From Micromonospora sp. WMMD882 (GTDB lineage Bacteria; Actinomycetota; Actinomycetes; Mycobacteriales; Micromonosporaceae): DNA of 64,000 nt. The position numbers and the translations under genes were made by a program. Shown one piece after another: positions 1 through 64,000 of the stretch. Positions within the stretch are counted from its first letter, which is position 1; each line of letters opens with the position of its first letter. Under the pieces are notes generated by a model, which was given only the letters and a program-made list of their open reading frames with translations, was not told the origin of the DNA and searched no databases. The stretch is taken from assembly GCF_027497255.1 (NCBI RefSeq), contig NZ_CP114903.1, positions 4,650,001 to 4,714,000 of the forward strand, given 5' to 3'.

Positions 1-305
1 AGGTCGAGATGACCCCCTTCCAGGTGGCGTTCGCCCGCGCCGGCCACGCGCACGCCGGCGTCCTGGTGACGCTGGGCCTGGTGGGCCTGCTCTACGTCGA
101 CTCCACCGGCCTGTCCGGCGTCGCCCTCTGGATCGCCCGGCTCGGCGTGCCGGTCGCGGCGGCCCTGATGTCCGCCGGGTTCTTCCTCTCCTCCATCGGC
201 AGGGGGGTGACCCGGCCGAACAAGCTCATCGTCCTGCTCTGGGTCGGGGCGCTCAGCCTCTGCGCCGGGGTGATCGCCCTCGGTATCGGGCTGATCACCG
301 CCTGA
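1..305 (+). CDS. small hypothetical membrane protein, 5' end cut by window edge
   Basis: The reading frame stays open to the window edge upstream of the ATG at 9, so this is probably the C-terminal part of a longer protein. About 98 residues are visible. There are three hydrophobic stretches (roughly residues 15-33, 38-60 and 72-96 of the visible part), with a conserved-looking RAGHAHAGV segment before the first. It is probably an integral membrane protein of the cytoplasmic membrane. I do not recognise a function. A hairpin directly after the stop codon supports a true gene end. Confidence 0.6.
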   Translation, partial: VEMTPFQVAFARAGHAHAGVLVTLGLVGLLYVDSTGLSGVALWIARLGVPVAAALMSAGFFLSSIGRGVTRPNKLIVLLWVGALSLCAGVIALGIGLITA

Positions 306-320
306 GCCGGGCCGGTGGCC

Positions 321-351
321 GTCCGTCGGGCCGTGACCCGGCCCGACGGAC
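321..351 (+). terminator. hairpin terminator after the first gene
   Basis: A perfect 13-bp stem (321-333 with 339-351) closes a TGACC loop 16 bases after the stop codon. There is no U tract, as is common for actinomycete terminators. Confidence 0.65.
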
Positions 352-775
352 GCCCGCGCCGGCCGGGGCAGCAGGTGGCGAGCTTCAGTCAGTCCATCAG
401 GTACGCCACCGACCGGCGCGGACCCGCGATCGCGGTGGTCGGCGGCGGTCGCCCGGGCGGGCGGACGTGGTCGGCCGGCTCCGGGTGGTCGGCGTACCAG
501 CGACACTTCTTCTCCTGACGGCGGCGGGGCGCTCCACAACGGAGCTCGACGTGATCGGGAGTCTTTCGCGGCAGCGCTGTTACCCCCGGGCTCCCGCCGC
601 GAAACCGGGGCCGGCACGCGCCCGGGCGCGGCCGACCTACCAGACGGTTTCCCGGTGACGGCGGTGTCAGGCGGCCCCGACACCCCGATTTCCCGGAAGT
701 CGCGCCGCCCGCGGCGCCGCCCGCGCCGCTGCCTGAGGCGGCGGCGCGAGCGGCGGCAGTCGGCGCCGGTGGCGG
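352..775. other. intergenic stretch, no gene seen
   Basis: These 424 bases lie between the terminator of the first gene and the end of the RCC1-repeat gene. The open frames here are low-complexity Arg/Pro-rich artefacts of high GC. I see no convincing start, RBS or family match. Confidence 0.5.
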
Positions 776-2008
776 TCAGGCCGGCAGGGTCACCTGCGCC
801 GGGGTGGACCGGTGGGTGGTGGTGCCGTCGCCGAGCTGCCCGAAGCTGTTGTCGCCCCAGCACCACAGGCTGCCGTCGGTACGCGCCGCGCAGGCGTGGT
901 AGGCCACGGCCAGGCTGCCCGTCCAGGTGGTGGCGGCGCCCACCCGGGTCGGGGTCGACCGGTGGGTGGTGGTGCCGTCGCCGAGCTGCCCGGAGCCGTT
1001 GTTGCCCCAGCACCACAGGCTGCCGTCGGTGCGCGTCGCGCACGACGAGTCGATGCTCGCCGCGACCTTCGTCCAGGTGGTGGCGGTGCCGACCTGGAGC
1101 GGGCTGGTCCGGTAGTTGCCGGCGCCCCCGCCCACCTGGCCGTACCCGTTCTCGCCCCAGCACCACAGGGTGCCGTCGGCCCGGACCGCGCAGGTGTGCG
1201 CGTACCCGGCCGTCACGCCGGTCCAGGTGGTCGCGGTGCCCACCTGGGCCGGGGTCGACCGGAAGTCCAGGCCGCCCAGCCCGAGCTGCCCGTCCGAGCT
1301 GCTGCCCCAACACCACAGGGTCCGGTCGGTGCGGACCGCGCAGGTGTGCGCGTAACCGGTGGTGACGCTCGCCCAGGTGGTGGCCGTGCCGACCTGCGTC
1401 GGGGTGGTCGCCTGGTAGGGGGTCGTGCCGATGCCGAGCTGCGCGTGCCGGTTCAGGCCCCAGCACCACAGCGTGCCGTTGGTCTGGACGGCGCAGGTGT
1501 GGTTGGTGCCGGCGCTGACGCTGGCCCAGGTGGTGGCGGCGCCGACCTGTACGGGGCTGTTCCGCCTCGTGGTCGTGCCGTCGCCGAGCTGTCCGCTGGA
1601 GTTGTTGCCCCAGCACCACAGCGTGCCGTCCGTGCGTACCCCGCAGACGTCGGCGCTGCCGGCGTCGATCCGCGACCAGGTGGTGGCGGCGCCGATCTGC
1701 ACCGGACCGGGCCGGCTCGTGTTGGTCCCGTCGCCGAGCTGGCCGTAGAAGTTGTTGCCCCAGCACCAGAGTGTGCCGTCGGTGCGGGTCACGCAGGTGT
1801 GCAGATCGCCCGTGGCGACCTGGGACACCGGCGCGGCGGCGAGCGCGGCGGACGCCGCGCCCCGGTCGACGGTGACGCCTGCCGTGGCCGTACCCGCCGT
1901 GGATCCGATGGCGAGCACGGTGACCGCGACAGAGGCTGCCGCGACGGCGGCGGTTCGGGCTGCCCGCCGCCATCGCGTCCGCAGCCGACCCTCCTGATGT
2001 TCGTTCAT
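776..2008 (-). CDS. secreted RCC1 (chromosome condensation regulator-like) repeat protein
   Basis: The 410-residue product has an N-terminal Arg-rich segment, a hydrophobic signal segment (about residues 15-45) and then seven tandem repeats of about 50 residues. Each repeat contains a (G/R)(T/S)LWCWG core followed by a GQLGDGT-like turn, typical of an RCC1/RLD beta-propeller. Each also carries a Cys pair (C in the HTC-like and LWC positions), suggesting disulfides outside the cell. The ATG at 2008 has a GGGAG RBS. An in-frame upstream extension to 2116 lacks one. The binding partner is unknown; bacterial proteins of this kind are usually exported. The DNA repeats are about 156 bp and may mislead repeat finders. 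Confidence 0.85.
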   Translation of the reverse strand: MNEHQEGRLRTRWRRAARTAAVAAASVAVTVLAIGSTAGTATAGVTVDRGAASAALAAAPVSQVATGDLHTCVTRTDGTLWCWGNNFYGQLGDGTNTSRPGPVQIGAATTWSRIDAGSADVCGVRTDGTLWCWGNNSSGQLGDGTTTRRNSPVQVGAATTWASVSAGTNHTCAVQTNGTLWCWGLNRHAQLGIGTTPYQATTPTQVGTATTWASVTTGYAHTCAVRTDRTLWCWGSSSDGQLGLGGLDFRSTPAQVGTATTWTGVTAGYAHTCAVRADGTLWCWGENGYGQVGGGAGNYRTSPLQVGTATTWTKVAASIDSSCATRTDGSLWCWGNNGSGQLGDGTTTHRSTPTRVGAATTWTGSLAVAYHACAARTDGSLWCWGDNSFGQLGDGTTTHRSTPAQVTLPA

Positions 2009-2064
2009 GTCCTGTTCTCCCAGACATCGTCGGTTATGCCTAGTGGAGGCGGCGTTGCCCCGGC

Positions 2065-2132
2065 GGGTCACCAGTGACCCACCACTGCATAGTGATGAGA
2101 CTCTACATTGATACACGTAAGTAACACGTGTT
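2065..2132. promoter_or_regulatory. palindromes upstream of the RCC1-repeat gene
   Basis: An inverted repeat GGGTCAC-CA-GTGACCC spans 2065-2080, and a perfect palindrome AACACGTGTT lies at 2123-2132. Both sit in the upstream region of the minus-strand RCC1 gene. They may be operators; no regulator is assigned. Confidence 0.3.
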
Positions 2133-2176
2133 CGGGACGTCGCTGGTAGGGGCCGACCGACCCCGGAGGCGGGAGT

Positions 2177-2567
2177 TCAGGAGCCGAGAGCGGTGAGGAC
2201 CACCGCGATGCCGAGGGGCGCGTCCAGCGCCAGGCACGCCTCGGCGAGGGAACGGGGCACCACCCTCGCGCGGACGAGATGGACGACGTCCCAGCCGGCG
2301 TGGGCGGCCAGGGTCAGCCCGACCAGGACGAGACCGGCCCGTGGATGCAGGGCGAGCCCGGCCGGCGCGACACCGCCGTAGACCACGAACACGCAGCGGA
2401 CCGGCCGGCCGGTGACACCAGCTCGATCCGGTAGAGCGGGCGGCCGGCGATCCGGCCGGCGAGGTCGAGTGTGGAGGTGACGCTGGCGACGTCGAGCAGC
2501 TCGACCCCCCGTCGTAGCCGACGACCGCGACCCGCCGCTCGTCCGCACCGGATGCCCGACCCTTCAT
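2177..2567 (-). pseudogene. decayed chimera: GlxA-type regulator N-terminus joined to a membrane-protein C-terminus
   Basis: From the ATG at 2567 the frame reads RVAVVGYDG, then breaks at a run of six G. Restoring the frame gives VELLDVASVTSTLDLAG and then PLYRIELVSPAG, which matches the start of DJ-1/PfpI-like GlxA family regulators. At about 2410 the frame changes again into an unrelated tail with two hydrophobic stretches and an AHAGWDVVHL motif, ending at 2177. That tail resembles the end of a small actinobacterial membrane protein. At least two disruptions mean no single protein is made. It looks like the scar of a deletion between two genes. Confidence 0.6.
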
Positions 2568-2767
2568 GGCCGCTGATCCTGCCCGATCGTCCGGGCGGAC
2601 CCGGATTGGGACGAGAATCTTCGATGCCTTGACACTCCGGTTGCGATCGCTAACACTTGTCTGCAACGCCCGCTTAACAACTGGAAAACATGTCCGCCAC
2701 ACCGGTCTGAGCTGCTCTCCGGCCTGGCGGGACGGTGAGCGCCCCGATGCGGCGAAACCCGTACCAC

Positions 2768-2781
2768 TGTTAACGCTAACA
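2768..2781. promoter_or_regulatory. LacI-type operator candidate upstream of the GH5 gene
   Basis: TGTTAACGCTAACA is a near-palindrome (6 of 7 arm positions pair) with a central CG, the usual form of LacI-family operators. It lies 115 bp upstream of the secreted glycoside hydrolase start, so sugar-responsive repression is likely. The regulator is not in this window. Confidence 0.5.
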
Positions 2782-2895
2782 ACAACCCGGATCCCGGAAA
2801 GGGAGGTCGACCACGGCCCCCGGGAGCAGCACCGGCTCCGGCGTCGGGCCGGTCGGTGGCCGGTCCGGCGTCCGCACCCAGAGAGGCTGGATCAC

Positions 2896-4452
2896 GTGAC
2901 CGACCACGACCCGATCCGGAGCACGTCGCCCGACGGTCACCTACGGGGGCCGGCGCGGAGCACCCGGGCGGCACGCCGGTTGCTGGTCGCGCTGGTGGCC
3001 GCGGTGACGGCGGTGGTCGGCGGCGTCGTCGTCACGTCGTCGCCGGCCACCGCCGCCACCGACCAGTTCCGCGGCATGAACTGGGCCGTGCTCGGTGACA
3101 ACTTCAGCAGGGGCCCCCTCGTCGTGCAGGGCCTGAGCTCGTCCGACAGCAACGCGACGGTGCGGGCCAAGGCCAACGCCCTCTACGACGACATGGCCGC
3201 CACCATGGGCGTCAACACCGTCCGGCTGCCCGTCAACACCCACACCGTGGGGACGACGTGGTGGGAGGCCTACCGGGGCGCCATCGACGCCGCCACCGCC
3301 CGCGGATTCAAGGTCATCCTCGCCTACTGGGAGGACGGCGCCGCCTCCGGCGGCCGGATCACGAACCTCGCCGCGTGGAACGCGATGTGGTCCACGGTGA
3401 CCAACACGTACGGCGCGAACCCGAACGTCTACTTCGAGCCGATGAACGAGCCGCACGGCTACAGCTCGGCGGAGTGGCGCAACGTCGCGGCCGAGTGGCT
3501 GCGCTACCACTACTCGGCGACGCCCGGTCGGGTGCTCGTCGGCGGCACCGGCTTCAGCCAGGACCTGCGGGACGTCTGCAACGACAGCCGCTTCAACTCG
3601 ACGCTGCTCTCGTTCCACCACTACGCGTTCTTCTACGGCGAGATGAGCTACGACGCCTTCCGGAGCCACATCCAGACCCGGCTGGGCAACTGCGCCTCCC
3701 GGGCCGTCGCCACCGAGTTCGGCGCGCCGATGAACGACGGCCGCAACTACGCCGACCCGAACAGCGCCGACAACTTCGTCCGTCACATCCGCGCCATGGC
3801 CCAGGTCATGCGGGACAACCGGATGGGCGGCACGTACTGGCCCGCCCTCGGCGGCAAACCCGGCAGCATCGGATACGACTGGTACTCGATGTTCTCGCTC
3901 AGCGGCAGCGGCGTCGACCTGAACCTGACCGTCCGGAACTCCTCCGGCGCGGACCGGATCCGCTACGGGTGGGGCGACACCGTCGGCGGCGGTCCCACGA
4001 CGCCGCCGCCCACCACGCCGCCCCCGGCGACCGGCACGTTCTACCGGGTCGACGTGCGCCACAGCGGCAAGACCATGGACGTCCAGTCGCCGAACACCGA
4101 GAACGGCTCGCGCGTCGGCCAGTACACGTACGGCGGCAACCCCTGGCAGCAGTGGCAGTTCCAGGACGCCGGCAGCGGCTACTGGCGCGTCGTCAGCCGG
4201 CACAGCGGGAAGTGCCTCGACGTGGTGAGCGCCGCCACCGCCGACGGCGCCGAGCTGATCCAGTACACCTGCGGCAACGGCACGAACCAGCAGTTCCAGA
4301 TGGTCGCCAGCGGCAGCTACTTCCAGCTCCGGGCCCGGCACAGCGGCAAGTGCGTGGACGTGCCGGCCGCCTCCACCGCGGACGGCGTGGTCCTCAAGCA
4401 GTACCCGTGCAACACCGGCGGCAACCAGCAGTGGTCCCGTACGGCCGTCTGA
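2896..4452 (+). CDS. secreted GH5 family glycoside hydrolase with C-terminal CBM13 (ricin-type) domain
   Basis: The 518-residue product has an Arg-rich N-terminus, a hydrophobic signal segment (about 28-50) ending near an ATAA cleavage region, a GH5-like catalytic domain (about 55-360), a Pro/Thr linker (about 368-383) and three CBM13 repeats. The acid/base Glu lies in MNEPHG (E185) and the nucleophile Glu in ATEFGAP (E274). The lectin repeats each begin with a GK.(M/L/V)DV motif and end in a Q-x-W/F motif. It should hydrolyse a beta-linked polysaccharide outside the cell (cellulose, mannan or similar; substrate not predictable). The GTG start at 2896 has GAGAGG upstream, whereas an in-frame ATG at 2566 would put 110 residues before the signal peptide. 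Confidence 0.88.
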   Translation: MTDHDPIRSTSPDGHLRGPARSTRAARRLLVALVAAVTAVVGGVVVTSSPATAATDQFRGMNWAVLGDNFSRGPLVVQGLSSSDSNATVRAKANALYDDMAATMGVNTVRLPVNTHTVGTTWWEAYRGAIDAATARGFKVILAYWEDGAASGGRITNLAAWNAMWSTVTNTYGANPNVYFEPMNEPHGYSSAEWRNVAAEWLRYHYSATPGRVLVGGTGFSQDLRDVCNDSRFNSTLLSFHHYAFFYGEMSYDAFRSHIQTRLGNCASRAVATEFGAPMNDGRNYADPNSADNFVRHIRAMAQVMRDNRMGGTYWPALGGKPGSIGYDWYSMFSLSGSGVDLNLTVRNSSGADRIRYGWGDTVGGGPTTPPPTTPPPATGTFYRVDVRHSGKTMDVQSPNTENGSRVGQYTYGGNPWQQWQFQDAGSGYWRVVSRHSGKCLDVVSAATADGAELIQYTCGNGTNQQFQMVASGSYFQLRARHSGKCVDVPAASTADGVVLKQYPCNTGGNQQWSRTAV

Positions 4453-4477
4453 CCACCGGTGAGCAGGTACGGCGACA

Positions 4478-4507
4478 TTGTCCGCGGCCAGCGCGTGCCG
4501 CTAGCAT
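4478..4507 (+). promoter_or_regulatory. promoter candidate for the exporter/ATP-grasp transcript
   Basis: TTGTCC (4478-4483) and TAGCAT (4502-4507) are separated by 18 bp, a sigma-70-like spacing. It would give an untranslated leader of about 110 nt that includes the small leader reading frame at 4623. Confidence 0.4.
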
Positions 4508-4622
4508 GGGGAGCCGTCCCGGCGGCGGGCGTCGCCGCGGTCCACTGTGACCCGCGCCGGTCCGGTCGACCGGGGCGAATCGTGACTTCCTGAGCGCGAG
4601 CGCAGGGCGAGGAGATCAGGGC

Positions 4623-4673
4623 ATGCGCATTCCTGCCGGGTGGTCGGTGACATCGGCGGAACGCCCGTGGTGA
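4623..4673 (+). CDS. 16-codon leader reading frame overlapping the MFS gene
   Basis: An ATG at 4623 is preceded by AGGAG at an 8-nt spacing and encodes MRIPAGWSVTSAERPW. Its TGA (4671-4673) overlaps the GTG at 4670 that starts the exporter frame. The exporter start itself has no good RBS, so translation by coupling from this leader is plausible. It has no run of regulatory codons, so I do not claim attenuation. The alternative is a frameshift that separated the natural start from the exporter gene. Confidence 0.4.
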   Translation: MRIPAGWSVTSAERPW

Positions 4674-6136
4674 GGTTCCTGCGTCGCTACGTGCCGCGGG
4701 AGCCACAGATCCGTACGCTGGCCGTCGCCGCCTTCGTGGACTCGATCGGCAGCGGGCTCTTCCTCGCTCTCCTTCCGGTCTTCGTGGTGAAGGAGCTGCA
4801 CGTCCCGGCCACCCAGGTCGGCCTGGTGGTGGGGGCGGCCAGCGTGTTCGGGCTGGTGTCCCCGGTCCCCGCCGGCCACCTCGCCGACCGGTTCGGCGCG
4901 GCCCGTGTCTGGAGCGGGCTGCTGCTCACCCGGGCGGCCTGCTACACCGGGTTCCTGTTCGTCGACTCGCTGGCGCAGTACGCGGTCATCGCGTGCCTGT
5001 GCACGATGCTCGACCGGGCCAGCGGCACGGTGCAACAGGCGTACGTCGTGTCCCTGGCCGCCGGCAGCAACCGCTCCGAGTCGATGGCCGCCCTGCGCAC
5101 GGTGAAGAACATCGGGCTGAGCGTCGGGCTGGTGGGCGCCGGCGTGCTCATCGCGATCGGCGGCCGGGGGGCGTTCCTGGCCGGCTTCGCGGTCAACGCC
5201 GCCTCGTACCTGGTGCTGCTGAGCACGGTACGCACGATCGAACGGCGTCGACGCGCCGCCGCGGCGGCGACCACCGCCGTGCCTGCCCCGCCGCTGGGGA
5301 CGGCGGCGGAGACGCCCGCGGCCCCCAGCGCCGCCGACGGGCCCGGCCCACCGCCCGTGCCCGGCCCACCGTCGAAGCCGGGCGGCGGCCCCGCGTCACC
5401 GCTGCGCAACCGCGCGTACGTGCTCCTGTCGGCCGGCAACGCGATCCTCCTGCTGCACGACTCGGTGCTGTTCACCCTGCTCCCGCTCTGGGTGATCACC
5501 CGTACGTCGCTGCCGCACGGCCTCGTCGGTCCCCTGTTGGCGCTCAACACCGTGCTCACCGTCGCCGCGCAGGTGCCGTTGACCCGCTGGTCCGACGGCG
5601 TCCCGGCGGCCCGGCGGATGCTGCTGGTGGCGACGGCGCCGCTGTTGGGGGCGTGCGCGTTGTTCGCCGCCGCCGAGCCGTCGGCGCAGGTGCTGGCCGT
5701 CCTGCTGGTCGCGGCGGCGGTGGTGCTGCTCACCGCCGGGGAGAACCTGCACACCGTGGGCGCGTTCGAGTTGGCGCACCAGTTGGCCCCGGACCGTCAC
5801 GCCGGGAGGTACCTCGGCCTGTTCAACGTCGGCGTGTCGGCGCAGTTGGTCTTCGGGCCGCCGGTGATGACCGGGCTGGTGCTGCGTGGCCCGCTGGGGT
5901 GGCTGGGCCTGGCCGCCGCGTTCGCGGCCGGCGCGGGCGCGGTGCTGGCCGGGGCCCGCGACCCGGACCGCCGCCGGACCAGCCCGTGGCGTCCGGGTGG
6001 GCCGCGCCGGCTCGCGCCGCCGCCCACCGTGGCGGCGACCCCTCCCGACGGCCGGGCCGGCCTCGGCGTTCCAGCCCCGACCGCGGCCACCGGTGCGGGC
6101 GCGTCGACGGTCGGGTCCACGACAGAGCAGAGCTGA
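4670..6136 (+). CDS. MFS transporter, probable exporter of the phosphonate cluster
   Basis: About 488 residues with a major facilitator layout: roughly 12 hydrophobic helices, an MFS loop motif GHLADRFGAAR between helices 2 and 3, and a Pro/Gly/Ala-rich central linker (about residues 215-245) between the two halves. It probably uses the proton gradient to export the cluster product or an intermediate. It starts at GTG 4670 (or in-frame GTG 4667 or 4640), coupled to the upstream leader frame. It ends 10 bp before the ATP-grasp gene with which it must be co-transcribed. The C-terminal tail (about 450-488) is disordered and Pro/Ala-rich. Confidence 0.8.
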   Translation: MRFLRRYVPREPQIRTLAVAAFVDSIGSGLFLALLPVFVVKELHVPATQVGLVVGAASVFGLVSPVPAGHLADRFGAARVWSGLLLTRAACYTGFLFVDSLAQYAVIACLCTMLDRASGTVQQAYVVSLAAGSNRSESMAALRTVKNIGLSVGLVGAGVLIAIGGRGAFLAGFAVNAASYLVLLSTVRTIERRRRAAAAATTAVPAPPLGTAAETPAAPSAADGPGPPPVPGPPSKPGGGPASPLRNRAYVLLSAGNAILLLHDSVLFTLLPLWVITRTSLPHGLVGPLLALNTVLTVAAQVPLTRWSDGVPAARRMLLVATAPLLGACALFAAAEPSAQVLAVLLVAAAVVLLTAGENLHTVGAFELAHQLAPDRHAGRYLGLFNVGVSAQLVFGPPVMTGLVLRGPLGWLGLAAAFAAGAGAVLAGARDPDRRRTSPWRPGGPRRLAPPPTVAATPPDGRAGLGVPAPTAATGAGASTVGSTTEQS

Positions 6137-6146
6137 AGGAGAGACG

Positions 6147-7424
6147 ATGCCGGGCACCGAACACGTGCTGATCGTCGGTGGCGGCCGGGAGATCCCCCAG
6201 TTGCTGCGGCGGCACCGGGCGGGCAGCCGTACGTCGGTGCTGTGCCAGCTCTCCCTGCTGCCGAAGCTGCGTGACATCGACGAGCATGAACGCGTTGTCG
6301 GGCTGCGCGCGGACGCCTCCGACGAGGAGTGGATCGCGGCGGCGCGGCAGGTCCACCGGGCCGACCCGGTCACCCGGATCGCCTCCTTCGGCGAGCGTGA
6401 CCAGCGACGGCTGGCTGTCGTCGGCAGCGCCCTGGGGCTGTCCACGCACTCCGTCCGGACGGTGGCGGCGGTGCACGACAAGCACCTGATGCGGCAGCTC
6501 CTGGCCGACGCGGGGGTGGAGAAGGTCGCCGCCGTCCGGCTCGACGACGAGGCGGCCGTCACCGGCTGGGTGGACGCCAACCCGGGAGCCTGGGTGCTCA
6601 AACCGGTCGACGGCACGGCGAGCGCCGGGGTGGCGCTGGTCCGTACCCCCGGGGAGGCGGCGGCGGCCTACCGGCGCTGCGTGGCCACCGAGCACACCGG
6701 CCGACGGCACTCACCCGAGGTGCTCCTGGAGGAGTACCTGACCGGGCCGCAGGTGAGCGTCGAGTCGCTGTCCGAGGACGGCGAACACGTGGTGGTGGCG
6801 GTCACCGGGAAGTACTCCGACCCGGCGACGTTCGTCGAGCTGGGGCACGTGGTGCCGGCGGTGGTCGACGATGCCGCCCGCGCCGGACTCGTGGCGCACA
6901 CCGGCGCGGTGCTCGACGCGCTCGGGGTGCGGGACGGCACCTGTCACACCGAGTTCGTGCTAACGCCCGACGGACCCCGCACCATCGAGACCCACCTGCG
7001 GGTGGCCGGTGACGAGATCCCCTACCTGGTACGGGACGCGACCGGGGTGGACCTGGTCGGGTGCGTGGTGCGGCAGACCTTCGGCGAGCGGGTGCTGCCC
7101 GAGGTGCGCCGTACGCTGGCGGCGACCCCGGCGCGTCCGCAGGCGATCTGGTTCGGCGTCGCGCCCTGTGCCGGCGAGGTGGACCGGTGGGAGGGGCTCG
7201 ACGAGGCCCGCGCGGCCGACCCGTCGGTGACGCTGACGCTGGAGGCCGGGCCCGGTGACCGGGTCGCGCCGCTGGGCGACTCGCACTCCCGGGTGGTGTG
7301 GGCCCGCGCCGAGGGCGGGACCGCCGACGAGGCGCTGCGTCGCGCGTACGCGGCCGTCGCCGCGTGCCGGCTGGTGGTGACCGTGCCGACCGTCGCCGGC
7401 GGTGGTGTGCGCGGCGCCCTGTGA
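6147..7424 (+). CDS. ATP-grasp ligase 1 (carboxylate-amine ligase family)
   Basis: A 425-residue ATP-grasp protein. The N-terminal preATP-grasp part begins VLIVGGGREIP. The ATP-binding part includes VLKPVDGTASAGVALV and the EEYLTG hinge region, and the metal-binding part includes a TIETHLRVAGDEIP segment. The family joins a carboxylate, activated as acyl phosphate, to an amine. Here that would fit forming an amide between phosphonoacetate and an amino acid, or adding a further amino acid; substrates cannot be read from sequence. The ATG at 6147 follows AAGGAGAG. It is a clear paralog of the protein at 8660-9892 (shared segments such as FGE.DQ.R, VSVE..SE.GEH and FVELGHVV). Confidence 0.85.
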   Translation: MPGTEHVLIVGGGREIPQLLRRHRAGSRTSVLCQLSLLPKLRDIDEHERVVGLRADASDEEWIAAARQVHRADPVTRIASFGERDQRRLAVVGSALGLSTHSVRTVAAVHDKHLMRQLLADAGVEKVAAVRLDDEAAVTGWVDANPGAWVLKPVDGTASAGVALVRTPGEAAAAYRRCVATEHTGRRHSPEVLLEEYLTGPQVSVESLSEDGEHVVVAVTGKYSDPATFVELGHVVPAVVDDAARAGLVAHTGAVLDALGVRDGTCHTEFVLTPDGPRTIETHLRVAGDEIPYLVRDATGVDLVGCVVRQTFGERVLPEVRRTLAATPARPQAIWFGVAPCAGEVDRWEGLDEARAADPSVTLTLEAGPGDRVAPLGDSHSRVVWARAEGGTADEALRRAYAAVAACRLVVTVPTVAGGGVRGAL

Positions 7425-7441
7425 CCGGTGACGGGATCCGT

Positions 7442-7498
7442 CCGGCGCGGCCGTCGACGCCCCGGGCGCGGCGCCCGGGGCGTCGACGGCCGCGCCGG
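7442..7498. terminator. 57-bp perfect palindrome, bidirectional terminator between convergent genes
   Basis: 28-bp arms (7442-7469 and 7471-7498) are exact reverse complements around one base at 7470. It lies between the stop codons of the plus-strand ATP-grasp gene (7424) and the minus-strand carbamoyltransferase gene (7499), so it can terminate both transcripts. Arm length and perfection are unusual for a terminator. Confidence 0.75.
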
Positions 7499-8542
7499 TC
7501 AGGAGAGGACGTCGCGGGTGTCGAGCACGCCGAAGCGCTCCGGTCGGTACCAGCGGGCCTCGCGGTCGGTGTCGGTGACCTGGTCGGCGACGTCGAGGAC
7601 GAGCGCGAACAGGGCCATCCGGACCGGGATGCCGTTGTCGGTCTGCCGGAAGATCGCGAGCGCGGAACGGTCGTTGAGGTCGTCGGCGAGCTCGCTCACG
7701 CCACCGCGGCTGTCGCGCGGGAGCGGGTGCATCAGCACGGTGCCGGGCCGGCACACCTTGTCGTAGAGGGCGGCGTCGATCCGGAACCGGTCCTTGCTGG
7801 CGGCGGCCGAGCTGCCCTGCGGCAACCGCTCCTGCTGCACCCGCGTGGCGTAGACGACGTCCACGTCGCGGATGCCCTCGGCCAGGTCGTCGGTCAGCTC
7901 GACCGTGTGTCCCCGCTGCTGGAGCTTGCGTACCAGGTCGTCCGGGATCTGTAGCTCCGGGGGCGCGACGCAGACGAACGTCAGGCCGCTCTCCAGGGCC
8001 AGCAGCCTGGTGAGGCTGTGCACCGTCCGCCCGTAGCGGAGGTCACCCACCACCGCGATCCGCATGCCGCCCAACCCGCCGGGACGCAGCCCCCGCTCGC
8101 GGCACAGCGTGTACAGGTCGAGCAGCGCCTGGGTGGGGTGTTCGCCCGGCCCGTCGCCACCGTTGATCACCGGGACGTTGGTCGCGGCGGCGAACTCCGC
8201 CACCGCGCCCTCCTCCGGGTGCCGTACGACGAGGATGTCCATGTATCCGCTGACCACCCGGCTGGTGTCGTAGACCGACTCGCCCTTGGCCATCGAGGAG
8301 AAGGCGAAACCCGTGGTCTCACGGACGTATCCGCCGAGGCGGTTGAACGCCGCCCCGAAGCTCAGCCGCGACCGGGTGCTCGGCTCGAAGAACAGGTTGC
8401 CGAGCACCGCTCCTTCGAGCACGCGCGTCGTCCGCTCCCGCCGCGCGTACGGCAGCATCCGGTCCGTCACCTCGAACAGCCGCTGGATGTGGGCCAGCTC
8501 GAACTGCTCCACGGAAAGAACGTGCGCACCGGCGAACACCAC
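7499..8542 (-). CDS. aspartate carbamoyltransferase homolog inside the phosphonate cluster
   Basis: A 347-residue protein with every catalytic element of aspartate carbamoyltransferase (carbamoyl phosphate + L-aspartate to N-carbamoyl-aspartate). Carbamoyl-phosphate loop FFEPSTRS (S55-T56-R57-S58, where E. coli has STRT), 80s-loop Lys K86 (AKGE), R107 (RHP), H135 and Q138 (HPTQ), R172 (YGRTVHS), R234 (TRVQQERL) and the 240s-region HPLPR (272-276). HPLPR is the E. coli form, whereas usual actinobacterial PyrB proteins carry HPGP/HPAP there, so it does not look like a recent copy of the housekeeping gene. No other pyrimidine gene is nearby. Its place in a phosphonoacetate pathway suggests a drug-insensitive target copy for self-resistance; a biosynthetic carbamoylation is the alternative. 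GTG start at 8542 (or 8539) behind AAGGG. Confidence 0.85.
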   Translation of the reverse strand: MVFAGAHVLSVEQFELAHIQRLFEVTDRMLPYARRERTTRVLEGAVLGNLFFEPSTRSRLSFGAAFNRLGGYVRETTGFAFSSMAKGESVYDTSRVVSGYMDILVVRHPEEGAVAEFAAATNVPVINGGDGPGEHPTQALLDLYTLCRERGLRPGGLGGMRIAVVGDLRYGRTVHSLTRLLALESGLTFVCVAPPELQIPDDLVRKLQQRGHTVELTDDLAEGIRDVDVVYATRVQQERLPQGSSAAASKDRFRIDAALYDKVCRPGTVLMHPLPRDSRGGVSELADDLNDRSALAIFRQTDNGIPVRMALFALVLDVADQVTDTDREARWYRPERFGVLDTRDVLS

Positions 8543-8659
8543 TCGACCGCCCTTCTGTCACCTGCCCTGCGGCGGAGCCGTCGGGCACTGCCACCGCAGA
8601 AGCTTACCGAGGTCAGACGCCCGACCCGACATCGGCCGTCGGCGGCGGCGAGGGCGGGC

Positions 8660-9892
8660 TCAGGCCGGCGCGACGGTGACGGTGAGCGTGTCGACGGCCC
8701 GTCGGGCGGCCTCCTCGGCCGTCGGGCCGTCGTCCGCCACGGCGGTGCAGTAGCCGACCCGGTCGACGGAGTCCCGGATGGGGGCGGTCAGCTCGTCGCC
8801 CGGATCCTTGAGGAGCGTGCACCCGGTGACGAGGGGCAACGCCTCGGCCTGCCCGGTGTGCTCCACCGAGACGAGCCGCCCGGACCGGGGCGGCGTCAGG
8901 TACCGGATGGCGCCGGCCCGGCGTGGCCGGTCGGGCGCGGCCAGCAACGCGTCGAGGCGCGGCAGCACCCGTTCGCCGAGCACCTGCCGGACGGCCAGCT
9001 CCACCAGGTCGATGCCGGCCGCCGCGGCCAGCAGGGCGGGGATCTGGTCTCCGCCGGCCCGGACGTGGGTCTCCACCACCCGGGGCCCGTCGTCGGTGAG
9101 GATCAGCTCGGTGTGGGTCGGGCCGTGGGTGATCCCCAGGGCGTCCAGGGCCTGCCGCACGTGGGCGACCACCCGGCCGTCGTCGGGGCCGGGCTCGCGG
9201 ACCACGTGCCCCAGCTCGACGAAGTTGTCGTCCTTGATCTTGCGGGTGACGCCGACGACCCGGTGCTCACCCTGCTCCGAGATGGCCTCGACGCTCACCT
9301 CGACGCCGACCAGGAACGGCTCGACCACGATCGGGGATCCGGGCGGCGCGGACCGGACCGCCCGGCCGAACCCTTCCGCCAGGTCGGCGGGATCGTCGAC
9401 CCGCACGATGCCGAGGCTGCCGGTGCCGCGACGCGGTTTGAGGATCAGCGGGAGCCCGTGCTGGTCGGCGAAACGGCGCAGCTCCTCGACTGTGGAGACG
9501 GTCGTCGAGGGCACCTCCTCGACACCGGCGGCGCTGAGCCGGCGGCGCATCGCCACCTTGTCGTACACCGCCGCGACGACCTCTTCAGGGTGGAACGGCA
9601 GTCCCAGCGCGGACGCGATGGCCGCCGCGCGGTCCTGGTCGAACTCGCCGAACGCCCCGACGGCCTCGATCGGCTGCCGCCGGTGCACGCACTGCGCGAG
9701 CGCCACCCACTCCGCCGGGTCGGCGGCCTCGTCGAGAGCGATCACCCGCGCGGAACCGGTGGGGTGGCGGACCTTGGCCAGTCGTTGTGTCGCGACGAGA
9801 GTGGTGATGCTGGCGGCGGGGTCGAGGCGACGCAGCACCGGCGTGACGTCCCGGGCGCCGGCCACGACGAGCACGTGCTTGAACACCGTCAT
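8660..9892 (-). CDS. ATP-grasp ligase 2, paralog of the 6147 gene
   Basis: A 410-residue ATP-grasp protein: N-terminal VLVVAGARDV, ATP-binding LILKPRRGTGSLGIVRV (about 150-166), VEPFLVG hinge, and VVETHVRAGGDQIP (about 275-288) with the metal-binding acidic and Asn/Asp region. It has the same architecture and many of the same motifs as the 6147 product. The two may act in sequence on different amino acids. It is divergent from the PEP mutase gene across a 289-bp control region and may share a transcript with the carbamoyltransferase gene downstream (117-bp gap). The ATG at 9892 has GGAG close upstream. Confidence 0.85.
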   Translation of the reverse strand: MTVFKHVLVVAGARDVTPVLRRLDPAASITTLVATQRLAKVRHPTGSARVIALDEAADPAEWVALAQCVHRRQPIEAVGAFGEFDQDRAAAIASALGLPFHPEEVVAAVYDKVAMRRRLSAAGVEEVPSTTVSTVEELRRFADQHGLPLILKPRRGTGSLGIVRVDDPADLAEGFGRAVRSAPPGSPIVVEPFLVGVEVSVEAISEQGEHRVVGVTRKIKDDNFVELGHVVREPGPDDGRVVAHVRQALDALGITHGPTHTELILTDDGPRVVETHVRAGGDQIPALLAAAAGIDLVELAVRQVLGERVLPRLDALLAAPDRPRRAGAIRYLTPPRSGRLVSVEHTGQAEALPLVTGCTLLKDPGDELTAPIRDSVDRVGYCTAVADDGPTAEEAARRAVDTLTVTVAPA

Positions 9893-10181
9893 CAGGGCTC
9901 CACATCGAAAGTCGCGAGTCGTTGGTCCGAAACAGACCTGACCACGCGTGCGCCACGGCTGTCCAGCAGGTTGATGCCAGGAAAACGATCAGCGACCTAG
10001 TGTATACAAGCGCGCTACGGCGTGGCAGGCTGAGCCGACCGCTGTCGATCTTCATCGGGGCCCGTCGGCGTGCCCGATCCCGGTCGGCCCGTCACGCGCG
10101 TGCCCGCCCCGGCGTCATCACGTCACCGCGTCACTGTGGACGCTGACGACCACCACGACAACGTGATCGTGAGGAGAACGG
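9893..10181. promoter_or_regulatory. divergent control region between ATP-grasp 2 and PEP mutase genes
   Basis: These 289 bases carry no gene and must hold both divergent promoters. A perfect palindrome TGTATACA at 10001-10008 resembles the half-sites bound by some GntR-family proteins and could also serve as a -10 region. GAGGAG at about 10171 is the RBS of the PEP mutase gene. Confidence 0.4.
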
Positions 10182-11132
10182 ATGAGCAAGGCCAGCAGCC
10201 TCGCCGACCTGTTCCAGCGTTCCTCGCTGGACTTCCTGATGGGAGCGCACGACGCCCTGTCCGCGCAGATCGCGCAGGAGTGCGGCTTTCCCGGTGTGTG
10301 GGTCTCGGGGCTCGGGCTCTCGGCGTCCAGCGGCCTGCGGGACTCCAACGAGCTCTCCTGGACCCAGGTCATGGAGCGCACCGAGCTGCTGGCGGACCGG
10401 GTCTCGGTGCCGGCGCTCGTAGATCTCGACACCGGCTACGGTGACTTCAACAACGTCCGGCTGGTGATGCGCAGGCTGCAACGGGCCGACGTGGGCGGCG
10501 GGTGCATCGAGGACAAGCTGTTCCCGAAGACCAACTCGTTCGTCGGCTCCGAACAGGAACTGGCCGACCCGCACGAGTTCTGCGGCCGGATCAAGGCGGC
10601 CAAGGACACCGTCGGGGACGACGTCTTCCTGGTGGCCCGGTGCGAGGCGCTGGTCGCCGGCCGCTCGATGACCGAGGCCGTCGACAGGTGCGGCCGGTAC
10701 GCCGAGGCGGGCGCCGACGCCGTCCTGATCCACTCGAAGATGACCTCACCCGACGAGATCCTCAACTTCATGGCCTCGTGGGACCGACGCGTCCCGGTGG
10801 TGATCGTGCCGACCAAGTACTCGAAGGTCCCCGCGGAGGTCTTCGAGCGGGCCGGGATCTCGGTGGCGATCTGGGCGAACCAGACCCTGCGGGCGGCGAT
10901 CCGCAGCATGGAACAGCTCTGTATGGCCCTGCGCGAGCAGCGCACGATGCTGCACCTGGAAGGCGAGATCGCCGACCTGTCGCGGGTGTTCGACCTGACC
11001 AACAACGCCGAGCTGGAGCTGGCCAAGGAGCTGTACGCGAGCCCCCCGGCGGAGAGCCCACTGAACACGCTGGCCGACGACGGCGACGCCGCCGGGGACC
11101 AGTTGGTCGGCGCGGGCCCGACATCGGCCTGA
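10182..11132 (+). CDS. pepM: phosphoenolpyruvate mutase (phosphonate cluster entry enzyme)
   Basis: A 316-residue member of the isocitrate lyase/PEP mutase superfamily. Residues 110-119 read EDKLFPKTNS, the EDKxxxKxNS signature that separates true PEP mutases from lyases. DLDTGYGD (about 85-92) supplies the magnesium-binding region. The enzyme rearranges PEP to phosphonopyruvate, forming the C-P bond. The equilibrium favours PEP, so a following step must pull it; the decarboxylase at 15553 does this. The ATG has a strong GAGGAG RBS. It is the first gene of a tightly packed plus-strand operon. The C-terminal 30 residues are Ala/Gly/Asp-rich and look non-essential. Confidence 0.95.
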   Translation: MSKASSLADLFQRSSLDFLMGAHDALSAQIAQECGFPGVWVSGLGLSASSGLRDSNELSWTQVMERTELLADRVSVPALVDLDTGYGDFNNVRLVMRRLQRADVGGGCIEDKLFPKTNSFVGSEQELADPHEFCGRIKAAKDTVGDDVFLVARCEALVAGRSMTEAVDRCGRYAEAGADAVLIHSKMTSPDEILNFMASWDRRVPVVIVPTKYSKVPAEVFERAGISVAIWANQTLRAAIRSMEQLCMALREQRTMLHLEGEIADLSRVFDLTNNAELELAKELYASPPAESPLNTLADDGDAAGDQLVGAGPTSA

Positions 11133-11181
11133 CCCGGATGGGCAGCAGGACGACACCGGTCCCGGACGCCGGCACGACGCC

Positions 11182-12414
11182 ATGACGACCACCGCCACCT
11201 CCGGGTCTACCCTGGATCCGGTACAGGAGACCGGCCGCCTGCACGAGGCCTGGGCGCGCCGGTCGGCGACGATCGACGATCCGCTCGCCGACCTGCTGCG
11301 GCACCTGCACGCCGAGGTGCCGTACTACCGGGGCGGTCGGGCCGGGCGGCTCGCCGGGCTGCCGGTCGTCGACCGCGCGCTGCACCGGGCGCGCGGCGAC
11401 GAGTTCCGGGCGGTCGGGACGACGCCGGCCTACACCATCACCTCCAGCGGCAGCACCGGCGAGCCGTTGGCGGTGGGCCTCGACGAGGCGGCGTGGTACG
11501 CGGTCAACTACCACTTCTTCTCCCAGATCGTCGAGCTCGCCGGCGTGCCGACGGAGACCTTCCACCCCGGCGCGGTGGCTGTCGCGTTCGTCAGCAACAA
11601 GCCGTCCCGCCGGGCGTTCGTCCGACCGCTGCCCGGGCTGCGGCACGGCCTGTACGCGCGGGTCCAGCTCGACGCGCCGGCCGACCGCCTGGCCGCGCTG
11701 TTCGACCGGCTCCGGCCACCCGTCCTGTACGGCAAGCCCACCTACCTGCTCGACCTGCGACAGGCGCTGCTGCGGGCCGGGGTCGACCGCCCGACCTGGA
11801 CGCCCCGGCTGCTGCTGACCAGCGGTGAGCCGTTGCACCGGGACGACCGGGCGAGGCTCACCGGCTACTTCGGCGCGCCGCTTGTGGACGCGCTCGCCTC
11901 CACCGAGGGCGGGTTGATCGCGGCCACCCGTCCCGACGAGCCGGAGTACGACGTGTTCGGCGACAACGTCCGGCTCGAGGTGCGTACCGACGGGGGTCCG
12001 GTCGCCGCCACCGGGGAGGGCGAGCTGCTGGTGACGAACCTGGTCTACCGCGACACGGTGTTCGCGCGGTACCGCACCGGCGACCGGGCGGTGCTCGCTC
12101 CCGGGCGGGTCGACGGCGCGCAGCGGCTCGCCCGGCTGTGGGGCCGCGAGCCGCGGGAGGTCCGGTTCCGCACCGGCACGGTGCCCGCCGACACCCTCAC
12201 CGACCGGCTCGGTCTCCTGCCGGGCCTGGCGGACTTCCAGGTACGGACGGCGCCGTCCGGCGCGGTGCTGCGGTGGACGCCCGACGACGTCCCCGCCGAC
12301 CCCGAGCCGGCGTTGCGGGAGGTCATGGCCGAGCTGCTACCGGGAGAGGACGTCCGGTACGAGCGGTGCGCCCGGATCACGCCGCCGGGCGGCAAGAAAC
12401 GGAGATTCGTATGA
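11182..12414 (+). CDS. acyl-adenylating enzyme, phenylacetate-CoA ligase (PaaK/CapK) type
   Basis: 410 residues of the AMP-forming ligase superfamily, shorter PaaK/CapK-like branch. TITSSGSTGEPL (about 84-95) is the phosphate-binding loop, STEGG (about 237-241) the adenine/acyl-binding region, YRTGD (about 296-300) the ribose-binding Asp motif, and GGKKRRF at the C-terminus holds the catalytic Lys region. It would activate a carboxylate as an acyl-AMP, and then transfer it to CoA or an amine. In this cluster phosphonoacetate or an amino-acid carboxylate is a reasonable but unproven substrate. It overlaps the next gene by ATGA. Confidence 0.75.
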   Translation: MTTTATSGSTLDPVQETGRLHEAWARRSATIDDPLADLLRHLHAEVPYYRGGRAGRLAGLPVVDRALHRARGDEFRAVGTTPAYTITSSGSTGEPLAVGLDEAAWYAVNYHFFSQIVELAGVPTETFHPGAVAVAFVSNKPSRRAFVRPLPGLRHGLYARVQLDAPADRLAALFDRLRPPVLYGKPTYLLDLRQALLRAGVDRPTWTPRLLLTSGEPLHRDDRARLTGYFGAPLVDALASTEGGLIAATRPDEPEYDVFGDNVRLEVRTDGGPVAATGEGELLVTNLVYRDTVFARYRTGDRAVLAPGRVDGAQRLARLWGREPREVRFRTGTVPADTLTDRLGLLPGLADFQVRTAPSGAVLRWTPDDVPADPEPALREVMAELLPGEDVRYERCARITPPGGKKRRFV

Positions 12415-13457
12415 CGCTCGACCTGACCTGGACGGGCAGCCAGTTCCTGGACCCCGCCACGCACAGCCGGGACGTCCTCTCCGGCCTGGGGACGGTCGAC
12501 CTGACCACCAAGGACGACACCTGGGCCGACCGGGTCGCCGAGGCGGTCGGCGGGTACTTCACGGTCCCGGAGCCGTGGATCCGGGTGGGCGCCGGCACGA
12601 CGCAGCTCATCGAGGTGCTGCTGCGCGAGCTGCACCGGGGCGTCGTCGTCGACGTGGTGCCCAACTTCCACCTCGCGGCCACGGTGGCCCGGCAGGAGGG
12701 GTGGACGTACCACAGCGTGCCGGTCCGGGAGCCGGCCGAGCTGCTGCCCGCCCTGGCGCCGTACCTCGGCCGCGCCGACGTCACCATCTCGATGTCCTCG
12801 CCGCGCAACCCGCTCGGTTACCAGTTCGACCTGGCCGACGTCGAGGTCCTGCTGCGTCGGGCGGCGGGCCCGGTGATCCTCGACGAGGTGTACGCCGACT
12901 TCGCCCCGGACTCCGCGCTGCGGCTGCTCGGGGCGCACCCCAACCTGTACGTCGCGCGGACCTTCTCCAAGGCGTGGGGGCTGGCGACCCTGCGGGCCGG
13001 GTTCGTCGCCTCCGCCGCCTTCGCCGACCCGGCGCGGCAGGTCTCCCGTCGGTCGCTGCCCAACAGCGTCTCGGGCATCACCCAGCGCGCGGTACGTCAC
13101 CTGTTGGCACATCCGGAGGTCGTCCGGGAGAGCATCGCCGCCGCGCAGCGTGCCCGCGAGTCGATGCTGGCCGGGTTCGCCCGGATCGCCGGGGCGCGGG
13201 TCTGGCCGTCCGCGGCCAACTACGTCTGCCTGGAGACCCCGCTCGCCGGGCCGGTGGCCGAGGCGCTGGCGACCGCCGGGTACCGGGCCCGACTGCTGCA
13301 CGACCTGCGCGGGTACCCGGAGAGCTGGCCGCCCGGGATCCGGCTGTCGGTGCCGCCGCAGCCGCACCTGGACGCGGTGGTGGCCTGCGTCGCGGCCTGT
13401 CACGACGGGGTGGAGCCGGTCGCCGAGGTGGTCCCGCCAACTCGGGCGGCCCGGTGA
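12411..13457 (+). CDS. PLP-dependent aminotransferase, class I/II, histidinol-phosphate aminotransferase-like
   Basis: 348 residues of fold-type I. LDEVYADF (about 157-164) holds the Asp that contacts the PLP pyridine nitrogen, and TFSKAWGLATLRAG (about 184-197) holds the PLP Lys and the phosphate-binding Arg. It resembles HisC and the threonine-phosphate decarboxylase group, which bind phosphate-bearing substrates. It could transaminate a phosphono-keto acid or aldehyde, or supply an amino acid for ligation. Start ATG at 12411 overlaps the preceding stop by ATGA, and its own stop overlaps the next GTG, so translation is coupled. Confidence 0.8.
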   Translation: MTLDLTWTGSQFLDPATHSRDVLSGLGTVDLTTKDDTWADRVAEAVGGYFTVPEPWIRVGAGTTQLIEVLLRELHRGVVVDVVPNFHLAATVARQEGWTYHSVPVREPAELLPALAPYLGRADVTISMSSPRNPLGYQFDLADVEVLLRRAAGPVILDEVYADFAPDSALRLLGAHPNLYVARTFSKAWGLATLRAGFVASAAFADPARQVSRRSLPNSVSGITQRAVRHLLAHPEVVRESIAAAQRARESMLAGFARIAGARVWPSAANYVCLETPLAGPVAEALATAGYRARLLHDLRGYPESWPPGIRLSVPPQPHLDAVVACVAACHDGVEPVAEVVPPTRAAR

Positions 13458-15556
13458 GCCTCCCGCACGCGCCGGGCGTCCCGTCCGCGCCGACCGACCT
13501 GGCCGCGCCGACCGACCTGGCCGCGCCGGGCGTCCAGACCGCGCCGGGCGATCCGGGCGTGGTGGGCGGCCCGGCCGGCGCGGTCGGGGAGCTCAACGGA
13601 CAGCCCGCCATGAGCGCCGACGGCCGGCACGTCGCCTGGCTGTCCAGCGGCGCGGCGGGCACCCGGCTGGTGCTCTACGACGTGGCGGCCCGGCGGCCGT
13701 ACGCCAGTCTGCCGGTCGCGGCCCGGCGGGCGCGGGCCTTCACCTGGTCGCGGCTGCCCGGCGTCGGTATCGCGGTGGCCGATCCCACCGGCAGCGAGAA
13801 CTGGTCGCTGTACCGGGTCCGGGTCGACACGGGGGAGTGGGACGCGCTCGGGCCACCCGTCGGGGCGCAGAGCCGCGTGGTCCGGCTGAGCCCGCGGCGA
13901 CCGGACTCTGTGCTGGTGGCCACGAACGGGCGCGACCCCCGGTTCCACGACTACGACCTGGTGTCGCTGCGTACCGGTGACCGTCGCCGGCTGCTCGCGA
14001 ACGCCGGGTACGCGGCGGCCTACTTCGACGACGAGTTCGCGCTCCGGCTGGTGGAGACGGTCGACGGCGACGGCGCGCGGACGTTCTGGCACGGCGACCC
14101 GGCCGGCGGGCGACGGTTCCTGCGGGTGCCGCACGAGGACGCGTTGACCGCCCGGCTGCTGCGTTTCGCCGGGGACGGCCGGACCGTCTACGCCGTGCTG
14201 CCGGCCGGTGACGACGCCGTGCGGCTGGTCGGCCTGCGCTGCGTCGCCGACGAGCCGGCCACGGTGGAGGAGACGCTGCTGACGGCGCGGCGGGCCGACA
14301 TCGACCGGGTCCTGACCGCGCCGGGGACCGGCCGGCCGGAGCTGGCGCAGGTGGAACGCTTCCGACCCCGTACGGTCGCGCTGGCCCCCGCGCTCGCGCC
14401 GGTCCTCACCGCGCTCCGGGCCCGACTCGGCGACGAGCCCACCGTGCTGCAACGGCACGAGGACGGTCGGCTGTGGCTGGTGGCCGTGCGCCGACCCGAG
14501 ACGGACGTTCGGTACTTCTGCTACCAGCCGCACGACGACGCGTTGTGGCCGTTGTCGCAGGCCCGGCCGGACGGCCGACCGCTGGCGATCTCGTGTCGCC
14601 CGGTCGACGTCCCGGTGCGGGACGGCCGGCGCAGCGTGGCCTACCTGACCGTGCCGAGACGACGTGCGCCGCACGGCCCGGCCCCGGCGGTCCTGCTGGT
14701 CCACGGCGGTCCGTGGCGGCGCAGCCGATGGGAGTACGCCGAGCGGCGTGGCTGGCTGGCGGCTCTCGGTTACACGGTGATCGAGCCGAACTTCCGTGGT
14801 TCGACGGGCTTCGGTCGGGGCTGGGTCAACGCCGGTGACCGGCAGTGGGGCGCGGCGATGCGGGACGACCTGCTCGACGCGCTCGACTGGGCGGTCCGCC
14901 GGGGCGTGTGCGACCCCGACCGGGTCGGCCTGGTCGGGGGCAGCTACGGCGGGTACGCGGCCCTCCAGCTCGCCGCCAGCGCCGACCGCCTGTTCCGGTG
15001 CGTGGTGGCCACCTCGCCCGTCACCGACCTGCCGGCGTTCCTGGAGTCGCCGCCGCCGTACTGGCGTTCGGCCGCGCCCATGCTGCGCCGTCGGATCGGC
15101 GACCCGGCGGATCCGGCCCAGCGGGCGGCCCTCGACGCGGTGTCGCCGGTGCGGCACGCCGACCGGATCCGCTGCCCGGTGCTGCTGGTCCACGGTCTGA
15201 ACGACAGTCGGTTGCCGGCGGAGATGACCACCAGGATGTTCATGGCGCTGGCCCACGCCGACCGGGACGCCAGCATGGCCCTGTTCCCCGACGAGGGGCA
15301 CGAGATCGTCGGCGCCGCGAACCGGCTGGCCGTCGCCAACCTGCTCGCCGGCTTCCTCGCCCGACACCTGCCCGTGCCCGGGTCCTCCGCGCCGCCGACG
15401 TCCGCGCCGGAGCCGTCCGTGCCGGAAGCGTCCGCGCCGCCGACGTCCGTGCCGACAGCGGGCCGGGTGCCGGCGGGATCGACGCTCAAGCTCTTCCACA
15501 CCCCGCGTCACCAGCGGGTGAACGCCGATCCGACCGGACAGAAGGTGCGCCCGTGA
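13454..15556 (+). CDS. S9 family prolyl-oligopeptidase-like peptidase
   Basis: 700 residues: a Pro/Ala-rich N-terminus including a tandem APTDLA repeat (two 18-bp DNA copies), a beta-propeller domain (about 55-420) and a C-terminal alpha/beta-hydrolase domain. The triad is visible: S497 in GGSYGGY, D584 in NDSRLP, H616 in DEGHE. The tail (about 640-680) is a Pro/Ser/Ala-rich repeat. There is no signal peptide, so it is probably cytoplasmic. In a peptide-phosphonate cluster it may trim a ligated peptide, release an active form, or protect the producer. The GTG at 13454 overlaps the upstream stop. Confidence 0.82.
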   Translation: MSLPHAPGVPSAPTDLAAPTDLAAPGVQTAPGDPGVVGGPAGAVGELNGQPAMSADGRHVAWLSSGAAGTRLVLYDVAARRPYASLPVAARRARAFTWSRLPGVGIAVADPTGSENWSLYRVRVDTGEWDALGPPVGAQSRVVRLSPRRPDSVLVATNGRDPRFHDYDLVSLRTGDRRRLLANAGYAAAYFDDEFALRLVETVDGDGARTFWHGDPAGGRRFLRVPHEDALTARLLRFAGDGRTVYAVLPAGDDAVRLVGLRCVADEPATVEETLLTARRADIDRVLTAPGTGRPELAQVERFRPRTVALAPALAPVLTALRARLGDEPTVLQRHEDGRLWLVAVRRPETDVRYFCYQPHDDALWPLSQARPDGRPLAISCRPVDVPVRDGRRSVAYLTVPRRRAPHGPAPAVLLVHGGPWRRSRWEYAERRGWLAALGYTVIEPNFRGSTGFGRGWVNAGDRQWGAAMRDDLLDALDWAVRRGVCDPDRVGLVGGSYGGYAALQLAASADRLFRCVVATSPVTDLPAFLESPPPYWRSAAPMLRRRIGDPADPAQRAALDAVSPVRHADRIRCPVLLVHGLNDSRLPAEMTTRMFMALAHADRDASMALFPDEGHEIVGAANRLAVANLLAGFLARHLPVPGSSAPPTSAPEPSVPEASAPPTSVPTAGRVPAGSTLKLFHTPRHQRVNADPTGQKVRP

Positions 15557-16707
15557 TCGACCCAGCCTGGTTCCTGTCCGAGCTGACCCGACACCGGGTC
15601 GGCTGCGTCACCGGCGTGCCCTGTTCGTACGTCTCGGGCCTGTACACCCTCCTCGAAGGTGAGCAGCGGTACGTCTCGGCGACCAACGAGGCGGAGTCGG
15701 TGGCGATCGCCGCCGGCGTCTGGCTCGGCGGCTCGCAGGCGGTCGCGCTGTGCCAGAACTCCGGCCTGGGCAACATGACCAATCCGCTCAGCTCCCTCGC
15801 GGTCCCGTACCGGATCCCGGTGCTCCTCGGGGTGTCGCGGCGCGGCTGGCCGGCCGGCGCCGACGAGCCGCAGCACGCCCTGATGGGTCGGATCACGCCG
15901 GAGCTGCTCGGTCTGCTGGAGGTGGCCACCGAGACCCTCGACCCCGCGCCGGAGGTGGCGGCGCAGCAGATCGAGGTGGCGGTCCAGCGGTGCGCCGACC
16001 GGCGTTCCGCCGCCCTGGTCATCGAGAAGGGTCTGTTCGACAACGTCGTCCCGACGCCGGCCGTACCGCCGGTCGGGGTACGTCCGCCCGCGGCGGCGCA
16101 CACGCTGTCCGGCGGGGCCCGGCCCCGGCGGGCCGACGTGATCGCGGCCCACCTGGCGCTGGAACCGGCCCGGGTCACCGTGGCCACCACCGGTTACACG
16201 GGTCGTGAGCTGTACGGCATGGACGACCGGGACAGTCACTTCTACATGGCCGGCTCGATGGGCTGCGCGGCCGGCATCGGGGTCGGCCTCGCCACCACCG
16301 GCCATCCGGTGACCGTTCTCGACGGGGACGGCGCGCTGCTGATGCGGCTCGGCTCCCTCGCCACGGTCGGCCGGTACGTGCGTTCGCCCTACCTGCACGT
16401 CGTCCTGGACAACGGCCGGCACGAGTCGACAGGTGGCCAGCACACGAACGGCGCCGCCGTCGACTTCGCCGCGGTGGCCGTGGCCTGCGGTTACCGGGCG
16501 GCGTGGCGGTGCGACGGCATCGACGCGGTACGGGAGGCGCTGCGCCGGGCCGTCCAGGTGACGGACGGGCCGGTGCTGGTGCACTGTCGCGTCGAGGCCG
16601 GAACCAGCGGCGCCCTGCCCCGTCCCCGGCAGCGCCTGGACGACCTCGCGGCGCGGCTGCGCGCCCACCTGAGCCGAAAGCACGTCCCCGCGTCCGTCCC
16701 GCTCTGA
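15553..16707 (+). CDS. ppd: phosphonopyruvate decarboxylase (thiamine diphosphate-dependent)
   Basis: 384 residues, the usual length for this family, which lacks the central domain of other ThDP decarboxylases. The N-terminal Pyr domain has the conserved Glu in the NEAESVAIAAG region. The C-terminal PP domain has the ThDP/Mg motif GDGALLM (258-264) running to LDNGRHESTGGQ (about 282-293), the sequence typical of Ppd. It converts phosphonopyruvate to phosphonoacetaldehyde and CO2, making the PEP mutase step irreversible. The GTG start overlaps the peptidase stop by four bases. Confidence 0.93.
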   Translation: MIDPAWFLSELTRHRVGCVTGVPCSYVSGLYTLLEGEQRYVSATNEAESVAIAAGVWLGGSQAVALCQNSGLGNMTNPLSSLAVPYRIPVLLGVSRRGWPAGADEPQHALMGRITPELLGLLEVATETLDPAPEVAAQQIEVAVQRCADRRSAALVIEKGLFDNVVPTPAVPPVGVRPPAAAHTLSGGARPRRADVIAAHLALEPARVTVATTGYTGRELYGMDDRDSHFYMAGSMGCAAGIGVGLATTGHPVTVLDGDGALLMRLGSLATVGRYVRSPYLHVVLDNGRHESTGGQHTNGAAVDFAAVAVACGYRAAWRCDGIDAVREALRRAVQVTDGPVLVHCRVEAGTSGALPRPRQRLDDLAARLRAHLSRKHVPASVPL

Positions 16708-16722
16708 CCCCCGGGAGAAGCC

Positions 16723-17964
16723 ATGGCACTCCTTTTCACCCGTACCAATTCCCTCCTGTTGCTGGTGCCGAAGACCGGCAGCACCTGGATCCGGGCGAAG
16801 GTCCGGCAACTCGGGCTGGCCGTCGAGACGGTCGGTGATCCGGCGATGCGGGATCACGACCTGCTCGACCAGTACGACCGGTCCGCGTACCGGCACGTCG
16901 GGGCCTTCGTCCGTGACCCGGTCGAGTGGTACCGGTCGTACTGGGCCTACCGGATGGAACGGGGTTGGCGTCCGCAGTATCCGCTGGACGAGCAGTGCGC
17001 CAGCGACGACTTCGAGACGTTCGTCCGCCGGGCCGTGTCGATTCTGCCGGGCGCGCTGGGGAACATCTACACCTCCTACGTGGGCCCGCCCGAGGCGGAG
17101 ATCGACTTCGTCGGGCGGCAGGAGCGCCTGGTCGACGACTTCGCCCGGTTCCTGCGCCTCGCCGGTGAGGAGTTCGACGAGGCGACGTTGCGGGAGGGCA
17201 GCCGGGTCAACGCGACGACGACGGTGCCGGACTATCCGGAGGAGCTGAAGGAGCTCGTCACCCTGTCCGAGTGGGACACGATGCGGCGGTTCGGCTATCT
17301 CGCCGACCGGCCCGACCCGTACGGGCTGGCGGAGATGCAGGCACGCTTCCCCGCGTACGCGGAGGACCACCGGCTGCTGACCCTCTGGACGGAGAAGATC
17401 CACTGGGCGCCGGACGACGTGAAGCGGGCGGCCGGCCGACCGATCCGCCAGCAGACCCGGCACGCCCGGGTGCACAGCAACTTCGCGCTGCTCGCCCAGC
17501 ACAAGTACGGCGACCACGACTACGCCGAACAGCGGTACCGGCAGGCGCTCGAACTGGACCCCGACCACCCGCGCACGCTGTGCAACTACGCGCTGTTCCG
17601 CTGGCAGGCCCGGGCGGAGCCGCAGGAGGCCCGCCGGCTGATGCTGCGCGCGCTGGCCGGTCGTCCGTCGCACCCGTACACCCTGGGCAAGCTGGCCCGG
17701 CTCTCCGACCGCGCGCTCGGCGACCCGGAGCTGGCCGAGGTGCTGTACCGGCAGAGCCTCGCCGGCAACGACCGGCAGCAGGACGTCCCCGTGGAGCTGG
17801 CCGAGCTGCTGGTGCGGCTGGGACGCCCGGGCGCGGCGGTGGCGCTGCTCACCGAGCGCGCCGGCCGCCCGGACGCGAGCGAACTCACCCGGTCGGCCCT
17901 GGCGCTGCTGCGTCAGCGCGTCGAGCCGTCCGACCCCGCCCAGCGCCAACCAGCGTTGGCCTGA
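16723..17964 (+). CDS. sulfotransferase-like protein with C-terminal TPR repeats
   Basis: 413 residues. The N-terminal half looks like a PAPS-dependent sulfotransferase: PKTGSTWIR (16-24) is the 5'-phosphosulfate loop and RDPVEWYRSYW (about 64-74) the 3'-phosphate-binding region. After about residue 245, TPR-like helical repeats follow (for example YGDHDYAEQRYRQALELDP). It could sulfate a hydroxyl or amine of the product, with the TPR region binding a partner or a peptide. A sulfotransferase is unexpected in a phosphonate cluster. ATG at 16723 with a GGGAGAAG RBS. Confidence 0.7.
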   Translation: MALLFTRTNSLLLLVPKTGSTWIRAKVRQLGLAVETVGDPAMRDHDLLDQYDRSAYRHVGAFVRDPVEWYRSYWAYRMERGWRPQYPLDEQCASDDFETFVRRAVSILPGALGNIYTSYVGPPEAEIDFVGRQERLVDDFARFLRLAGEEFDEATLREGSRVNATTTVPDYPEELKELVTLSEWDTMRRFGYLADRPDPYGLAEMQARFPAYAEDHRLLTLWTEKIHWAPDDVKRAAGRPIRQQTRHARVHSNFALLAQHKYGDHDYAEQRYRQALELDPDHPRTLCNYALFRWQARAEPQEARRLMLRALAGRPSHPYTLGKLARLSDRALGDPELAEVLYRQSLAGNDRQQDVPVELAELLVRLGRPGAAVALLTERAGRPDASELTRSALALLRQRVEPSDPAQRQPALA

Positions 17965-17996
17965 CGAACCGAATCCCCTGAGGAAGGACACCACGA

Positions 17997-18872
17997 ATGT
18001 CTGGCGACGACTTCTCCGGCGAGAGCATCGTCCGTAACCACGTCGATGCCGGCGGCAGGTCACTCGACGCGCTCGTCGCCGAGGCACGCGCGACGCTCGA
18101 CCGCGACCGCATCGTCCTGATCCGTGACTTTCCGCTCGACCCCGACCGCTACCTGGCCTTCCTGGGCCGGTTCGGCACCCCGTTGGCGAACTACTCGTCC
18201 CGCAGCGACCTGGCCAAGGACGACCCGCACCCGCAGATCAACCGGGTCAAGTACAAGCCGAAGGGCCAGTACGTCAAGCAGTCCGTGCACTACGTCGGTG
18301 GCGAGCTGCGGCCACACTCCGCGCGTTCCTGGTGCGACCCCCGGCCGGCGTACTTCGCGATGCTGATGGTCGAGCCGGGCTGGCGGGACACGCCGGAGGG
18401 GCAGCGCGGCGAGTCGGTGGTGCTGGCCTGGCGGCGGCTGTTCGAGGAGTTGGCGGCCCGGGACGGCGAGACGTTCGAGGCGCACCTGGCCCACCTCACC
18501 GGCACCCCGGTCACCTTCGAGGCCAACAACGTCCGTGAGGAGCTGTCGCACCTGCCGCTGTGCTACCCGCTCGCCGACGCCGCCGGTCCGCTCGACCTGG
18601 GCGTACGGATGAAGCAGGACATCCAGGACAAGCTTCCGGGTCTGCGTGACCAGATCGCCGACTACGAGGGCTACCGGCGCGCCCTGGACTACGTGATCGA
18701 GAACGCCGCCGAGGAGAAGTTCCAGGCGTGCTTCCCGATGGACAGCGGTGACCTGCTGCTGCTGGACAACAACCGGTTCGCGCACGGCCGCCGGAAGATC
18801 GTCGGCGAGCGCCCGCAGGACGGCGGCACCGCGGTCAACAACCGGGAGCTGTGGAGCGTCACCGTCGCCTGA
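17997..18872 (+). CDS. TauD/clavaminate-synthase-fold Fe(II)/2-oxoglutarate enzyme with HxA instead of HxD/E
   Basis: 291 residues of the TauD/TfdA superfamily. The proximal iron motif, normally H-x-D or H-x-E, reads H107-S108-A109 (codons CAC TCC GCG at 18315-18323). The distal His is H263 in NNRFAHGRR, and a likely 2-oxoglutarate Arg is in the NNRELW segment near the C-terminus. Loss of the carboxylate ligand is the hallmark of Fe/2OG halogenases such as SyrB2, where the site binds chloride. It also occurs in enzymes that changed role. Whether this protein halogenates, hydroxylates or is inactive is open. ATG follows GAGGAAGG; next gene 30 bp downstream. Confidence 0.75.
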   Translation: MSGDDFSGESIVRNHVDAGGRSLDALVAEARATLDRDRIVLIRDFPLDPDRYLAFLGRFGTPLANYSSRSDLAKDDPHPQINRVKYKPKGQYVKQSVHYVGGELRPHSARSWCDPRPAYFAMLMVEPGWRDTPEGQRGESVVLAWRRLFEELAARDGETFEAHLAHLTGTPVTFEANNVREELSHLPLCYPLADAAGPLDLGVRMKQDIQDKLPGLRDQIADYEGYRRALDYVIENAAEEKFQACFPMDSGDLLLLDNNRFAHGRRKIVGERPQDGGTAVNNRELWSVTVA

Positions 18873-18902
18873 CCGTCCCGACCACAACCGAGGAGATTCC
18901 GC

Positions 18903-19121
18903 ATGACCAGCCCCGAGCCCACTTCCGCCGAGCCCACTCCCGCCGTCGACGGGGCCGCCCTGGCCGACAGTTGCGCCCAGCTCCAGGGTGAGCTGGACGC
19001 CCTGCTGCTGGGTCAGGACACCCAGCGGGCCGTCGACTCGTTGGACAACGCCGTCGCCTCGCTCAAAGAGGTGGAGCAGCGCAACGTGTCGTCGGTGCAG
19101 CTCGTCGCCCTCACCGACTGA
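18903..19121 (+). CDS. 72-residue orphan protein, possible precursor or carrier peptide
   Basis: A small gene with an excellent GAGGAG RBS, in step with its neighbours (30 bp after the oxygenase gene, 89 bp before the DUF1611 gene). The N-terminus (1-16) is Pro/Thr/Ser/Glu-rich, residues 17-60 look helical and heptad-like (ALADSCAQLQGELDALL, then LDNAVASLKEVEQ), and the tail ends VSSVQLVALTD. One Cys at about 24. No family is recognised. In a cluster with three ATP-grasp enzymes it could be a peptide scaffold or amino-group carrier, or a RiPP-like precursor; it might equally be a small structural partner. Function is unassigned. Confidence 0.65.
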   Translation: MTSPEPTSAEPTPAVDGAALADSCAQLQGELDALLLGQDTQRAVDSLDNAVASLKEVEQRNVSSVQLVALTD

Positions 19122-19210
19122 CCGGCCGACTGACCGACCGGACGGGTGGACGCGGCCGAGCGTCCGCCCGTCCCCGTACCGCCCAACCGCCCCACCGACG
19201 AAACAGGTAG

Positions 19211-20329
19211 ATGATGTCGTTGGCACCGACGAACGGCTGGCGCAGCCGTGCCGCAGGTCTCCCGGTCAAGCTGATCAACTCGTGTGTGCGGCGGGCCGCC
19301 GACCTGCTCGACGGACGCGAGCAGCTCGTCTCCCGCAATCCGACGCCCCGCGACGGTGATCTCGTCGTCGTGCGGTGCCTGGCCGGCGCCGGCGCGTACG
19401 ACCACGTCGAGGACGAGACCGGCATGCCGGTCAAGCTGTACCAGGGTGACCTGTTCGTGGCGACGCTCGGCACCCGGCGCTCCGGCACCAACCTCATCGG
19501 CGAGGTGCCGACGACCCCCGTCGCGGCCGGCGACCGGCTGGACCTCGTCGCGCAGGGCGGCCTGGCGGCCAGGTGCACGGCGGTCCCGGCCTACTACGGC
19601 GCCCGCGCGTTGCCGTTGGAGGTCGTCGGGTTCCCGGCGGACGCCGCCGGACGCGTCCGCAACATCGACGAGGCGCCGGTGGTGCCCGTCCGCGACAGCC
19701 GACGGCCGCGCGTCGACACCCCCGTGCTGTTCGTCGCCGGCACCTCGGCCGAGGTGGGCAAGACCACGCTCGTCTGCCAGCTCAACATCGTGGCCAGGCA
19801 GCACCGGCCAGGTCTGCGTACCGCGGCCGTCAAGGCGTGCGGCACCGGACGGGCGAAGGACGTGCTGAGCTACCGCGCCGCGAACTACGACGTGGTCACC
19901 GACTTCGTCGACGCCGGCATGCCGTCGACCTACGGCGTGGACCCGGACCGGTTCCGGGCCATGCTGTACACGCTCGTCGAACACTGCGCGGAACGCGTCG
20001 ACCTGATCGTGGTGGAGATCGGCGGGGACTTCCTGGAGGCGCGGGCCCCCGAAGCGCTGGAGATCATGGCGGAGCTCGACGCCGCCTGCGTGATGATGGT
20101 CAACGACGCGATGGGCGCGCTGGAGGGCCTGCGTCAGCTCCGGGCGCTCGGCCGGGCGCCGCTCATGATCGGCACGTACCGGCAGAACCTGCACGCCCTC
20201 GCCGACCGCCTCGCCGTACCCGTGGAGCAGGTCGTGAACTCCACCGACGCGGACGCGCTGCGCCGCCTCCTCGACGCGATCCACCCGGCGCGGCCGACCG
20301 CCGACCTGCTCGCCGGGGCGACCGGCTGA
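19211..20329 (+). CDS. DUF1611 family P-loop protein (DgcN-like)
   Basis: 372 residues. An N-terminal domain (about 1-165) precedes a P-loop GTSAEVGKTT (about 177-186) and an acidic VVEIGGDFLE segment (about 263-272) typical of DUF1611. Members include DgcN, described in D-glutamate metabolism as an N-acetylating enzyme, so an acyl or amino-acid modifying role is possible here. The role in this cluster is unknown. ATG ATG at 19211-19216 follows AGGTAG; ends one base before the next start. Confidence 0.7.
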   Translation: MMSLAPTNGWRSRAAGLPVKLINSCVRRAADLLDGREQLVSRNPTPRDGDLVVVRCLAGAGAYDHVEDETGMPVKLYQGDLFVATLGTRRSGTNLIGEVPTTPVAAGDRLDLVAQGGLAARCTAVPAYYGARALPLEVVGFPADAAGRVRNIDEAPVVPVRDSRRPRVDTPVLFVAGTSAEVGKTTLVCQLNIVARQHRPGLRTAAVKACGTGRAKDVLSYRAANYDVVTDFVDAGMPSTYGVDPDRFRAMLYTLVEHCAERVDLIVVEIGGDFLEARAPEALEIMAELDAACVMMVNDAMGALEGLRQLRALGRAPLMIGTYRQNLHALADRLAVPVEQVVNSTDADALRRLLDAIHPARPTADLLAGATG

Positions 20330-20330
20330 C

Positions 20331-21062
20331 ATGGACGAGATCCTGCTCCTCGCCGCGGTGGCGCTGCTGGCGGTGGTCCAGTCGGTGTTCGGGGTCGGCC
20401 TGCTGCTCTTCGGCACGCCCCTGCTGCTGATGGCCGGCTACTCCTACCTCGAACTGCTCTACGTCCTGCTGCCGGCGTCGGCCACGTTGAGCACGCTGCA
20501 ACTGGTCTTCGACCACTCGGTACGGCCGCGCGAGGTCGGTGGCTACGCGCTGTGGGTGGTGCCGGCGATCCTGGTGGGCACGGTGACGTCACTGCTCTAC
20601 CTGACCGGCCTCGACATCCGGATTCCGGTGGCGGTGCTGCTCGCCGTCACCGGGGTGCTGCGGCTGAGCCGCTGGACCCGGCAGAGGTTGCAGACGGCGT
20701 GCGTGGCGGCCGGTCGGCCGGCGTTGAGCCTGATCGCCCTCGCGCACGGGCTGACCAACATGGGCGGCGGCCTGCTGGCCGTGTACGCGGGCGCGCTCAG
20801 CGACCAGAAACGCGAGGTCCACCGGACGGTGGCGGTGGTCTACCTGCTGTTCGCCGGGAGCCAACTGGTGGCGCTGTACGTCCTGCACGGCCCGCCGACG
20901 CCGGATCCGCGTCTGCTCATGTCGACGGTCGGCGTGGCCGTGCCGTACCTGCTGCTGGGCCGGCGGGTGTTCCAGGCCATGTCGGACCGCCGGTACCAGG
21001 CCGCCTTCTCCGCCTTCATGCTGTGCTGCGCGGGCGTGCTCACCTGGCAGGCCGCGCAGTGA
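20331..21062 (+). CDS. TauE/SafE family membrane transporter
   Basis: 243 residues with about eight hydrophobic helices and the two-half arrangement of TauE/SafE proteins (FGVGLLLFGTPLLL in helix 1, ALAHGLTNMGGGLLAVYAG in the second half). Characterised relatives export small anionic sulfur compounds such as sulfite or sulfoacetate. Phosphonoacetate is the phosphorus analogue of sulfoacetate, so export of a phosphonate acid or of a sulfonated product is a sensible guess. It sits in the cytoplasmic membrane. Starts one base after the DUF1611 stop and overlaps the dehydrogenase start. Confidence 0.75.
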   Translation: MDEILLLAAVALLAVVQSVFGVGLLLFGTPLLLMAGYSYLELLYVLLPASATLSTLQLVFDHSVRPREVGGYALWVVPAILVGTVTSLLYLTGLDIRIPVAVLLAVTGVLRLSRWTRQRLQTACVAAGRPALSLIALAHGLTNMGGGLLAVYAGALSDQKREVHRTVAVVYLLFAGSQLVALYVLHGPPTPDPRLLMSTVGVAVPYLLLGRRVFQAMSDRRYQAAFSAFMLCCAGVLTWQAAQ

Positions 21063-22546
21063 GCGCCGCGCAGCAGGGCGCCGCTGGGCAGAGCGCCGGG
21101 CAGCAGGGCGCCGCCTGGCGGTACCGGCACGAGGGGCCGCGCGTCGACGGGAAGACGCTGACCCGGGACCGCACGTTCCCGGTCCGCTACCCGCACACCG
21201 GTGAACCGGTCGCCGACGTCGCCATGGCGACCCCCGACGACGTACGGCAGGCGGTGCGCGTCGCCGCGAGGTTCCGTGACCGGCTGAGCCGGCACGACCG
21301 GTACACGATCCTGATGCGGACCCGTGAGCTGATCGACAGCCGGCGCGCGGAGTGGGCCCGCCTGATCACGATGGAGTCCGGCCTGTGCCTGAAGGACACC
21401 GGTCACGAGGTGGGCCGGGCCTGTGACGTCCTGCTGTTCGCCGCCAACCAGGCGCTCGTCGACGACGGCGAGATCTACTCGTGTGATCTGACCGCGCACG
21501 GTCGGGCCCGCAAGGTGTTCACCACGCGGGAGCCGCTGCTCGGCGTGATCGGCGCGATCACGCCGTTCAACCACCCGCTCAACCAGGTGGTGCACAAGGT
21601 GGCGCCGGCCGTCGCGACGAACAACCGGCTCGTGCTCAAGCCGTCGGAGAAGACCCCGCTGGCCGCGTTGGCCTTCGCCGACGTCCTCTACGAGGCGGGC
21701 CTGCCGCCCCCGATGTTCCAGGTGGTCACCGGTGATCCCGCCGAGATCGGTCCGGCGCTCGTCGAGGACCCGCTCGTCGAGCTGGTGACGTTCACCGGCG
21801 GCACCGAGGTCGGCAAGCGGGTGGCCGCCCGCGCCGGGTACCGCCGTACCATCGTCGAGCTCGGCGGGACCGACCCGGCGATCGTGCTCGACGACGCGGA
21901 CCTGGCGGAGACGGCGCGCCTGGTCCTCCAGGGGGCCTGCAAGAACTCGGGGCAGCGCTGCACGGCGGTCAAACGGATCCTGGTGCAGGCCGGGGTCGCC
22001 GACGAGTTCGTGGCCCTCCTCACCGAGCAGGCGCGGCAGTGGCGCACCGGTGACCCGCTCGATCCCCGGACCGACATCGGCACCGTCGTCGACGAGCCGG
22101 CGGCCCGGCGGATCGAGGCCGCGGTCGACGACGCCGTCCGGGCCGGCGCGGTGCTCCGCCACGGCGGCGTCCGCTCCGGCGCGCACTACGCTCCGACCGT
22201 GCTCGACCAGGTAACGCCCACCATGGCCGTGGTGACCGAGGAGGTCTTCGGCCCGGTCGCCCCGGTGGTGCGGTTCACCACCGACGACGAGGCCGTCCGG
22301 ATCGCGAACTCCAGCCGGTACGCCCTGTCGGCCGGCGTATTCACCCGGGGCCTGGACCGGGCGCTGCGCTTCGTCGACCAACTGCACGCCGGCACCGTCA
22401 ACATCGGCGAGGTTCCCGGCTACCGGATCGAGTCGACGCCGTTCGGCGGGATCAAGGACTCCGGGCTCGGCTACAAGGAGGGCGTGGTCGAGACCATGAA
22501 GGCGTACACCAACGTCAAGACCTTCTCGCTGCCCTGGCAGCCATGA
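21059..22546 (+). CDS. aldehyde dehydrogenase, phosphonoacetaldehyde dehydrogenase (PhnY-like)
   Basis: 495 residues of the NAD(P)-dependent aldehyde dehydrogenase family. VELGGTDP holds the general-base Glu and NSGQRCTA the catalytic Cys (about residue 302). The C-terminus (STPFGGIKDSGLGYKEGV) is very like PhnY and PhpJ enzymes that act on phosphonoacetaldehyde. With PEP mutase and the decarboxylase it completes PEP to phosphonopyruvate to phosphonoacetaldehyde to phosphonoacetate. The GTG at 21059 overlaps the TauE/SafE stop. The first 18 residues are a Gln/Gly/Ala-rich extension not typical of the family. Confidence 0.88.
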   Translation: MSAAQQGAAGQSAGQQGAAWRYRHEGPRVDGKTLTRDRTFPVRYPHTGEPVADVAMATPDDVRQAVRVAARFRDRLSRHDRYTILMRTRELIDSRRAEWARLITMESGLCLKDTGHEVGRACDVLLFAANQALVDDGEIYSCDLTAHGRARKVFTTREPLLGVIGAITPFNHPLNQVVHKVAPAVATNNRLVLKPSEKTPLAALAFADVLYEAGLPPPMFQVVTGDPAEIGPALVEDPLVELVTFTGGTEVGKRVAARAGYRRTIVELGGTDPAIVLDDADLAETARLVLQGACKNSGQRCTAVKRILVQAGVADEFVALLTEQARQWRTGDPLDPRTDIGTVVDEPAARRIEAAVDDAVRAGAVLRHGGVRSGAHYAPTVLDQVTPTMAVVTEEVFGPVAPVVRFTTDDEAVRIANSSRYALSAGVFTRGLDRALRFVDQLHAGTVNIGEVPGYRIESTPFGGIKDSGLGYKEGVVETMKAYTNVKTFSLPWQP

Positions 22547-22570
22547 CCTGACCAGCCACTGGAGACGTAC

Positions 22571-23815
22571 GTGCGCATCCTCGTCCTGCACCAGAACAAG
22601 TTCGACCGCCTCGGGTACGCCGACGCCTTCGACCACGCCCGCCACGACGTCACGTACGCCGGCACCGCCGAGTACATCGGGAACATCCCGGCGGACGTCC
22701 GCTGCGCGAAGGTGGTGCTGGAGCCGGAGCGGTCCGTGGTCGACCAGCTCCGTCCCCGACTACGGGGGTGGCCGCCGTTCGACCGGATCCTCACCCGGCA
22801 CGAGCTGCTCATCGCCCCGGCGGCCGAGCTGCGGGCCGAGTTCGGCGTCCCCGGCATGCGACCCGACCTGGCCCGCAACTTCCGCGACAAGGTGGCGATG
22901 AAGACCGCCGTCGCCGCCCGGGGTCTGCGGGTTCCCCGGTTCGTGCCGGCGACCGACCTGCTCACCGGGGACGTGACGCCGCCGTGGCGGGGCCGCACCG
23001 TCGTCAAGCCACGCGGCGGGGCCGGCAGCCGCGGGGTGACCCTCTGCGAGGACGTCCGGCAGGCCCACGAGCTGGTCGCCCGGGAGCAGCGCACGGACGC
23101 CGGATTCGCCGGGCGGTACGAGGTCGAGGAGTACGTCGACGGGGACCTGTGGCAGATCGACGGCTACCTGTTCCGTGGCGAGCCGGTCGCGATCCAGGCC
23201 AGCCGGTACGTGGGGAGCTGCCTGTCGTTCGAGCAGGGCCGGCCGCTCGGCGTGGTGCAACGGCCGCACCCCGAGCTGGAGGCGTTCACCGTGGACTGCC
23301 TGCGCGCGCTCGGCGGCGACACGCTCACCTTCCACCTGGAGGCCATCACCACCCCGCAGGGCCCGGTGTTCCTGGAGGTGGCCGCCCGGTGCGGCGGCGG
23401 CTACACGGTGACCACCTTCCGGCGGCGGACCGGGATCCACCTGCACACCCTGGACATGGCCACCGAGGTGTCGGGCGCGCTCGCCACCGGGCACATCCAC
23501 CGGCCGGAGACCACCGACCTGCACGGGGAGTTCCAGTACCCCGGCCACGTCTACGGCGGTGCGCCGATCACCGTCGACGTGCCGGCCGGGCTGCTCGACG
23601 ACCCGCGCGTCCTGACGTACCAGGTGTACCCGGTCGACAGGCCCACCCCGGTGAAGGGCTCCTACCGTCCGGAGAACCTTCCGCTGTCCGGCCTGGTCAC
23701 CGGCCAGGATCCGGACGTGCTGGAGAGCTGGCTGGTCGACCTGTTCGCCCGGGTCACCGTCACCCCGCGCCTGGGCGCGCCGGCTCCGCTCGTCGCCGCG
23801 CAGGCGGCCCCGTGA
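22571..23815 (+). CDS. ATP-grasp ligase 3
   Basis: 414 residues with an ATP-grasp core: VVKPRGGAGSRGVTLC (about 140-155), VEEYVDGDLWQIDG (about 182-195) and metal-binding LEVAARCGGGY (about 267-277). It begins RILVLHQNKFDRLGYADAFDH, a different N-terminal domain from the other two ATP-grasp proteins, so it has a separate origin. It probably forms an amide or ester bond late in the pathway. GTG start with GGAGACG upstream; overlaps the Nudix gene by four bases. Confidence 0.85.
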   Translation: MRILVLHQNKFDRLGYADAFDHARHDVTYAGTAEYIGNIPADVRCAKVVLEPERSVVDQLRPRLRGWPPFDRILTRHELLIAPAAELRAEFGVPGMRPDLARNFRDKVAMKTAVAARGLRVPRFVPATDLLTGDVTPPWRGRTVVKPRGGAGSRGVTLCEDVRQAHELVAREQRTDAGFAGRYEVEEYVDGDLWQIDGYLFRGEPVAIQASRYVGSCLSFEQGRPLGVVQRPHPELEAFTVDCLRALGGDTLTFHLEAITTPQGPVFLEVAARCGGGYTVTTFRRRTGIHLHTLDMATEVSGALATGHIHRPETTDLHGEFQYPGHVYGGAPITVDVPAGLLDDPRVLTYQVYPVDRPTPVKGSYRPENLPLSGLVTGQDPDVLESWLVDLFARVTVTPRLGAPAPLVAAQAAP

Positions 23816-24270
23816 CGGAACGGGTCCGCGCCATCCTCCTCACCCCGACCGACGGATGGTTGGTGTTCCGGCGTACCCGACCCGACCGGGACGTCTACTG
23901 GTCCCTGCCGGGCGGGGGCGTGGAGCCCGACGATCCCGATCGCCGGGCCGCGCTGCTGCGGGAGGTACGCGAGGAGGTGGGCGGCACGGCCCGGATCCAC
24001 AGCCTCCGGTACGTCCTGGACACGCCGGCCGGCCGCCAGTACCTCTACCTCTGCCGGATCGACACGTGGTGCGAGGCGGACCGGACCGGGGCGGAGTTCA
24101 GCGACCCGACGGCGGGCGGGTACCTGCTGGAGACCCGGCGACTGGACCACCGGACGCTGGCCGCGATCACCCTGAGCCCACCCGGTCTGGCCGACCTGCT
24201 CGCCGCGGACCTGCGCCGGTCCGATGGCGACCTGTTCCGCCTGCCGGGCCTGCCGGAGGGCCCGGACTGA
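23812..24270 (+). CDS. Nudix hydrolase
   Basis: 152 residues. The Nudix box is present as LPGGGVEPD followed by REVREEVGG (about 31-55); the REUXEEXG core is intact, but the first Glu position of the box is occupied by Pro/Asp. It should cleave a nucleoside diphosphate linked to another group. It may remove a nucleotide from a pathway intermediate or clean up side products. It is the last gene of the plus-strand phosphonate operon: GTG start coupled to the ATP-grasp stop, and a strong terminator 90 bp downstream. Confidence 0.8.
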   Translation: MTERVRAILLTPTDGWLVFRRTRPDRDVYWSLPGGGVEPDDPDRRAALLREVREEVGGTARIHSLRYVLDTPAGRQYLYLCRIDTWCEADRTGAEFSDPTAGGYLLETRRLDHRTLAAITLSPPGLADLLAADLRRSDGDLFRLPGLPEGPD

Positions 24271-24359
24271 CGCAACCCCCACCCGAGGCAGCGCCCTCCC
24301 CAAGGCAGCACCCGGAAGCAGAAACCTCCCCACGGACCGCGCGGACAGTGCCGGCCGTA

Positions 24360-24433
24360 GGTTTCCGGGGGGAGCCCGCCCACTCCGGGCGGTCAGGCTT
24401 GATCCCTGCGTGGGTGGGCTCCCCCCGGAAACC
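24360..24433. terminator. bidirectional terminator at the end of the phosphonate cluster
   Basis: 24-nt arms (24360-24383 and 24410-24433) pair fully in RNA with one G-U, around a 26-nt loop. It lies between the Nudix gene (plus) and the short aldehyde dehydrogenase-like gene (minus), so it closes both long operons and marks the right edge of the cluster. Confidence 0.85.
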
Positions 24434-24445
24434 CCCCACGCGGTC

Positions 24446-25270
24446 TCATGCCCCCTTGGGGTGCCAGACGGTTTTGGTTTCCAGCAGGGCGGTCGTTCGG
24501 GTGATGCCGGGGTCTGCGGTCCAGTCGTGGTCGGCCGGGACGGGTCGTAGTACCCGTTTGAGGTTCTCCGCCGCCTTGATTTCCAGGTCGGTGGCCAGTT
24601 GCGGGTCGGTGACGCCGGTGAGGTCGAGGGCGTTGACGTCCAGGTGCGCGGCCAGCGTCGGAGCGGTTTCGGCGACCCGGCCGGTGAGCAGGTTCACCAC
24701 GCCGGCGGGAAGGTCGCTGGTGGCGAGCGCCTCGGCCAGGGTGATCGCCGCCAGCGGCGCGGTGGGTGAGGTGAGCGTGACGACCGTGTTGCCGGTGACG
24801 ATGGCGGGGGCGATGACGCTGACCAGGCCGAGTAGCGCCGGCTGTTCCGGGGCGATCACGCCGACCACCCCGGTGGGTTCGGGGGCGGACAGGTTGAAGT
24901 AGGGGCCGGCGACGGGGTTGGCGCCTCCGTGGATCTGGGGGAGCTTGTCCGCCCAGCCGGCGTACCAGACCCAGCGGTCGGTGGCGGTGTCGACTTCGTC
25001 GGCGGGCACGCCGAGGGCGACGAACTGCTCGCGGCGGCCTTCGAGCATTTCGGCGATGCGGTAGAGGATCTGTCCCCGGTTGTAGGCGGTCGCGCCGGCC
25101 CAGCCCTTCACGGCGGTCCGGGCGGCGACCACCGCGTCCCGGACGTCCTTGCGTGAGGAGAGGGCGACATTCGCGTTCTGCACCGGGTATGACCGTCCTG
25201 ACTCGCTGCGGGGGAACTTCCCGCCGATGAACAGCTTGTACGTCTTCCGCACGGTCACCCGTTCAGACAT
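24446..25270 (-). CDS. short aldehyde dehydrogenase-like protein without catalytic Cys
   Basis: 274 residues covering the NAD-binding half of an aldehyde dehydrogenase (YNRGQILYRIAEMLEGR, VVGVIAPEQPALLG, ITLAEAL..SDLPAGVVNLLTG). The protein ends after about half the family length with ETKTVWHPKGA, so the catalytic-Cys domain is missing. Such half-length partners follow a full aldehyde dehydrogenase in many actinomycetes, so it is probably a stable accessory protein, not a fresh pseudogene. Its start overlaps the stop of the upstream dehydrogenase by eight bases. Last gene of the minus-strand operon. Confidence 0.75.
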   Translation of the reverse strand: MSERVTVRKTYKLFIGGKFPRSESGRSYPVQNANVALSSRKDVRDAVVAARTAVKGWAGATAYNRGQILYRIAEMLEGRREQFVALGVPADEVDTATDRWVWYAGWADKLPQIHGGANPVAGPYFNLSAPEPTGVVGVIAPEQPALLGLVSVIAPAIVTGNTVVTLTSPTAPLAAITLAEALATSDLPAGVVNLLTGRVAETAPTLAAHLDVNALDLTGVTDPQLATDLEIKAAENLKRVLRPVPADHDWTADPGITRTTALLETKTVWHPKGA

Positions 25271-26720
25271 CGAGGTACCCTTCCAGCCCGTGCCGGCCGC
25301 CTTCGCGGCCGTAGCCGGACTCCTTGTAGCCGCCGAACGGCGAGGTCGGGTCGAACTTGTTGAACGTGTTGGCCCAGACCACGCCGGCGCGTAGCCGGTC
25401 GGCGGTCCACAGGATCCGGGAGCCCTTCTCCGTCCAGATCCCGGCGGACAGCCCGTACGGCGTGTTGTTGGCCTTCTCCACGGCCTCCGCAGGGGTGCGG
25501 AAGGTCAGCACGGACAGCACCGGGCCGAAGATCTCCTCCCGGGCGATCCGGTGCGCCTGGGTGACCCCGGTGAAGATGGTCGGGGCGAACCAGAACCCGC
25601 GTTCGGGCAGCTCACAGGCGGGTGACCAGCGTTGCGCGCCTTCGGCGGCGCCGGCGTCGGACAGCTCGGTGATCCGGGCGAGCTGGGCGGCGGAGTTGAT
25701 CGCGCCGACGTCGGTGTTCTTGTCCAGCGGGTCACCGACGCGCAGCTGGGCCATCCGCCGTTTCAACGATTCGAGGACCTGCTCGGCGACCGACTCCTGA
25801 ACGAGCAGCCGGGACCCGGCGCAGCAGACGTGGCCCTGGTTGAAGAAGATGCCGGTGACGATCCCCTCGACCGCCTGGTCGATCGGGGCGTCGTCGAAGA
25901 CGATGTTCGCCGCTTTGCCGCCCAGCTCCAGGGTGAGTTTCTTGCCGGTGCCGGCGACCGCGCGGGCGATGGCCCGACCGACCTCGGTGGAACCGGTGAA
26001 CGCGACCTTGTCCACACCCGGATGCTCGACCAACGCCCGACCGGTGTCCCCGGCGCCGGTGACGATGTTGACCACGCCCGCCGGCAGGTCAGCCTGCTGA
26101 CAGATCTCGGCGAACACCAACGCGGTCAACGGGGTCGTCTCGGCCGGTTTGAGCACCACCGTGTTCCCGGCCGCGAGGGCCGGGGCGATCTTCCAGGCCA
26201 GCATCAGCAGCGGGAAGTTCCACGGGATGACCTGCGCCGCCACCCCCAACGGCCGCGGATCCGCCCCGCTGTGCTGGCTGGTCGGCCTCCGACCGAACCC
26301 CGCGTAGCCGAGTTTGTCGGCCCAGCCGGCGTAGTAGAAGAAATGCGCGGCGACCAACGGCAGGTCGACATCCCGCGATTCCCGGATCGGTTTGCCGTTG
26401 TCCAGCGACTCCAGCACCGCCAGCTCACGGGAGCGTTCCTGCACGATCCGGGCGATCCGGTACAGGTACTTCGCCCGGTCCCGGCCCGGCATCGGCCCCC
26501 ACACCCGCTCGTACGCCGTGCGGGCGGCCCGGACCGCCCGGTCCACATCCTGCGGGCCGGCCTCGGCGACCTCCGCGAGGACCTCCTCGGAGGCCGGGTT
26601 GATCGACTTGAAGCTGCCACCGTCGGTCGGGTCGACGAACCCGCCGTCGACGAACAGCCCGTACGAGGGCTTCAGGTCCACCACCGCACGGGACTCCGGG
26701 GCGGGCGCGTACTCAAACAT
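25263..26720 (-). CDS. aldehyde dehydrogenase, probable acetaldehyde oxidation
   Basis: 485 residues, complete: VIPWNFPLLMLAWKIAPALAAGNTVVLKPAE (NAD-binding, split here as PWNFP and LKPAE motifs), LELGGK with the general-base Glu, and NQGHVCCAG with the catalytic Cys. Directly downstream of deoC (3-bp gap), whose aldolase reaction releases acetaldehyde from deoxyribose 5-phosphate, so oxidation of that acetaldehyde to acetate is the natural role. It pairs with the short homolog downstream. Confidence 0.88.
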   Translation of the reverse strand: MFEYAPAPESRAVVDLKPSYGLFVDGGFVDPTDGGSFKSINPASEEVLAEVAEAGPQDVDRAVRAARTAYERVWGPMPGRDRAKYLYRIARIVQERSRELAVLESLDNGKPIRESRDVDLPLVAAHFFYYAGWADKLGYAGFGRRPTSQHSGADPRPLGVAAQVIPWNFPLLMLAWKIAPALAAGNTVVLKPAETTPLTALVFAEICQQADLPAGVVNIVTGAGDTGRALVEHPGVDKVAFTGSTEVGRAIARAVAGTGKKLTLELGGKAANIVFDDAPIDQAVEGIVTGIFFNQGHVCCAGSRLLVQESVAEQVLESLKRRMAQLRVGDPLDKNTDVGAINSAAQLARITELSDAGAAEGAQRWSPACELPERGFWFAPTIFTGVTQAHRIAREEIFGPVLSVLTFRTPAEAVEKANNTPYGLSAGIWTEKGSRILWTADRLRAGVVWANTFNKFDPTSPFGGYKESGYGREGGRHGLEGYLDV

Positions 26721-26723
26721 GGG

Positions 26724-27668
26724 TCAGTCCAGGGTGAAGTAGTCGGGACCGGCATACACACCGGTGGTCAGCTTGGTGCGCTGCATGAGCAGGTCGTTGA
26801 GGAGGCTGGACGCCCCGAACCGGAACCAGTCCGGGTCGAGCCAGTCCGCGCCGACCGTCTCGTTGACCAGCACCAGGTATTTGATCGCGTCCTTGGTGTT
26901 CTTGATGCCGCCGGCCGGCTTCACACCCACCTGCCGGCCGGTGGCCGCCCGGAAGTCACGCACCGCCTCCAACATCACCAACGTCACCGGTAGCGTGGCC
27001 GCCACCGGGACCTTGCCGGTGGACGTCTTGATGAAATCACCGCCGGCCAGCATCGCCAGCCAGGAGGCGCGGCGCACGTTGTCGTAGGTGGCCAGCTCAC
27101 CGGTCTCCAGGATCACCTTCAGGTGCGCGTCCCCGCAGGCCTCCTTGACCGCCACGATCTCGTCGTAGACGGCCTGGTAGCGGCCGGTCAGGAAGGCGCC
27201 CCGGTTGATCACCATGTCGATCTCGTCCGCGCCGGCCGCCACGGCGGCCCGGGTGTCGGCGAGCTTGACGTCGAGGGGGGCCTGCCCGGACGGGAACGCG
27301 GTCGCCACGCTGGCCAGGTGCACGCCGGAACCGCGCAGCACCTCGGCCGCGTACGGCACCATCGCCGGGTAGACGCAGACCGCGCCGACGTGCGGGCAGG
27401 TCGGGTCGGCCGGGTCGGGTCGCAGCGCCTTCGCCGCGAGAGCCCGCACCTTCCCCGGAGTGTCGGCCCCCTCCAGGGTGGTCAGGTCGACCATCCGGAT
27501 GGCCAGGTCGACCGCCTGCGCCTTGGCGGTGGTCTTGATGGATCGGGTGCCGAAGTGGGCCGCCCGCTGCTCCGCGCCGACCTGGTCCACCCCGGGCAGG
27601 CCGTGCAGGAAGGCACGCAGAGCGGTCTCGGAGCCGGTCACGTCCGGCAGGTCTCGCACGAGGGCCAT
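26724..27668 (-). CDS. deoC: deoxyribose-phosphate aldolase
   Basis: 314 residues. DeoC motifs are complete: EIDMVINRGAFLTG, KVILETGELATYDN, FIKTSTGKVP (Schiff-base Lys) and VGVKPAGGIK. The enzyme cleaves 2-deoxyribose 5-phosphate to glyceraldehyde 3-phosphate and acetaldehyde. It is longer than E. coli DeoC by an N-terminal region of about 60 residues, as is common in actinobacteria. Only two bases separate it from the upstream ABC gene, so it is translated with the sugar-uptake operon. That is unusual for a gene normally placed with nucleoside salvage. Confidence 0.92.
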   Translation of the reverse strand: MALVRDLPDVTGSETALRAFLHGLPGVDQVGAEQRAAHFGTRSIKTTAKAQAVDLAIRMVDLTTLEGADTPGKVRALAAKALRPDPADPTCPHVGAVCVYPAMVPYAAEVLRGSGVHLASVATAFPSGQAPLDVKLADTRAAVAAGADEIDMVINRGAFLTGRYQAVYDEIVAVKEACGDAHLKVILETGELATYDNVRRASWLAMLAGGDFIKTSTGKVPVAATLPVTLVMLEAVRDFRAATGRQVGVKPAGGIKNTKDAIKYLVLVNETVGADWLDPDWFRFGASSLLNDLLMQRTKLTTGVYAGPDYFTLD

Positions 27669-27670
27669 GG

Positions 27671-29782
27671 TCAGCCTCCTACCTCGGTCGATGTGGAGGG
27701 GGCAGGGTCGACGCCGATCCGGTGCAGCTCCCCGGCGAAGTGGCAGGCGGCGAAGCGCCCCGGCGCCTGCTGCCGCAACGGCGGCGACGCCGTACGGCAG
27801 ATGTCACGACCCGGCCGGGCCGTCGGGCCGATCGGGCAGCGGGTGTGGAACCGGCAGCCGGGTGGGGGCCGCAGCGGGCTCGGCAGGTCGCCGGGGAGGG
27901 TGACGTACTTCCGGGTCCGTTCGACCACCGGGTCCGGCACCGGCGCGGCGGAGATGAGCGCCGCCGTGTACGGGTGCAGCGGCTCGGCGTACAACTGCTC
28001 CGCCGGGGCGAGCTCCACGATCCGACCCAGGTACATCACCGCCACCCGGTGACTGACGGCGCGTACCACCGCCAGGTCGTGCGCGACGAACAGGTACGAC
28101 AGGCCGAGCGTGTTCTGCAGCTCGGACAACAGGTTCACCACCTGCGCCTGGATCGACACGTCGAGCGCGGAGACCGGCTCGTCGCAGACCACCAGGGACG
28201 GGTCGAGCACGAGTGCCCGAGCGATGGCGATGCGCTGCAACTGGCCGCCGGAGAACTCGCCCGGATAGCGGCTCGCGTCGGCGGAGCGCAGTCCGACCCG
28301 TTCCAGGGCCTGCCCCACCAGCTCGTCGCGATCCCGGCCCGAGCTGATCCGCTGCACCCGAAGCGGCTCGCCCACCAACTCGCCCGCGGTCATCCAGGGG
28401 TTCAGGCTCGCCTTCGGGTCCTGGAAGACGATCTGCGCCTTGCGGTGCAGGCCGGCGGCGCGCCGGGCGCCGGGCGCGGTGACGTCGACGCCGTCGAAGT
28501 GGACCGTACCCCGGGTGGGCTGGTCGATGCCCATGGCCAACCGGGCCAGGGTGCTCTTGCCGCAGCCGGACTCGCCGACCAGGCCGAGGGTCTCCGCGCG
28601 CCCGAGCGTCAACGACACGCTGTCGACCGCGCTCACCGTGCCCCGACCGCGCCACCCGACCAGCCGGCCGGCCCGGAACTCCTTGCTGACGTCGCGTAGC
28701 TCCAGCAGGGGCGTCCCGGTCCCAGCCGTGGTGAGCGCGGCGCCGTCGACCGCGCCGGCGGCGGTCGCCGCCTCCGGCTTCCAGCAGGCCACCAGGTGTC
28801 GGTCCGGCAGTTCCGCCTGCGGCGGCTCGTCGGCGCGGCACCGGTCGTCGGCGTGGGCGCAGCGGGGAGCGAACCGGCAGCCGACCGCCGGCCGGTCGGA
28901 GATGCTGGCGGGTTGACCGGGGATCGCGGTGAGTCCACCGGGCGGACTGTCCAGCCGGGGGACCGCCGCCAGCAGGGCCCTGGTGTACGGGTGCCGCGGG
29001 TTGGCGAAGACGTCGGCGGTGGTGCCCTGTTCCACGATCCGTCCGCCGTACATGACCAGCAACCGGTCGCAGGCCCGCGCCACCACGCCGAGGTTGTGTG
29101 AGATCAGCACGATGGCGGTGCCCAGCTCGCGGTTGATCTTCACCAGGAGGTCCAGCACCTGGGCCTGGATCGTCACGTCCAGCGCGGTGGTCGGCTCGTC
29201 GGCGATGATCACCTCAGGGTCGTTGCTGACCGCCATCGCGATCACGATCCGCTGCCGCATCCCACCCGAGAACTGGTGGGGAAAGTCGCGCAGCCGAGCG
29301 CCGGCGTCGGGGATACCTACCAGCTCCAGCAGCTCCCGCGCCCGCGTCCGCGCCTGGGCGGCGGTGTACCTGCCGTGCGTGAGCATCGCCTCGACCAGTT
29401 GGTCACCCACCCGGATCACCGGGTTCAGCGCGGCCAACGGATTCTGGAACACCATGGCGATCCGGGCGCCCCGCACCGTGCGCAGCTCACGGCCGGACAG
29501 GGAGAGCAGGTCCCGGCCGTCGAAGGTGACCGTGCCGTTGGTCGTTCCCGGTGGCGGCACCATCCGCAGCAGGGAGAGCGCGGTCAGCGACTTGCCCGAG
29601 CCGGACTCACCGACCACCCCGAGGATCTCGCTCCGACCCAACGTGAGGTCGACGCCGTCGACCGCGACCATCTGCCCACCCGCCGCGGTGGGAAAGGCGA
29701 CTCGCAGTCCGCGTACGGTCAGCAGGGCTTCCCTGCCGGGCGGCAGGTCGGCGGACGGACGGGTGGCGGCCCCGGTGCTCAT
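27671..29782 (-). CDS. fused oligopeptide-type ABC ATPase (DppD-DppF fusion)
   Basis: 703 residues holding two complete ATPase domains. The first has Walker A GESGSGKS (about 48-55), signature FSGGMRQRI and Walker B IADEPTTALD. The second has GESGCGKST (about 410), signature FSGGQLQRIA and VCDEPVSALD. Each half ends with the Cys-containing oligopeptide-ATPase C-terminal motif (CRFAPRCAHADDRC, CRFHTRCP). It powers uptake through the two permeases at 31642 and 32553. ATG at 29782 overlaps the GntR stop by ATGA and has GGAG upstream. Confidence 0.92.
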   Translation of the reverse strand: MSTGAATRPSADLPPGREALLTVRGLRVAFPTAAGGQMVAVDGVDLTLGRSEILGVVGESGSGKSLTALSLLRMVPPPGTTNGTVTFDGRDLLSLSGRELRTVRGARIAMVFQNPLAALNPVIRVGDQLVEAMLTHGRYTAAQARTRARELLELVGIPDAGARLRDFPHQFSGGMRQRIVIAMAVSNDPEVIIADEPTTALDVTIQAQVLDLLVKINRELGTAIVLISHNLGVVARACDRLLVMYGGRIVEQGTTADVFANPRHPYTRALLAAVPRLDSPPGGLTAIPGQPASISDRPAVGCRFAPRCAHADDRCRADEPPQAELPDRHLVACWKPEAATAAGAVDGAALTTAGTGTPLLELRDVSKEFRAGRLVGWRGRGTVSAVDSVSLTLGRAETLGLVGESGCGKSTLARLAMGIDQPTRGTVHFDGVDVTAPGARRAAGLHRKAQIVFQDPKASLNPWMTAGELVGEPLRVQRISSGRDRDELVGQALERVGLRSADASRYPGEFSGGQLQRIAIARALVLDPSLVVCDEPVSALDVSIQAQVVNLLSELQNTLGLSYLFVAHDLAVVRAVSHRVAVMYLGRIVELAPAEQLYAEPLHPYTAALISAAPVPDPVVERTRKYVTLPGDLPSPLRPPPGCRFHTRCPIGPTARPGRDICRTASPPLRQQAPGRFAACHFAGELHRIGVDPAPSTSTEVGG

Positions 29783-30537
29783 GGTCGTGGTCTCCGTTCG
29801 CTGTTCGAGCCGTAGTCGAAGACGAAGCGGTCCGCCCGGTACAGCTCGCGGACGAACTCCATCGGTCGGTCGTCCTGGTCGAAGGTGAGGCTGTGGGTCA
29901 CGATCACCGGGCTCCCCCAGGGCAGACCGAGCAACGACGCCACCGGCGGATCCACGAAGGACACCCGCAACTCGTTCTCGGCCCGCGCCGGCCGCAGGCC
30001 CGCCGCCTTCAACTGCTGGTAGACACCGGTCTCCTCGATCATCCGGTGGTCGACCACGCGGGCCACCCGCGACGGGTACCACGCCTCGATCAGCACCAGC
30101 GGCTCGTCGCCCGCCGTGCCGACCCGCAGCAGCCGGTACAGCCGACGCGCCCGTGGCGTGTCCAGCTTCCGGCGCAGTTCCGGGGTGCTCTCCTCGAAGC
30201 CCTGCTCCACCACCCGCAGCTCGGCGGCCACGCCCGCCGTCCGCATCGCCTCCGAGAAGCTGGTCAACGACGGCAGCACCAGGTGGATGCGACGGTGGTT
30301 GACGAAGTATCCGGCGCCGTGCCGGGCGGTGAGCCGGCCCTCGGTGACCAGCCGCTCCAGCGCCTGTCGTACGACGTGCCGGCTGACCCCGTAGTGACCG
30401 GCGACGGCGCTCTCGGACGGCATCCGGGCGCCGTGCGGGAGCCCACCGCCGTCGATGACGGCCTGCAGCGCGGACTTGACCTGAAGGTAGAGCGGGTGGT
30501 CACCGACCCGGTCGATCGGCGGCAGCTCAGCCAACAT
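29779..30537 (-). CDS. GntR family regulator, HutC/FrlR type with UTRA domain
   Basis: 252 residues. The N-terminal winged helix (about 10-80) contains PSESAVAGHYGVSRHVVRQALERL, and the UTRA ligand-binding domain follows (about 95-240). Regulators of this type control Amadori-compound operons (FrlR) and amino-sugar operons and respond to a phosphorylated sugar. It lies inside the operon it probably controls. The two TTGTCCGGA sites in front of the first gene (37351-37409) are its likely operators. Overlaps both neighbours. Confidence 0.85.
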   Translation of the reverse strand: MLAELPPIDRVGDHPLYLQVKSALQAVIDGGGLPHGARMPSESAVAGHYGVSRHVVRQALERLVTEGRLTARHGAGYFVNHRRIHLVLPSLTSFSEAMRTAGVAAELRVVEQGFEESTPELRRKLDTPRARRLYRLLRVGTAGDEPLVLIEAWYPSRVARVVDHRMIEETGVYQQLKAAGLRPARAENELRVSFVDPPVASLLGLPWGSPVIVTHSLTFDQDDRPMEFVRELYRADRFVFDYGSNSERRPRP

Positions 30538-31645
30538 GAGCGTCTCCTCTGTGGAGTTTCCCTAGGGTCGCCGCTGGTTGCCGCGGCCACGGCAGCGTAC
30601 TGACCAGGGCGGCCAGCAGCAGGCCGAGCGCCGGCAGGATCCAGTGCTGCGTGCCGGGCGCGAGCCGCTGGGCGAGTTGGAGCGCGCCGGGCGCCAGGGC
30701 GGCGACACCGGTGGACGCCGCGATGATGACCGGCGCGCCGAACCGGCTGCTCCCGCCGGGGGCGTAGCCCAGCCCCAGCAGCGTCGGAAAGATCGGGGCC
30801 ACCGCGGCGGTGGCGACGACGGCCAGCACGGTCACCGCCACCGGCCCGGCGACCATCGGGAGCGCCGCCACGCCGCCGGTGCCGACCAGGCAGAGCAGCA
30901 CCACCCCGCGGCGTGGCAGCGCGCCCGCCGGCAGCGACGCCGCGATCCGTCCCACGATCATCCCGATGCCGGCGCCGAGGAGAGCCTGGTCGGCGTGGTC
31001 GGGCACGACCAGGGCCGCGCCCGAGACCAGTCCGAGCTGGACCGCGGTGGCCAGGCCGGCGCAGGCCGCCAACCGGGCCACCAGTCCAGCGGGTGGCCCA
31101 TCCGCCGCGGCGGCGGCGGTCTGTCGAGGCGCCCGCACCGCCGCTGCCGCTGCGGTGAGCACCCCGACGACCAGCAGGGGGCCGACGCCCGCCCCCAGGC
31201 CCAGCACGATCGGTGGCACCCCGTTCCCGACGGCGAGCAGCGCCTGCATGGTCAGCACCGGGCGGGCGCCGGGCCACCGGCGGGCGGTCAGGTCGGTGAG
31301 CCCGACGTTGAGCAGCGCGGCGGCCGGGGCCAGGACCGCGAGGCCCGCCAGGTGCAGTACGGTACGCGTGCGGTCACCCGTCACCAGGCCGGCGGCGAGC
31401 AGGCCCATGCCGAGGGCGAGCAGGGTGAAAGCGAGCCCGGTCAGCCGCGCCGCCCAGGCGCGGAACCCCTCCAGGGCCAGGCAGGAGACGGCCACCAGCA
31501 GCAGGTATCCGGCCATCACCGCCGGCCGCTGCGGAAAGACCCCCGCCGGTACGGTGAACGCGAAGCCGAGTACGACGAACCGGATGCCGACGCCGACCAT
31601 CGTCGTCCGGCGTCCTACCGCGACGGCCGACGACCCGGCGCTCAC
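30527..31645 (-). CDS. MFS-like membrane protein
   Basis: 372 residues with about 10-12 hydrophobic helices, low sequence complexity and no clear signature. A loop with RRWPGARPV between the halves and the VATAAVAPIFPTLLGLGYAPG region resemble sugar-type major facilitator proteins (FucP-like). It may be an importer or exporter for the sugar or its amine product. Both ends overlap neighbours, so it belongs to the operon. Confidence 0.65.
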   Translation of the reverse strand: MSAGSSAVAVGRRTTMVGVGIRFVVLGFAFTVPAGVFPQRPAVMAGYLLLVAVSCLALEGFRAWAARLTGLAFTLLALGMGLLAAGLVTGDRTRTVLHLAGLAVLAPAAALLNVGLTDLTARRWPGARPVLTMQALLAVGNGVPPIVLGLGAGVGPLLVVGVLTAAAAAVRAPRQTAAAAADGPPAGLVARLAACAGLATAVQLGLVSGAALVVPDHADQALLGAGIGMIVGRIAASLPAGALPRRGVVLLCLVGTGGVAALPMVAGPVAVTVLAVVATAAVAPIFPTLLGLGYAPGGSSRFGAPVIIAASTGVAALAPGALQLAQRLAPGTQHWILPALGLLLAALVSTLPWPRQPAATLGKLHRGDAHVG

Positions 31646-32553
31646 GACTGTTCCGTGGAGCTGCGGGTGGCGAAGCGACGGGCGACCGCCTCACCCACCA
31701 GGTTCAGCGACACCACCAGCAGGCAGAGCGTCAGGGTGGGGAAGACCAGGTACCAGGGCGCGGCGTAGACGTAGCCGCGCCCATCGTTGATCAGGCTGCC
31801 CAGGCTCGGCATCGGTGGTTGGACGCCGAAGCCGAAGAAGCTCAGCCCGGCCTCGTACATGATCGCGCCCGGAATGCCCACCGACCAGGCGACCCCGAGC
31901 TGCACCGCCATCGGCCGCAGGACGTGCAGCCGCAGGACGTGCCAGCGACCGGCGCCGAAGGTGCGGGCGGCCGAGACGTAGTCCCGCTCGCGCAGAGCCA
32001 GCGCCTCGCCGTAGACCAGCCGGGCCACGTCCGGCCAGCCGATGATCACCAGCGCGAGGGTCAGCGTGGCGAGGCTCGGCCCGAGCACGGCGGTGACCGC
32101 CATCGCCACCAGGAGGGCCGGGAACGCCAGCATGATGTCGGTGGCGCGGAGCAGCAGGACGCGGGCGACGCCGGGGGAGAAGGCCGCCAGGTAGCCGATG
32201 AGCACGCCGACCACCATCACCACGGTGCGTACGCCGACCCCGATCAGGATCGAGGTGCGCAGCCCGTAGAGCACCCGGCTGAGCATGTCCCGACCGAGCT
32301 GGTCGGTGCCGAACCAGTGCTCCGGCCCGGGCGGGAACGGCGGCACGTTGCCCGGCGTCACGTTCACGACGGTCGGGTCGTACGGGGCGAACAGCGGCGC
32401 TCCCACCCCGAGCACGAGCCACAGCCCGGCGATCACCGCGCACCAGACCAGGGTCCGTCGGCCCGGCCGGCGGGCGCGGCCCAGGAGGGCCAACCGCAGG
32501 CGGGTGGTCAGGCCGGGCGACACCGGCCGCGACGCGCTCCGGAGATCAGACAT
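31642..32553 (-). CDS. ABC transporter permease, DppC type
   Basis: 303 residues. The N-terminal helix precedes the conserved HWFGTDQLGRDMLSR motif of DppC/OppC permeases. The EAA loop with ALALRERDYVSAARTFGAGR docks onto the ATPase. Five to six helices. ATG at 32553; start and upstream stop share one base (TGATG). Forms the channel with the 32553-33473 permease. Confidence 0.92.
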   Translation of the reverse strand: MSDLRSASRPVSPGLTTRLRLALLGRARRPGRRTLVWCAVIAGLWLVLGVGAPLFAPYDPTVVNVTPGNVPPFPPGPEHWFGTDQLGRDMLSRVLYGLRTSILIGVGVRTVVMVVGVLIGYLAAFSPGVARVLLLRATDIMLAFPALLVAMAVTAVLGPSLATLTLALVIIGWPDVARLVYGEALALRERDYVSAARTFGAGRWHVLRLHVLRPMAVQLGVAWSVGIPGAIMYEAGLSFFGFGVQPPMPSLGSLINDGRGYVYAAPWYLVFPTLTLCLLVVSLNLVGEAVARRFATRSSTEQS

Positions 32554-33473
32554 CAGGCACCGATCCGAGGGTCGACGAGCCGGTAGGCGATCTCGGCGAA
32601 CTGGTTGGTGAGCAGCACGACGATGGTGATGGCGAGCAGGGCCCCCTGCAACGCCGGCAGGTCCCGGTGCACCAGCGCGTCGTAGGCGTACTTGCCGGCG
32701 CCCGGCCAACTGAAGATCACTTCGACGATGGCGACCCCGCCGAGCAGCCGGGACAGATCGGCTGCGGCCACCGAGATCAGTGGCCCGTAGGAGACCCGCA
32801 GCACGTGCCGGCGGGCCACCGTGCCCGGTCGGACGCCCTTGGCGATGGCGGTGCGGACATGCTCGTCGTTGAGGTGCCCGGCGATCGAGGCGCGGGCGAA
32901 CCGCGCGACGAACCCGGCCGACGGAATCGCGCAGGTGATCGCCGGCAGCACGATCGCCGCGCTGAGCATCCCGCCGCTGCCCGACGGGGGCAACCAGCCC
33001 AGCCACTGCGCGAAGACCAGTTGCAGCAGCAGGGCCAGCGCGAACATCGGTAGCGACACCGCCACGGCCGAGCCGGTCATCAAGGTGTTCGAGGCGAAGC
33101 GTCCGCCGCGCAGCGCGGCCAGGGCGCCGATCAGCAGACCGGCGGCGAGGGCGATCAGCTCGGCGACCAGGGCCAGTTGGATCGTCTTCGGGAAGACGCC
33201 GAGCAGCTCCGCCAGGACCGGTCGCCCGGTCTGGAAGCTGGTGCCGAGGTCACCCCGGAGCAGCCCGCCCAGGTACTCCAGCAACCGCTGGGGCGCCGGC
33301 TTGTCCAGTCCGAGCTGCTCCCGGACGGCCTGGACGCTGGCCGCGTCCGCGCCGGCTCCGGCGACCACCCGGGCGGGGTCGCCTGGCAGCGCGTCGATGA
33401 GGACGTACGCCACCAGGGCGACCCCGAGCGCGAGCAGCGGGATGGCGCCGAGCTGTCGGAGGACCCTGTTCAC
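32553..33473 (-). CDS. ABC transporter permease, DppB type
   Basis: 306 residues with six helices. The LPGDPARVV periplasmic-loop motif after helix 1 and the FVARFARASIAGHLNDEHVRTAIAKG coupling loop (EAA-type) identify a DppB/OppB permease. It pairs with the DppC-type permease directly downstream. Confidence 0.92.
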   Translation of the reverse strand: MNRVLRQLGAIPLLALGVALVAYVLIDALPGDPARVVAGAGADAASVQAVREQLGLDKPAPQRLLEYLGGLLRGDLGTSFQTGRPVLAELLGVFPKTIQLALVAELIALAAGLLIGALAALRGGRFASNTLMTGSAVAVSLPMFALALLLQLVFAQWLGWLPPSGSGGMLSAAIVLPAITCAIPSAGFVARFARASIAGHLNDEHVRTAIAKGVRPGTVARRHVLRVSYGPLISVAAADLSRLLGGVAIVEVIFSWPGAGKYAYDALVHRDLPALQGALLAITIVVLLTNQFAEIAYRLVDPRIGA

Positions 33474-33495
33474 CGGTGCGATCCCGCCTGTCCGG

Positions 33496-35103
33496 TCACT
33501 GCGCGACCCAGGTCTTGCGGTAGTTGTGCGCGTCCATCGCCGACGGCACGTACCCGCCGACCCTCGGCTGGTGGATGTCGACGTAGACGTTGTGCAGCAG
33601 CGGGATGTAGGCCAGCTCGCCCAGCACCGCGTCGCCGATCTGCTGGTAGAGCCCGGCGCGGGTGTTCTCGTCCATGCTGCTGCGGGCCTGCGTCAGCAGG
33701 TTGTCCACCTGGGAGCTGCGGTAGCGGGCCGCGTTGCCGAAGCCGATCCGGTCGGAGGCGACGAGCGGGGTGATGAAGCTGTCCGGATCGATGAAGTCGG
33801 GCACCCGGTAGGTCCAGGCCAGGTCGAAGTCGCCCTGGTCGAGAGCCTGCTGGTACTGCGCCTGCTCCAGTTGGTTGAGCTGGACGTCGATCCCCACGGC
33901 CTTCAGGTTGGCCTGGTACAGCTCCAGCGTCTTGGTCAGGTTCGACCAGGACGGCGCGATCAGCCGGAGCGGTGTCGTCGGCGCGCCGGCCTCGGCGACG
34001 AGGGCTTCGGCCGCGTCGGCGTCCGCCGCGCAGGCCGGCTTCGGCGGCGACTTCTCCAGCGGTTCGGGCAGCAGGGTGTACGCCTCGTTGGCCCGTCCCT
34101 GCAGACCGGCGACCGCGGCGGCCCGGTCGACGGTGACGCAGATCGCCTGACGCAGCGGCTTGGACCCGCCGAGCGGCTGGCGTTCCATGTTGATCGCGAA
34201 CATCTCGGTGTGCAGGGTCTCGGCCCGCCCCAGGTTCTCCGACCACTTCGGGTCCTTGGCGTACCGGTCGTAGCTGGCCGGCGGCAGCCAGGTGATGTCC
34301 ATGCTGTCCGACTCGAACTCGAGCATCCGGGTGTTCTCGTCCGGCACGAAACGCCAGATGACGGTGTCGAGGTAGGGACGACCGTCCCAGTACGAGTCGT
34401 TGGCGGTGGCGCTCAGTTGCTGGTTGCGTTGCCACTCGCCCAGCTTGAAGGGCCCGGCCGAGACGACCTTGGCGCCGAAGTCGGCCGCGTTCTCGGTGGC
34501 CGCCCTCTCCGACACGATCGCCAACTGCGGGCTGGCCAGCAGCGCGGTGAAGCCGGCGTACGGCTGGGTGAGCGTGACGGTGAGCGCCCGTTCACCGGTC
34601 ACCACGATGCCGGAGATCTCGTCGGCCTTGCCGGTGCGCAGCTCGGTGGCGCCGGCCACGATGTCGATGATCTGCGCCCGGGGTGACTTGGTGGCCGGGT
34701 TCACCACCCGTTCCAGGCTGAACTTGACGTCGTCGGCGGTGACCGGGTCACCGTTGGTGAAGGTGGTCTGCCGCAGTTGGATGGTCCAGGTTCTGCCGTC
34801 GGCGCCGGCCTCGGCCTTCTCGGCCAGGGCCGGCTCGACGGCGTTGCCTTCGGTGTTGAGCCGGAACAGGCCCTCCAGGATGTTGGTGCCGATGACGATC
34901 TGGTCGTAGCCGGTCAGCAGCGCGGGGTCGAGGCTGGCCGGGTCGCCCGAGGCGAAGGTGGTCAGCGTGCCGCCGGAGCGGGGTTCGCCGGGGCCGGCGC
35001 TGTCATCGCCGGAGCTGGTGTCGGGTTCGATGGAGCTGCATGCCGTCAGCGCGGCGACGAGCAGGACGGCCGCGCCGGTACGGAAGAGGGGACGGGGTGT
35101 CAC
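33496..35103 (-). CDS. family 5 substrate-binding lipoprotein of an oligopeptide-type ABC importer
   Basis: 535 residues with a lipoprotein signal peptide (lipobox LTAC, Cys about 21), an acidic/Ser-Gly linker, then a family 5 solute-binding domain (SLDPALL, LAEKAEAGADGRTWTIQLR, FTNGDPVTADDVKFSLER). The family binds peptides, but also opines, glycated compounds and some sugars. With a deglycase and kinase upstream in the same operon, a sugar-amino acid or sugar-peptide conjugate is a likely ligand. Confidence 0.9.
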   Translation of the reverse strand: MTPRPLFRTGAAVLLVAALTACSSIEPDTSSGDDSAGPGEPRSGGTLTTFASGDPASLDPALLTGYDQIVIGTNILEGLFRLNTEGNAVEPALAEKAEAGADGRTWTIQLRQTTFTNGDPVTADDVKFSLERVVNPATKSPRAQIIDIVAGATELRTGKADEISGIVVTGERALTVTLTQPYAGFTALLASPQLAIVSERAATENAADFGAKVVSAGPFKLGEWQRNQQLSATANDSYWDGRPYLDTVIWRFVPDENTRMLEFESDSMDITWLPPASYDRYAKDPKWSENLGRAETLHTEMFAINMERQPLGGSKPLRQAICVTVDRAAAVAGLQGRANEAYTLLPEPLEKSPPKPACAADADAAEALVAEAGAPTTPLRLIAPSWSNLTKTLELYQANLKAVGIDVQLNQLEQAQYQQALDQGDFDLAWTYRVPDFIDPDSFITPLVASDRIGFGNAARYRSSQVDNLLTQARSSMDENTRAGLYQQIGDAVLGELAYIPLLHNVYVDIHQPRVGGYVPSAMDAHNYRKTWVAQ

Positions 35104-35131
35104 GGGTGGCTCCCAACGGTAGGAGCGCCTG

Positions 35132-36349
35132 TCAGCGCTGCTGAGGTCGGTAGATGCGGCTCTCCTGGATGGTTTTCATGTTCAGGACGTACTGCAGCTC
35201 GCTGTCGAACTCGAAGGCGTCGTGCCCCCGGTGGGCGGCGACCCGGGTGGCGAAGAGCTCGCCGGGCACCACGTACGGGATGCCGATCAGCTCCTCACGG
35301 TGGTTACCGGCGACCGGCAGGACCAGCCCGGCCTCGCCGAAGCTGGCCGCGGCCTCCTCGACGGTGACCACGGCGCAGTGCGCGCCGAGCGCGGCGGCGG
35401 TCCGCAGGATCTCCTCGGCCCGGCTGCTGGACCGTCCGGGCGGCGCGAGCAGCAGCAGCTCGCTGGTCGAGCCGGTGAGGAAGAACTGCTCGTGCGCCCA
35501 CTCCTCCAGGTGCTGCACGTTGCCGTTGATCCGGGCCAGCTCGTAGGTCTTGGCACCGTAGAACAGCGCCATGCCGTGCGCCGGCCCACCGCCGACGATC
35601 ATCACGTCGGAGTGCTCGGCGAAGCGCTGGGCGAGTTTGTCCGCCGGGTCGGCGCAGATCTCCACGGTCTGGTCGACGGCGCGGGCGGCAGCCCGCATCT
35701 GTTCGGTGATCTCGTCGACCTCGGCTTCGCTCAGGTGCCCACGCAGCCGGCCCATCCGCAGCGCCACCAGCAGCAGCGTGGTGAAGCTGACCAGGTAGTT
35801 GGCCAGGCCGAAGCTGGGTCTTCCGGCGCCGTCCTCCAGGTTGCTCGGCATGGTCAGCGCCCGGCCCTCCCGCTCCACCCGCTGGTTGAGGGTGTGCCGG
35901 GAGACCTCGGCGAGCCGACTGGTCGGGCTGCCGGTGACGGCCACCGAGAACGCTCCGACGTCGGTCGCCCGGGCCGCCGCCTCGACGGTACGGGTGGCCT
36001 TGCCCGAGTTGGAGATGGCGAGCACCAGGCTCTCGTCGGGCAGGGCGTCGGCCGCGTACCGGGCGAACTCCAGCGCCTCGATCGGCTCGGTGGGCACCTT
36101 CGCGAAACGGTGGAAGGCCATCCGGGCGGCGATTCCGGCGAAGTACGAGTCACCGCAGCCGGTGACGTAGACGTGCCGGGCGTCGCGCAGCTTCTCCTCG
36201 GGCAGCCGGGCGACCTGTTCCTCCACCACCTCGATGGCGGCCAGGACGGCGTACGACTGGTGCGCGATCTCGTACATCATGTCGTCGACGGAGACGCGGT
36301 TCGGCTCGCCGTACTCGGCGGCCGGCGGTTCGATCAGATCGGTGGTCAA
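35132..36349 (-). CDS. SIS-domain sugar isomerase/deglycase, FrlB/GlmS-like
   Basis: 405 residues with two SIS domains. VTGCGDSYFAG and LAISNSGKATRT bind the sugar phosphate in the first, VGGGPAHGMALFYGAKTYELA begins the second, and EEWAHEQ stands where GlmS-type enzymes have the catalytic Glu/His region. FrlB and FraB deglycases of Amadori compounds have this architecture. Together with the kinase upstream it suggests cleavage of a 6-phosphorylated fructosamine to a sugar phosphate and an amine. A glucosamine-type isomerase is the alternative. TTG start overlaps the kinase stop by TTGA. Confidence 0.75.
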   Translation of the reverse strand: MTTDLIEPPAAEYGEPNRVSVDDMMYEIAHQSYAVLAAIEVVEEQVARLPEEKLRDARHVYVTGCGDSYFAGIAARMAFHRFAKVPTEPIEALEFARYAADALPDESLVLAISNSGKATRTVEAAARATDVGAFSVAVTGSPTSRLAEVSRHTLNQRVEREGRALTMPSNLEDGAGRPSFGLANYLVSFTTLLLVALRMGRLRGHLSEAEVDEITEQMRAAARAVDQTVEICADPADKLAQRFAEHSDVMIVGGGPAHGMALFYGAKTYELARINGNVQHLEEWAHEQFFLTGSTSELLLLAPPGRSSSRAEEILRTAAALGAHCAVVTVEEAAASFGEAGLVLPVAGNHREELIGIPYVVPGELFATRVAAHRGHDAFEFDSELQYVLNMKTIQESRIYRPQQR

Positions 36350-37338
36350 GACGGGATTCCTCCATCCAGGGTGCTGATCAGACTCTTGAGGCGGTGCTCG
36401 GCCAGGGCCCGGTCGACCTCCAGGACGCTCAGCGCCCCGAAGGTCTCGACCACGAACGAGGCGGAGACCGCGCCGTGTGCGGCGGCCAGCACCGGGTCGC
36501 CGGTGCGGGCCAGACCGACGAGGAAACCACCGCAGAAGGCGTCCCCGGCGCCGGTCGGGTCACCGGGCTCGACCGGCACCACTCCGATCCGCCGGACGGC
36601 CGGCGCGGTGTGCACCGAGCAGCCGTCCGCGCCTTCCTTGACGACCACCACCGGGCAGCGCCGGACCAACCCGGCCAGCGTGGCGGCGGCGTCCCCCCGC
36701 AGCGGCCAGGCGGCCAACTCCTCCCGCCCCGGCAGCACGGCGGTGACCAGGCCGAGCAGCTCGTCGTCGAACTCCTGCCCGGTCTCGTCCCACCACGGCC
36801 AGTCGAGGGTGAGCACGGTCTGGTCGTCGGCCGCGCGGAGCTGGGCGGCGAGGGCGCGCAGGTTGGCGTGCGGGCCCGGCGCGAGATGCGCGCCCCGGGC
36901 CCGTCGGTAGCTCGCGGGCAGTTGCGGCGGCGCGGGGCTGTAGCGGGGCCAGGCTTCGCGGTGCACCTCGGAGCCCATCGCGCTGAAGTCCTGGGACAGG
37001 TCGATCAGGGCGGCGACCTCGGGCGGGAGCGTCGCCTCGGCGACCCGGTCGGTCCGTGAGCCGTCGGCCCGGTAGAAGACCCGCGATCGCAGGGCGTGTG
37101 TCTCCGGCAGCCGGTAGACCCCCGCGGTGTCGATCCCGGCGGCGGCGATCCGGTCGAGCCAACCGGTCGGGTAGTCGGCGCCGGCGCCGGCCACGAGTCC
37201 GACCGAATCCGACCAGATCCAGGCGCCGACAGCCGCGTACACGCCGTTGCCACCGCACTGGCTCGGCGATATGGCGCCGTCCGCGGTCACCACGTCGTCG
37301 ATCGTCAGGTTGCCGGTCACCACGAATTCGATGCCCAT
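36346..37338 (-). CDS. PfkB family sugar kinase, FrlD-like
   Basis: 330 residues of the ribokinase/PfkB family: N-terminal GNLTIDDVV, the GGNGVYAA substrate region, and the ATP-binding/catalytic DPTGAGDAFCGGF (about 283-295) with the base Asp. It is the first gene of the operon and sits directly before the SIS protein, the order kinase then deglycase. A fructosamine 6-kinase role fits but is not proven. ATG at 37338 has GGGGG upstream; an in-frame extension to 37503 is rejected because it would run through the operator sites. Confidence 0.82.
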   Translation of the reverse strand: MGIEFVVTGNLTIDDVVTADGAISPSQCGGNGVYAAVGAWIWSDSVGLVAGAGADYPTGWLDRIAAAGIDTAGVYRLPETHALRSRVFYRADGSRTDRVAEATLPPEVAALIDLSQDFSAMGSEVHREAWPRYSPAPPQLPASYRRARGAHLAPGPHANLRALAAQLRAADDQTVLTLDWPWWDETGQEFDDELLGLVTAVLPGREELAAWPLRGDAAATLAGLVRRCPVVVVKEGADGCSVHTAPAVRRIGVVPVEPGDPTGAGDAFCGGFLVGLARTGDPVLAAAHGAVSASFVVETFGALSVLEVDRALAEHRLKSLISTLDGGIPS

Positions 37339-37350
37339 CGCCCACCCCCA

Positions 37351-37409
37351 CTTGTCCGGACGAGTATGAGCACGCCAGCGGTGAGTGGTCAATACTTGTC
37401 CGGAACAGT
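37351..37409. promoter_or_regulatory. paired GntR-type operators in front of the kinase operon
   Basis: CTTGTCCGGACGAG (37351-37364) and ACTTGTCCGGAACAGT (37394-37409) share the core TTGTCCGGA. Both are near-palindromes around TCCGGA, and the centres are about 44 bp (four helical turns) apart. They overlap the expected promoter of the minus-strand operon; the GntR at 29779 is the best candidate to bind. Confidence 0.6.
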
Positions 37410-37508
37410 TATCGAAGCGGGAGGTGCTGTGACCAGGTAATATGCGACGGTCGCTGCGCGCCGCCGACATGGTCGGCCCCGGCGACCGGGTGGATCGCGA
37501 CATCTGCG

Positions 37509-37619
37509 CCGGCGCGCCGCCTCGGCGCGTGCCTCCGGGTCGGTGTCCGGGTGGGTGGTCAGCCGCTTCGGCCCCGCCCGCGCCGGCGCGGGCCGGGCGA
37601 CCAGTTCCGGGCGGCGTTC
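37509..37619 (-). pseudogene. fragment of a ribosomal protein S14 (rpsN-like) gene
   Basis: A 37-codon stretch reads RRPELVARPAPAR, then KRLTTHPDTDPEARAEAARR. It matches the intact zinc-free S14 at 51535 (ARREKLVARHAPAR, KRVVAHPDTDPDVRAKTARR) at about 23 of 38 positions, and the DNA is also similar. The N-terminus and the conserved C-terminal half are missing, and there is no RBS. It is a relic of a second S14 copy in an otherwise gene-free stretch (37410-37868). Confidence 0.65.
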
Positions 37620-37703
37620 GGGCCGGTCAGCGCGGTGGGCGCGACGGCCGGTCGCCGGGCTGGTTCGGGTTGTAACGACGCCGAAGTCAAGTCGAAACAC
37701 CTC

Positions 37704-37739
37704 TTGACTCTGACGTTATCTGGATTAGTGTTCAGACCA
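37704..37739 (+). promoter_or_regulatory. promoter and operator of the isochorismatase/GMC operon
   Basis: TTGACT (37704-37709) and TAGTGT (37726-37731) are 16 bp apart. TGTTCAGACCA (37729-37739) overlaps the -10 and resembles the TGGTCGGACCA palindrome at 45234, and the -35 contexts (CCTCTTGACT) are the same in both promoters. It is likely repressed by the FadR-type protein encoded at 41896. Confidence 0.65.
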
Positions 37740-37868
37740 CCTGCTCACCAGATCAGATGCGCGTCGAAGTGGGCGTTGCCGCCCGCAGCGGCGGCAGACG
37801 TCCGGCCCGAGCGACCACCACCGTTCGAACCCGGGCTTGCGGGCCCGTCGCATACCAGAGGAGGACCG

Positions 37869-38582
37869 ATGTCTTCGCTCGACTACACCTACGAGAACAT
37901 CGACAAGGTCATTGACCGGTCGACGTGGGTGGCCCCGACCCTGGACCCCGACAAGACCATGCTGCTGGTGCTGGACATGCAGAAGGCGTGTGCCGAGCCC
38001 GGTGGCGCCATGTACATCCCGAGCATCGGCGGCGCTCCGGAGGGCAAGGACGTCGTCCCCCCGGTGGTAAACGTGCTCGAAGCCTGCCGGGCCAAGGGCA
38101 TCCCGGTCGTCTGGTCGCTGTGGGGCCTGCGCGGCGACGGCAAGGACGCCGGCTACGCCGACCGTAAGTGGGGCCTGGAAGGCCAGTTGGCGACCTTCCC
38201 CGGCTCGTGGGGCAACGGTGGCGACGAGTTGGTCGACGAGCTCAAGCCGCTCGACGACGAGCCGGTCATCCGCAAGCACCGGTTCTCCTCGTTCTACGGC
38301 ACGGCGCTGACCGAGTACCTGCGTCGCGCGGGGCGGGACACCCTCGTCGTGGCGGGCCTGTCCACCGGCAACTGCCAGATCGCCACCGCCATCGACGGCA
38401 ACAACCAGGACTTCAAGATCGTCGTTCTGGCCGACACCACCGCCGCCATCCCGGCCTCCATCCCCGGTGACGCCGAGCAGCCGCTCGGCTACGGGCAGCA
38501 CTGGGAGGCCCTGCGCAACATCCAGGCCAACCACGGCGACGTGCGTACCAGCGTCGAGTTCCTCCAGATGATCGGCGCCTGA
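37869..38582 (+). CDS. isochorismatase-family (cysteine) hydrolase
   Basis: 237 residues with the Asp-Lys-Cys triad of the family: D36 (LVLDMQ), K136 (IRKHRFSSF) and C169 (GLSTGNCQIA). Members hydrolyse amides, carbamates or isochorismate; this one has no siderophore genes around it. As first gene of the oxidase operon it may hydrolyse an amide or a lactam-like intermediate derived from a sugar. RBS GAGGA at about 37860. Confidence 0.82.
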   Translation: MSSLDYTYENIDKVIDRSTWVAPTLDPDKTMLLVLDMQKACAEPGGAMYIPSIGGAPEGKDVVPPVVNVLEACRAKGIPVVWSLWGLRGDGKDAGYADRKWGLEGQLATFPGSWGNGGDELVDELKPLDDEPVIRKHRFSSFYGTALTEYLRRAGRDTLVVAGLSTGNCQIATAIDGNNQDFKIVVLADTTAAIPASIPGDAEQPLGYGQHWEALRNIQANHGDVRTSVEFLQMIGA

Positions 38583-38660
38583 CCGGCACGACCCCGCCGA
38601 CGACGGCTCCAGACCCGAGGAACCGGGCAACACCCTAAACGCGAAGAGAAGGAACGTGAG

Positions 38661-39185
38661 ATGTCGCTTTCAGGCAAGCGCGTGGCCCTGCTGATCGAGG
38701 ACGAGTACCAGATCCTCGAAGGCTGGTACCCCCTCCTGCGCCTGCAGGAGGCCGGCGCGGACGTCCAGGTCGTCGGCAGCGGCACCAAGGAGTCGTACGA
38801 CAGCAAGGAGCACTACCCGATGCGGGCGGACGTCGGCGCGCCGGACGTGTCCGCCGCCGACTTCGACGCGGTGGTCATTCCCGGCGGGTTCGCTCCCGAC
38901 AACATGCGTCTGCACCCGGAGATGATCGACCTGGTCCGGGACGCCTACGAGTCGGGCAAGCTCGTCGCCGCGATCTGCCACGGCGGCTGGATGCTCGCCT
39001 CGGCCGGCGCGACAAAGGGCAGGAAGATCACCGGCTATCTGCCGATCAGGACCGATGTCGAGAACGCGGGCGGCACCTGGGTCGACGAGCCGGTCGTCGA
39101 GGACGGCAACGTCATCACCTCCCGCACGCCGGTCGACCTGCCCCACTTCGGCCGGGCCATCGTCGAGTACCTCGGGCGCAACTGA
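38661..39185 (+). CDS. DJ-1/PfpI family protein
   Basis: 174 residues. The nucleophilic elbow AICHGGW carries C106, with GGFAPDNMR upstream as the substrate loop, as in PfpI/YhbO-type proteins. Such proteins act as glyoxalases, deglycases or peptidase-like hydrolases. In an operon that oxidises a carbohydrate it may remove reactive carbonyl products. RBS AGAAGGAA. Confidence 0.82.
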   Translation: MSLSGKRVALLIEDEYQILEGWYPLLRLQEAGADVQVVGSGTKESYDSKEHYPMRADVGAPDVSAADFDAVVIPGGFAPDNMRLHPEMIDLVRDAYESGKLVAAICHGGWMLASAGATKGRKITGYLPIRTDVENAGGTWVDEPVVEDGNVITSRTPVDLPHFGRAIVEYLGRN

Positions 39186-39296
39186 CCGCCCTGCCCGACT
39201 GCGCCGCCGGGTCCGTGGGAGCGGACCGGCGGCGTCGGGGCGGCGACCCCTTCGGTGCTGCCTGCCACCGAGCGCCCTTCGAGAGGAGAGAGAGAT

Positions 39297-40964
39297 ATGG
39301 CTTATTCGTTCAAGCCGGAGCCGGTCGACGCCATCGTCGTCGGGCTCGGCGCGACCGGTGGCACTGCGGTAAAGGTGCTGGCCGAGGCCGGCATGAAGGT
39401 CGTCGGCTTCGACCGGGGCCCGTGGCTGCGGGCGCACGAGCACTACTCCGGTGACGAGGTCAAGTACGTCAACCGCAACTACCTCTGGCCCGATCCGAAG
39501 CTGTTCCCCCGGACGCTGCGCCACGACGAGAACTCGGTGGCCGAGGTGTTCCCGTTCTCGCCGACCCCGCAACTCGTCGGCGGTGGCACCAACCACTGGG
39601 CCGGCTGGGTGCCCCGGCCGCGGGAGTCGGACTTCATCCAGCGCTCCCTGCACGGCGACCTGGCGGGCGCCAGCCTCGCCGACTGGCCGATCCGCTACGA
39701 GCACCTGGAGCCCTACCTGACCAGGGTCGAGTGGGAGTTCGGCGTCTCCGGCGTCGCGGGCGCGGACAAGTACGAGCCGTTCCGCAGCCGCCCCTTCCCC
39801 AGCGAGCCGCTGCGCCCGACCCGCTTCGGCCGGCGCTTCTACGACGCGGCCAAGAAGATGGGGATCAACGCGTTCCCGATTCCGCACGCCATGGTCACCA
39901 ACCGGCACAAGGGTCGCGACCCGTTCAACAAGACCAGCTTCTGGAACCAGTACGGTGACCCGAGCGGCGCCCGGTCGAACACCCTCACCACGTTCATCCC
40001 GGAAGCGGTGGCGACCGGCAACTTCGAGCTGCGCTCGGAGTGCTTCGTCCGGGAGATCAGGGTCGGCACGGACGGGCGGGCCACCGGTGTCGTCTACATC
40101 GACCCCGAGGGCCGGGAGGTCGAGCAGGACGCGAAGGTCGTCGTGCTGGGGCTGGGCGCCATCGAGTCGGCCCGGCTGATGCTCATGTCGCGCTCTGCCC
40201 GCCACCCGGACGGCCTGGCCAACTCCAGCGGCCTGGTCGGCAAGAACGCCACCTTCCACGAGTACGTGTTCGCCGTCGGCCTGTTCGACAAGGAGGTCGA
40301 CGATCCGCTGTACGGCTGGGCCGGCAACTACATCAGCGGCGGCACGTTCGAGTTCTACGAGACCGACGAGAACCGCGGCCACATCGGTGGCTGCCTGATC
40401 TCGGCCTCGCAGACGGTCCACCCGGTCAACTGGGTCTTCCCGGGCCGACCGAGCTGGGGTGGCGCCCTCAAGGACGCCGACCGCGACTACTTCAACTACG
40501 CGATGAAGATCGGCGCGATCCTGCACGACATGCCGCGTGAGTCCAACCGGGTGGATCTCGACCCGACCGTGAAGGACGCCTGGGGCCTGCCGGTCGCCCG
40601 GATCACCCACCAGCCGCATGACAACGACGTGCGGATGAGCAAGTGGCAGGTGGACAAGAACGCCGAGATCCTGGAGGTGGCCGGCGCGCGTAAGACGGTC
40701 CCGGTGTATCTCGACCGGATGACCGGCAACACCTGCCACCAGCACGGCACGGCACGGATGGGCAACGACCCGACGACGTCGGTGCTCAACGAGTGGTGCC
40801 AGACCCACGACGTCGACAACCTGTTCGTCGTGGACGGTTCCGGTTTCCCGACGTCGACCGGCGTCAACCCGACGCTGACCATGATGGCCAACGCCTGGCG
40901 CGCGTGCGACTACATCGTCGACACCTTCGCCAAGGGCCGCGAAGAGCACATCACGGTCGACTAG
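39297..40964 (+). CDS. GMC oxidoreductase, FAD-dependent sugar/polyol dehydrogenase large subunit
   Basis: 555 residues. N-terminal Rossmann motif VVGLGATGGT (about 15-24), GGGTNHWAGW FAD contact (about 97-106), and the C-terminal catalytic and FAD-binding motifs TCHQHGTARMG (about 480-490) and STGVNPTLTMMANA. It resembles the large subunit of gluconate 2-dehydrogenase-type oxidases and pyranose/C-3 sugar oxidases. No twin-arginine signal is present, so oxidation takes place in the cytoplasm. The partner small subunit follows 36 bp downstream. ATG at 39297 with GAGAGGAG. Confidence 0.88.
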   Translation: MAYSFKPEPVDAIVVGLGATGGTAVKVLAEAGMKVVGFDRGPWLRAHEHYSGDEVKYVNRNYLWPDPKLFPRTLRHDENSVAEVFPFSPTPQLVGGGTNHWAGWVPRPRESDFIQRSLHGDLAGASLADWPIRYEHLEPYLTRVEWEFGVSGVAGADKYEPFRSRPFPSEPLRPTRFGRRFYDAAKKMGINAFPIPHAMVTNRHKGRDPFNKTSFWNQYGDPSGARSNTLTTFIPEAVATGNFELRSECFVREIRVGTDGRATGVVYIDPEGREVEQDAKVVVLGLGAIESARLMLMSRSARHPDGLANSSGLVGKNATFHEYVFAVGLFDKEVDDPLYGWAGNYISGGTFEFYETDENRGHIGGCLISASQTVHPVNWVFPGRPSWGGALKDADRDYFNYAMKIGAILHDMPRESNRVDLDPTVKDAWGLPVARITHQPHDNDVRMSKWQVDKNAEILEVAGARKTVPVYLDRMTGNTCHQHGTARMGNDPTTSVLNEWCQTHDVDNLFVVDGSGFPTSTGVNPTLTMMANAWRACDYIVDTFAKGREEHITVD

Positions 40965-41000
40965 CCAGAGCACGTTGAGCCACCCGAGGAAGGAGGACTT

Positions 41001-41720
41001 GTGACCCTCAAGGCTGACTGGGAGGTCGTCGGGTCGCCGATCGACCCCGACTCGAACGAACGGCTGTTCTTCACCGAGCACGAGTGGGAGACGATCGAGG
41101 CCGCCACCGCCCGCATCATCCCGACCGACCACGACCCCGGGGCGCGGGAGGCCCGGGTGGTCGTCTTCATCGACCGCTACCTGTCCGGCATCGACTACGT
41201 CTTCGCCGCTGCGGACGGAACCGGGTTCCTCAAGCTGACCGGCAAGTTCGCCGAGGCGTGGCGGGCCCGCATGTGGGACATGCAGCAGACCTACCGCCAG
41301 GGCATCCGCGACCTGGACGGGGTGGCCCGGACGAACTACGACGTCGACTTCAAGGAGTTGACCGAGGAGCAGCAGGACGGCGTGCTGGAGTTGTACTCCG
41401 GCGCGCCGAAGCCGTCCAGGGTCACCCTGGGGACGACGGAGGCGGTGACCACGTTCCTCCAGGGCACCTTCGACGAGGGGATGGCGTTCTTCCCGGCGTT
41501 GTGCCTGCACACGAAGCAGGGGTTCTACTGCGACCCGGTGTACGGCGGGAACCGGGGTCGCGTCGGCTGGCAGGTGATCGGATTCGTCGGTCCGGAGTCG
41601 TTGAAGGACACGATGGACGGCACGTACGACACCACCGCGTACTTCATGGAGGGTGACTACGCCTGGGAGGAACTGGTCCCGCATCTGCGGGAGCACCCGT
41701 TCCGGCCGGCTGACCGGTAG
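41001..41720 (+). CDS. gluconate 2-dehydrogenase subunit 3 family protein (small subunit of the GMC oxidase)
   Basis: 239 residues matching the subunit 3 family: FFTEHEWETIEAATARIIPTDHDPGAREA in the first 60 residues is characteristic, as is a FIDRYL helix soon after. The usual Tat signal of the family is missing, in keeping with the leaderless large subunit. It probably stabilises the GMC subunit or hands on electrons. Last gene of the operon, followed by a strong terminator. RBS AAGGAGGA. Confidence 0.82.
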   Translation: MTLKADWEVVGSPIDPDSNERLFFTEHEWETIEAATARIIPTDHDPGAREARVVVFIDRYLSGIDYVFAAADGTGFLKLTGKFAEAWRARMWDMQQTYRQGIRDLDGVARTNYDVDFKELTEEQQDGVLELYSGAPKPSRVTLGTTEAVTTFLQGTFDEGMAFFPALCLHTKQGFYCDPVYGGNRGRVGWQVIGFVGPESLKDTMDGTYDTTAYFMEGDYAWEELVPHLREHPFRPADR

Positions 41721-41734
41721 GACCTGGAGCGAGC

Positions 41735-41767
41735 CGTGGCCCGGGCGTGTTCCGCCCGGGCCACGGT
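41735..41767 (+). terminator. terminator of the GMC operon
   Basis: Perfect 14-bp stem (41735-41748 with 41754-41767), loop TGTTC, followed by a TTGTCTGT tail; 15 bases after the stop codon. Confidence 0.88.
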
Positions 41768-41814
41768 TGTCTGTGCACGGGTGGGCGGGCCCATGCCTGG
41801 CGCGCGGAACCGCT

Positions 41815-41840
41815 AGAATGTGTTCAGGAGATCTGACCAT
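41815..41840 (+). promoter_or_regulatory. -10 element and autoregulatory operator of the FadR-type gene
   Basis: TAGAAT (41815-41820) is followed by TGTTCAG-GAGAT-CTGACCA (41822-41840), whose half-sites match those at 37729 and 45234. It suggests that the regulator controls its own gene. Confidence 0.55.
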
Positions 41841-41895
41841 TCCTTGTCAGTTGATCATTGCGAGCGGGTCACGCGCCCGTTCGGTGAAAGGGGTC

Positions 41896-42627
41896 ATGGA
41901 GATGACCGGCTTTGGTCCCGGCGATTTCGAGCCGGTCCGCCGGCTGAAGGTCGCCGACTCCGTAGCGGCCCAGCTCGAGCAGATGATCACCCGGGGCGAC
42001 ATCAGGCCCGGTGAGAAGCTGCCGCCCGAGCGGGTGCTCGCCGAGCGGTTCGGCGTCGGGCGCAGCTCGATGCGCGAGGCGATCCGCGTCGTGGAGACCA
42101 GCGGCATGCTGCGGACCGACCACGGTCGCGGGGTCTTCGTCGTCAGCGACAAGAAGGCGATGCCGAAGCTCTCCGACCTGCTGGTGTTCGACGACTTCAC
42201 GGTGCCGGAGCTGTTCGAGGTGCGCATGTCGCTCGAACCGGATGCCGCCAGCCTCGCGGCCCGGCGGATCACCGCCCAGGAGGCCGCCGACCTCCAGCGG
42301 ATCCTGACCGAGGCCGAGAATCCGCAACTGAGCGACGACGCGTTTGTCAAGCTCGACGCCGAGCTGCACCGCGCGATCGTCGCGGCCACCAAGAACCGAC
42401 TGCTGTTGAAGCTCATGGAGAGCATCGAGCCGCTCTTCTTCAAGTACTCCCACCGGGTCATCAAGCTGCCCGGCCGCCGGGCGCACGCGCATGCCGGGCA
42501 TGTCGCGCTCTGCAAGGCCATCATCGGTCACCGGGTGCGGGACGCCCGGTCCGCGGCGCTGAGCCACATCCGCGACGTCGAGCGCGACATCGCCGGGCAC
42601 CTGGACCAGCGCGCCGAGCGCGGGTAA
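41896..42627 (+). CDS. GntR family regulator, FadR/FCD subfamily
   Basis: 243 residues. The winged helix (about 15-80) has EKLPPERVLAERFGVGRSSMREAIRVVE. The FCD effector domain (about 95-235) has the metal/ligand-binding residues of the FadR group (D and H in FVKLDAELHRAIV, plus later His residues). It sits between the GMC operon and the kinase/ABC genes and shares an operator motif with both promoters, so it is very likely the local repressor. Start ATG 41896 behind AAAGGGG; ATG 41902 is possible. Confidence 0.88.
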   Translation: MEMTGFGPGDFEPVRRLKVADSVAAQLEQMITRGDIRPGEKLPPERVLAERFGVGRSSMREAIRVVETSGMLRTDHGRGVFVVSDKKAMPKLSDLLVFDDFTVPELFEVRMSLEPDAASLAARRITAQEAADLQRILTEAENPQLSDDAFVKLDAELHRAIVAATKNRLLLKLMESIEPLFFKYSHRVIKLPGRRAHAHAGHVALCKAIIGHRVRDARSAALSHIRDVERDIAGHLDQRAERG

Positions 42628-42644
42628 CGCGGCTGTCGCGCGGA

Positions 42645-42676
42645 AGCGCCGCCGCCGGGCGTCCGGCGGCGGCGCT
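42645..42676. terminator. bidirectional terminator between regulator and MBL genes
   Basis: Perfect 14-bp GC-rich stem (42645-42658 with 42663-42676) with loop GCGT, between convergent genes ending at 42627 and 42691. Confidence 0.8.
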
Positions 42677-42690
42677 CTCCGTTCGGCGGG

Positions 42691-43521
42691 TCAGCGGAGA
42701 TCCAGCATCGCCTTCGGGCGGTGAGCCGGCCCGCCGACCGGTCGGCGTAGCCGCTCGGGAGCCTTCGGCAGGGACTCGAACTGGGCCGGGTCGTGCCCGG
42801 TCACGACGAGCGCGTCCGTCGCGTCGGCCAGCGCGGTGAGGCGGCGCATCGACTGCACGGCGGCCAGGGTGTCGGTCGCGATGCCCGGCGGGAGGTCGTC
42901 GTCGATGCATCCGACGGTGTTTATCGCGTCGCCGGCGAGAATGACGTTGCCCAGGTCCGGCACGTCCCAGAGCACCACCGACTGGTGCCCGGGGGTGTGG
43001 CCCGGGGTGGTCATCAACTGGATTCCCGGGAGCATGTGCCAGTCGCCCTCGGCGAGGGTCCAGTTCGTCGCCGCGAAGTCCGCCGGCACGTACGCCTTGC
43101 CCGCGTGCCCGTCGGGGCTGCGCGCCCACCGCAACTCCCCGCGTTGCACGACGTGCACGGCGCCGGGGAAGACCCGTCCGCCACCGGCGTGGTCGTGGTG
43201 CAGATGGGTGTAGACCACCGCCCGTACGTCGCGTGGCGTGAGGCCGAGCAGCTCCAGTTGCCGGGCCGGGTGCTGGTGTGGCCGCACGCGCGGACGGGAG
43301 GCCGCCGCCAGCTCTGGTCCCCAGGTGGCGACCGGGTCGTCGATGACCCCGGGATCGTTGCCGGTGTCGACGAGGACGTACCCCGAGGTGGTGCCGACCA
43401 GGAACATCTGCACCGGTACGGCGACACGACGGCCGAACCCGGTGCCGGGGACGACCACGCTCGACTCGACCTCCAGCACGCCGCCGTCGAGGAGGTGGAG
43501 TGAGGTCACCGAGGATCTCAC
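42691..43521 (-). CDS. metallo-beta-lactamase fold hydrolase, lactonase-like
   Basis: 276 residues. The di-metal motif THLHHDHAGG (about 105-114), a later PGHTPGH and a GDA Asp define the MBL fold; the layout resembles N-acyl-homoserine lactonases and other lactonases. With a sugar oxidase nearby, the likely role is opening of a sugar lactone formed by oxidation. GTG start overlaps the DhaL-like stop by four bases. Confidence 0.8.
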   Translation of the reverse strand: MRSSVTSLHLLDGGVLEVESSVVVPGTGFGRRVAVPVQMFLVGTTSGYVLVDTGNDPGVIDDPVATWGPELAAASRPRVRPHQHPARQLELLGLTPRDVRAVVYTHLHHDHAGGGRVFPGAVHVVQRGELRWARSPDGHAGKAYVPADFAATNWTLAEGDWHMLPGIQLMTTPGHTPGHQSVVLWDVPDLGNVILAGDAINTVGCIDDDLPPGIATDTLAAVQSMRRLTALADATDALVVTGHDPAQFESLPKAPERLRRPVGGPAHRPKAMLDLR

Positions 43522-44165
43522 CGGGCCGCCGCCTCGGCGCTGACGTGCAGGCAGCGTAGGAGCATCGCCATCGAGGTCGCGCCCGCGTCGACGTGTCCGC
43601 GACCACGATCGCCGAGGTAGCTTCCCCGGCCCATCCTGGCCACCATCGCGGCGGTGGCGTCGCGCCCCCGTTCGGCCGCCTGGGCGGCGCGGTCGAGGGC
43701 CGGCACGAGGCCAGCGGAGCGGGCGGCGGGGGAGTCGAGCTCGGCGACGGCCGGATGGAGCGCGTCGACGAGCGTCTTGTCACCGGGGGCCGAGCCGCCG
43801 AGCTCGCGGATGCCCGCGAGGGCCGAGCGGAGTCCCTCGGTGAGATCGGTGAGGCCCAGCGCGGTTCGGCCGACGCCGACGTCGCTCAGGCGGAGGAAGA
43901 ACGTGCCGTACAGCGCCCCGCTGGCGCCACCGACGGAGTTGACCAGCGCCATGGCCACGCCCTCCAACTGCTGCTGGAGATCGTCGGATCGGCCCTGCCG
44001 CAACAGCGCCCGGACGGCTGCCGCGCCCTGGCTCAGGTTGGAGCCGTGCTCACCGTCACCGGTGGCGGAGTCCAGCTCGTTCAGCCGGGACTCGGCCGCG
44101 ACGATCTCGGCGCAGAAGCGTTCCAGCCAGGCCGTCACGGTTGCCTGGGACAGGGTGGCGGGCAT
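43518..44165 (-). CDS. DhaL-like ATP-binding kinase subunit
   Basis: 215 residues. LNELDSATGDGEHGSN (about 27-42) supplies the Mg-ATP Asp cluster, with Glu in place of one of the usual Asp residues, and GGASGALYGTFF and GRGSYLGDRGRGHVDAGA are standard DhaL motifs. It provides the nucleotide for phosphorylation of the ketose bound by the DhaK-like subunit. ATG at 44165 lies one base after the DhaK stop. Confidence 0.88.
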   Translation of the reverse strand: MPATLSQATVTAWLERFCAEIVAAESRLNELDSATGDGEHGSNLSQGAAAVRALLRQGRSDDLQQQLEGVAMALVNSVGGASGALYGTFFLRLSDVGVGRTALGLTDLTEGLRSALAGIRELGGSAPGDKTLVDALHPAVAELDSPAARSAGLVPALDRAAQAAERGRDATAAMVARMGRGSYLGDRGRGHVDAGATSMAMLLRCLHVSAEAAAR

Positions 44166-44166
44166 C

Positions 44167-45165
44167 TCAGACTCCCCAGCGCAGCGAAGGCGTGTGAACG
44201 GGTCGGTCCCACAGGTCGAGTAGCTCCTCGTCGACGTGCAGCACGGTGAGCAGCGCGCCCAGCGAGTCGAGCGAGGTGAGGTAGTCGCCGACCAGGCTCC
44301 GGACGGGCACGACGCCGTGTCGGACGAGGCGGTCACAGACCGCCGCGAACAGCCCGTACAGCTCAAGGGCGGGGGTCGAGCCGAGGCCGCTGAGCAGCAC
44401 CAGAACGCGGTTGCCGGGTCGGAGGGCCAGCTCGCCGGTGACCCGCTCCAGCAGTACGTCGGCGATCTCGCCGACGGGCGGTAGCGGCATCCGCTCGTGG
44501 CCGCGGTCACCGCCGATGCCGACGCCGACCTCGTACTCCCCGTCGGGAAGGTCGAACGTGCGCCGTCCGGTTCTCGGGTGCGTGCACGAGCTCAGCGCGG
44601 CACCGAAGGTCCGGCTGCGCTCGACGACCCGACGGGCGAGGGCGGCGACCTCGTCGAGCGGGCGTCCCTGCTCGGCGGCGGCCCCGGCGATCTTCTCGGC
44701 CAGCACCGTCGCGCCGAGGCCCCGGCGCCGTCCGGCGAGCTCCGGTGGGAACGACGCGTCGTCGTTGACGACGACCTTCTCGATCCGGACGCCCCTGCGG
44801 CGGAGGACTTCGGCGGCCAGGCCGAAGTTCATCACCTCACCGCCGAAGTTCTTGATGAGGTACAGCACGCCGGCGCCGCGGTCGGCGTGCCGGGTCGCCG
44901 CCAGGATCTGGTCCGGCACCGGGGACGCGAACACCTCACCGGGGCATGCGGCGTCGAGCATGCCGAGGCCGACGTATCCGGCGTGCAGCGGTTCGCAACC
45001 TGATCCGCCGCCGGAGATGACGCCCACCTTGTCGGTCACCGTCGGTGCCCGCCGCACGACTATGCGGTGCTCCGGGTCGTACTCGACCACGTCGGGATGG
45101 GCGGCTGCCAGCCCGCGCAGGTAGTCCGGAACGACCTCCGAGGCGGTACCCATGATCTTCCGCAT
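44167..45165 (-). CDS. DhaK-like substrate-binding kinase subunit lacking the catalytic His
   Basis: 332 residues with DhaK motifs SGGGSGCEPLHAGYVG, NFGGEVMNF and the KVVVNDDASF nucleotide-side loop. The conserved GIHGEPG, whose His forms a covalent hemiaminal with dihydroxyacetone, reads GIGGDRG here (about residues 217-223), so the His is Gly. The protein is otherwise complete. It therefore probably binds a different ketose or binds its substrate non-covalently. It is divergent from the ABC importer and probably shares its regulator. Confidence 0.85.
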   Translation of the reverse strand: MRKIMGTASEVVPDYLRGLAAAHPDVVEYDPEHRIVVRRAPTVTDKVGVISGGGSGCEPLHAGYVGLGMLDAACPGEVFASPVPDQILAATRHADRGAGVLYLIKNFGGEVMNFGLAAEVLRRRGVRIEKVVVNDDASFPPELAGRRRGLGATVLAEKIAGAAAEQGRPLDEVAALARRVVERSRTFGAALSSCTHPRTGRRTFDLPDGEYEVGVGIGGDRGHERMPLPPVGEIADVLLERVTGELALRPGNRVLVLLSGLGSTPALELYGLFAAVCDRLVRHGVVPVRSLVGDYLTSLDSLGALLTVLHVDEELLDLWDRPVHTPSLRWGV

Positions 45166-45204
45166 CCTGCCCGCCCTTTCTGCGGAGAAGAACCGATCGA
45201 CCTC

Positions 45205-45244
45205 TTGACTTTGTGGCTCGGATCTCAGGATATTGGTCGGACCA
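45205..45244 (+). promoter_or_regulatory. promoter and FadR-type operator of the ribose-type ABC operon
   Basis: TTGACT (45205-45210) and GATATT (45229-45234) are 18 bp apart. TGGTCGGACCA (45234-45244) is a perfect palindrome around the central base at the expected start site. The same CCTCTTGACT context and operator type occur at 37704. Confidence 0.7.
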
Positions 45245-45282
45245 CCCGATCACAAGACCACTGATTGTCGAGAGGAGCAGGC

Positions 45283-46884
45283 ATGGACGCGCCACCACCG
45301 GTGCCGGCGGACGGGCGGCAGCCCGCGACGGCTCCGCTCCTACGCATGACGGACATCCGCAAGCGGTTCCAGGGCGTCCGCGCCCTGGACGGGGTGAGCC
45401 TGCTGGTGCACAGGGGTGAGATTCAGGCTCTGCTCGGCGGGAACGGCGCGGGCAAGTCGACCCTGCTGAACGTGCTGTCCGGCCTCGTCGTCGCGGACTC
45501 CGGCAGAATCGAACTGGCCGGCCGCGAGGTGTCGATCGGACATCCCCGACAGGCGCAGGCGCTCGGCATCAGCACCATCCACCAGGAACTGTCCACCGTT
45601 CCGGACCTGACCGTGCTGGAGAACATCTTCCTCGGCCGGGAGGCGGCGCTGACCGGCAGGAGCTCACCGTTCGTCAACCGCCACCAGATCGCCCGCCGGA
45701 TCGCCGACCTCGCTGCCGAGTTCGGCATCACCAGATCCGAGCTGTGGCGGCCGGTCGGCGAGTTCGGGGCGCTCAAGAAGCGGGCCATCGAGATCGTCAA
45801 GGCGCTCGCCGTACCGCCGCAGATCCTGATCCTCGACGAACCGACGTCGGGGCTCGAGGAGCACGAGAAGACGCTGCTCTTCGAGCACATGCGCAGCCTC
45901 CAGCGTCGCGGCGTCGCCCTGATCTGGGTCACCCACCACCTCGACGAGGTGTTCGGACTCGCCGACGTGGTGACCGTGATGCGCGACGGCCGGACCATCG
46001 CGCGTACCGGGACCACCCAGCTCACCAAACGTGAGCTGGCGGTGCAGATGTTCGGCGGGGACGCGACGGAGCTCATGGAGTCCGCCGCCACCGTGCCCAC
46101 GCCGAGGCGGCGGGACGGTGGCGAGAGCCAGCCACGGCTGCGGGCGTCGAACCTGAGCCGCCACGGGGTGCTCCGCGACATCTCCTTCGACCTGCGGCGC
46201 GGGGAGGTCCTGGGTGTCGCCGGCCTGGCCGGCTCCGGACGAACCGAGCTGGTACGGGCGCTGATGGGCCTGGACAAACTCTCCTCCGGCCGGATCGAGA
46301 TCGACGGCCGCCCCAGCCGGATCGGGCACCCCAAGGTGGCGTACCGGGCCGGACTCGCCATGGTTCCCGAGGACCGCAAGCAGTTGGGCATCCTCCCGGA
46401 CCTCTCCGTCGCCGAGAACATCTCGGTCTCCGCGCTCGGCACGGTGACCGCGGCCGGCCTGCTGCGTCGAGGACGGGAACGGGCGCTCACCGACTCGTAC
46501 GTCCGTCGTCTGGGGATCAAGACGCCCGGCCCGGCGGAGCCGATCCGCAACCTCAGCGGCGGCAACCAGCAGAAGGCGATCATCGCCCGTTGTCTGAACA
46601 CGAAGCCGTCGATCCTCATCTTCGACGAGCCGACCCAGGGCATCGACATCCACGCGAAAGCCGAGGTCCACCGTCTCATCCGGGACGTCGTGGCGGAGGG
46701 CACCTCGGTCATCGTCATCGCCTCGGAGTTCGCCGAGCTGATCAGCCTCTGCGACCGGGTCATCGTGCTGAACCGCGGAGCGCTCGTCGGCGAGATCAGC
46801 GACATCCCCCACCGGGTGGCGACAGAGGGCTACGACGCCGTCAAGCACGCCATCATCGACAAGGCATCGAGAGCTGACCGATGA
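45283..46884 (+). CDS. ribose-type sugar ABC ATPase (RbsA/MglA family)
   Basis: 533 residues with two ATPase halves. The first has Walker A GGNGAGKST and Walker B LILDEPTSGLEE. The second has a degenerate Walker A GLAGSGRTEL, signature LSGGNQQKA and Walker B LIFDEPTQGID, the pattern of RbsA proteins. It energises import by the permeases at 46881 and 47909. ATG at 45283 follows GAGAGGAG; a TTG 18 bases upstream is less likely. Confidence 0.92.
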   Translation: MDAPPPVPADGRQPATAPLLRMTDIRKRFQGVRALDGVSLLVHRGEIQALLGGNGAGKSTLLNVLSGLVVADSGRIELAGREVSIGHPRQAQALGISTIHQELSTVPDLTVLENIFLGREAALTGRSSPFVNRHQIARRIADLAAEFGITRSELWRPVGEFGALKKRAIEIVKALAVPPQILILDEPTSGLEEHEKTLLFEHMRSLQRRGVALIWVTHHLDEVFGLADVVTVMRDGRTIARTGTTQLTKRELAVQMFGGDATELMESAATVPTPRRRDGGESQPRLRASNLSRHGVLRDISFDLRRGEVLGVAGLAGSGRTELVRALMGLDKLSSGRIEIDGRPSRIGHPKVAYRAGLAMVPEDRKQLGILPDLSVAENISVSALGTVTAAGLLRRGRERALTDSYVRRLGIKTPGPAEPIRNLSGGNQQKAIIARCLNTKPSILIFDEPTQGIDIHAKAEVHRLIRDVVAEGTSVIVIASEFAELISLCDRVIVLNRGALVGEISDIPHRVATEGYDAVKHAIIDKASRADR

Positions 46885-47912
46885 AGAACCTACGCCCCGG
46901 CGCCGCCCGGTTCCTCGGGATCGAAGGCGTGCCCATCCTCCTGGCCGTCACCGCGGTCACCGTCGGCTTCGTGCTGGCCGTGCCGTCGTTCGCCGACGGC
47001 GACTCGATCGGGTACTACCTCAACGAGGAAGTACCGATCTTCGTCATCACCGCCGGGCTGGCCCTGGTCATCATCGCCGGCGGGATCGACCTCTCGGTCG
47101 GCGCGGTCCTCGGCCTCAGCGCCGGCACCTCGCTCTGGGCCTCGATGCAGGGCTTCCACCCGATGGTGTCAGTTCTGGTCGGAATCGGGACCGGGCTCGC
47201 CTTCGGGCTCGTCAACGGCCTGGTCATCGTCATGTTCCAGCTCAACGACTTCATCGTCACCCTGGGCACCCTCAACGTCGCCGCCGGCCTGCTGGTGGTG
47301 CTCACCGACCACGTCCAACTGACCGGCACGGCCGACGAGACGTTCCTCGGCGTCGCCGGCGCCTCCCTCGGCGGCGTCACCAGCGCGATGATCCTGACCG
47401 TCGTGATCATCGCGGCGCTGCACCTCGTGCTCCTGAGGACCGCTTTCGGCCGCAGGATCCGGGCGGCCGGGATGGGCCGGGCGCCGGCCCTGGTCGCCGG
47501 CCTCGACGTCGGACGGCTCAAGCTCTACGCCTACCTCGTCTCGGGCGGCCTGGCCGGCTTCGGCGGCGTCCTGCTCGCCGCCCGGCTCAACTCCGTCCAG
47601 GCCGGCATGGCCGGCGGCTACGAGCTGATCGCGGTCGCCGCGGCCGTGCTCGGTGGGGTGAGCCTCGCCGGCGGCCGGGGCGGGATCTGGCAGGCCGCCC
47701 TCGGCGCGTTCCTGCTGGTGACCCTCAAGCAGGGATTCCGCCTGATGGGCGTCGACCCGCTCATCTTCTCCATCATCACCGGCGTCTGCATCCTCGTCGG
47801 CGTCGTCGTGGACCGCGGCGTCCGCCGCTACGCCCTGACGCTACGCGCCCCGGCGCCCGTGCGGACACCGGCGACCGAACCTCAGCCGGCGACGATCAAG
47901 GGGCGACGATGA
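46881..47912 (+). CDS. sugar ABC permease 1 (RbsC family)
   Basis: 343 residues with about nine to ten helices. GGIDLSVGAVLGLSAG is the family signature and VNGLVIVMFQLNDFIVTLGTL follows. ATGA overlap with the ATPase gene and with the next permease gene. Part of the cytoplasmic-membrane channel for a monosaccharide-like substrate. Confidence 0.92.
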   Translation: MKNLRPGAARFLGIEGVPILLAVTAVTVGFVLAVPSFADGDSIGYYLNEEVPIFVITAGLALVIIAGGIDLSVGAVLGLSAGTSLWASMQGFHPMVSVLVGIGTGLAFGLVNGLVIVMFQLNDFIVTLGTLNVAAGLLVVLTDHVQLTGTADETFLGVAGASLGGVTSAMILTVVIIAALHLVLLRTAFGRRIRAAGMGRAPALVAGLDVGRLKLYAYLVSGGLAGFGGVLLAARLNSVQAGMAGGYELIAVAAAVLGGVSLAGGRGGIWQAALGAFLLVTLKQGFRLMGVDPLIFSIITGVCILVGVVVDRGVRRYALTLRAPAPVRTPATEPQPATIKGRR

Positions 47913-48931
47913 CCACCCTCACCGACGACCGGATGTCCGCCACCGACGGGCGGCTCTCCGTGCTCCTCTCCCGGATCATGCGGGATCCGCTGTTCGGGAT
48001 CCTCGTCCTGCTCGTCGTCGTGTCCGCGGTGATGTCGGCAGTCGAGCCGACCTTCGCCACCGTCGGCAACCTGACGAACATCGTCAACGCCATGATGACC
48101 GTGAGCTTCCTCGCGATCGGGATGACCGTGGTCCTGATCGCCGGTGGCCTCGACCTGTCGGTCGGGTCGGTGATGGGCCTGAGCGCCGGCGTGGTGGCGA
48201 GCTGCCTCAACAACGGGCTGCCGATCGCCGTCGCGTTCCTCGCGGCGCTCGGCGTCGGCGCCGGGATCGGCCTGGTCAACGGGCTGCTCATCACGAAGCT
48301 CGGCATCCCGGACCTGATCGCGACCCTGGCGATGCTCGGCCTGGCCGGTGGCTTCCTGCTCTACTGGACCGCCGGTGTGCCGATTCTCGGCTACATGACC
48401 GACACGTACTACTACATCGGTGGGCTGCGTCAGCTTCTCGGCCCGATCACCGTGCCGATGCTGCTGGTCGTCGCGGTCTGCGTCGCGGTCTCGGTGTTCC
48501 TCCGTCGCACCACCTACGGTGTGAAGTTCTACGCGGTCGGCAGCTCCGCGGCCGGCGCGATGAACGCCGGGATCCGCGTCGACCGCATCAAGATCTCCGC
48601 GTACATGATCAGCGGTCTGATGGCCGCCGTCGCCGGCATCCACATCGCCGGCCGCACGACCACCGTGCCGCCCCTGATCGGCAACGGCTACGAGATCAGC
48701 GCCATCGCGGCGGCCGTGATCGGCGGCGCATCGCTGTTCGGTGGCAAGGGACGGGTGCTCGGCGCGCTCGTCGGCGCGCTGACCCTGACCCTGACCCGCA
48801 ACATCATCAACCTGACGGGCGTCGAGTCGAGCTGGCAGGCCGTGGTCACCGGGCTCGTCCTCATCCTCGCCGTCCTGGCGAACCAGGCGTGGAGCGGCAT
48901 CACCCGTTCGCTCGACGCCCCCCGTCGCTGA
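47909..48931 (+). CDS. sugar ABC permease 2 (RbsC family)
   Basis: 340 residues, paralog of the preceding permease with GGLDLSVGSVMGLSAG and VNGLLITKLGIPDLIATLAML. Two different permeases imply a heterodimeric channel, as in some AI-2 and rhamnose importers. Starts by ATGA overlap. Confidence 0.92.
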   Translation: MTTLTDDRMSATDGRLSVLLSRIMRDPLFGILVLLVVVSAVMSAVEPTFATVGNLTNIVNAMMTVSFLAIGMTVVLIAGGLDLSVGSVMGLSAGVVASCLNNGLPIAVAFLAALGVGAGIGLVNGLLITKLGIPDLIATLAMLGLAGGFLLYWTAGVPILGYMTDTYYYIGGLRQLLGPITVPMLLVVAVCVAVSVFLRRTTYGVKFYAVGSSAAGAMNAGIRVDRIKISAYMISGLMAAVAGIHIAGRTTTVPPLIGNGYEISAIAAAVIGGASLFGGKGRVLGALVGALTLTLTRNIINLTGVESSWQAVVTGLVLILAVLANQAWSGITRSLDAPRR

Positions 48932-48977
48932 ACCCACACCGCCTCCGACCATCCACCGCACGCACCGGGAGATCGAC

Positions 48978-50111
48978 ATGAAAAACTTCGATGGACTATC
49001 GCGACGACGGATGCTGCGCACCGCCGGCCTGTTGGCCGGAGCCGGTGTCGGCGGGTCCCTGTTGGCCGGCTGCTCGCCGAACGGCGGGACGAGAGATGCC
49101 GCCGACGGCGACGGACCGGCCAGCGAGTCGTTCGACGAGGCCGTCAAGAAGATCGTCAACGGCAGGGAGATCAAGATCGGTTTCACCCCGCCGGTGCTGT
49201 CCGAGAACTTCACCCAGATCGAGCACGCCGCCTGGCGCAGAATGCACGAGTACGAGCAGCGGTTCGGCTGCCGGTGGGTCTGGGAGCGGCAGGCGCCGGT
49301 CGGTGACTTCAACGCGGTCCAGGGCACCCTCGGCATCGTGCAGTCGTGGGTGGCCCGCAAGTTCGACGCCATCGCGGTGTGCACCGGCGCGAACTTCGCC
49401 ACCGTCCAGAACCTGTACCGGGACGCCACCGGGAAGGGCGTCCGGATCTACCAGTTCAACCAACCGGCCGAGCTGTACCCCGAGGACCAGTTGCAGACCG
49501 TCACCAACGTCGGCTACGACAACCGCTGGCAGTCCGGATACCTCGCGGGCAGGTACATCGCCGAGAAACTCAAGGGGCAGGGCAACATCCTGCAGATCTG
49601 GGGGCCGTCCGGCTCGGACTGGACCCGCGGCCGCAGGATCGGGTTCGAGCGGGCGCTCGCCGAGAACCCGGGCATCAAGGTGGTCGGCGAGGCCGACGGT
49701 GGCTACGTACGCGACAAGGGCCTGGCCGCGGCGCAGGACCTGCTGACCAAGAACCGCGACGTCAACGCCATCTACGGCGAGAACGAGGAGATGGCGCTCG
49801 GCGCGTCCCAGGCCATCGACACCGCAGGTCTCAAGCACTGGGACGGGTCCGACGGGATCCTGACCATCGGCGCGGACGGCCTCCTCTCCGGGTACCAGCA
49901 GATCAGGGCCGGCAAGCTGACCGCCACCGTCGACATCGGCGGGGTCGACCAGGGGCAGAACCTGGTCGAGGCGATCTTCGTCACGGCGGTGCTCGGCCAG
50001 ACGGTCACCCAGTTCATCAACAACCCCACCCAGGTCGTCGACCAGAGCAACGTGGACTGGCACCAGGCGTACACGGAGTGGGCGCTCGCGGCCCCCAAGA
50101 AGTACGCCTGA
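48978..50111 (+). CDS. sugar-binding protein of the ribose-type ABC importer, Tat lipoprotein
   Basis: 377 residues. The signal has a twin-arginine motif (SRRRMLR) and a lipobox LLAGC (Cys about 33), so it is exported folded and lipid-anchored. The rest is a periplasmic-binding protein 4/ribose-type domain (ILQIWGPSGSDWTRGRRIGF, NAIYGENEEMALGASQAI). GGGAG RBS. Its ligand should be the substrate of the neighbouring oxidase and kinase genes. Confidence 0.9.
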   Translation: MKNFDGLSRRRMLRTAGLLAGAGVGGSLLAGCSPNGGTRDAADGDGPASESFDEAVKKIVNGREIKIGFTPPVLSENFTQIEHAAWRRMHEYEQRFGCRWVWERQAPVGDFNAVQGTLGIVQSWVARKFDAIAVCTGANFATVQNLYRDATGKGVRIYQFNQPAELYPEDQLQTVTNVGYDNRWQSGYLAGRYIAEKLKGQGNILQIWGPSGSDWTRGRRIGFERALAENPGIKVVGEADGGYVRDKGLAAAQDLLTKNRDVNAIYGENEEMALGASQAIDTAGLKHWDGSDGILTIGADGLLSGYQQIRAGKLTATVDIGGVDQGQNLVEAIFVTAVLGQTVTQFINNPTQVVDQSNVDWHQAYTEWALAAPKKYA

Positions 50112-50195
50112 CCCGGGCGCGCCCGGTGGCGGTGACCCGGCGGCCGGGCGCGCCACTACCCAATCAGCAGCGACGAGGCGAACGGTGAATCGAGC

Positions 50196-51326
50196 ATGAA
50201 GATCGTAGGCGTACGGGCGTATCCCGTCGGGCTGCCCCTGACCGAGGAGCTGCGCTGGGGATCCATGGCGGTGAGCGTCAAGGGCGGCATCATCGTCGAG
50301 GTCAGCACCAGCGACGGACTGGTGGGCATCGGTGAGGCGGGCTTCTCGGCCGAGTACTTCCCGACCGTCGGCCCGCTGATCAACGGCCAGCTCGGCCCCA
50401 TGATCATCGGTCGGGACCCGAGGGACATCGGCGCCTTGTGGCACGACATGCTGCGGGCCACCCACATGTGGGGCCGCCGCGGCATCGAGACATACGCGCT
50501 GAGCGGCATCGACATCGCGCTCTGGGATCTGCTCGGCAAGACGACCGGCCAGCCGGTGCACCGGCTGCTCGGCACGGCGAAGCACTCGGTGCGGGCGTAT
50601 TTCGCCCCCTCACTGAAATCCGCGGAGAAGGCCGTCGCCGAAGCCCGGGAAGCGGTCGCGGCCGGCTACACGGCGATCAAGCTGCGGGTCGACGGGGACC
50701 TGTCCGGCGCGGTCCATCTCGTACAGTCGGTACGCTCCGCGGTCGGCGCCGGCGTCGACCTGATGGTCGACGCCAACATGGCGTACGACCGCAGGGGCGC
50801 CCTGACACTGGCCAAGGAGCTGCACGACCTCCAGGTGGCGTGGCTGGAGGAGCCGATCAGCTCCTGCAGCCTGTCACAGTACGTCTCGGGCCACTCCTGG
50901 CTGGCGGACCGGGTGGACATCCCGCTGGCCGGCGGCGAGTCGCTGCTGACCCGGTTCGAGTACATCGACCTGATGGAGAAGCTGCCGTTCGACATCGTCC
51001 AACCCGACGCCGCCAGCGTGGGCGGCATCTCCGAACTCAAGCGGATCGCCGACATGGCCAGCGCCTGGAACCTCAGGTGCGTGCCGCACATCGGTTGTTC
51101 CTCGGGCACCGGCATCGGCATCCGGGCAGGGCTTCAGGTCATTCTCAGTTGCGACAACGCCCCGCTGATCGAGTTCGACGCCTACGGCGGCCTCGGCTGG
51201 GAGGGGTTCCTCACCGACCCGCCGGTGGTCAGGGAGGGCCGGGTCTGGGGCAACGAGCAGCCCGGCATCGGGGTGAGCGTCGCCGACGGCGCGGAGGAGC
51301 GGTTCCGCGTCCGGATCGGAGAGTAG
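50196..51326 (+). CDS. enolase-superfamily enzyme, mandelate racemase/muconate lactonizing type
   Basis: 376 residues. Metal ligands D192 (VDANMAYD), E218 (WLEEP) and E248 (GGES) and the acid/base His H298 (PHIG) are present. The KxK motif of the mandelate racemase group reads K162-L163-R164, so the second Lys is Arg. It should abstract a proton next to a carboxylate, most likely a dehydratase or epimerase on a sugar acid. Position after the importer genes fits a downstream step once the sugar is oxidised to an acid. Confidence 0.85.
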   Translation: MKIVGVRAYPVGLPLTEELRWGSMAVSVKGGIIVEVSTSDGLVGIGEAGFSAEYFPTVGPLINGQLGPMIIGRDPRDIGALWHDMLRATHMWGRRGIETYALSGIDIALWDLLGKTTGQPVHRLLGTAKHSVRAYFAPSLKSAEKAVAEAREAVAAGYTAIKLRVDGDLSGAVHLVQSVRSAVGAGVDLMVDANMAYDRRGALTLAKELHDLQVAWLEEPISSCSLSQYVSGHSWLADRVDIPLAGGESLLTRFEYIDLMEKLPFDIVQPDAASVGGISELKRIADMASAWNLRCVPHIGCSSGTGIGIRAGLQVILSCDNAPLIEFDAYGGLGWEGFLTDPPVVREGRVWGNEQPGIGVSVADGAEERFRVRIGE

Positions 51327-51333
51327 TGCGCCT

Positions 51334-51377
51334 CTCGCGTCTGCCGGCGGGCGCGTTCGTCCGCCGGCAGGCGCGAG
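51334..51377 (+). terminator. terminator of the ABC/enolase operon
   Basis: 17-bp arms (51334-51350 and 51361-51377) pair fully with one G-U around a 10-nt loop, seven bases after the stop codon. Confidence 0.82.
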
Positions 51378-51534
51378 TGTGGCACATGCTCCGACACCAC
51401 GGGAGCATCCCGTCAGAGTCCACCAACCACCAGGCCCCGTCCCATCCGGCCTGACCATCCACCACGAACCACGTCAGCACCGAGGTGGTCCCGTCCGTAC
51501 GTGACGGCCCGGGGCGTCCTCCGCGCCGGTGAGA

Positions 51535-51840
51535 TCACCACGACGCCTTGCGTATCCCGGGGAGCTCGCCGCGTAGGGCCAGCTCGCGGAAGCGCACCCG
51601 GGACAGTCCGAACCGGGACAGCACCCCGCGCGGACGGCCGTCGATCTGGTCCCGTGACCGCAGCCGTACCGGGCTGGAGTCCGGTGGCAGCCGGCTGAGC
51701 CGGCGGGCCGTCTTGGCGCGTACGTCCGGGTCGGTGTCCGGATGGGCGACCACCCGCTTGAGTTCCGTCCGCGCCGGGGCGTGCCGGGCTACCAGTTTTT
51801 CGCGGCGGGCTTGCCGGTTGACCAGGCTTTTCTTGGCCAT
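51535..51840 (-). CDS. rpsN: ribosomal protein S14, zinc-independent paralog
   Basis: 101 residues, the long S14 form with no Cys and so no zinc ribbon. HPDTDPDVRAKTARRLSRLP and GRPRGVLSRFGLSRVRFRE are typical. Such copies replace the zinc-binding S14 when zinc is scarce and are repressed by Zur. ATG overlaps the L33 stop; both are read from the Zur-box side. Confidence 0.93.
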   Translation of the reverse strand: MAKKSLVNRQARREKLVARHAPARTELKRVVAHPDTDPDVRAKTARRLSRLPPDSSPVRLRSRDQIDGRPRGVLSRFGLSRVRFRELALRGELPGIRKASW

Positions 51841-51977
51841 CAGCGGGCCTCGCGGAACTCGACGTGGCGGCGCGCGATCGGGTCGTACTTGCGTAGCGAG
51901 AGGCGGTCCGGGTCGTTGCGGCGGTTCTTGCGGGTGACGTAGGTGTAGCCGGTGCGTGCGGTGCTGCGCAGCCGCAC
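51840..51977 (-). CDS. rpmG: ribosomal protein L33, zinc-free, N-terminally truncated
   Basis: From GTG 51977 the 45 residues read [20 protein letters not shown] to the end REAR, a Cys-free L33. Usual copies have about ten more N-terminal residues (a DVRPIIKL-type start). Here the frame upstream reads RRSAG and belongs to something else, and no RBS precedes the GTG. The gene may be a remnant or may start inefficiently. The zinc-free L28 gene that usually comes first in this group is also absent, consistent with a deletion. Confidence 0.65.
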
Positions 51978-52133
51978 GCCAGCAGAGCGTCGAAGCGGTC
52001 GATGTCCTCCGCGCGGGCGCCCGGACCGACCCTCACCTGGACCGTGACGGTGAGGACCTCGCCGGCTCCGGAGGAGTCCATCGGACGCCTCCGGGCAGTG
52101 CCGCTCGCTTCCGCAGCCTTCATGTGCTTAGAA

Positions 52134-52148
52134 TGACAATCGTTTTCA
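52134..52148. promoter_or_regulatory. Zur box
   Basis: TGACAATCGTTTTCA matches the actinobacterial Zur operator pattern (TGAAAATCATTTTCA-like). It lies 21 bp before the CobW-like gene and on the other side faces the L33/S14 genes, so it can repress both directions. Confidence 0.8.
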
Positions 52149-52168
52149 GGTAAGTCGAGAGGAATTCG

Positions 52169-53464
52169 ATGTCGTCGTCACCACAGGCCCCGACCCATGC
52201 CGTGACAGCGGACCCCGGCACCCGCCCGTCGCTGACCGTGCTGTCCGGGTTCTGGCCGGCGGCGACCTTCGGCGTCGCCCGCGCCCTGCTCGCCGCCGAC
52301 CCGGCACTGCTGCTGGTCCGGCACGACCTGACCGGGATCCGCGACGGCGTCGTCCGACGGGTGGTCCGCAGCGGCGCCGGCATCGTCGAGGACGAGCAGG
52401 TCGTGTTGCGGCACGGCTGCGTCTCCTGCACCCTGCGCGAGGACGTGCTGCCCACCCTCGTCCGGCTCACCCGTAGCCACCCCGGTCGGGACCTGGTCCT
52501 GATGCTGCCCGAAGTGGTGGAACCGGAGGCGGTCGCCGCCGCCTGCGCCTGCTGCCTGGTCGACGGCGCGCCGATCACCGAACTCGTCCGGGTCGACTCG
52601 TACGTCACCGTCGTCGACGCCGAACACCTGCTCGACGCGCTCGCCAGCACCGACGACCTCACCGCCCTCGGCATCCAGGCCGCCGAGGACGACCACCGCG
52701 CGCTCGCCGACGTCGTGGTCCGCCAGATCGAGTACGCCGACACCCTGGTCCTCTGGGGACACTCCCCGGACGGCGAGTTCGACACCGGCAGGTTGTCGGT
52801 CCTGCTGCAACGCATGACGCCGTGGGCCACCCACTTCCGGGTCGGCGGCGACCGTGTCGACGCCACCAGGCTGAACCGGCTGCTGCGGCACACCCACCGG
52901 CACCGCCCCGAGACCCCCGGAGTGCTCGCCCGTGGTCTGCAGGGCTATGCCCTCGGCACGCACGAGCCGGAGCCCGACTGCGGAGTCGTCTCCGCCGTCT
53001 TCCGCGCCCGCCGGCCGTTTCACCCGCAGCGTCTGCACGACGTCCTCGAAGAGGTAAACGCCGAGCTCGTCCGATCCCGGGGCCACTTCTGGCTGGCCAG
53101 CCAGCCCGACACCGTGATCGCCTGGGAGTTCGCCGGCGGTGGCCTGGCCATGGGGTCCCTCGGACACTGGCTGGTCAGCCTGCCCACCGACCGCTGGGAT
53201 CACGTCGACGACCAGCGCCGCCTCGCTGCCGCCCTCGACTGGGACCCCTACTACGGCGACCGGCACCAGCACCTGGTCTTCATCGGCATCGACATCGATC
53301 CCGTCGAACTGCACCGTACCCTCACCGGCTGCCTGCTCACCGACGCCGAACTCGCCGACGGCGAGCAGACCTGGCGCGCCTACCCCGACCCCTTCGCCGG
53401 CTGCTTCCCGCTGGACACGCAGGAACTGGCCGACGCCGACACCGACGGAGCGCAACCCGCATGA
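52169..53464 (+). CDS. CobW/COG0523-type metallochaperone of the Zur regulon, degenerate P-loop
   Basis: 431 residues. The metal motif region [10 protein letters not shown] (about 88-97) and the CobW C-terminal domain are clear, and CACC at about 128-131 adds more Cys. The N-terminal Walker A expected after [11 protein letters not shown] has no GK(S/T), so nucleotide binding by the usual loop is doubtful; this subfamily in actinomycetes often looks so. It is thought to help allocate zinc in starvation. RBS GAGAGGA. Its stop overlaps the L31 start. Confidence 0.83.
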
Positions 53465-53721
53465 AGCCCGGAATCCACCCCGAGTACCGGCCCGTCGTCT
53501 ACCGCGACAAGGGCGCCGACTTCGCCTTCCTCACCCGCTCCACCGCCACCAGCGACCAGACCGTCGAGTGGACCGACGGCAACACCTACCCCGTCATCGA
53601 CGTCCAGATCTCCTCCGCCAGCCACCCCTTCTGGACCGGCAAGCAACGCCTGCTCGACACCGCCGGCCGGGTCGAGAAGTTCCGCCAGAAGTACGCCCGC
53701 CGCGGCTCTCAGGGTAGATGA
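53461..53721 (+). CDS. rpmE2: ribosomal protein L31 type B (zinc-free)
   Basis: 86 residues: [13 protein letters not shown], then [12 protein letters not shown] and [10 protein letters not shown], all type B L31 features, with no Cys. It replaces zinc-binding L31 in zinc limitation, releasing zinc. ATGA-coupled to the CobW-like gene and controlled by the Zur box upstream. Confidence 0.94.
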
Positions 53722-54035
53722 GCGCCCACCTGCGGTGATCACCGCCCGCGGCGTGCCCTACCGGCACTGCGGCACCGCACCAGCACCCCGGGCGGCCCAG
53801 CTCGGCGGCGGGGAGACGCGCCGGCGGACTTCGGAATCTGGCTCGCCCGACGCGGCTCACGCGCTTCCCGATCCAGAGCGGCGGGGCGGTGGTCACCCCC
53901 GGCGGTGGTACGGATCATCGCGTGCCGGGGGGACCGCCTGCCAGGTGCGCCCGCATTCGAACAGCACCTGTTGCCATAGTGCGGCAATTGCCAGTCATCT
54001 GCAACAAGGTCGGCGGGTTGCTTCGCTCACCCGGG
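53722..54035. promoter_or_regulatory. intergenic region with tandem Nur-type sites beyond the sodF 3' end
   Basis: No gene is seen in these 314 bases. Two adjacent sites occur at 53971-53987 (TTGCC-N7-GGCAA) and 53988-54004 (TTGCC-N7-TGCAA), joined by GGCAATTGCC. The second, with its flank to 54009, repeats the sequence upstream of the dismutase gene (TTGCCAGT, then TGCAACAAGG). Confidence 0.5.
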
Positions 54036-54650
54036 TCAGATCTTCGGGCCCGTGGCGCGGGCGGCGTCGAAGCGGGAGATCACGTCCGACCAGTTGACCA
54101 GGTTCCACAGCCGGTCGACGTAGTCGGGACGCACATTCTTGTACTGCAGGTAGTAGGCGTGCTCCCAGGCGTCGAAGACCAGCAGCGGCGTGGTGCCCTG
54201 CCCGACGTTGCCGTGGTGGTCGTAGACCTGCTCGACGACGAGCCGCTGCCCGAGCGGCTCCCACCCCAGCACACCCCAGCCTGAGCCCTGCACGCTCTTC
54301 GTCGCCGCCGACAGTTGCCCGGCGAACGCGTCGAACGAGCCGAAATGCTCGTCGATCGCCGCCGCCAGCTCGCCGTCGGGCCGGTCGCCGCCGTCCGGGG
54401 ACAGGTTGCCCCAGAAGATGGTGTGCAGCACGTGGCCGGACAGGTTGAACGCGAACGTCTTCTCCAGCCCGACCAGGGTGCCGAAGTCGCCCTTGGCGCG
54501 GGCCTCGGCGAGCTGCTCGAGGCCGTCGTTGGCGCCCTTGACGTACGCGGCGTGGTGCTTGCTGTGGTGCAGCTCCAGGATCTGACCGGACATGGCCGGC
54601 TCCAGGGCGCCGTAGTCGTAGGGCATGTCGGGCAGGGTGTAGACCGCCAT
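54036..54650 (-). CDS. sodF: Fe/Mn superoxide dismutase, probably the Nur-controlled Fe form
   Basis: 204 residues. Metal ligands lie in [17 protein letters not shown], and the [11 protein letters not shown] motif (Asp and His). It dismutates superoxide in the cytoplasm. In Streptomyces the Fe enzyme is repressed by the nickel regulator Nur when the Ni enzyme can be used. Here a Fur-family gene is divergent and a Nur-type site lies between them. I infer the Fe form from this context; the sequence alone does not settle Fe or Mn. ATG 54650 preferred over an upstream extension on length. Confidence 0.88.
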
Positions 54651-54685
54651 CAGGATCCCTTTCCGGTGATACTGCCGTAGTTTCG

Positions 54686-54708
54686 TTGTTGCCAGTATCT
54701 TGCAACAA
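54686..54708. promoter_or_regulatory. Nur-type box between sodF and the Fur-family gene
   Basis: A 23-bp inverted repeat TTGTTGC-N9-GCAACAA contains TTGCCA-N5-TTGCAA (54689-54705), the form described for Nur (tTGCaa-N5-ttGCAA). It lies 36 bp from the dismutase start and 28 bp from the regulator start. Confidence 0.7.
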
Positions 54709-54735
54709 GGCGGCGGCTGTCGTGGGGAGCGGGGA

Positions 54736-55194
54736 TTGATCACATCGCAGACCGATCGGGTGACCGCGGCGATGGACCGGCTCCGCCGCGCCGGCCTACG
54801 TGCGACCCTCGCGCGTCGCGGAGTCCTGGAAGCCCTCGGGGAGGCAGCCGGTGAGCGTCGGCACCTCAGCGCTACCCAGGTCCATCAACGACTCACCGGC
54901 CAGGGACTGACGGTGGAGCTGTCCACCGTGCACCGCGTACTGGCGAGCCTGGTCGATCTGGGGGTCGCCCATTCGGTCCCGGTCGGCGCGGCGGCGACGT
55001 TCGGGTTGGCCGACCAGCCACACCATCACGCGGTGTGCCAGGGCTGCGGCGTCATGCGCCAACTGCCGGTGCCGGCTGTCGCGGACAGTGTCGCGGCGGC
55101 CCGGGTGGTCGGGGTGGAGGTGGACCCGCACGGTGGCAGCGGCGGGGTCGTCGTCTACGGGCGGTGCGCGCCGTGCCGCACCTCGCCCGCCTGA
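54736..55194 (+). CDS. Fur-family metalloregulator, Nur-like
   Basis: 152 residues. Winged helix with [29 protein letters not shown], then the metal-binding [10 protein letters not shown] (about 96-105) and a C-terminal CAPC, giving the structural CxxC pairs. The neighbouring dismutase and the Nur-type box suggest nickel sensing; a Zur or other Fur type is possible. The start is taken as TTG 54736 ([21 protein letters not shown] upstream); GTG 54757 or ATG 54772 cannot be excluded. Confidence 0.78.
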
Positions 55195-55221
55195 TCACCC
55201 CGGCGGCGGCAGGCACGCTGG

Positions 55222-57888
55222 TCAACCCGTTCGCATGATCCCGGCGACGGCGGCGAGCGCGGCATCGGCGGTCAGACCAGCGGCACCGCCCTGCGCCAGG
55301 CGGTCGGTGCCGCCGCCACGCCCGCCGAGGACGGCCTTCACCAGGCGTACGGCGCTGAGCGCCACCGGCGCCGTTGCGGTGGCGGCGACGACCAAACGGG
55401 TGTTGCGCTGCGCGGACGCGGCGACCGCCACCACGCCCGGCTGTCCCTGGGGTAGCGCGGCACAGATCAGCTCGGCGAGCTGCCGCGGGTCCTCGTCACC
55501 GGCCGCGACCATGCCGACGTAGCGGGCGCCACCGACCTGCGCCGCGTCGGTGGCGAGGCGGCGGGCCCGCTGGGCGGTGAGCTCACGGGCGAGTTGGTCG
55601 GCGCGGCGTTCGGCGGCCTTGGCACGGCCGAGCAGCGCGCCGATGCGTTCGGGTAGGTCCTCGCGCGGGGCCTGCAGGTGCGCGGCGAGCTGGGTGACGA
55701 GATCCCGTTCCCGGGCGAGGTAGCGCAGCCCGTCGAGTCCGACGACCGCCTCGACGCGGCGGTGCCCGGCGCCGACGGACGACTCGCCGGTGAGCGCGAG
55801 CAGCCCGATCTGGCTGGAGTGGGCCACGTGGGTACCGCCGCACAGCTCCCGGGACCAGGCCCCGCCGATCTCGACCACCCGGACCTGATCGTCGTAGGTC
55901 TCCCCGAACAGGGCCAGGGCGCCGAGTTCCCGGGCCCGGGTCAGCGGCATGACCTGCGCGGTGACCGGCAGGTCGTCGCGCAGGGCCCGGTTGGCCACGT
56001 GCTCGACCTCGCTGCGGGTGGCCGGGGACAGCCCGGTCGGCCAGGCGAAGTCCAGGCGCAGGTAGCCGGGCCGGTTGTAGGAGCCGGACTGCAGCGCGGC
56101 CGGGCCGAGGACCTGCCGCAGCGCGGCGTGCAGGACGTGGGTGCCGGAGTGGGCCTGACGGGCGCCGAGGCGCCACTGCGCGTCGACCCGGGCGGTGAGG
56201 CGGGCGCCGACGGTGAGCTGTCCGGTGGTGACCCGGACCTGGTGCGCGACGAGGCCCCTGACCGGGCGCTGCACGTCCAGCACCTCGCCCGCGCCGTCGG
56301 GGCCGGTGAGGTGACCGGCGTCGGCGGCCTGCCCGCCGGACTCCGCGTAGAACGGGGTGACGTCCAGGACCACGGTGGCGAGCTGCCCCTCGGTCGTCGC
56401 GGGGGCGGGCTCGCCGTCGACCAGGAGCGCCACGATCGTCGACTCGGTCGTCAGGTCGGTGTAGGCGCGCCAGTCCGTCGGGCCGGCCGCGTCGATGATC
56501 CGCCGGTACGCGGTCAGGTCGGTGTGCCCGGTCTTGCGGGCCCGCGCGTCGGCCTTGGCCCGGGACCGCTGGTCGGCCATCAGCCGGCGGAAGCCCTCCG
56601 CGTCGACGGTCAACCCCTGCTCGGCGGCGATCTCCAGGGTCAGGTCGATCGGGAAGCCGTACGTGTCGTGCAGTTGGAACGCCTTGTCCCCCGACAACGC
56701 CGCCCGACCCGCCTGCCTGCTCTCGGCGATCGCGGTGTCCAGGATCGTCGTGCCGGCCCGCAACGTCGCCAGGAACGCGTCCTCCTCGGCGTACGCGTAC
56801 TGCGAGATCCGGTCGAACTCACCCGCCAGCTCCGGGTACGACGGGGACATGCAGTCCCGGGCCACCGGCAGCAGCTCGGGCAACGCCCGGTCCTGGTAAC
56901 CGAGCAGCCGCATCGCCCGGATCGCCCGCCGCATGATCCGGCGCAGCACGTAGCCACGCCCCTCGTTGCCCGGGGTGACCCCGTCACCGATCAGCATCAA
57001 CGCCGTCCGCACGTGGTCGGCGACCACCCGCAGCCGCACGTCGTCCGGGTGGGACTCGGCGGCCACGTGGCCGGAACGCGCCCCGTACCGCTTCCCGGTC
57101 AGCTCGGAGGCGCGGGACAGGATCGGCCGGACCTCGTCGATCTCGTAGAGGTTGTCGACACCCTGGAGCAGGGACGCCATCCGCTCCAGCCCCATCCCGG
57201 TGTCGATGTTCCTGCGGGGCAGGTCACCGACGATCCGGAAGTGCTCCTTGCTGGTCACGTCCGCGATCTCGTACTGCATGAAGACGAGGTTCCAGAACTC
57301 CAGGTAACGGTCCTCGTCGACCTCCGGGCCACCGGAACGCCCGTACTCCGGGCCCCGGTCGTAGTACAGCTCCGAGCAGGGGCCGGCCGGGCCGGGAATG
57401 CCCATCGACCAGAAGTTGTCCTTCTTGCCCCGCCGGACGATCCGCTCGGCCGGCAGACCGACCTCACGCCAGATACCGAACGCCTCGTCGTCGTCGAGGT
57501 AGACCGTCGCCCACACCCGCTCCGGGTCCAGGCCGAACCCACCCTGCCCGACCGGCCTGGTGGACAGCTCCCACGCCAGCGGAATCGCCCCGGCCTTGAA
57601 GTAGTCACCGAAGGAGAAGTTGCCGTTCATCTGGAAGAACGTGCCATGCCGACTGGTCTTGCCGACCTCGTCGATGTCCGGGGTACGGATGCACTTCTGC
57701 ACACTGGTCGCCCGCGCGCACGGCGGAGTCTGCTGACCCAGGAAGTACGGGACGAACTGCACCATGCCGGCGTTGACGAACAGCAGGTTCGGGTCACTGA
57801 TGGCGGGCAGCGGAGCGGACGGCACCACGGCATGGCCGTTCGCCTCGAAGTGGGCTAGGAACCGCCGCTTGATCTCCGCCGTCCGCAT
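55222..57888 (-). CDS. alaS: alanyl-tRNA synthetase, probable second copy
   Basis: 888 residues, complete: catalytic-domain motifs ([27 protein letters not shown]), the tRNA domain, the editing domain with zinc-site motifs HSGTH and CGGTH, and a C-terminal C-Ala domain. It charges tRNA-Ala. The genome neighbourhood is not that of the housekeeping gene (no ruvX, mltG or aroE), and it is divergent from def and tsaD, so it is probably a paralog. It keeps the zinc ligands, so it is not a zinc-free version. ATG 57888 has AAGG at nine bases; ATG 57897 overlaps that RBS. Confidence 0.88.
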
Positions 57889-57902
57889 ACCGTCCATCCT
57901 TA

Positions 57903-57936
57903 CTGCAACTCTTTGGCAATTGCATAGTATGGGCGA
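57903..57936. promoter_or_regulatory. Nur-type tandem sites and def -10 element between alaS and def
   Basis: CTGCAA-CTCTT-TGGCAA (57903-57919) and TTGCA-N7-GGCGA (57920-57936) are adjacent and match the sites around sodF. A TAGTAT -10 for def (57925-57930) lies inside the second site. The first site ends 14 bases from the alaS start. Confidence 0.6.
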
Positions 57937-57938
57937 CT

Positions 57939-58484
57939 GTGCAGACACCGAACGGCACCCCACGACCCATCACCCGATACGGCACCCCCGTGCTGCACCG
58001 TCGCTGCGCCGAGGTGACCGGGTTCGACGACGCCCTCGCCCACCTCGTGGCGGACATGTTCGCCAGCATGTACGCCGCGCACGGCGTGGGCCTCGCCGCC
58101 AACCAGATCGGCGTCGACGCCCGGATCTTCGTCCTCGACTGCCCCGACGCCACCGGCGCCCACACCGTCGCCCACGTCATCAACCCGGTCCTGCGCCTAC
58201 CCGAGCAGCGTGACCTGGTCACGGACTCCGAGGGCTGCCTGTCCGTGCCCGGCCAGCACGCCGAGGTCACCCGCCCCGCCACCGCCACCGTCACCGGCGT
58301 CGACCTGCACGGCCGGCCCGTACGCATCGACGGCACCGGCACCCTCGCGCGCTGCCTGCAACACGAGGTCGACCACCTCGACGGCCTCGCCTACGTCGAC
58401 CGGCTACCCGCCCGCACCCGCAGACAACTGCTCGCCGCCGCAGCCGAACACCCCGGCGTCGGTGTCGGCACCGGACAGGACTGA
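57939..58484 (+). CDS. def: peptide deformylase, probable second copy
   Basis: 181 residues with all three deformylase motifs: [10 protein letters not shown] (about 49-58), EGCLSVPG (Cys ligand, about 96-103) and QHEVDH (metal His and catalytic Glu, about 139-144). It removes formyl groups from nascent proteins with a metal ion. The GTG start lies nine bases after the -10 TAGTAT, so the mRNA is probably leaderless. It is not next to fmt or priA, suggesting a paralog. Confidence 0.9.
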
Positions 58485-58487
58485 CCG

Positions 58488-59525
58488 GTGCCGGTCGTCC
58501 TCGGCATCGAAACGTCCTGCGACGAAACCGGCGTCGGCATCGTCGCCGACGGCGTCCTGCTCGGTGACGCCCTCGCGACCAGCATGGACGAGCACGCCCG
58601 CTTCGGCGGCGTCGTCCCCGAGATCGCCGCCCGCGCCCACCTGCACGCCGTCACCCCGATGGTCGAGCACGCCCTCGACCGCGCCGGCCTCGGCTTCGCC
58701 GCCATCGACGCCGTCGCCGCCACCGCCGGCCCCGGCCTCGCCACCGCCGTGCAGGTGGGCCTCGCCGCCGGCAAGGCCTACGCCCTCACCCTCGGCGTCC
58801 CCCTCTACGGCGTACACCACCTCGCCGGCCACGCCGCCGTCGACCTGCTCGACCACGGCCCGCTGCCCCAGCGCAGCATCGCCCTGATCGTCTCCGGCGG
58901 CCATACCAGCCTGCTGCTTCTCGGCGACCTTGCCCGCGACCCCGTCATCCACCTCGGTGACACCGCCGACGACGCCGCCGGCGAAGCCTTCGACAAGGTC
59001 GCCCGCCTCCTCGGCCTGCCCTACCCCGGCGGATCCGCCATCGACGCCGCTGCCCGCCACGGCGACCCGGACGCCATCACCTTCCCCCGCCCGATGACCG
59101 CACCCGGCGACCCGCCCTACCGGTTCTCCTTCTCCGGCCTCAAGACCGCCGTCGCCCGCTGGACCGAACGCCACCACGGCCCGCTGCCCGTCGCCGACAT
59201 CGCCGCGTCCTTCCAGGAAGCCGTCGCCGACACCCTCACCCGCAAAGCCGTCACCGCCTGCCGCGACCACCACATCGACACCCTGCTGCTCGTCGGCGGC
59301 GTCGCCGCCAACACCCGCGTCCGCACCCTCGCCGAACAACGCAGCACCGCCGCCGGCATCACCCTGCGCGTCCCCGCACCCCGACTCTGCACCGACAACG
59401 GCGCCATGATCGCCGCCCTCGGCGACCTCCTCGTCCGCGCCGACATCCCCCCGTCACCACTGACCCTGGGCGCCGACCCCAACGCCCGACTGACCTACGC
59501 CACCATCCGCAACCACCTGTGCTGA
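58488..59525 (+). CDS. tsaD: TsaD/Gcp tRNA threonylcarbamoyladenosine protein, probable second copy
   Basis: 345 residues: [10 protein letters not shown] at the N-terminus, the metal-binding HHLAGH motif (about 107-112), VSGGHTSL and the C-terminal [11 protein letters not shown]. It transfers the threonylcarbamoyl group to A37 of ANN-decoding tRNAs together with TsaB and TsaE. Those partners, normally beside it, are absent, so this is probably an extra copy. GTG start three bases after the def stop; codon use is extremely GC-rich, as in def. Confidence 0.88.
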
Positions 59526-59553
59526 CCAGGTGACCACGCTCAGGTGAAACGGG

Positions 59554-60225
59554 TCACCGGCGGCGCGGGAGGGTGCCGCCTGCGGCGTCGGCGGCGCGGC
59601 ACGGCGACCCACCGCCCTGGGCTCCCCAGGAGGACAGGATCGGTGGAAGGTCCGACAGCAGCGCCGACGAGCCGCGCGGCGCTACGGCGCTGCGTCTGTC
59701 GTGGGCGTGGTGACGCCCGTACTGATCGGGCAGATCGCCCCACCCACGGTCGGGCCGGGGCGGTTGCGACGGCTCCAGCACCTCGGCGGAGACGTCGGAA
59801 CGCCCGACGGTGCACAGGTGCGTCCAGTTCTCGCCCAGGTCGAACACGTACGCGAAGGCCGTGCCGACGGTCAGCGCGTCCAACCGGCTGCGGCGGCCGT
59901 CGCGGGTGCCGGGGAACGCCGGCCCGTCCCGCCAGGTCGACCAGCTCACGTCCACGCCGTCAGGCAGCACGAACATGCGCAGGTGCGCCAGGTCCCAGCG
60001 GCCGAAGGCGACGTCGATCGCCTCGGCCAACTGGGCGAAGGTGTGCCGGCGGTGGGCCGTGAACACGCGGCCGGGGCGTGGCCACCAGTCCCGGCCACGC
60101 CCGGTCACCAGTTCCACACAGATCGACAAGAACCCGTCCGAGGTGGCGGCGTGCGGGAGCGCAGGACTGGGCAGGCCGCCGCAGTCCGTCGGGTCCGCGG
60201 CGGTGGCCTGGGGTTCAGGCCCCAC
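59554..60225 (-). CDS. plasmid pRiA4b ORF-3 family protein
   Basis: 223 residues. The central region has HTFAQLAEAIDVAFGRWDLAHLRMF and FDLGENWTHLCTVG, the hallmark of the pRiA4b ORF-3 family (often found near mobile DNA; function unknown). The C-terminus is Arg/Ser/Gly-rich and differs from family norms. The exact start is uncertain: GTG 60225 overlaps the upstream gene by 11 bases, and a later start is possible. Confidence 0.65.
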   Translation of the reverse strand: MGPEPQATAADPTDCGGLPSPALPHAATSDGFLSICVELVTGRGRDWWPRPGRVFTAHRRHTFAQLAEAIDVAFGRWDLAHLRMFVLPDGVDVSWSTWRDGPAFPGTRDGRRSRLDALTVGTAFAYVFDLGENWTHLCTVGRSDVSAEVLEPSQPPRPDRGWGDLPDQYGRHHAHDRRSAVAPRGSSALLSDLPPILSSWGAQGGGSPCRAADAAGGTLPRRR

Positions 60226-60691
60226 GAGAGTTACCGAACGGAGCGTCCGGCGGCGAGATCAGCGGGTCGGGTCCGCAGGTGAACGGCCGCAGCCCCGCCC
60301 CCCGGTCAGGCTCTTCGCGTGCCGCCCCCGGGATGCGGCGCATGAATCGGTAGCCGCTCCCGAGCACGCCGGTGAAACCGATCACCACGGCGTAGGACCA
60401 GGCTTCGGCGGTGGCGGTCAGGTCGCCGAGCTGGTTGGCCAGGAATCCAACGAACATGGCCATCCCGAGCCCGGTGACGGCAGCCACCGCGCGCAGATCG
60501 GCCACCACCGACGCGAAGACACCGGCCGCGACGGCCATGACGGCCATCCGCCCCGGCGACTCCGACGGCGGGAAAACCGCCGCCGCCAGCAGGGCCGCGG
60601 CGGCCATCACCGCCCAACCTGCCGCGACACTGACACCGGTCGGTGTCGGTTGGCGGCTGACCGGGGCCGAAGGATTCGGATCGACAGTCAT
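60215..60691 (-). CDS. small hypothetical membrane protein
   Basis: 158 residues with about four hydrophobic helices (about 20-42, 48-68, 70-92, 100-118) and a soluble, Pro-rich C-terminus. No family recognised with confidence; it resembles small DUF4118-like or sensor-lacking membrane proteins. ATG 60691 has GAGGAAGG upstream. Overlaps the downstream gene. Confidence 0.6.
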   Translation of the reverse strand: MTVDPNPSAPVSRQPTPTGVSVAAGWAVMAAAALLAAAVFPPSESPGRMAVMAVAAGVFASVVADLRAVAAVTGLGMAMFVGFLANQLGDLTATAEAWSYAVVIGFTGVLGSGYRFMRRIPGAAREEPDRGAGLRPFTCGPDPLISPPDAPFGNSRGA

Positions 60692-61060
60692 CACGCGCCT
60701 TCCTCGACGGCGGGCCCGCATCTCGAACCCTCGTCGCTATATCACCCCCGGCGGCCGGCCACCGTCGACGGTTTTCACACACCTGCTACGACCACGGCTC
60801 GATTCTTGACGCGGTCGCAACGGCGACCGCTCTGCCGCGTGCGTCGACCCGGTTTCGGCTGATCCGGGGCTGGCTGCGGCACCGACGGGGGACACGCGGA
60901 CCACCCGGCCACCCGTCAAGACCGCCACCCGCCGTCCGGACGTCTTCCCGGCGAGATCACCCCGCAACAGGTCACCGAGGCACGCAGGAAACTGTGGGCC
61001 CAACGAGACGGGCAGGGCCTGGAACAGGCACAGCGGCGGAGAATCCGCGAGATGCGGCAG
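60692..61060. other. intergenic region with a possible gene relic
   Basis: No complete gene is seen. On the plus strand at about 60951-61055 a coding-like stretch reads EITPQQVTEARRKLWAQRDG, continuing QGLEQAQRRRIREMR. It has no start, no stop and no RBS and runs into the oxygenase gene on the other strand. It may be the end of a lost gene. Confidence 0.4.
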
Positions 61061-61801
61061 TCATCCCGCCTGGTCGGTGCGGAGCGTCTGGATGTGGGTG
61101 ACGCGCTCGCCGGTGTGCGGGTCGCGGCCGTGCCAGCACCGGTAGTTGTCCAGCACGAGCACGTCGCCCGAGTACAGCCGGAAACGGGGGAGGACCGACT
61201 GCGCCCGGCCCACCTCCTCGTCGAAGCGGGCGAGCATCGAGGCGACGTACTCCTCGTCCGGGTCGCGGTGCAGCGGGAGCGCCCCGTCGGCGCGCCGGGT
61301 GATGCGTCGTCCGGTGCGGGTGTACTCGATGTGCCGACCGACCCTGGGGGTGGCGGGTAGACCCCGGATACCCGCCCAACGGCCGTACAGGTCGACGTCC
61401 GTGCCGGCCAGAAAGGTCCGCAGGTTCGTCGGCAGCGCGTCGGTGAACGCGTGGGCGTCCAGGACGAAGGAGTCCCCACCCGACGGCGCCGGGGTGACAA
61501 GTTGCACCAGGACGTAGTCCTCGTCGGGGTGCCGTCGCCTGACCGGTGTCCCACCGATGTCCACAACGATGTCGAAGCTGTCGGCGTGCAGGTCGATGAC
61601 GCCTCCGTCCAGCGACCTGCGGGTGCGGTGCGGGTACAGCTCCCGCAGGGTCGAGCCGAGCAGGGCCGCCGCCACCTGGGCGAGGGAGTCGGGATGGGGG
61701 GGAAGGCCGGTCAGGACCACCGCGCCGGTCTCTGCGAGCCGGTCGCGAGCGGCCGGGCCGGCGGCGGCGAGACGATCGGGTACGACGGCGACGCCGGTCA
61801 C
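61061..61801 (-). CDS. TauD/TfdA-like Fe(II)/2-oxoglutarate dioxygenase
   Basis: 246 residues. The proximal iron motif LHAD (H-x-D, about 71-74) and a distal His in NYRCWHGRDPHTG (about 219-231) with a late Arg (HIQTLRT) form a complete facial triad, unlike the protein at 17997. It is GTGA-coupled to the ABC ATPase gene and therefore belongs to the uptake operon. It may modify the imported compound (siderophore or cofactor) or a precursor. Confidence 0.75.
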   Translation of the reverse strand: MTGVAVVPDRLAAAGPAARDRLAETGAVVLTGLPPHPDSLAQVAAALLGSTLRELYPHRTRRSLDGGVIDLHADSFDIVVDIGGTPVRRRHPDEDYVLVQLVTPAPSGGDSFVLDAHAFTDALPTNLRTFLAGTDVDLYGRWAGIRGLPATPRVGRHIEYTRTGRRITRRADGALPLHRDPDEEYVASMLARFDEEVGRAQSVLPRFRLYSGDVLVLDNYRCWHGRDPHTGERVTHIQTLRTDQAG

Positions 61802-62604
61802 GACCGCACCCTGTCGTCCGGGAGCGTGGACGTCACCGAGGTGGCGACTCCCCGGTAGGTGACCGTTCGGTGGCCGAGGCCGTCCAGCCCGATCTCCGCG
61901 TCGACCTCGAACACCTCGCGGAGCCGGGCGGGGGTGAGAACGCTCTGTGGTGTGCCGGCGGCGACCAGGACGCCACCGTTCATGAGCAGCAGCCGATCAC
62001 AGTAGCGGGCGGCCAGGGACAGGTCGTGCAGCGCGATCAGGACCGTCTGGGGCGTCCCGCCGAGCAGGTGCATCAACTGGAGTTGGTGCTTGATGTCGAG
62101 GTGGTTGGTCGGCTCGTCGAGAAGAATGGCCCTGGGCCGCTGGGCCAGGGCACGGGCGATGTGGGCCCGCTGCCGCTCGCCGCCGGACAGCGTCGGCCAG
62201 GTCCGGTCGCGGAGCGCGGTGAGGTCCATCCGGGCAAGTGCGGCGCTAATGATCATGTGGTCGGTGCGGTCCAGCCCGCGCCATCGGGTACGGAACGGGG
62301 TGCGGCCGAGTGCGACCACGTCGGCGACGGTCAGGTCGCTGCCGGACGCGGCGGACTGCTCGGCGAACGCGGTGTGTCGGGCGATCCGGCGCGTACTCCA
62401 GTCTCGAATGTCCTGACCGTCGTAGCGTACCGTGCCGGTGGTCGCTGTCCGTAGGCCGGCCAGACAACGCAGCAGCGTGGACTTGCCGGAACCGTTCGGC
62501 CCGATCAGTCCGACCGTCTCGCCTGAGGCGATCTCCACCTGGATGTCCCGGATGATGGTCTGGTCTCCGGCGCTCCAACCCAGCCGGTCGACGCTGATCC
62601 TCAC
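61798..62604 (-). CDS. FecE/FhuC-type ABC ATPase (siderophore, heme or cobalamin uptake)
   Basis: 268 residues. Walker A GPNGSGKST (about 36-44), signature LSGGERQR (about 141-148), Walker B ILLDEPTNHLD. The length and sequence are typical of metal-chelate importers. Overlaps both neighbouring genes, so it forms one operon with permease and binding protein. Confidence 0.92.
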   Translation of the reverse strand: MRISVDRLGWSAGDQTIIRDIQVEIASGETVGLIGPNGSGKSTLLRCLAGLRTATTGTVRYDGQDIRDWSTRRIARHTAFAEQSAASGSDLTVADVVALGRTPFRTRWRGLDRTDHMIISAALARMDLTALRDRTWPTLSGGERQRAHIARALAQRPRAILLDEPTNHLDIKHQLQLMHLLGGTPQTVLIALHDLSLAARYCDRLLLMNGGVLVAAGTPQSVLTPARLREVFEVDAEIGLDGLGHRTVTYRGVATSVTSTLPDDRVRS

Positions 62605-63704
62605 AGCTCACCTCGACGGCGCAGGATCAGCAGGAACAACGGAACCCCGAGCAGCGCGGTGAACACCCCGACGGGCACCTCCTGCGGCGCGAACGCGACC
62701 CGCGCCAACGCGTCGGTCCAGACCAGGAAGACGGCGCCAGCCAGCGCGCTGAACGGCAACAGGGCCCGGTGCAGTGGCCCGACCAGGAACCGGACGGCGT
62801 GCGGGACGATCAACCCGACGAACCCGATCGCCCCGACGGACGCGACCGCGACCGCGGTCAGCAGCGCGGTGACGACGAGCAGCACCCGTCGTGTCGTGCG
62901 TACGTCGATGCCGACGGAGGCGGCGGTGTCCGCGCCGAAGGCGAAGGCGTCGAGGGCGGTGGCGTTGACCCACATCACCGACAGTCCGGCGGCCAGGGCG
63001 ACCGCGCAGACCAGCACCGCGTCCCAACGCGCCGAGGCCATCGACCCGAGCAGCCAGAAGGTGATCGCCCGGGTGGCCTCGGCGTCCGCCGAGGCCATCA
63101 GGACCAGTGCCATCACCGCGTTGAACAGGTAGCCGATCACCACTCCGGTCAGCACCACCCGGACCGAGTCCAGACCACTGCGCCGCAACAGCAACAACAG
63201 CAGGCCGAAGGAGCCCAACGCGCCGAGGAACGCGCCGCCGGTCAGCCCGAGCGCACCGGCGCCGGCACCCAGCACGACCACGACGACCGCGCCGGTGGAA
63301 GCGCCGTGCGACACACCGAGCAGGTAGGGCTCGGCCAACACGTTACGGGTCACCGCCTGGAGCACCGCTCCGCATGCTGCCAGCAGCGCGCCGACCAGGG
63401 CAGCCATCATCACGCGCGGCAGTCTTAGCTGCCAGATGAGCGAGTCGACCAGTCGGGGCAGGGGCTCGACGCCCAAGCCGACGCGTACACCGACCGCCCG
63501 ACCGATCTCGGCGTAGCCCACCCCGTTGGCGCCGATCCGCACCGCCACCAGCATCGACGCCACCAGGAGGACGATGCCCAGGGCGGACAGCACAGCCCAT
63601 GACCAGCCCGACCGTCGCGGTGTGGTGCGCAGGTGTGGCGGCGGCGCGGCGCTCCGGGCGGTCGGGAGGAGCACGTCGGCCGGTGGTGCACCGCTAGCGG
63701 ACAT
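62601..63704 (-). CDS. FecCD-family ABC permease
   Basis: 367 residues with about nine to ten helices after a 35-residue soluble N-terminus. LPRVMMAALVGALLAACGAVLQAVTRN and the LAEPYLLGVSHGASTGAV region are standard FecCD motifs, as is GFVGLIVPHAVRFLVGP. It forms a homodimeric channel for metal chelates or cobalamin. It overlaps the end of the binding-protein gene by 11 bases. Confidence 0.92.
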   Translation of the reverse strand: MSASGAPPADVLLPTARSAAPPPHLRTTPRRSGWSWAVLSALGIVLLVASMLVAVRIGANGVGYAEIGRAVGVRVGLGVEPLPRLVDSLIWQLRLPRVMMAALVGALLAACGAVLQAVTRNVLAEPYLLGVSHGASTGAVVVVVLGAGAGALGLTGGAFLGALGSFGLLLLLLRRSGLDSVRVVLTGVVIGYLFNAVMALVLMASADAEATRAITFWLLGSMASARWDAVLVCAVALAAGLSVMWVNATALDAFAFGADTAASVGIDVRTTRRVLLVVTALLTAVAVASVGAIGFVGLIVPHAVRFLVGPLHRALLPFSALAGAVFLVWTDALARVAFAPQEVPVGVFTALLGVPLFLLILRRRGEL

Positions 63705-64000
63705 ATCCGAGGGTCCGCAAGCCGTCGATCAGTACCCGCAGGGCGTCCACGGTCCGTACGGAGGGGTCCATCTCGATGCCGGGCACCTGGATGATCCGGT
63801 TCTCGCGCACCGCGCTGAGCTCGGACACCACGGGATCGCGCCGCATCATCGCCAGCTTCTCCTGGGCGCTGTCGCCCGGCGCTCCCCGTTCGGACAGGTC
63901 CCCGACGACGATGATGTCCGGGTCACGCTGCGCGATCTGCTCCCAGGACACCTCCGGCCACTGCTGGTCCACGTCGTCGAACGCGTTGCGCGCCCCGACG
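63694..64000 (-). CDS. ABC substrate-binding protein of the FecB/BtuF type, cut by window edge
   Basis: The last 102 codons of a class III substrate-binding protein: NAFDDVDQQWPEVSWEQI, then RDPDIIVVGDL and VRENRIIQVPG are characteristic of siderophore-, heme- or cobalamin-binding proteins. The frame is open to the window end, so the signal peptide and N-lobe lie outside. First gene seen of the minus-strand uptake operon. Confidence 0.88.
   Translation of the reverse strand, partial: VGARNAFDDVDQQWPEVSWEQIAQRDPDIIVVGDLSERGAPGDSAQEKLAMMRRDPVVSELSAVRENRIIQVPGIEMDPSVRTVDALRVLIDGLRTLGYVR

Follow-up and report, generated by a model that had tools for sequence, protein, structure and literature searches.

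In antibiotic biosynthetic gene clusters, self-resistance by target duplication relies on an essential enzyme being coded a second time, in the cluster itself, by a phylogenetically distinct copy. The phosphonate cluster of Micromonospora sp. WMMD882 described here likewise harbours such a distinct copy, of aspartate carbamoyltransferase (ATCase), but in this strain the housekeeping copy is gone and that of the cluster is the only one found. ATCase is the classic target of PALA, which was developed by chemists in 1971 according to PMC12002100.

With respect to the product, the cluster can be likened by description to that of O-phosphonoacetic acid serine in Streptomyces sp. NRRL F-525 (Freestone et al. 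2017, cited in PMC12723261), since both correspond to phosphonoacetate-derived amino acids, predicted in the present case, and an aldehyde dehydrogenase homologue is mentioned for that Streptomyces cluster in PMC12723261. The latter publication also describes a cluster of Kitasatospora fiedleri, Streptomyces sp. 31A4 and MMG1121 which, compared by description, has PEP mutase (PepM), phosphonopyruvate decarboxylase (Ppd) and PhnY-like dehydrogenase genes as here. In K. fiedleri the likeness extends to ATP-grasp, TauD-family and PLP aminotransferase genes, and to PAPS-supply genes such as those found beside the Nocardia clusters presented below. In contrast, Ppd is split over two genes in that cluster and coded by one gene here, and the main text of PMC12723261 contains no word starting with 'carbamoyl'.

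Results

Cluster borders and occurrence

The window, i.e. the whole stretch of 64,000 nucleotides analysed, contains a cluster unit at 4457-24272 that is conserved end to end in another genome of the same genus (G339). The blastn matches consist of two blocks, 4457-13482 (86.0%) and 13564-24272 (88.0%), with no match outside them, indicating a discrete unit. In G339 the cluster is found at 6.17 Mb and the counterpart of the left neighbour of the unit (2966-4453 of the window) at 1.61 Mb. Nocardia tenerifensis has counterparts of 14 of the 17 cluster genes and N. colli of 13, and the unit is known from four genomes of two genera, including the host (G000). The cluster is thus real. Beyond the genes listed in the initial annotation, it codes for an AMP-ligase-like enzyme, an S9 peptidase, an MFS transporter, and TauE-like, Nudix and P-loop proteins. 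The S9 peptidase, the P-loop protein, the AMP-ligase-like enzyme and a 72-residue protein are placed in the cluster with no assigned pathway step.

The genes had been proposed to lie between a promoter region and a strong terminator. The promoter region is unconfirmed, because a pattern scan for sigma-70-type promoters gave no match. As for the terminator, a long G+C-rich, terminator-like hairpin is present 3' of the last gene (about 24360-24434), in a stretch with a predicted folding energy of -86.7 kcal/mol, but it is devoid of a T run, and the number of terminator-like sites in a pattern scan that ended at 24399 is at chance level (3 vs. 2.8 expected).

A predicted route to phosphonoacetate

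PepM (10182-11132, + strand; PF13714, 186.9 bits) harbours the EDKLFPKTNS motif at residue 110 and hence the EDKx5NS signature of PepM-dependent phosphonate clusters. Its nearest solved structures are PEP mutases (1m1b, E 1.3e-81), and its score with TIGR02320 (305.6) is slightly below the model cut-off of 319.55. Ppd, the coupling enzyme (15553-16707, +), exceeds the TIGR03297 cut-off (339.8 vs. 312.5 bits). The PhnY-type phosphonoacetaldehyde dehydrogenase (21059-22546, +), with SGQRC at residue 297 and 4i3t as its closest solved relative (E 6.6e-155), is well over that of TIGR03250 (724.2 vs. 635.65 bits). These family-level matches bear out the three enzymes and the route of the initial annotation: the prediction that PepM forms phosphonopyruvate, Ppd phosphonoacetaldehyde and the dehydrogenase phosphonoacetate is well supported. 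The cluster also codes for an adenylate-forming (AMP-binding) enzyme (11182-12414, +; PF00501, 36.4 bits for a cut-off of 29.9), which in both Nocardia clusters shares a single open frame with PepM (705 and 718 residues).

All three ATP-grasp ligases noted initially were found. Ligase 1 (6147-7424, +) and its paralogue ligase 2 (8660-9892, -) are of the LAL_C2 (L-amino acid ligase) type. Ligase 2 is coded in the four clusters and ligase 1 in those of the window and G339, with no separate copy in the stretches examined around the N. tenerifensis and N. colli clusters. The gene of ligase 3 (22571-23815, +), the proposed phosphonoacetate ligase, immediately follows the dehydrogenase gene in all four clusters. 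The sequences do not reveal whether any of the three is specific for phosphonoacetate or aspartate.

Tailoring, transport and accessory proteins

The MFS transporter (4640-6136, +; PF07690, 134.7 bits) is a likely exporter, and the TauE/SafE-family membrane protein (20331-21062, +; PF01925, 48.5 bits) a possible one. The gene of the latter and that of the Nudix hydrolase (23812-24270, +; PF00293, 46.4 bits) are present in the window and G339 clusters and were not found in the two Nocardia loci examined. Other enzymes include a HisC/CobD-like PLP aminotransferase or decarboxylase (12411-13457, +; PF00155, 80.4 bits; TIGR01140, 126 bits, below cut-off) and an S9 (prolyl oligopeptidase-type) serine hydrolase (13454-15556, +; PF00326, 149.8 bits) with GGSYG at residue 495.

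PAPS sulfotransferases are characterized by 5'-PSB and 3'-PB motifs. The putative PAPS sulfotransferase of the cluster (16723-17964, +), fused to TPR repeats identified by Pfam, was assigned from such sequence motifs: PKTGSTW at residue 16 is invariant and RDPVEWYRSYW at residue 64 nearly invariant in three sequences. Even with hits as weak as E 5 considered, Pfam gave no sulfotransferase match. PAPS genes flank the Nocardia clusters, which supports the assignment. The model of this protein, from a three-row alignment, is poor (mean pLDDT 57), and among 394 genomes of the class its relatives are weak and limited to one genome besides the host (G683, N-terminal half, two places). Fe(II)/2-oxoglutarate oxygenases of the TauD type bind their metal through an HxD/E...H triad. 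In the TauD-family protein (17997-18872, +; PF02668, 53.5 bits) no HxD/E motif is shared by the four clusters: the window protein has H15-V-D, both Nocardia proteins have H166-F-D at a different place, and the G339 protein has none. H263 and H107-S-A109 are common to all four, the latter being a candidate first metal site; the alignment with Escherichia coli TauD is unreliable around the metal-site region. No relatives besides the host's own protein were found among the 394 genomes. The genes initially annotated as sulfotransferase, oxygenase-like and aminotransferase are all present, but the first lacks the Pfam match and the second the shared motif.

The 72-residue orphan noted earlier (18903-19121, +) is a real gene, as its frame is found in the four clusters with a Ka/Ks of 0.24 between the window and G339. 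Although the segment EQRNVSSVQLVAL is identical in the four proteins, their last residues vary (TD, AD, D, DSPV), and for this reason we do not favour a scaffold peptide modified at its C-terminus. The protein also bears a weak [D/G]SLD resemblance to carrier proteins. The following gene (19211-20329, +) codes for a protein with a P-loop domain in its C-terminal half (DUF1611/CbiA-like; weak Pfam matches, all below cut-off). In a fold search, its low-confidence model (three-row alignment, mean pLDDT 55) resembles P-loop ATPases/GTPases, including dethiobiotin synthetase, SRP GTPases and HypB, which supports the presence of a P-loop domain only.

The cluster ATCase and the loss of pyrB

The cluster ATCase (7499-8542, -), which we propose to be a tolerant target, scores over the TIGR00670 cut-off (286.6 vs. 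236.95), as befits the homologue reported initially. Its top NCBIfam scores, both below cut-off, are with PRK11891 (481; cut-off 560) and PRK08192 (474.1; cut-off 512). In sequence alignments, its residues for aspartate and carbamoyl phosphate match those of true ATCases. In the window and in G339 the gene is enclosed by the unit, and in N. tenerifensis it lies right at the cluster end; it is missing from the cluster of N. colli, whose only ATCase is an ordinary PyrB. Among 160 genomes of the genus, the cluster-type ATCase is found in the host and G339 only. Between these two, 16 of the 17 cluster genes gave usable Ka values, and that of the ATCase gene is the lowest (0.035). The S9 peptidase gene (pop) was excluded; its Ka/Ks and that of pyrR (1.9 and 2.2) were dropped and ascribed to faulty codon extraction.

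Phylogenetic analysis placed the cluster ATCases in a single clade (100/100), separate from actinobacterial PyrB proteins. This clade groups (100/98) with second ATCases from three Burkholderiales and a genome labelled Mycobacterium, in a tree that carries a long-branch warning and does not resolve the branching inside the wider group. These second ATCases, from Burkholderia paludis, Paraburkholderia bannensis, Pandoraea terrigena and Mycobacterium sp. KBS0706, show 57-61% identity and share an HPLPRDSR insertion with the cluster ATCases; a Pseudomonas genome, the fifth one tested, lacks such a protein. We dropped the label 'proteobacterial' for the group because its four members from outside the clusters include Mycobacterium sp. 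KBS0706, so labelled in its record and in the NCBI taxonomy. In P. bannensis the distance from this gene is ~9 kb for ppd and ~11 kb for pepM, and in the other three genomes no further cluster gene was found within the ~20 kb examined. This type of ATCase is therefore not specific to phosphonate clusters, and a general link between the group and phosphonate genes was rejected.

The three cluster ATCases have Ser in place of Thr in the SxRT motif, whereas Thr is present in 29 of 29 other aligned carbamoyltransferases; the four second ATCases carry SxRT, and E. coli ATCase has Thr at that position, its Thr55 corresponding to Ser58 of the cluster enzyme. All other residues that we take to contact PALA are kept in the cluster enzyme. 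Because of this conservation and of the conservative nature of the Thr-to-Ser change, insensitivity to PALA is not predicted from sequence alone, and as regards insensitivity to the product the substitution is no more than suggestive. As described in PMC4581275, the SxRT motif is where the phosphate group of carbamoyl phosphate binds.

The host genome codes for one ATCase, that of the cluster, and one OTC, whereas G339 and N. tenerifensis have both a housekeeping pyrB and the cluster copy. The host pyrB was cleanly deleted between pyrR and pyrC: the pyr operons of the host and G339 are collinear, with ~87% on either side of a ~0.9-kb gap that removes pyrB, and the host pyrR, pyrC, carA, carB and pyrD all have open frames and were recognised, so that the pyrimidine operon is otherwise intact. 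The cluster ATCase is therefore the only one found in the host and should serve pyrimidine synthesis, a strong inference being that it is still functional.

Discussion

The presence of the sole ATCase of the host in this cluster suggests a product that attacks ATCase. The best reading of the data is a phosphonoacetyl-amino acid or peptide aimed at this enzyme, probably sulfated. An ATP-grasp enzyme, most likely ligase 3, would couple phosphonoacetate with an amino acid, yielding a PALA-type bisubstrate inhibitor; the likeliest amino acid is aspartate or one closely related to it. Ligase 2, together with ligase 1 where present, might add another amino acid so that the compound is masked as a peptide. 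Its decoration may involve both the sulfotransferase and the TauD-like protein, and the MFS and TauE proteins may export it. The cluster ATCase would be a self-protective isozyme from a different clade, with an altered SxRT motif and retained carbamoyl-aspartate synthesis, which took over from the deleted pyrB in the host. We lean towards this account of a PALA-type product with a protective ATCase that replaced PyrB. The PALA-type reading of the initial annotation gains from the loss of pyrB, the single ATCase and a phosphate-motif change limited to cluster copies. As for self-resistance, the cluster does code for an additional copy of an essential enzyme, one that is phylogenetically distinct, but this copy is found in three of the four clusters of the kind, and its absence from that of N. 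colli weakens a strict self-resistance model.

That absence would also fit the ATCase being a passenger or second isozyme in a cluster for a phosphonoacetyl ester or peptide with a different target, the redundant pyrB having been lost later. Related second ATCases in four of five genomes tested, three of them with no other cluster gene in ~20 kb, agree with this scenario, which we nevertheless deem unlikely given that the gene sits inside the unit, or right at its end in N. tenerifensis, and that the related isozymes lack the phosphate-site substitution. It is more improbable still that the ATCase is biosynthetic, providing carbamoyl-aspartate as a building block or carbamoylating an intermediate. 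Its gene does belong to the cluster and has an ATP-grasp gene of the same orientation as its neighbour, but its substrate residues match those of a genuine ATCase, it is expected to function in pyrimidine synthesis as the sole ATCase found in the host, and N. colli manages without a cluster copy. Finally, a phosphonate head group decorating the cell surface rather than a secreted inhibitor, which would be in line with the fusion of Nocardia PepM to an activating enzyme and with the description in PMC6697681 of bacterial phosphonate capacity as mostly devoted to cell surfaces, is highly improbable, as no cytidylyltransferase, glycosyl- or lipid-transferase was matched in a family scan of the 17 proteins (of which the P-loop and 72-residue proteins had no match at all at E 1e-3) and the MFS and ATP-grasp genes indicate a soluble compound.

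A bolder version of the PALA-type reading is tentative: the compound would be a natural ATCase inhibitor, sulfated and perhaps halogenated, given that the TauD-like protein has HSA where HxD/E is expected, and pyrimidine synthesis would rely on the resistant cluster ATCase, so that the cluster would now be essential to the strain.

If a bacterial route to a PALA-type molecule exists, nature arrived at the same bisubstrate design as chemists, and the cluster would be a source of enzymes making phosphonoacetyl amides. With a cluster enzyme replacing an essential housekeeping enzyme, the target is predicted by the genome sequence alone, which lends itself to a direct test of the mode of action. 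The locus might then represent an example of a secondary-metabolite cluster that became indispensable to its host.

Gene content and predicted chemistry

The phosphonate cluster genes read in the initial annotation were confirmed, within a stretch of 17 genes (4640-24270). In order, these genes encode an MFS transporter, ATP-grasp ligase 1, and an aspartate carbamoyltransferase (ATCase) and ATP-grasp ligase 2 (both on the minus strand). PepM comes next, followed by an adenylate-forming enzyme, a PLP enzyme resembling HisC/CobD, a peptidase of family S9, and Ppd. After these come a sulfotransferase-like TPR-repeat protein, a TauD-family protein (17997-18872), a 72-residue protein, a P-loop protein and a membrane protein of the TauE type. 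The last three are a dehydrogenase of the PhnY type, ATP-grasp ligase 3 and a Nudix protein. A long hairpin lies 3' of the last gene (about 24360-24434).

Established family reactions and family scores for PepM, Ppd and the PhnY-type dehydrogenase predict the formation of phosphonoacetate. The gene of ligase 3 immediately follows the PhnY-type gene in all four clusters, those of the window, the same-genus genome G339, Nocardia tenerifensis (locus L006) and Nocardia colli (locus L043), making it the candidate phosphonoacetate ligase. In both Nocardia, PepM and the adenylating enzyme share a single open frame of 705 and 718 residues (L006 5021-7135; L043 5009-7126), which ties the latter to the phosphonate pathway.

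The TauD-like proteins of the four clusters share H263, likely the second metal-site histidine, and H107-S-A109 (within GELRPHSARSW), which suggests a candidate first metal site. The only HxD/E motifs are H15-V-D in the window protein and, at another position, H166-F-D in both Nocardia proteins; the G339 protein has none, and none is common to the four clusters. Fe/2OG halogenases, SyrB2 for example, are marked by an alanine at the acidic position of HxD/E. As the alignment with E. coli TauD, which puts a different histidine on the TauD motif, is unreliable in that region, a halogenase-type site is a lead only.

Pfam evidence for the sulfotransferase-like protein is limited to TPR repeats, and the motif definitions applied to it are those we take to characterize sulfotransferases. 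Divergent from the Nocardia pepM genes are a CysN-APS kinase fusion gene and a PAPS_reduct-domain (CysD-like) gene (L006 1620-4243; L043 1750-4379), which would supply PAPS and thus support the assignment of the TPR protein as a putative sulfotransferase. PAPS genes also feature, with ATP-grasp, TauD and PLP genes, in a phosphonoacetate-derived cluster of Kitasatospora fiedleri described in a 2025 genome-mining study, whose product has no reported structure (PMC12723261). The same source puts the number of phosphonate clusters in N. tenerifensis DSM 44704 at two (the L006 record is of NBRC 101015), and its main text contains no word starting with 'carbamoyl'. No natural PALA (N-phosphonoacetyl-L-aspartate) or ATCase-linked phosphonate cluster appeared among the open-access literature matches listed, which mostly exclude subscription papers and are no proof of novelty.

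Distribution and borders of the cluster

The cluster is rare. Among 85 loci compared, including 80 Ppd relatives (the best 80 of 300 from the genome collection), only the two Nocardia loci carry most of the gene set, with 14 of the 17 genes in N. tenerifensis and 13 in N. colli. Neither has a TauE or Nudix gene or a separate copy of ligase 1, N. colli also lacks the ATCase, and their MFS proteins are only 30-31% identical to that of the window. Two N. tenerifensis alignments, with ligase 1 and the P-loop protein as queries, cross a stop; the genes called there are open frames. At E 1e-30, P-loop orthologues were found only in these two among 150 Nocardia genomes. In a 397-genome sample of the order, only the window genome and G339 harbour the P-loop protein at 90% identity or more, the remaining 25 matching genomes being at 30-37%. 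No other cluster genes accompany distant P-loop homologues (about 30-39%) in 18 loci of about 4 kb each elsewhere in the order (L088-L105).

Within 30 kb around the G339 cluster, only 4457-24272 of the window is matched, as a block at 86.0% and another at 88.0% that leave 13483-13563 unaligned. In G339, the equivalent of the left neighbour (2966-4453) is at 1.61 Mb and the cluster at 6.17 Mb, and the window's right flank is absent from the surroundings of both places. The cluster is thus a discrete unit at different genomic sites in the two genomes. Just outside it, on the left, is a gene for a cellulase family 5 protein with a ricin-type lectin domain (2896-4452). Between the window and G339, Ks is 0.25-0.36 for 16 of the 17 cluster genes (the faulty pop, the S9 peptidase gene, and pyrR values being left out), close to those of pyrC, carA and carB (0.31-0.37); pyrD is at 0.50.

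The cluster ATCase and the loss of pyrB

The cluster ATCase strongly matches ATCase models. The window, G339 and N. tenerifensis copies form one clade (support 100/100), which joins (100/98) second ATCases of Burkholderia paludis, Paraburkholderia bannensis, Pandoraea terrigena and Mycobacterium sp. KBS0706. This group stands apart from PyrB proteins, its internal order being unsettled, and the tree as a whole comes with a long-branch warning. A further carbamoyltransferase-like protein of G339 (L117, G339:C1:4715647-4716537) forms a long branch outside ATCases and ordinary ornithine-type carbamoyltransferases (OTCs).

The cluster copies retain 13 of the 14 E. coli residues that we take to be substrate or PALA contacts, the exception being Thr55, replaced by Ser58. 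In an alignment of 32 carbamoyltransferases, the three cluster copies have Ser at this SxRT position, and the remaining 29 sequences have Thr. The SxRT motif is reported to be where the phosphate of carbamoyl phosphate mainly binds, and to be a family hallmark with some variation (PMC4581275). The substitution is mild, which argues against the proposed self-protection by the cluster ATCase, as does the lack of ties between the related second ATCases and phosphonate clusters. In P. bannensis, the distance of the second ATCase gene (L066 20298-21170) is about 9 kb to ppd and about 11 kb to pepM, probably by coincidence. Also against self-protection, N. colli has the cluster with no stop in the aligned shared genes, yet no ATCase other than an ordinary pyrB; its product may differ or be silent, or export or masking may give the protection. 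The position of the N. tenerifensis cluster ATCase is occupied in N. colli by a gene of the sodium/hydrogen exchanger family (L043 19623-21005).

The window genome (one contig, 99.25% complete) encodes a single ATCase, that of the cluster, and one OTC. In G339, pyrB sits between pyrR and pyrC; at the corresponding junction of the window genome (L126 8828-8860; G000:C1 about 2128830-2128860), a deletion of ~0.9 kb removes pyrB, with CGGAGGG at both ends of the G339 stretch. There, pyrR and pyrC are intact, followed by carA, carB and pyrD. Some carbamoyltransferase match occurs in 160 of 160 same-genus genomes. Among the 158 genomes besides the window's own and G339, we confirmed pyrB in the four with the weakest matches (G015, G452, G487 and G378), and we infer it in the remaining 154 from E-values and, among the matches listed, identities of 37-40%.

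Simple redundancy could also have led to the loss of pyrB, a loss expected if the housekeeping enzyme had turned useless or a liability. The proposal of a PALA-like product is partly supported, its target logic being strengthened by the sole ATCase and the lost pyrB. As its only ATCase is the cluster copy, the strain, as judged from its genome, must depend on it for pyrimidines, unless it is unable to make them.
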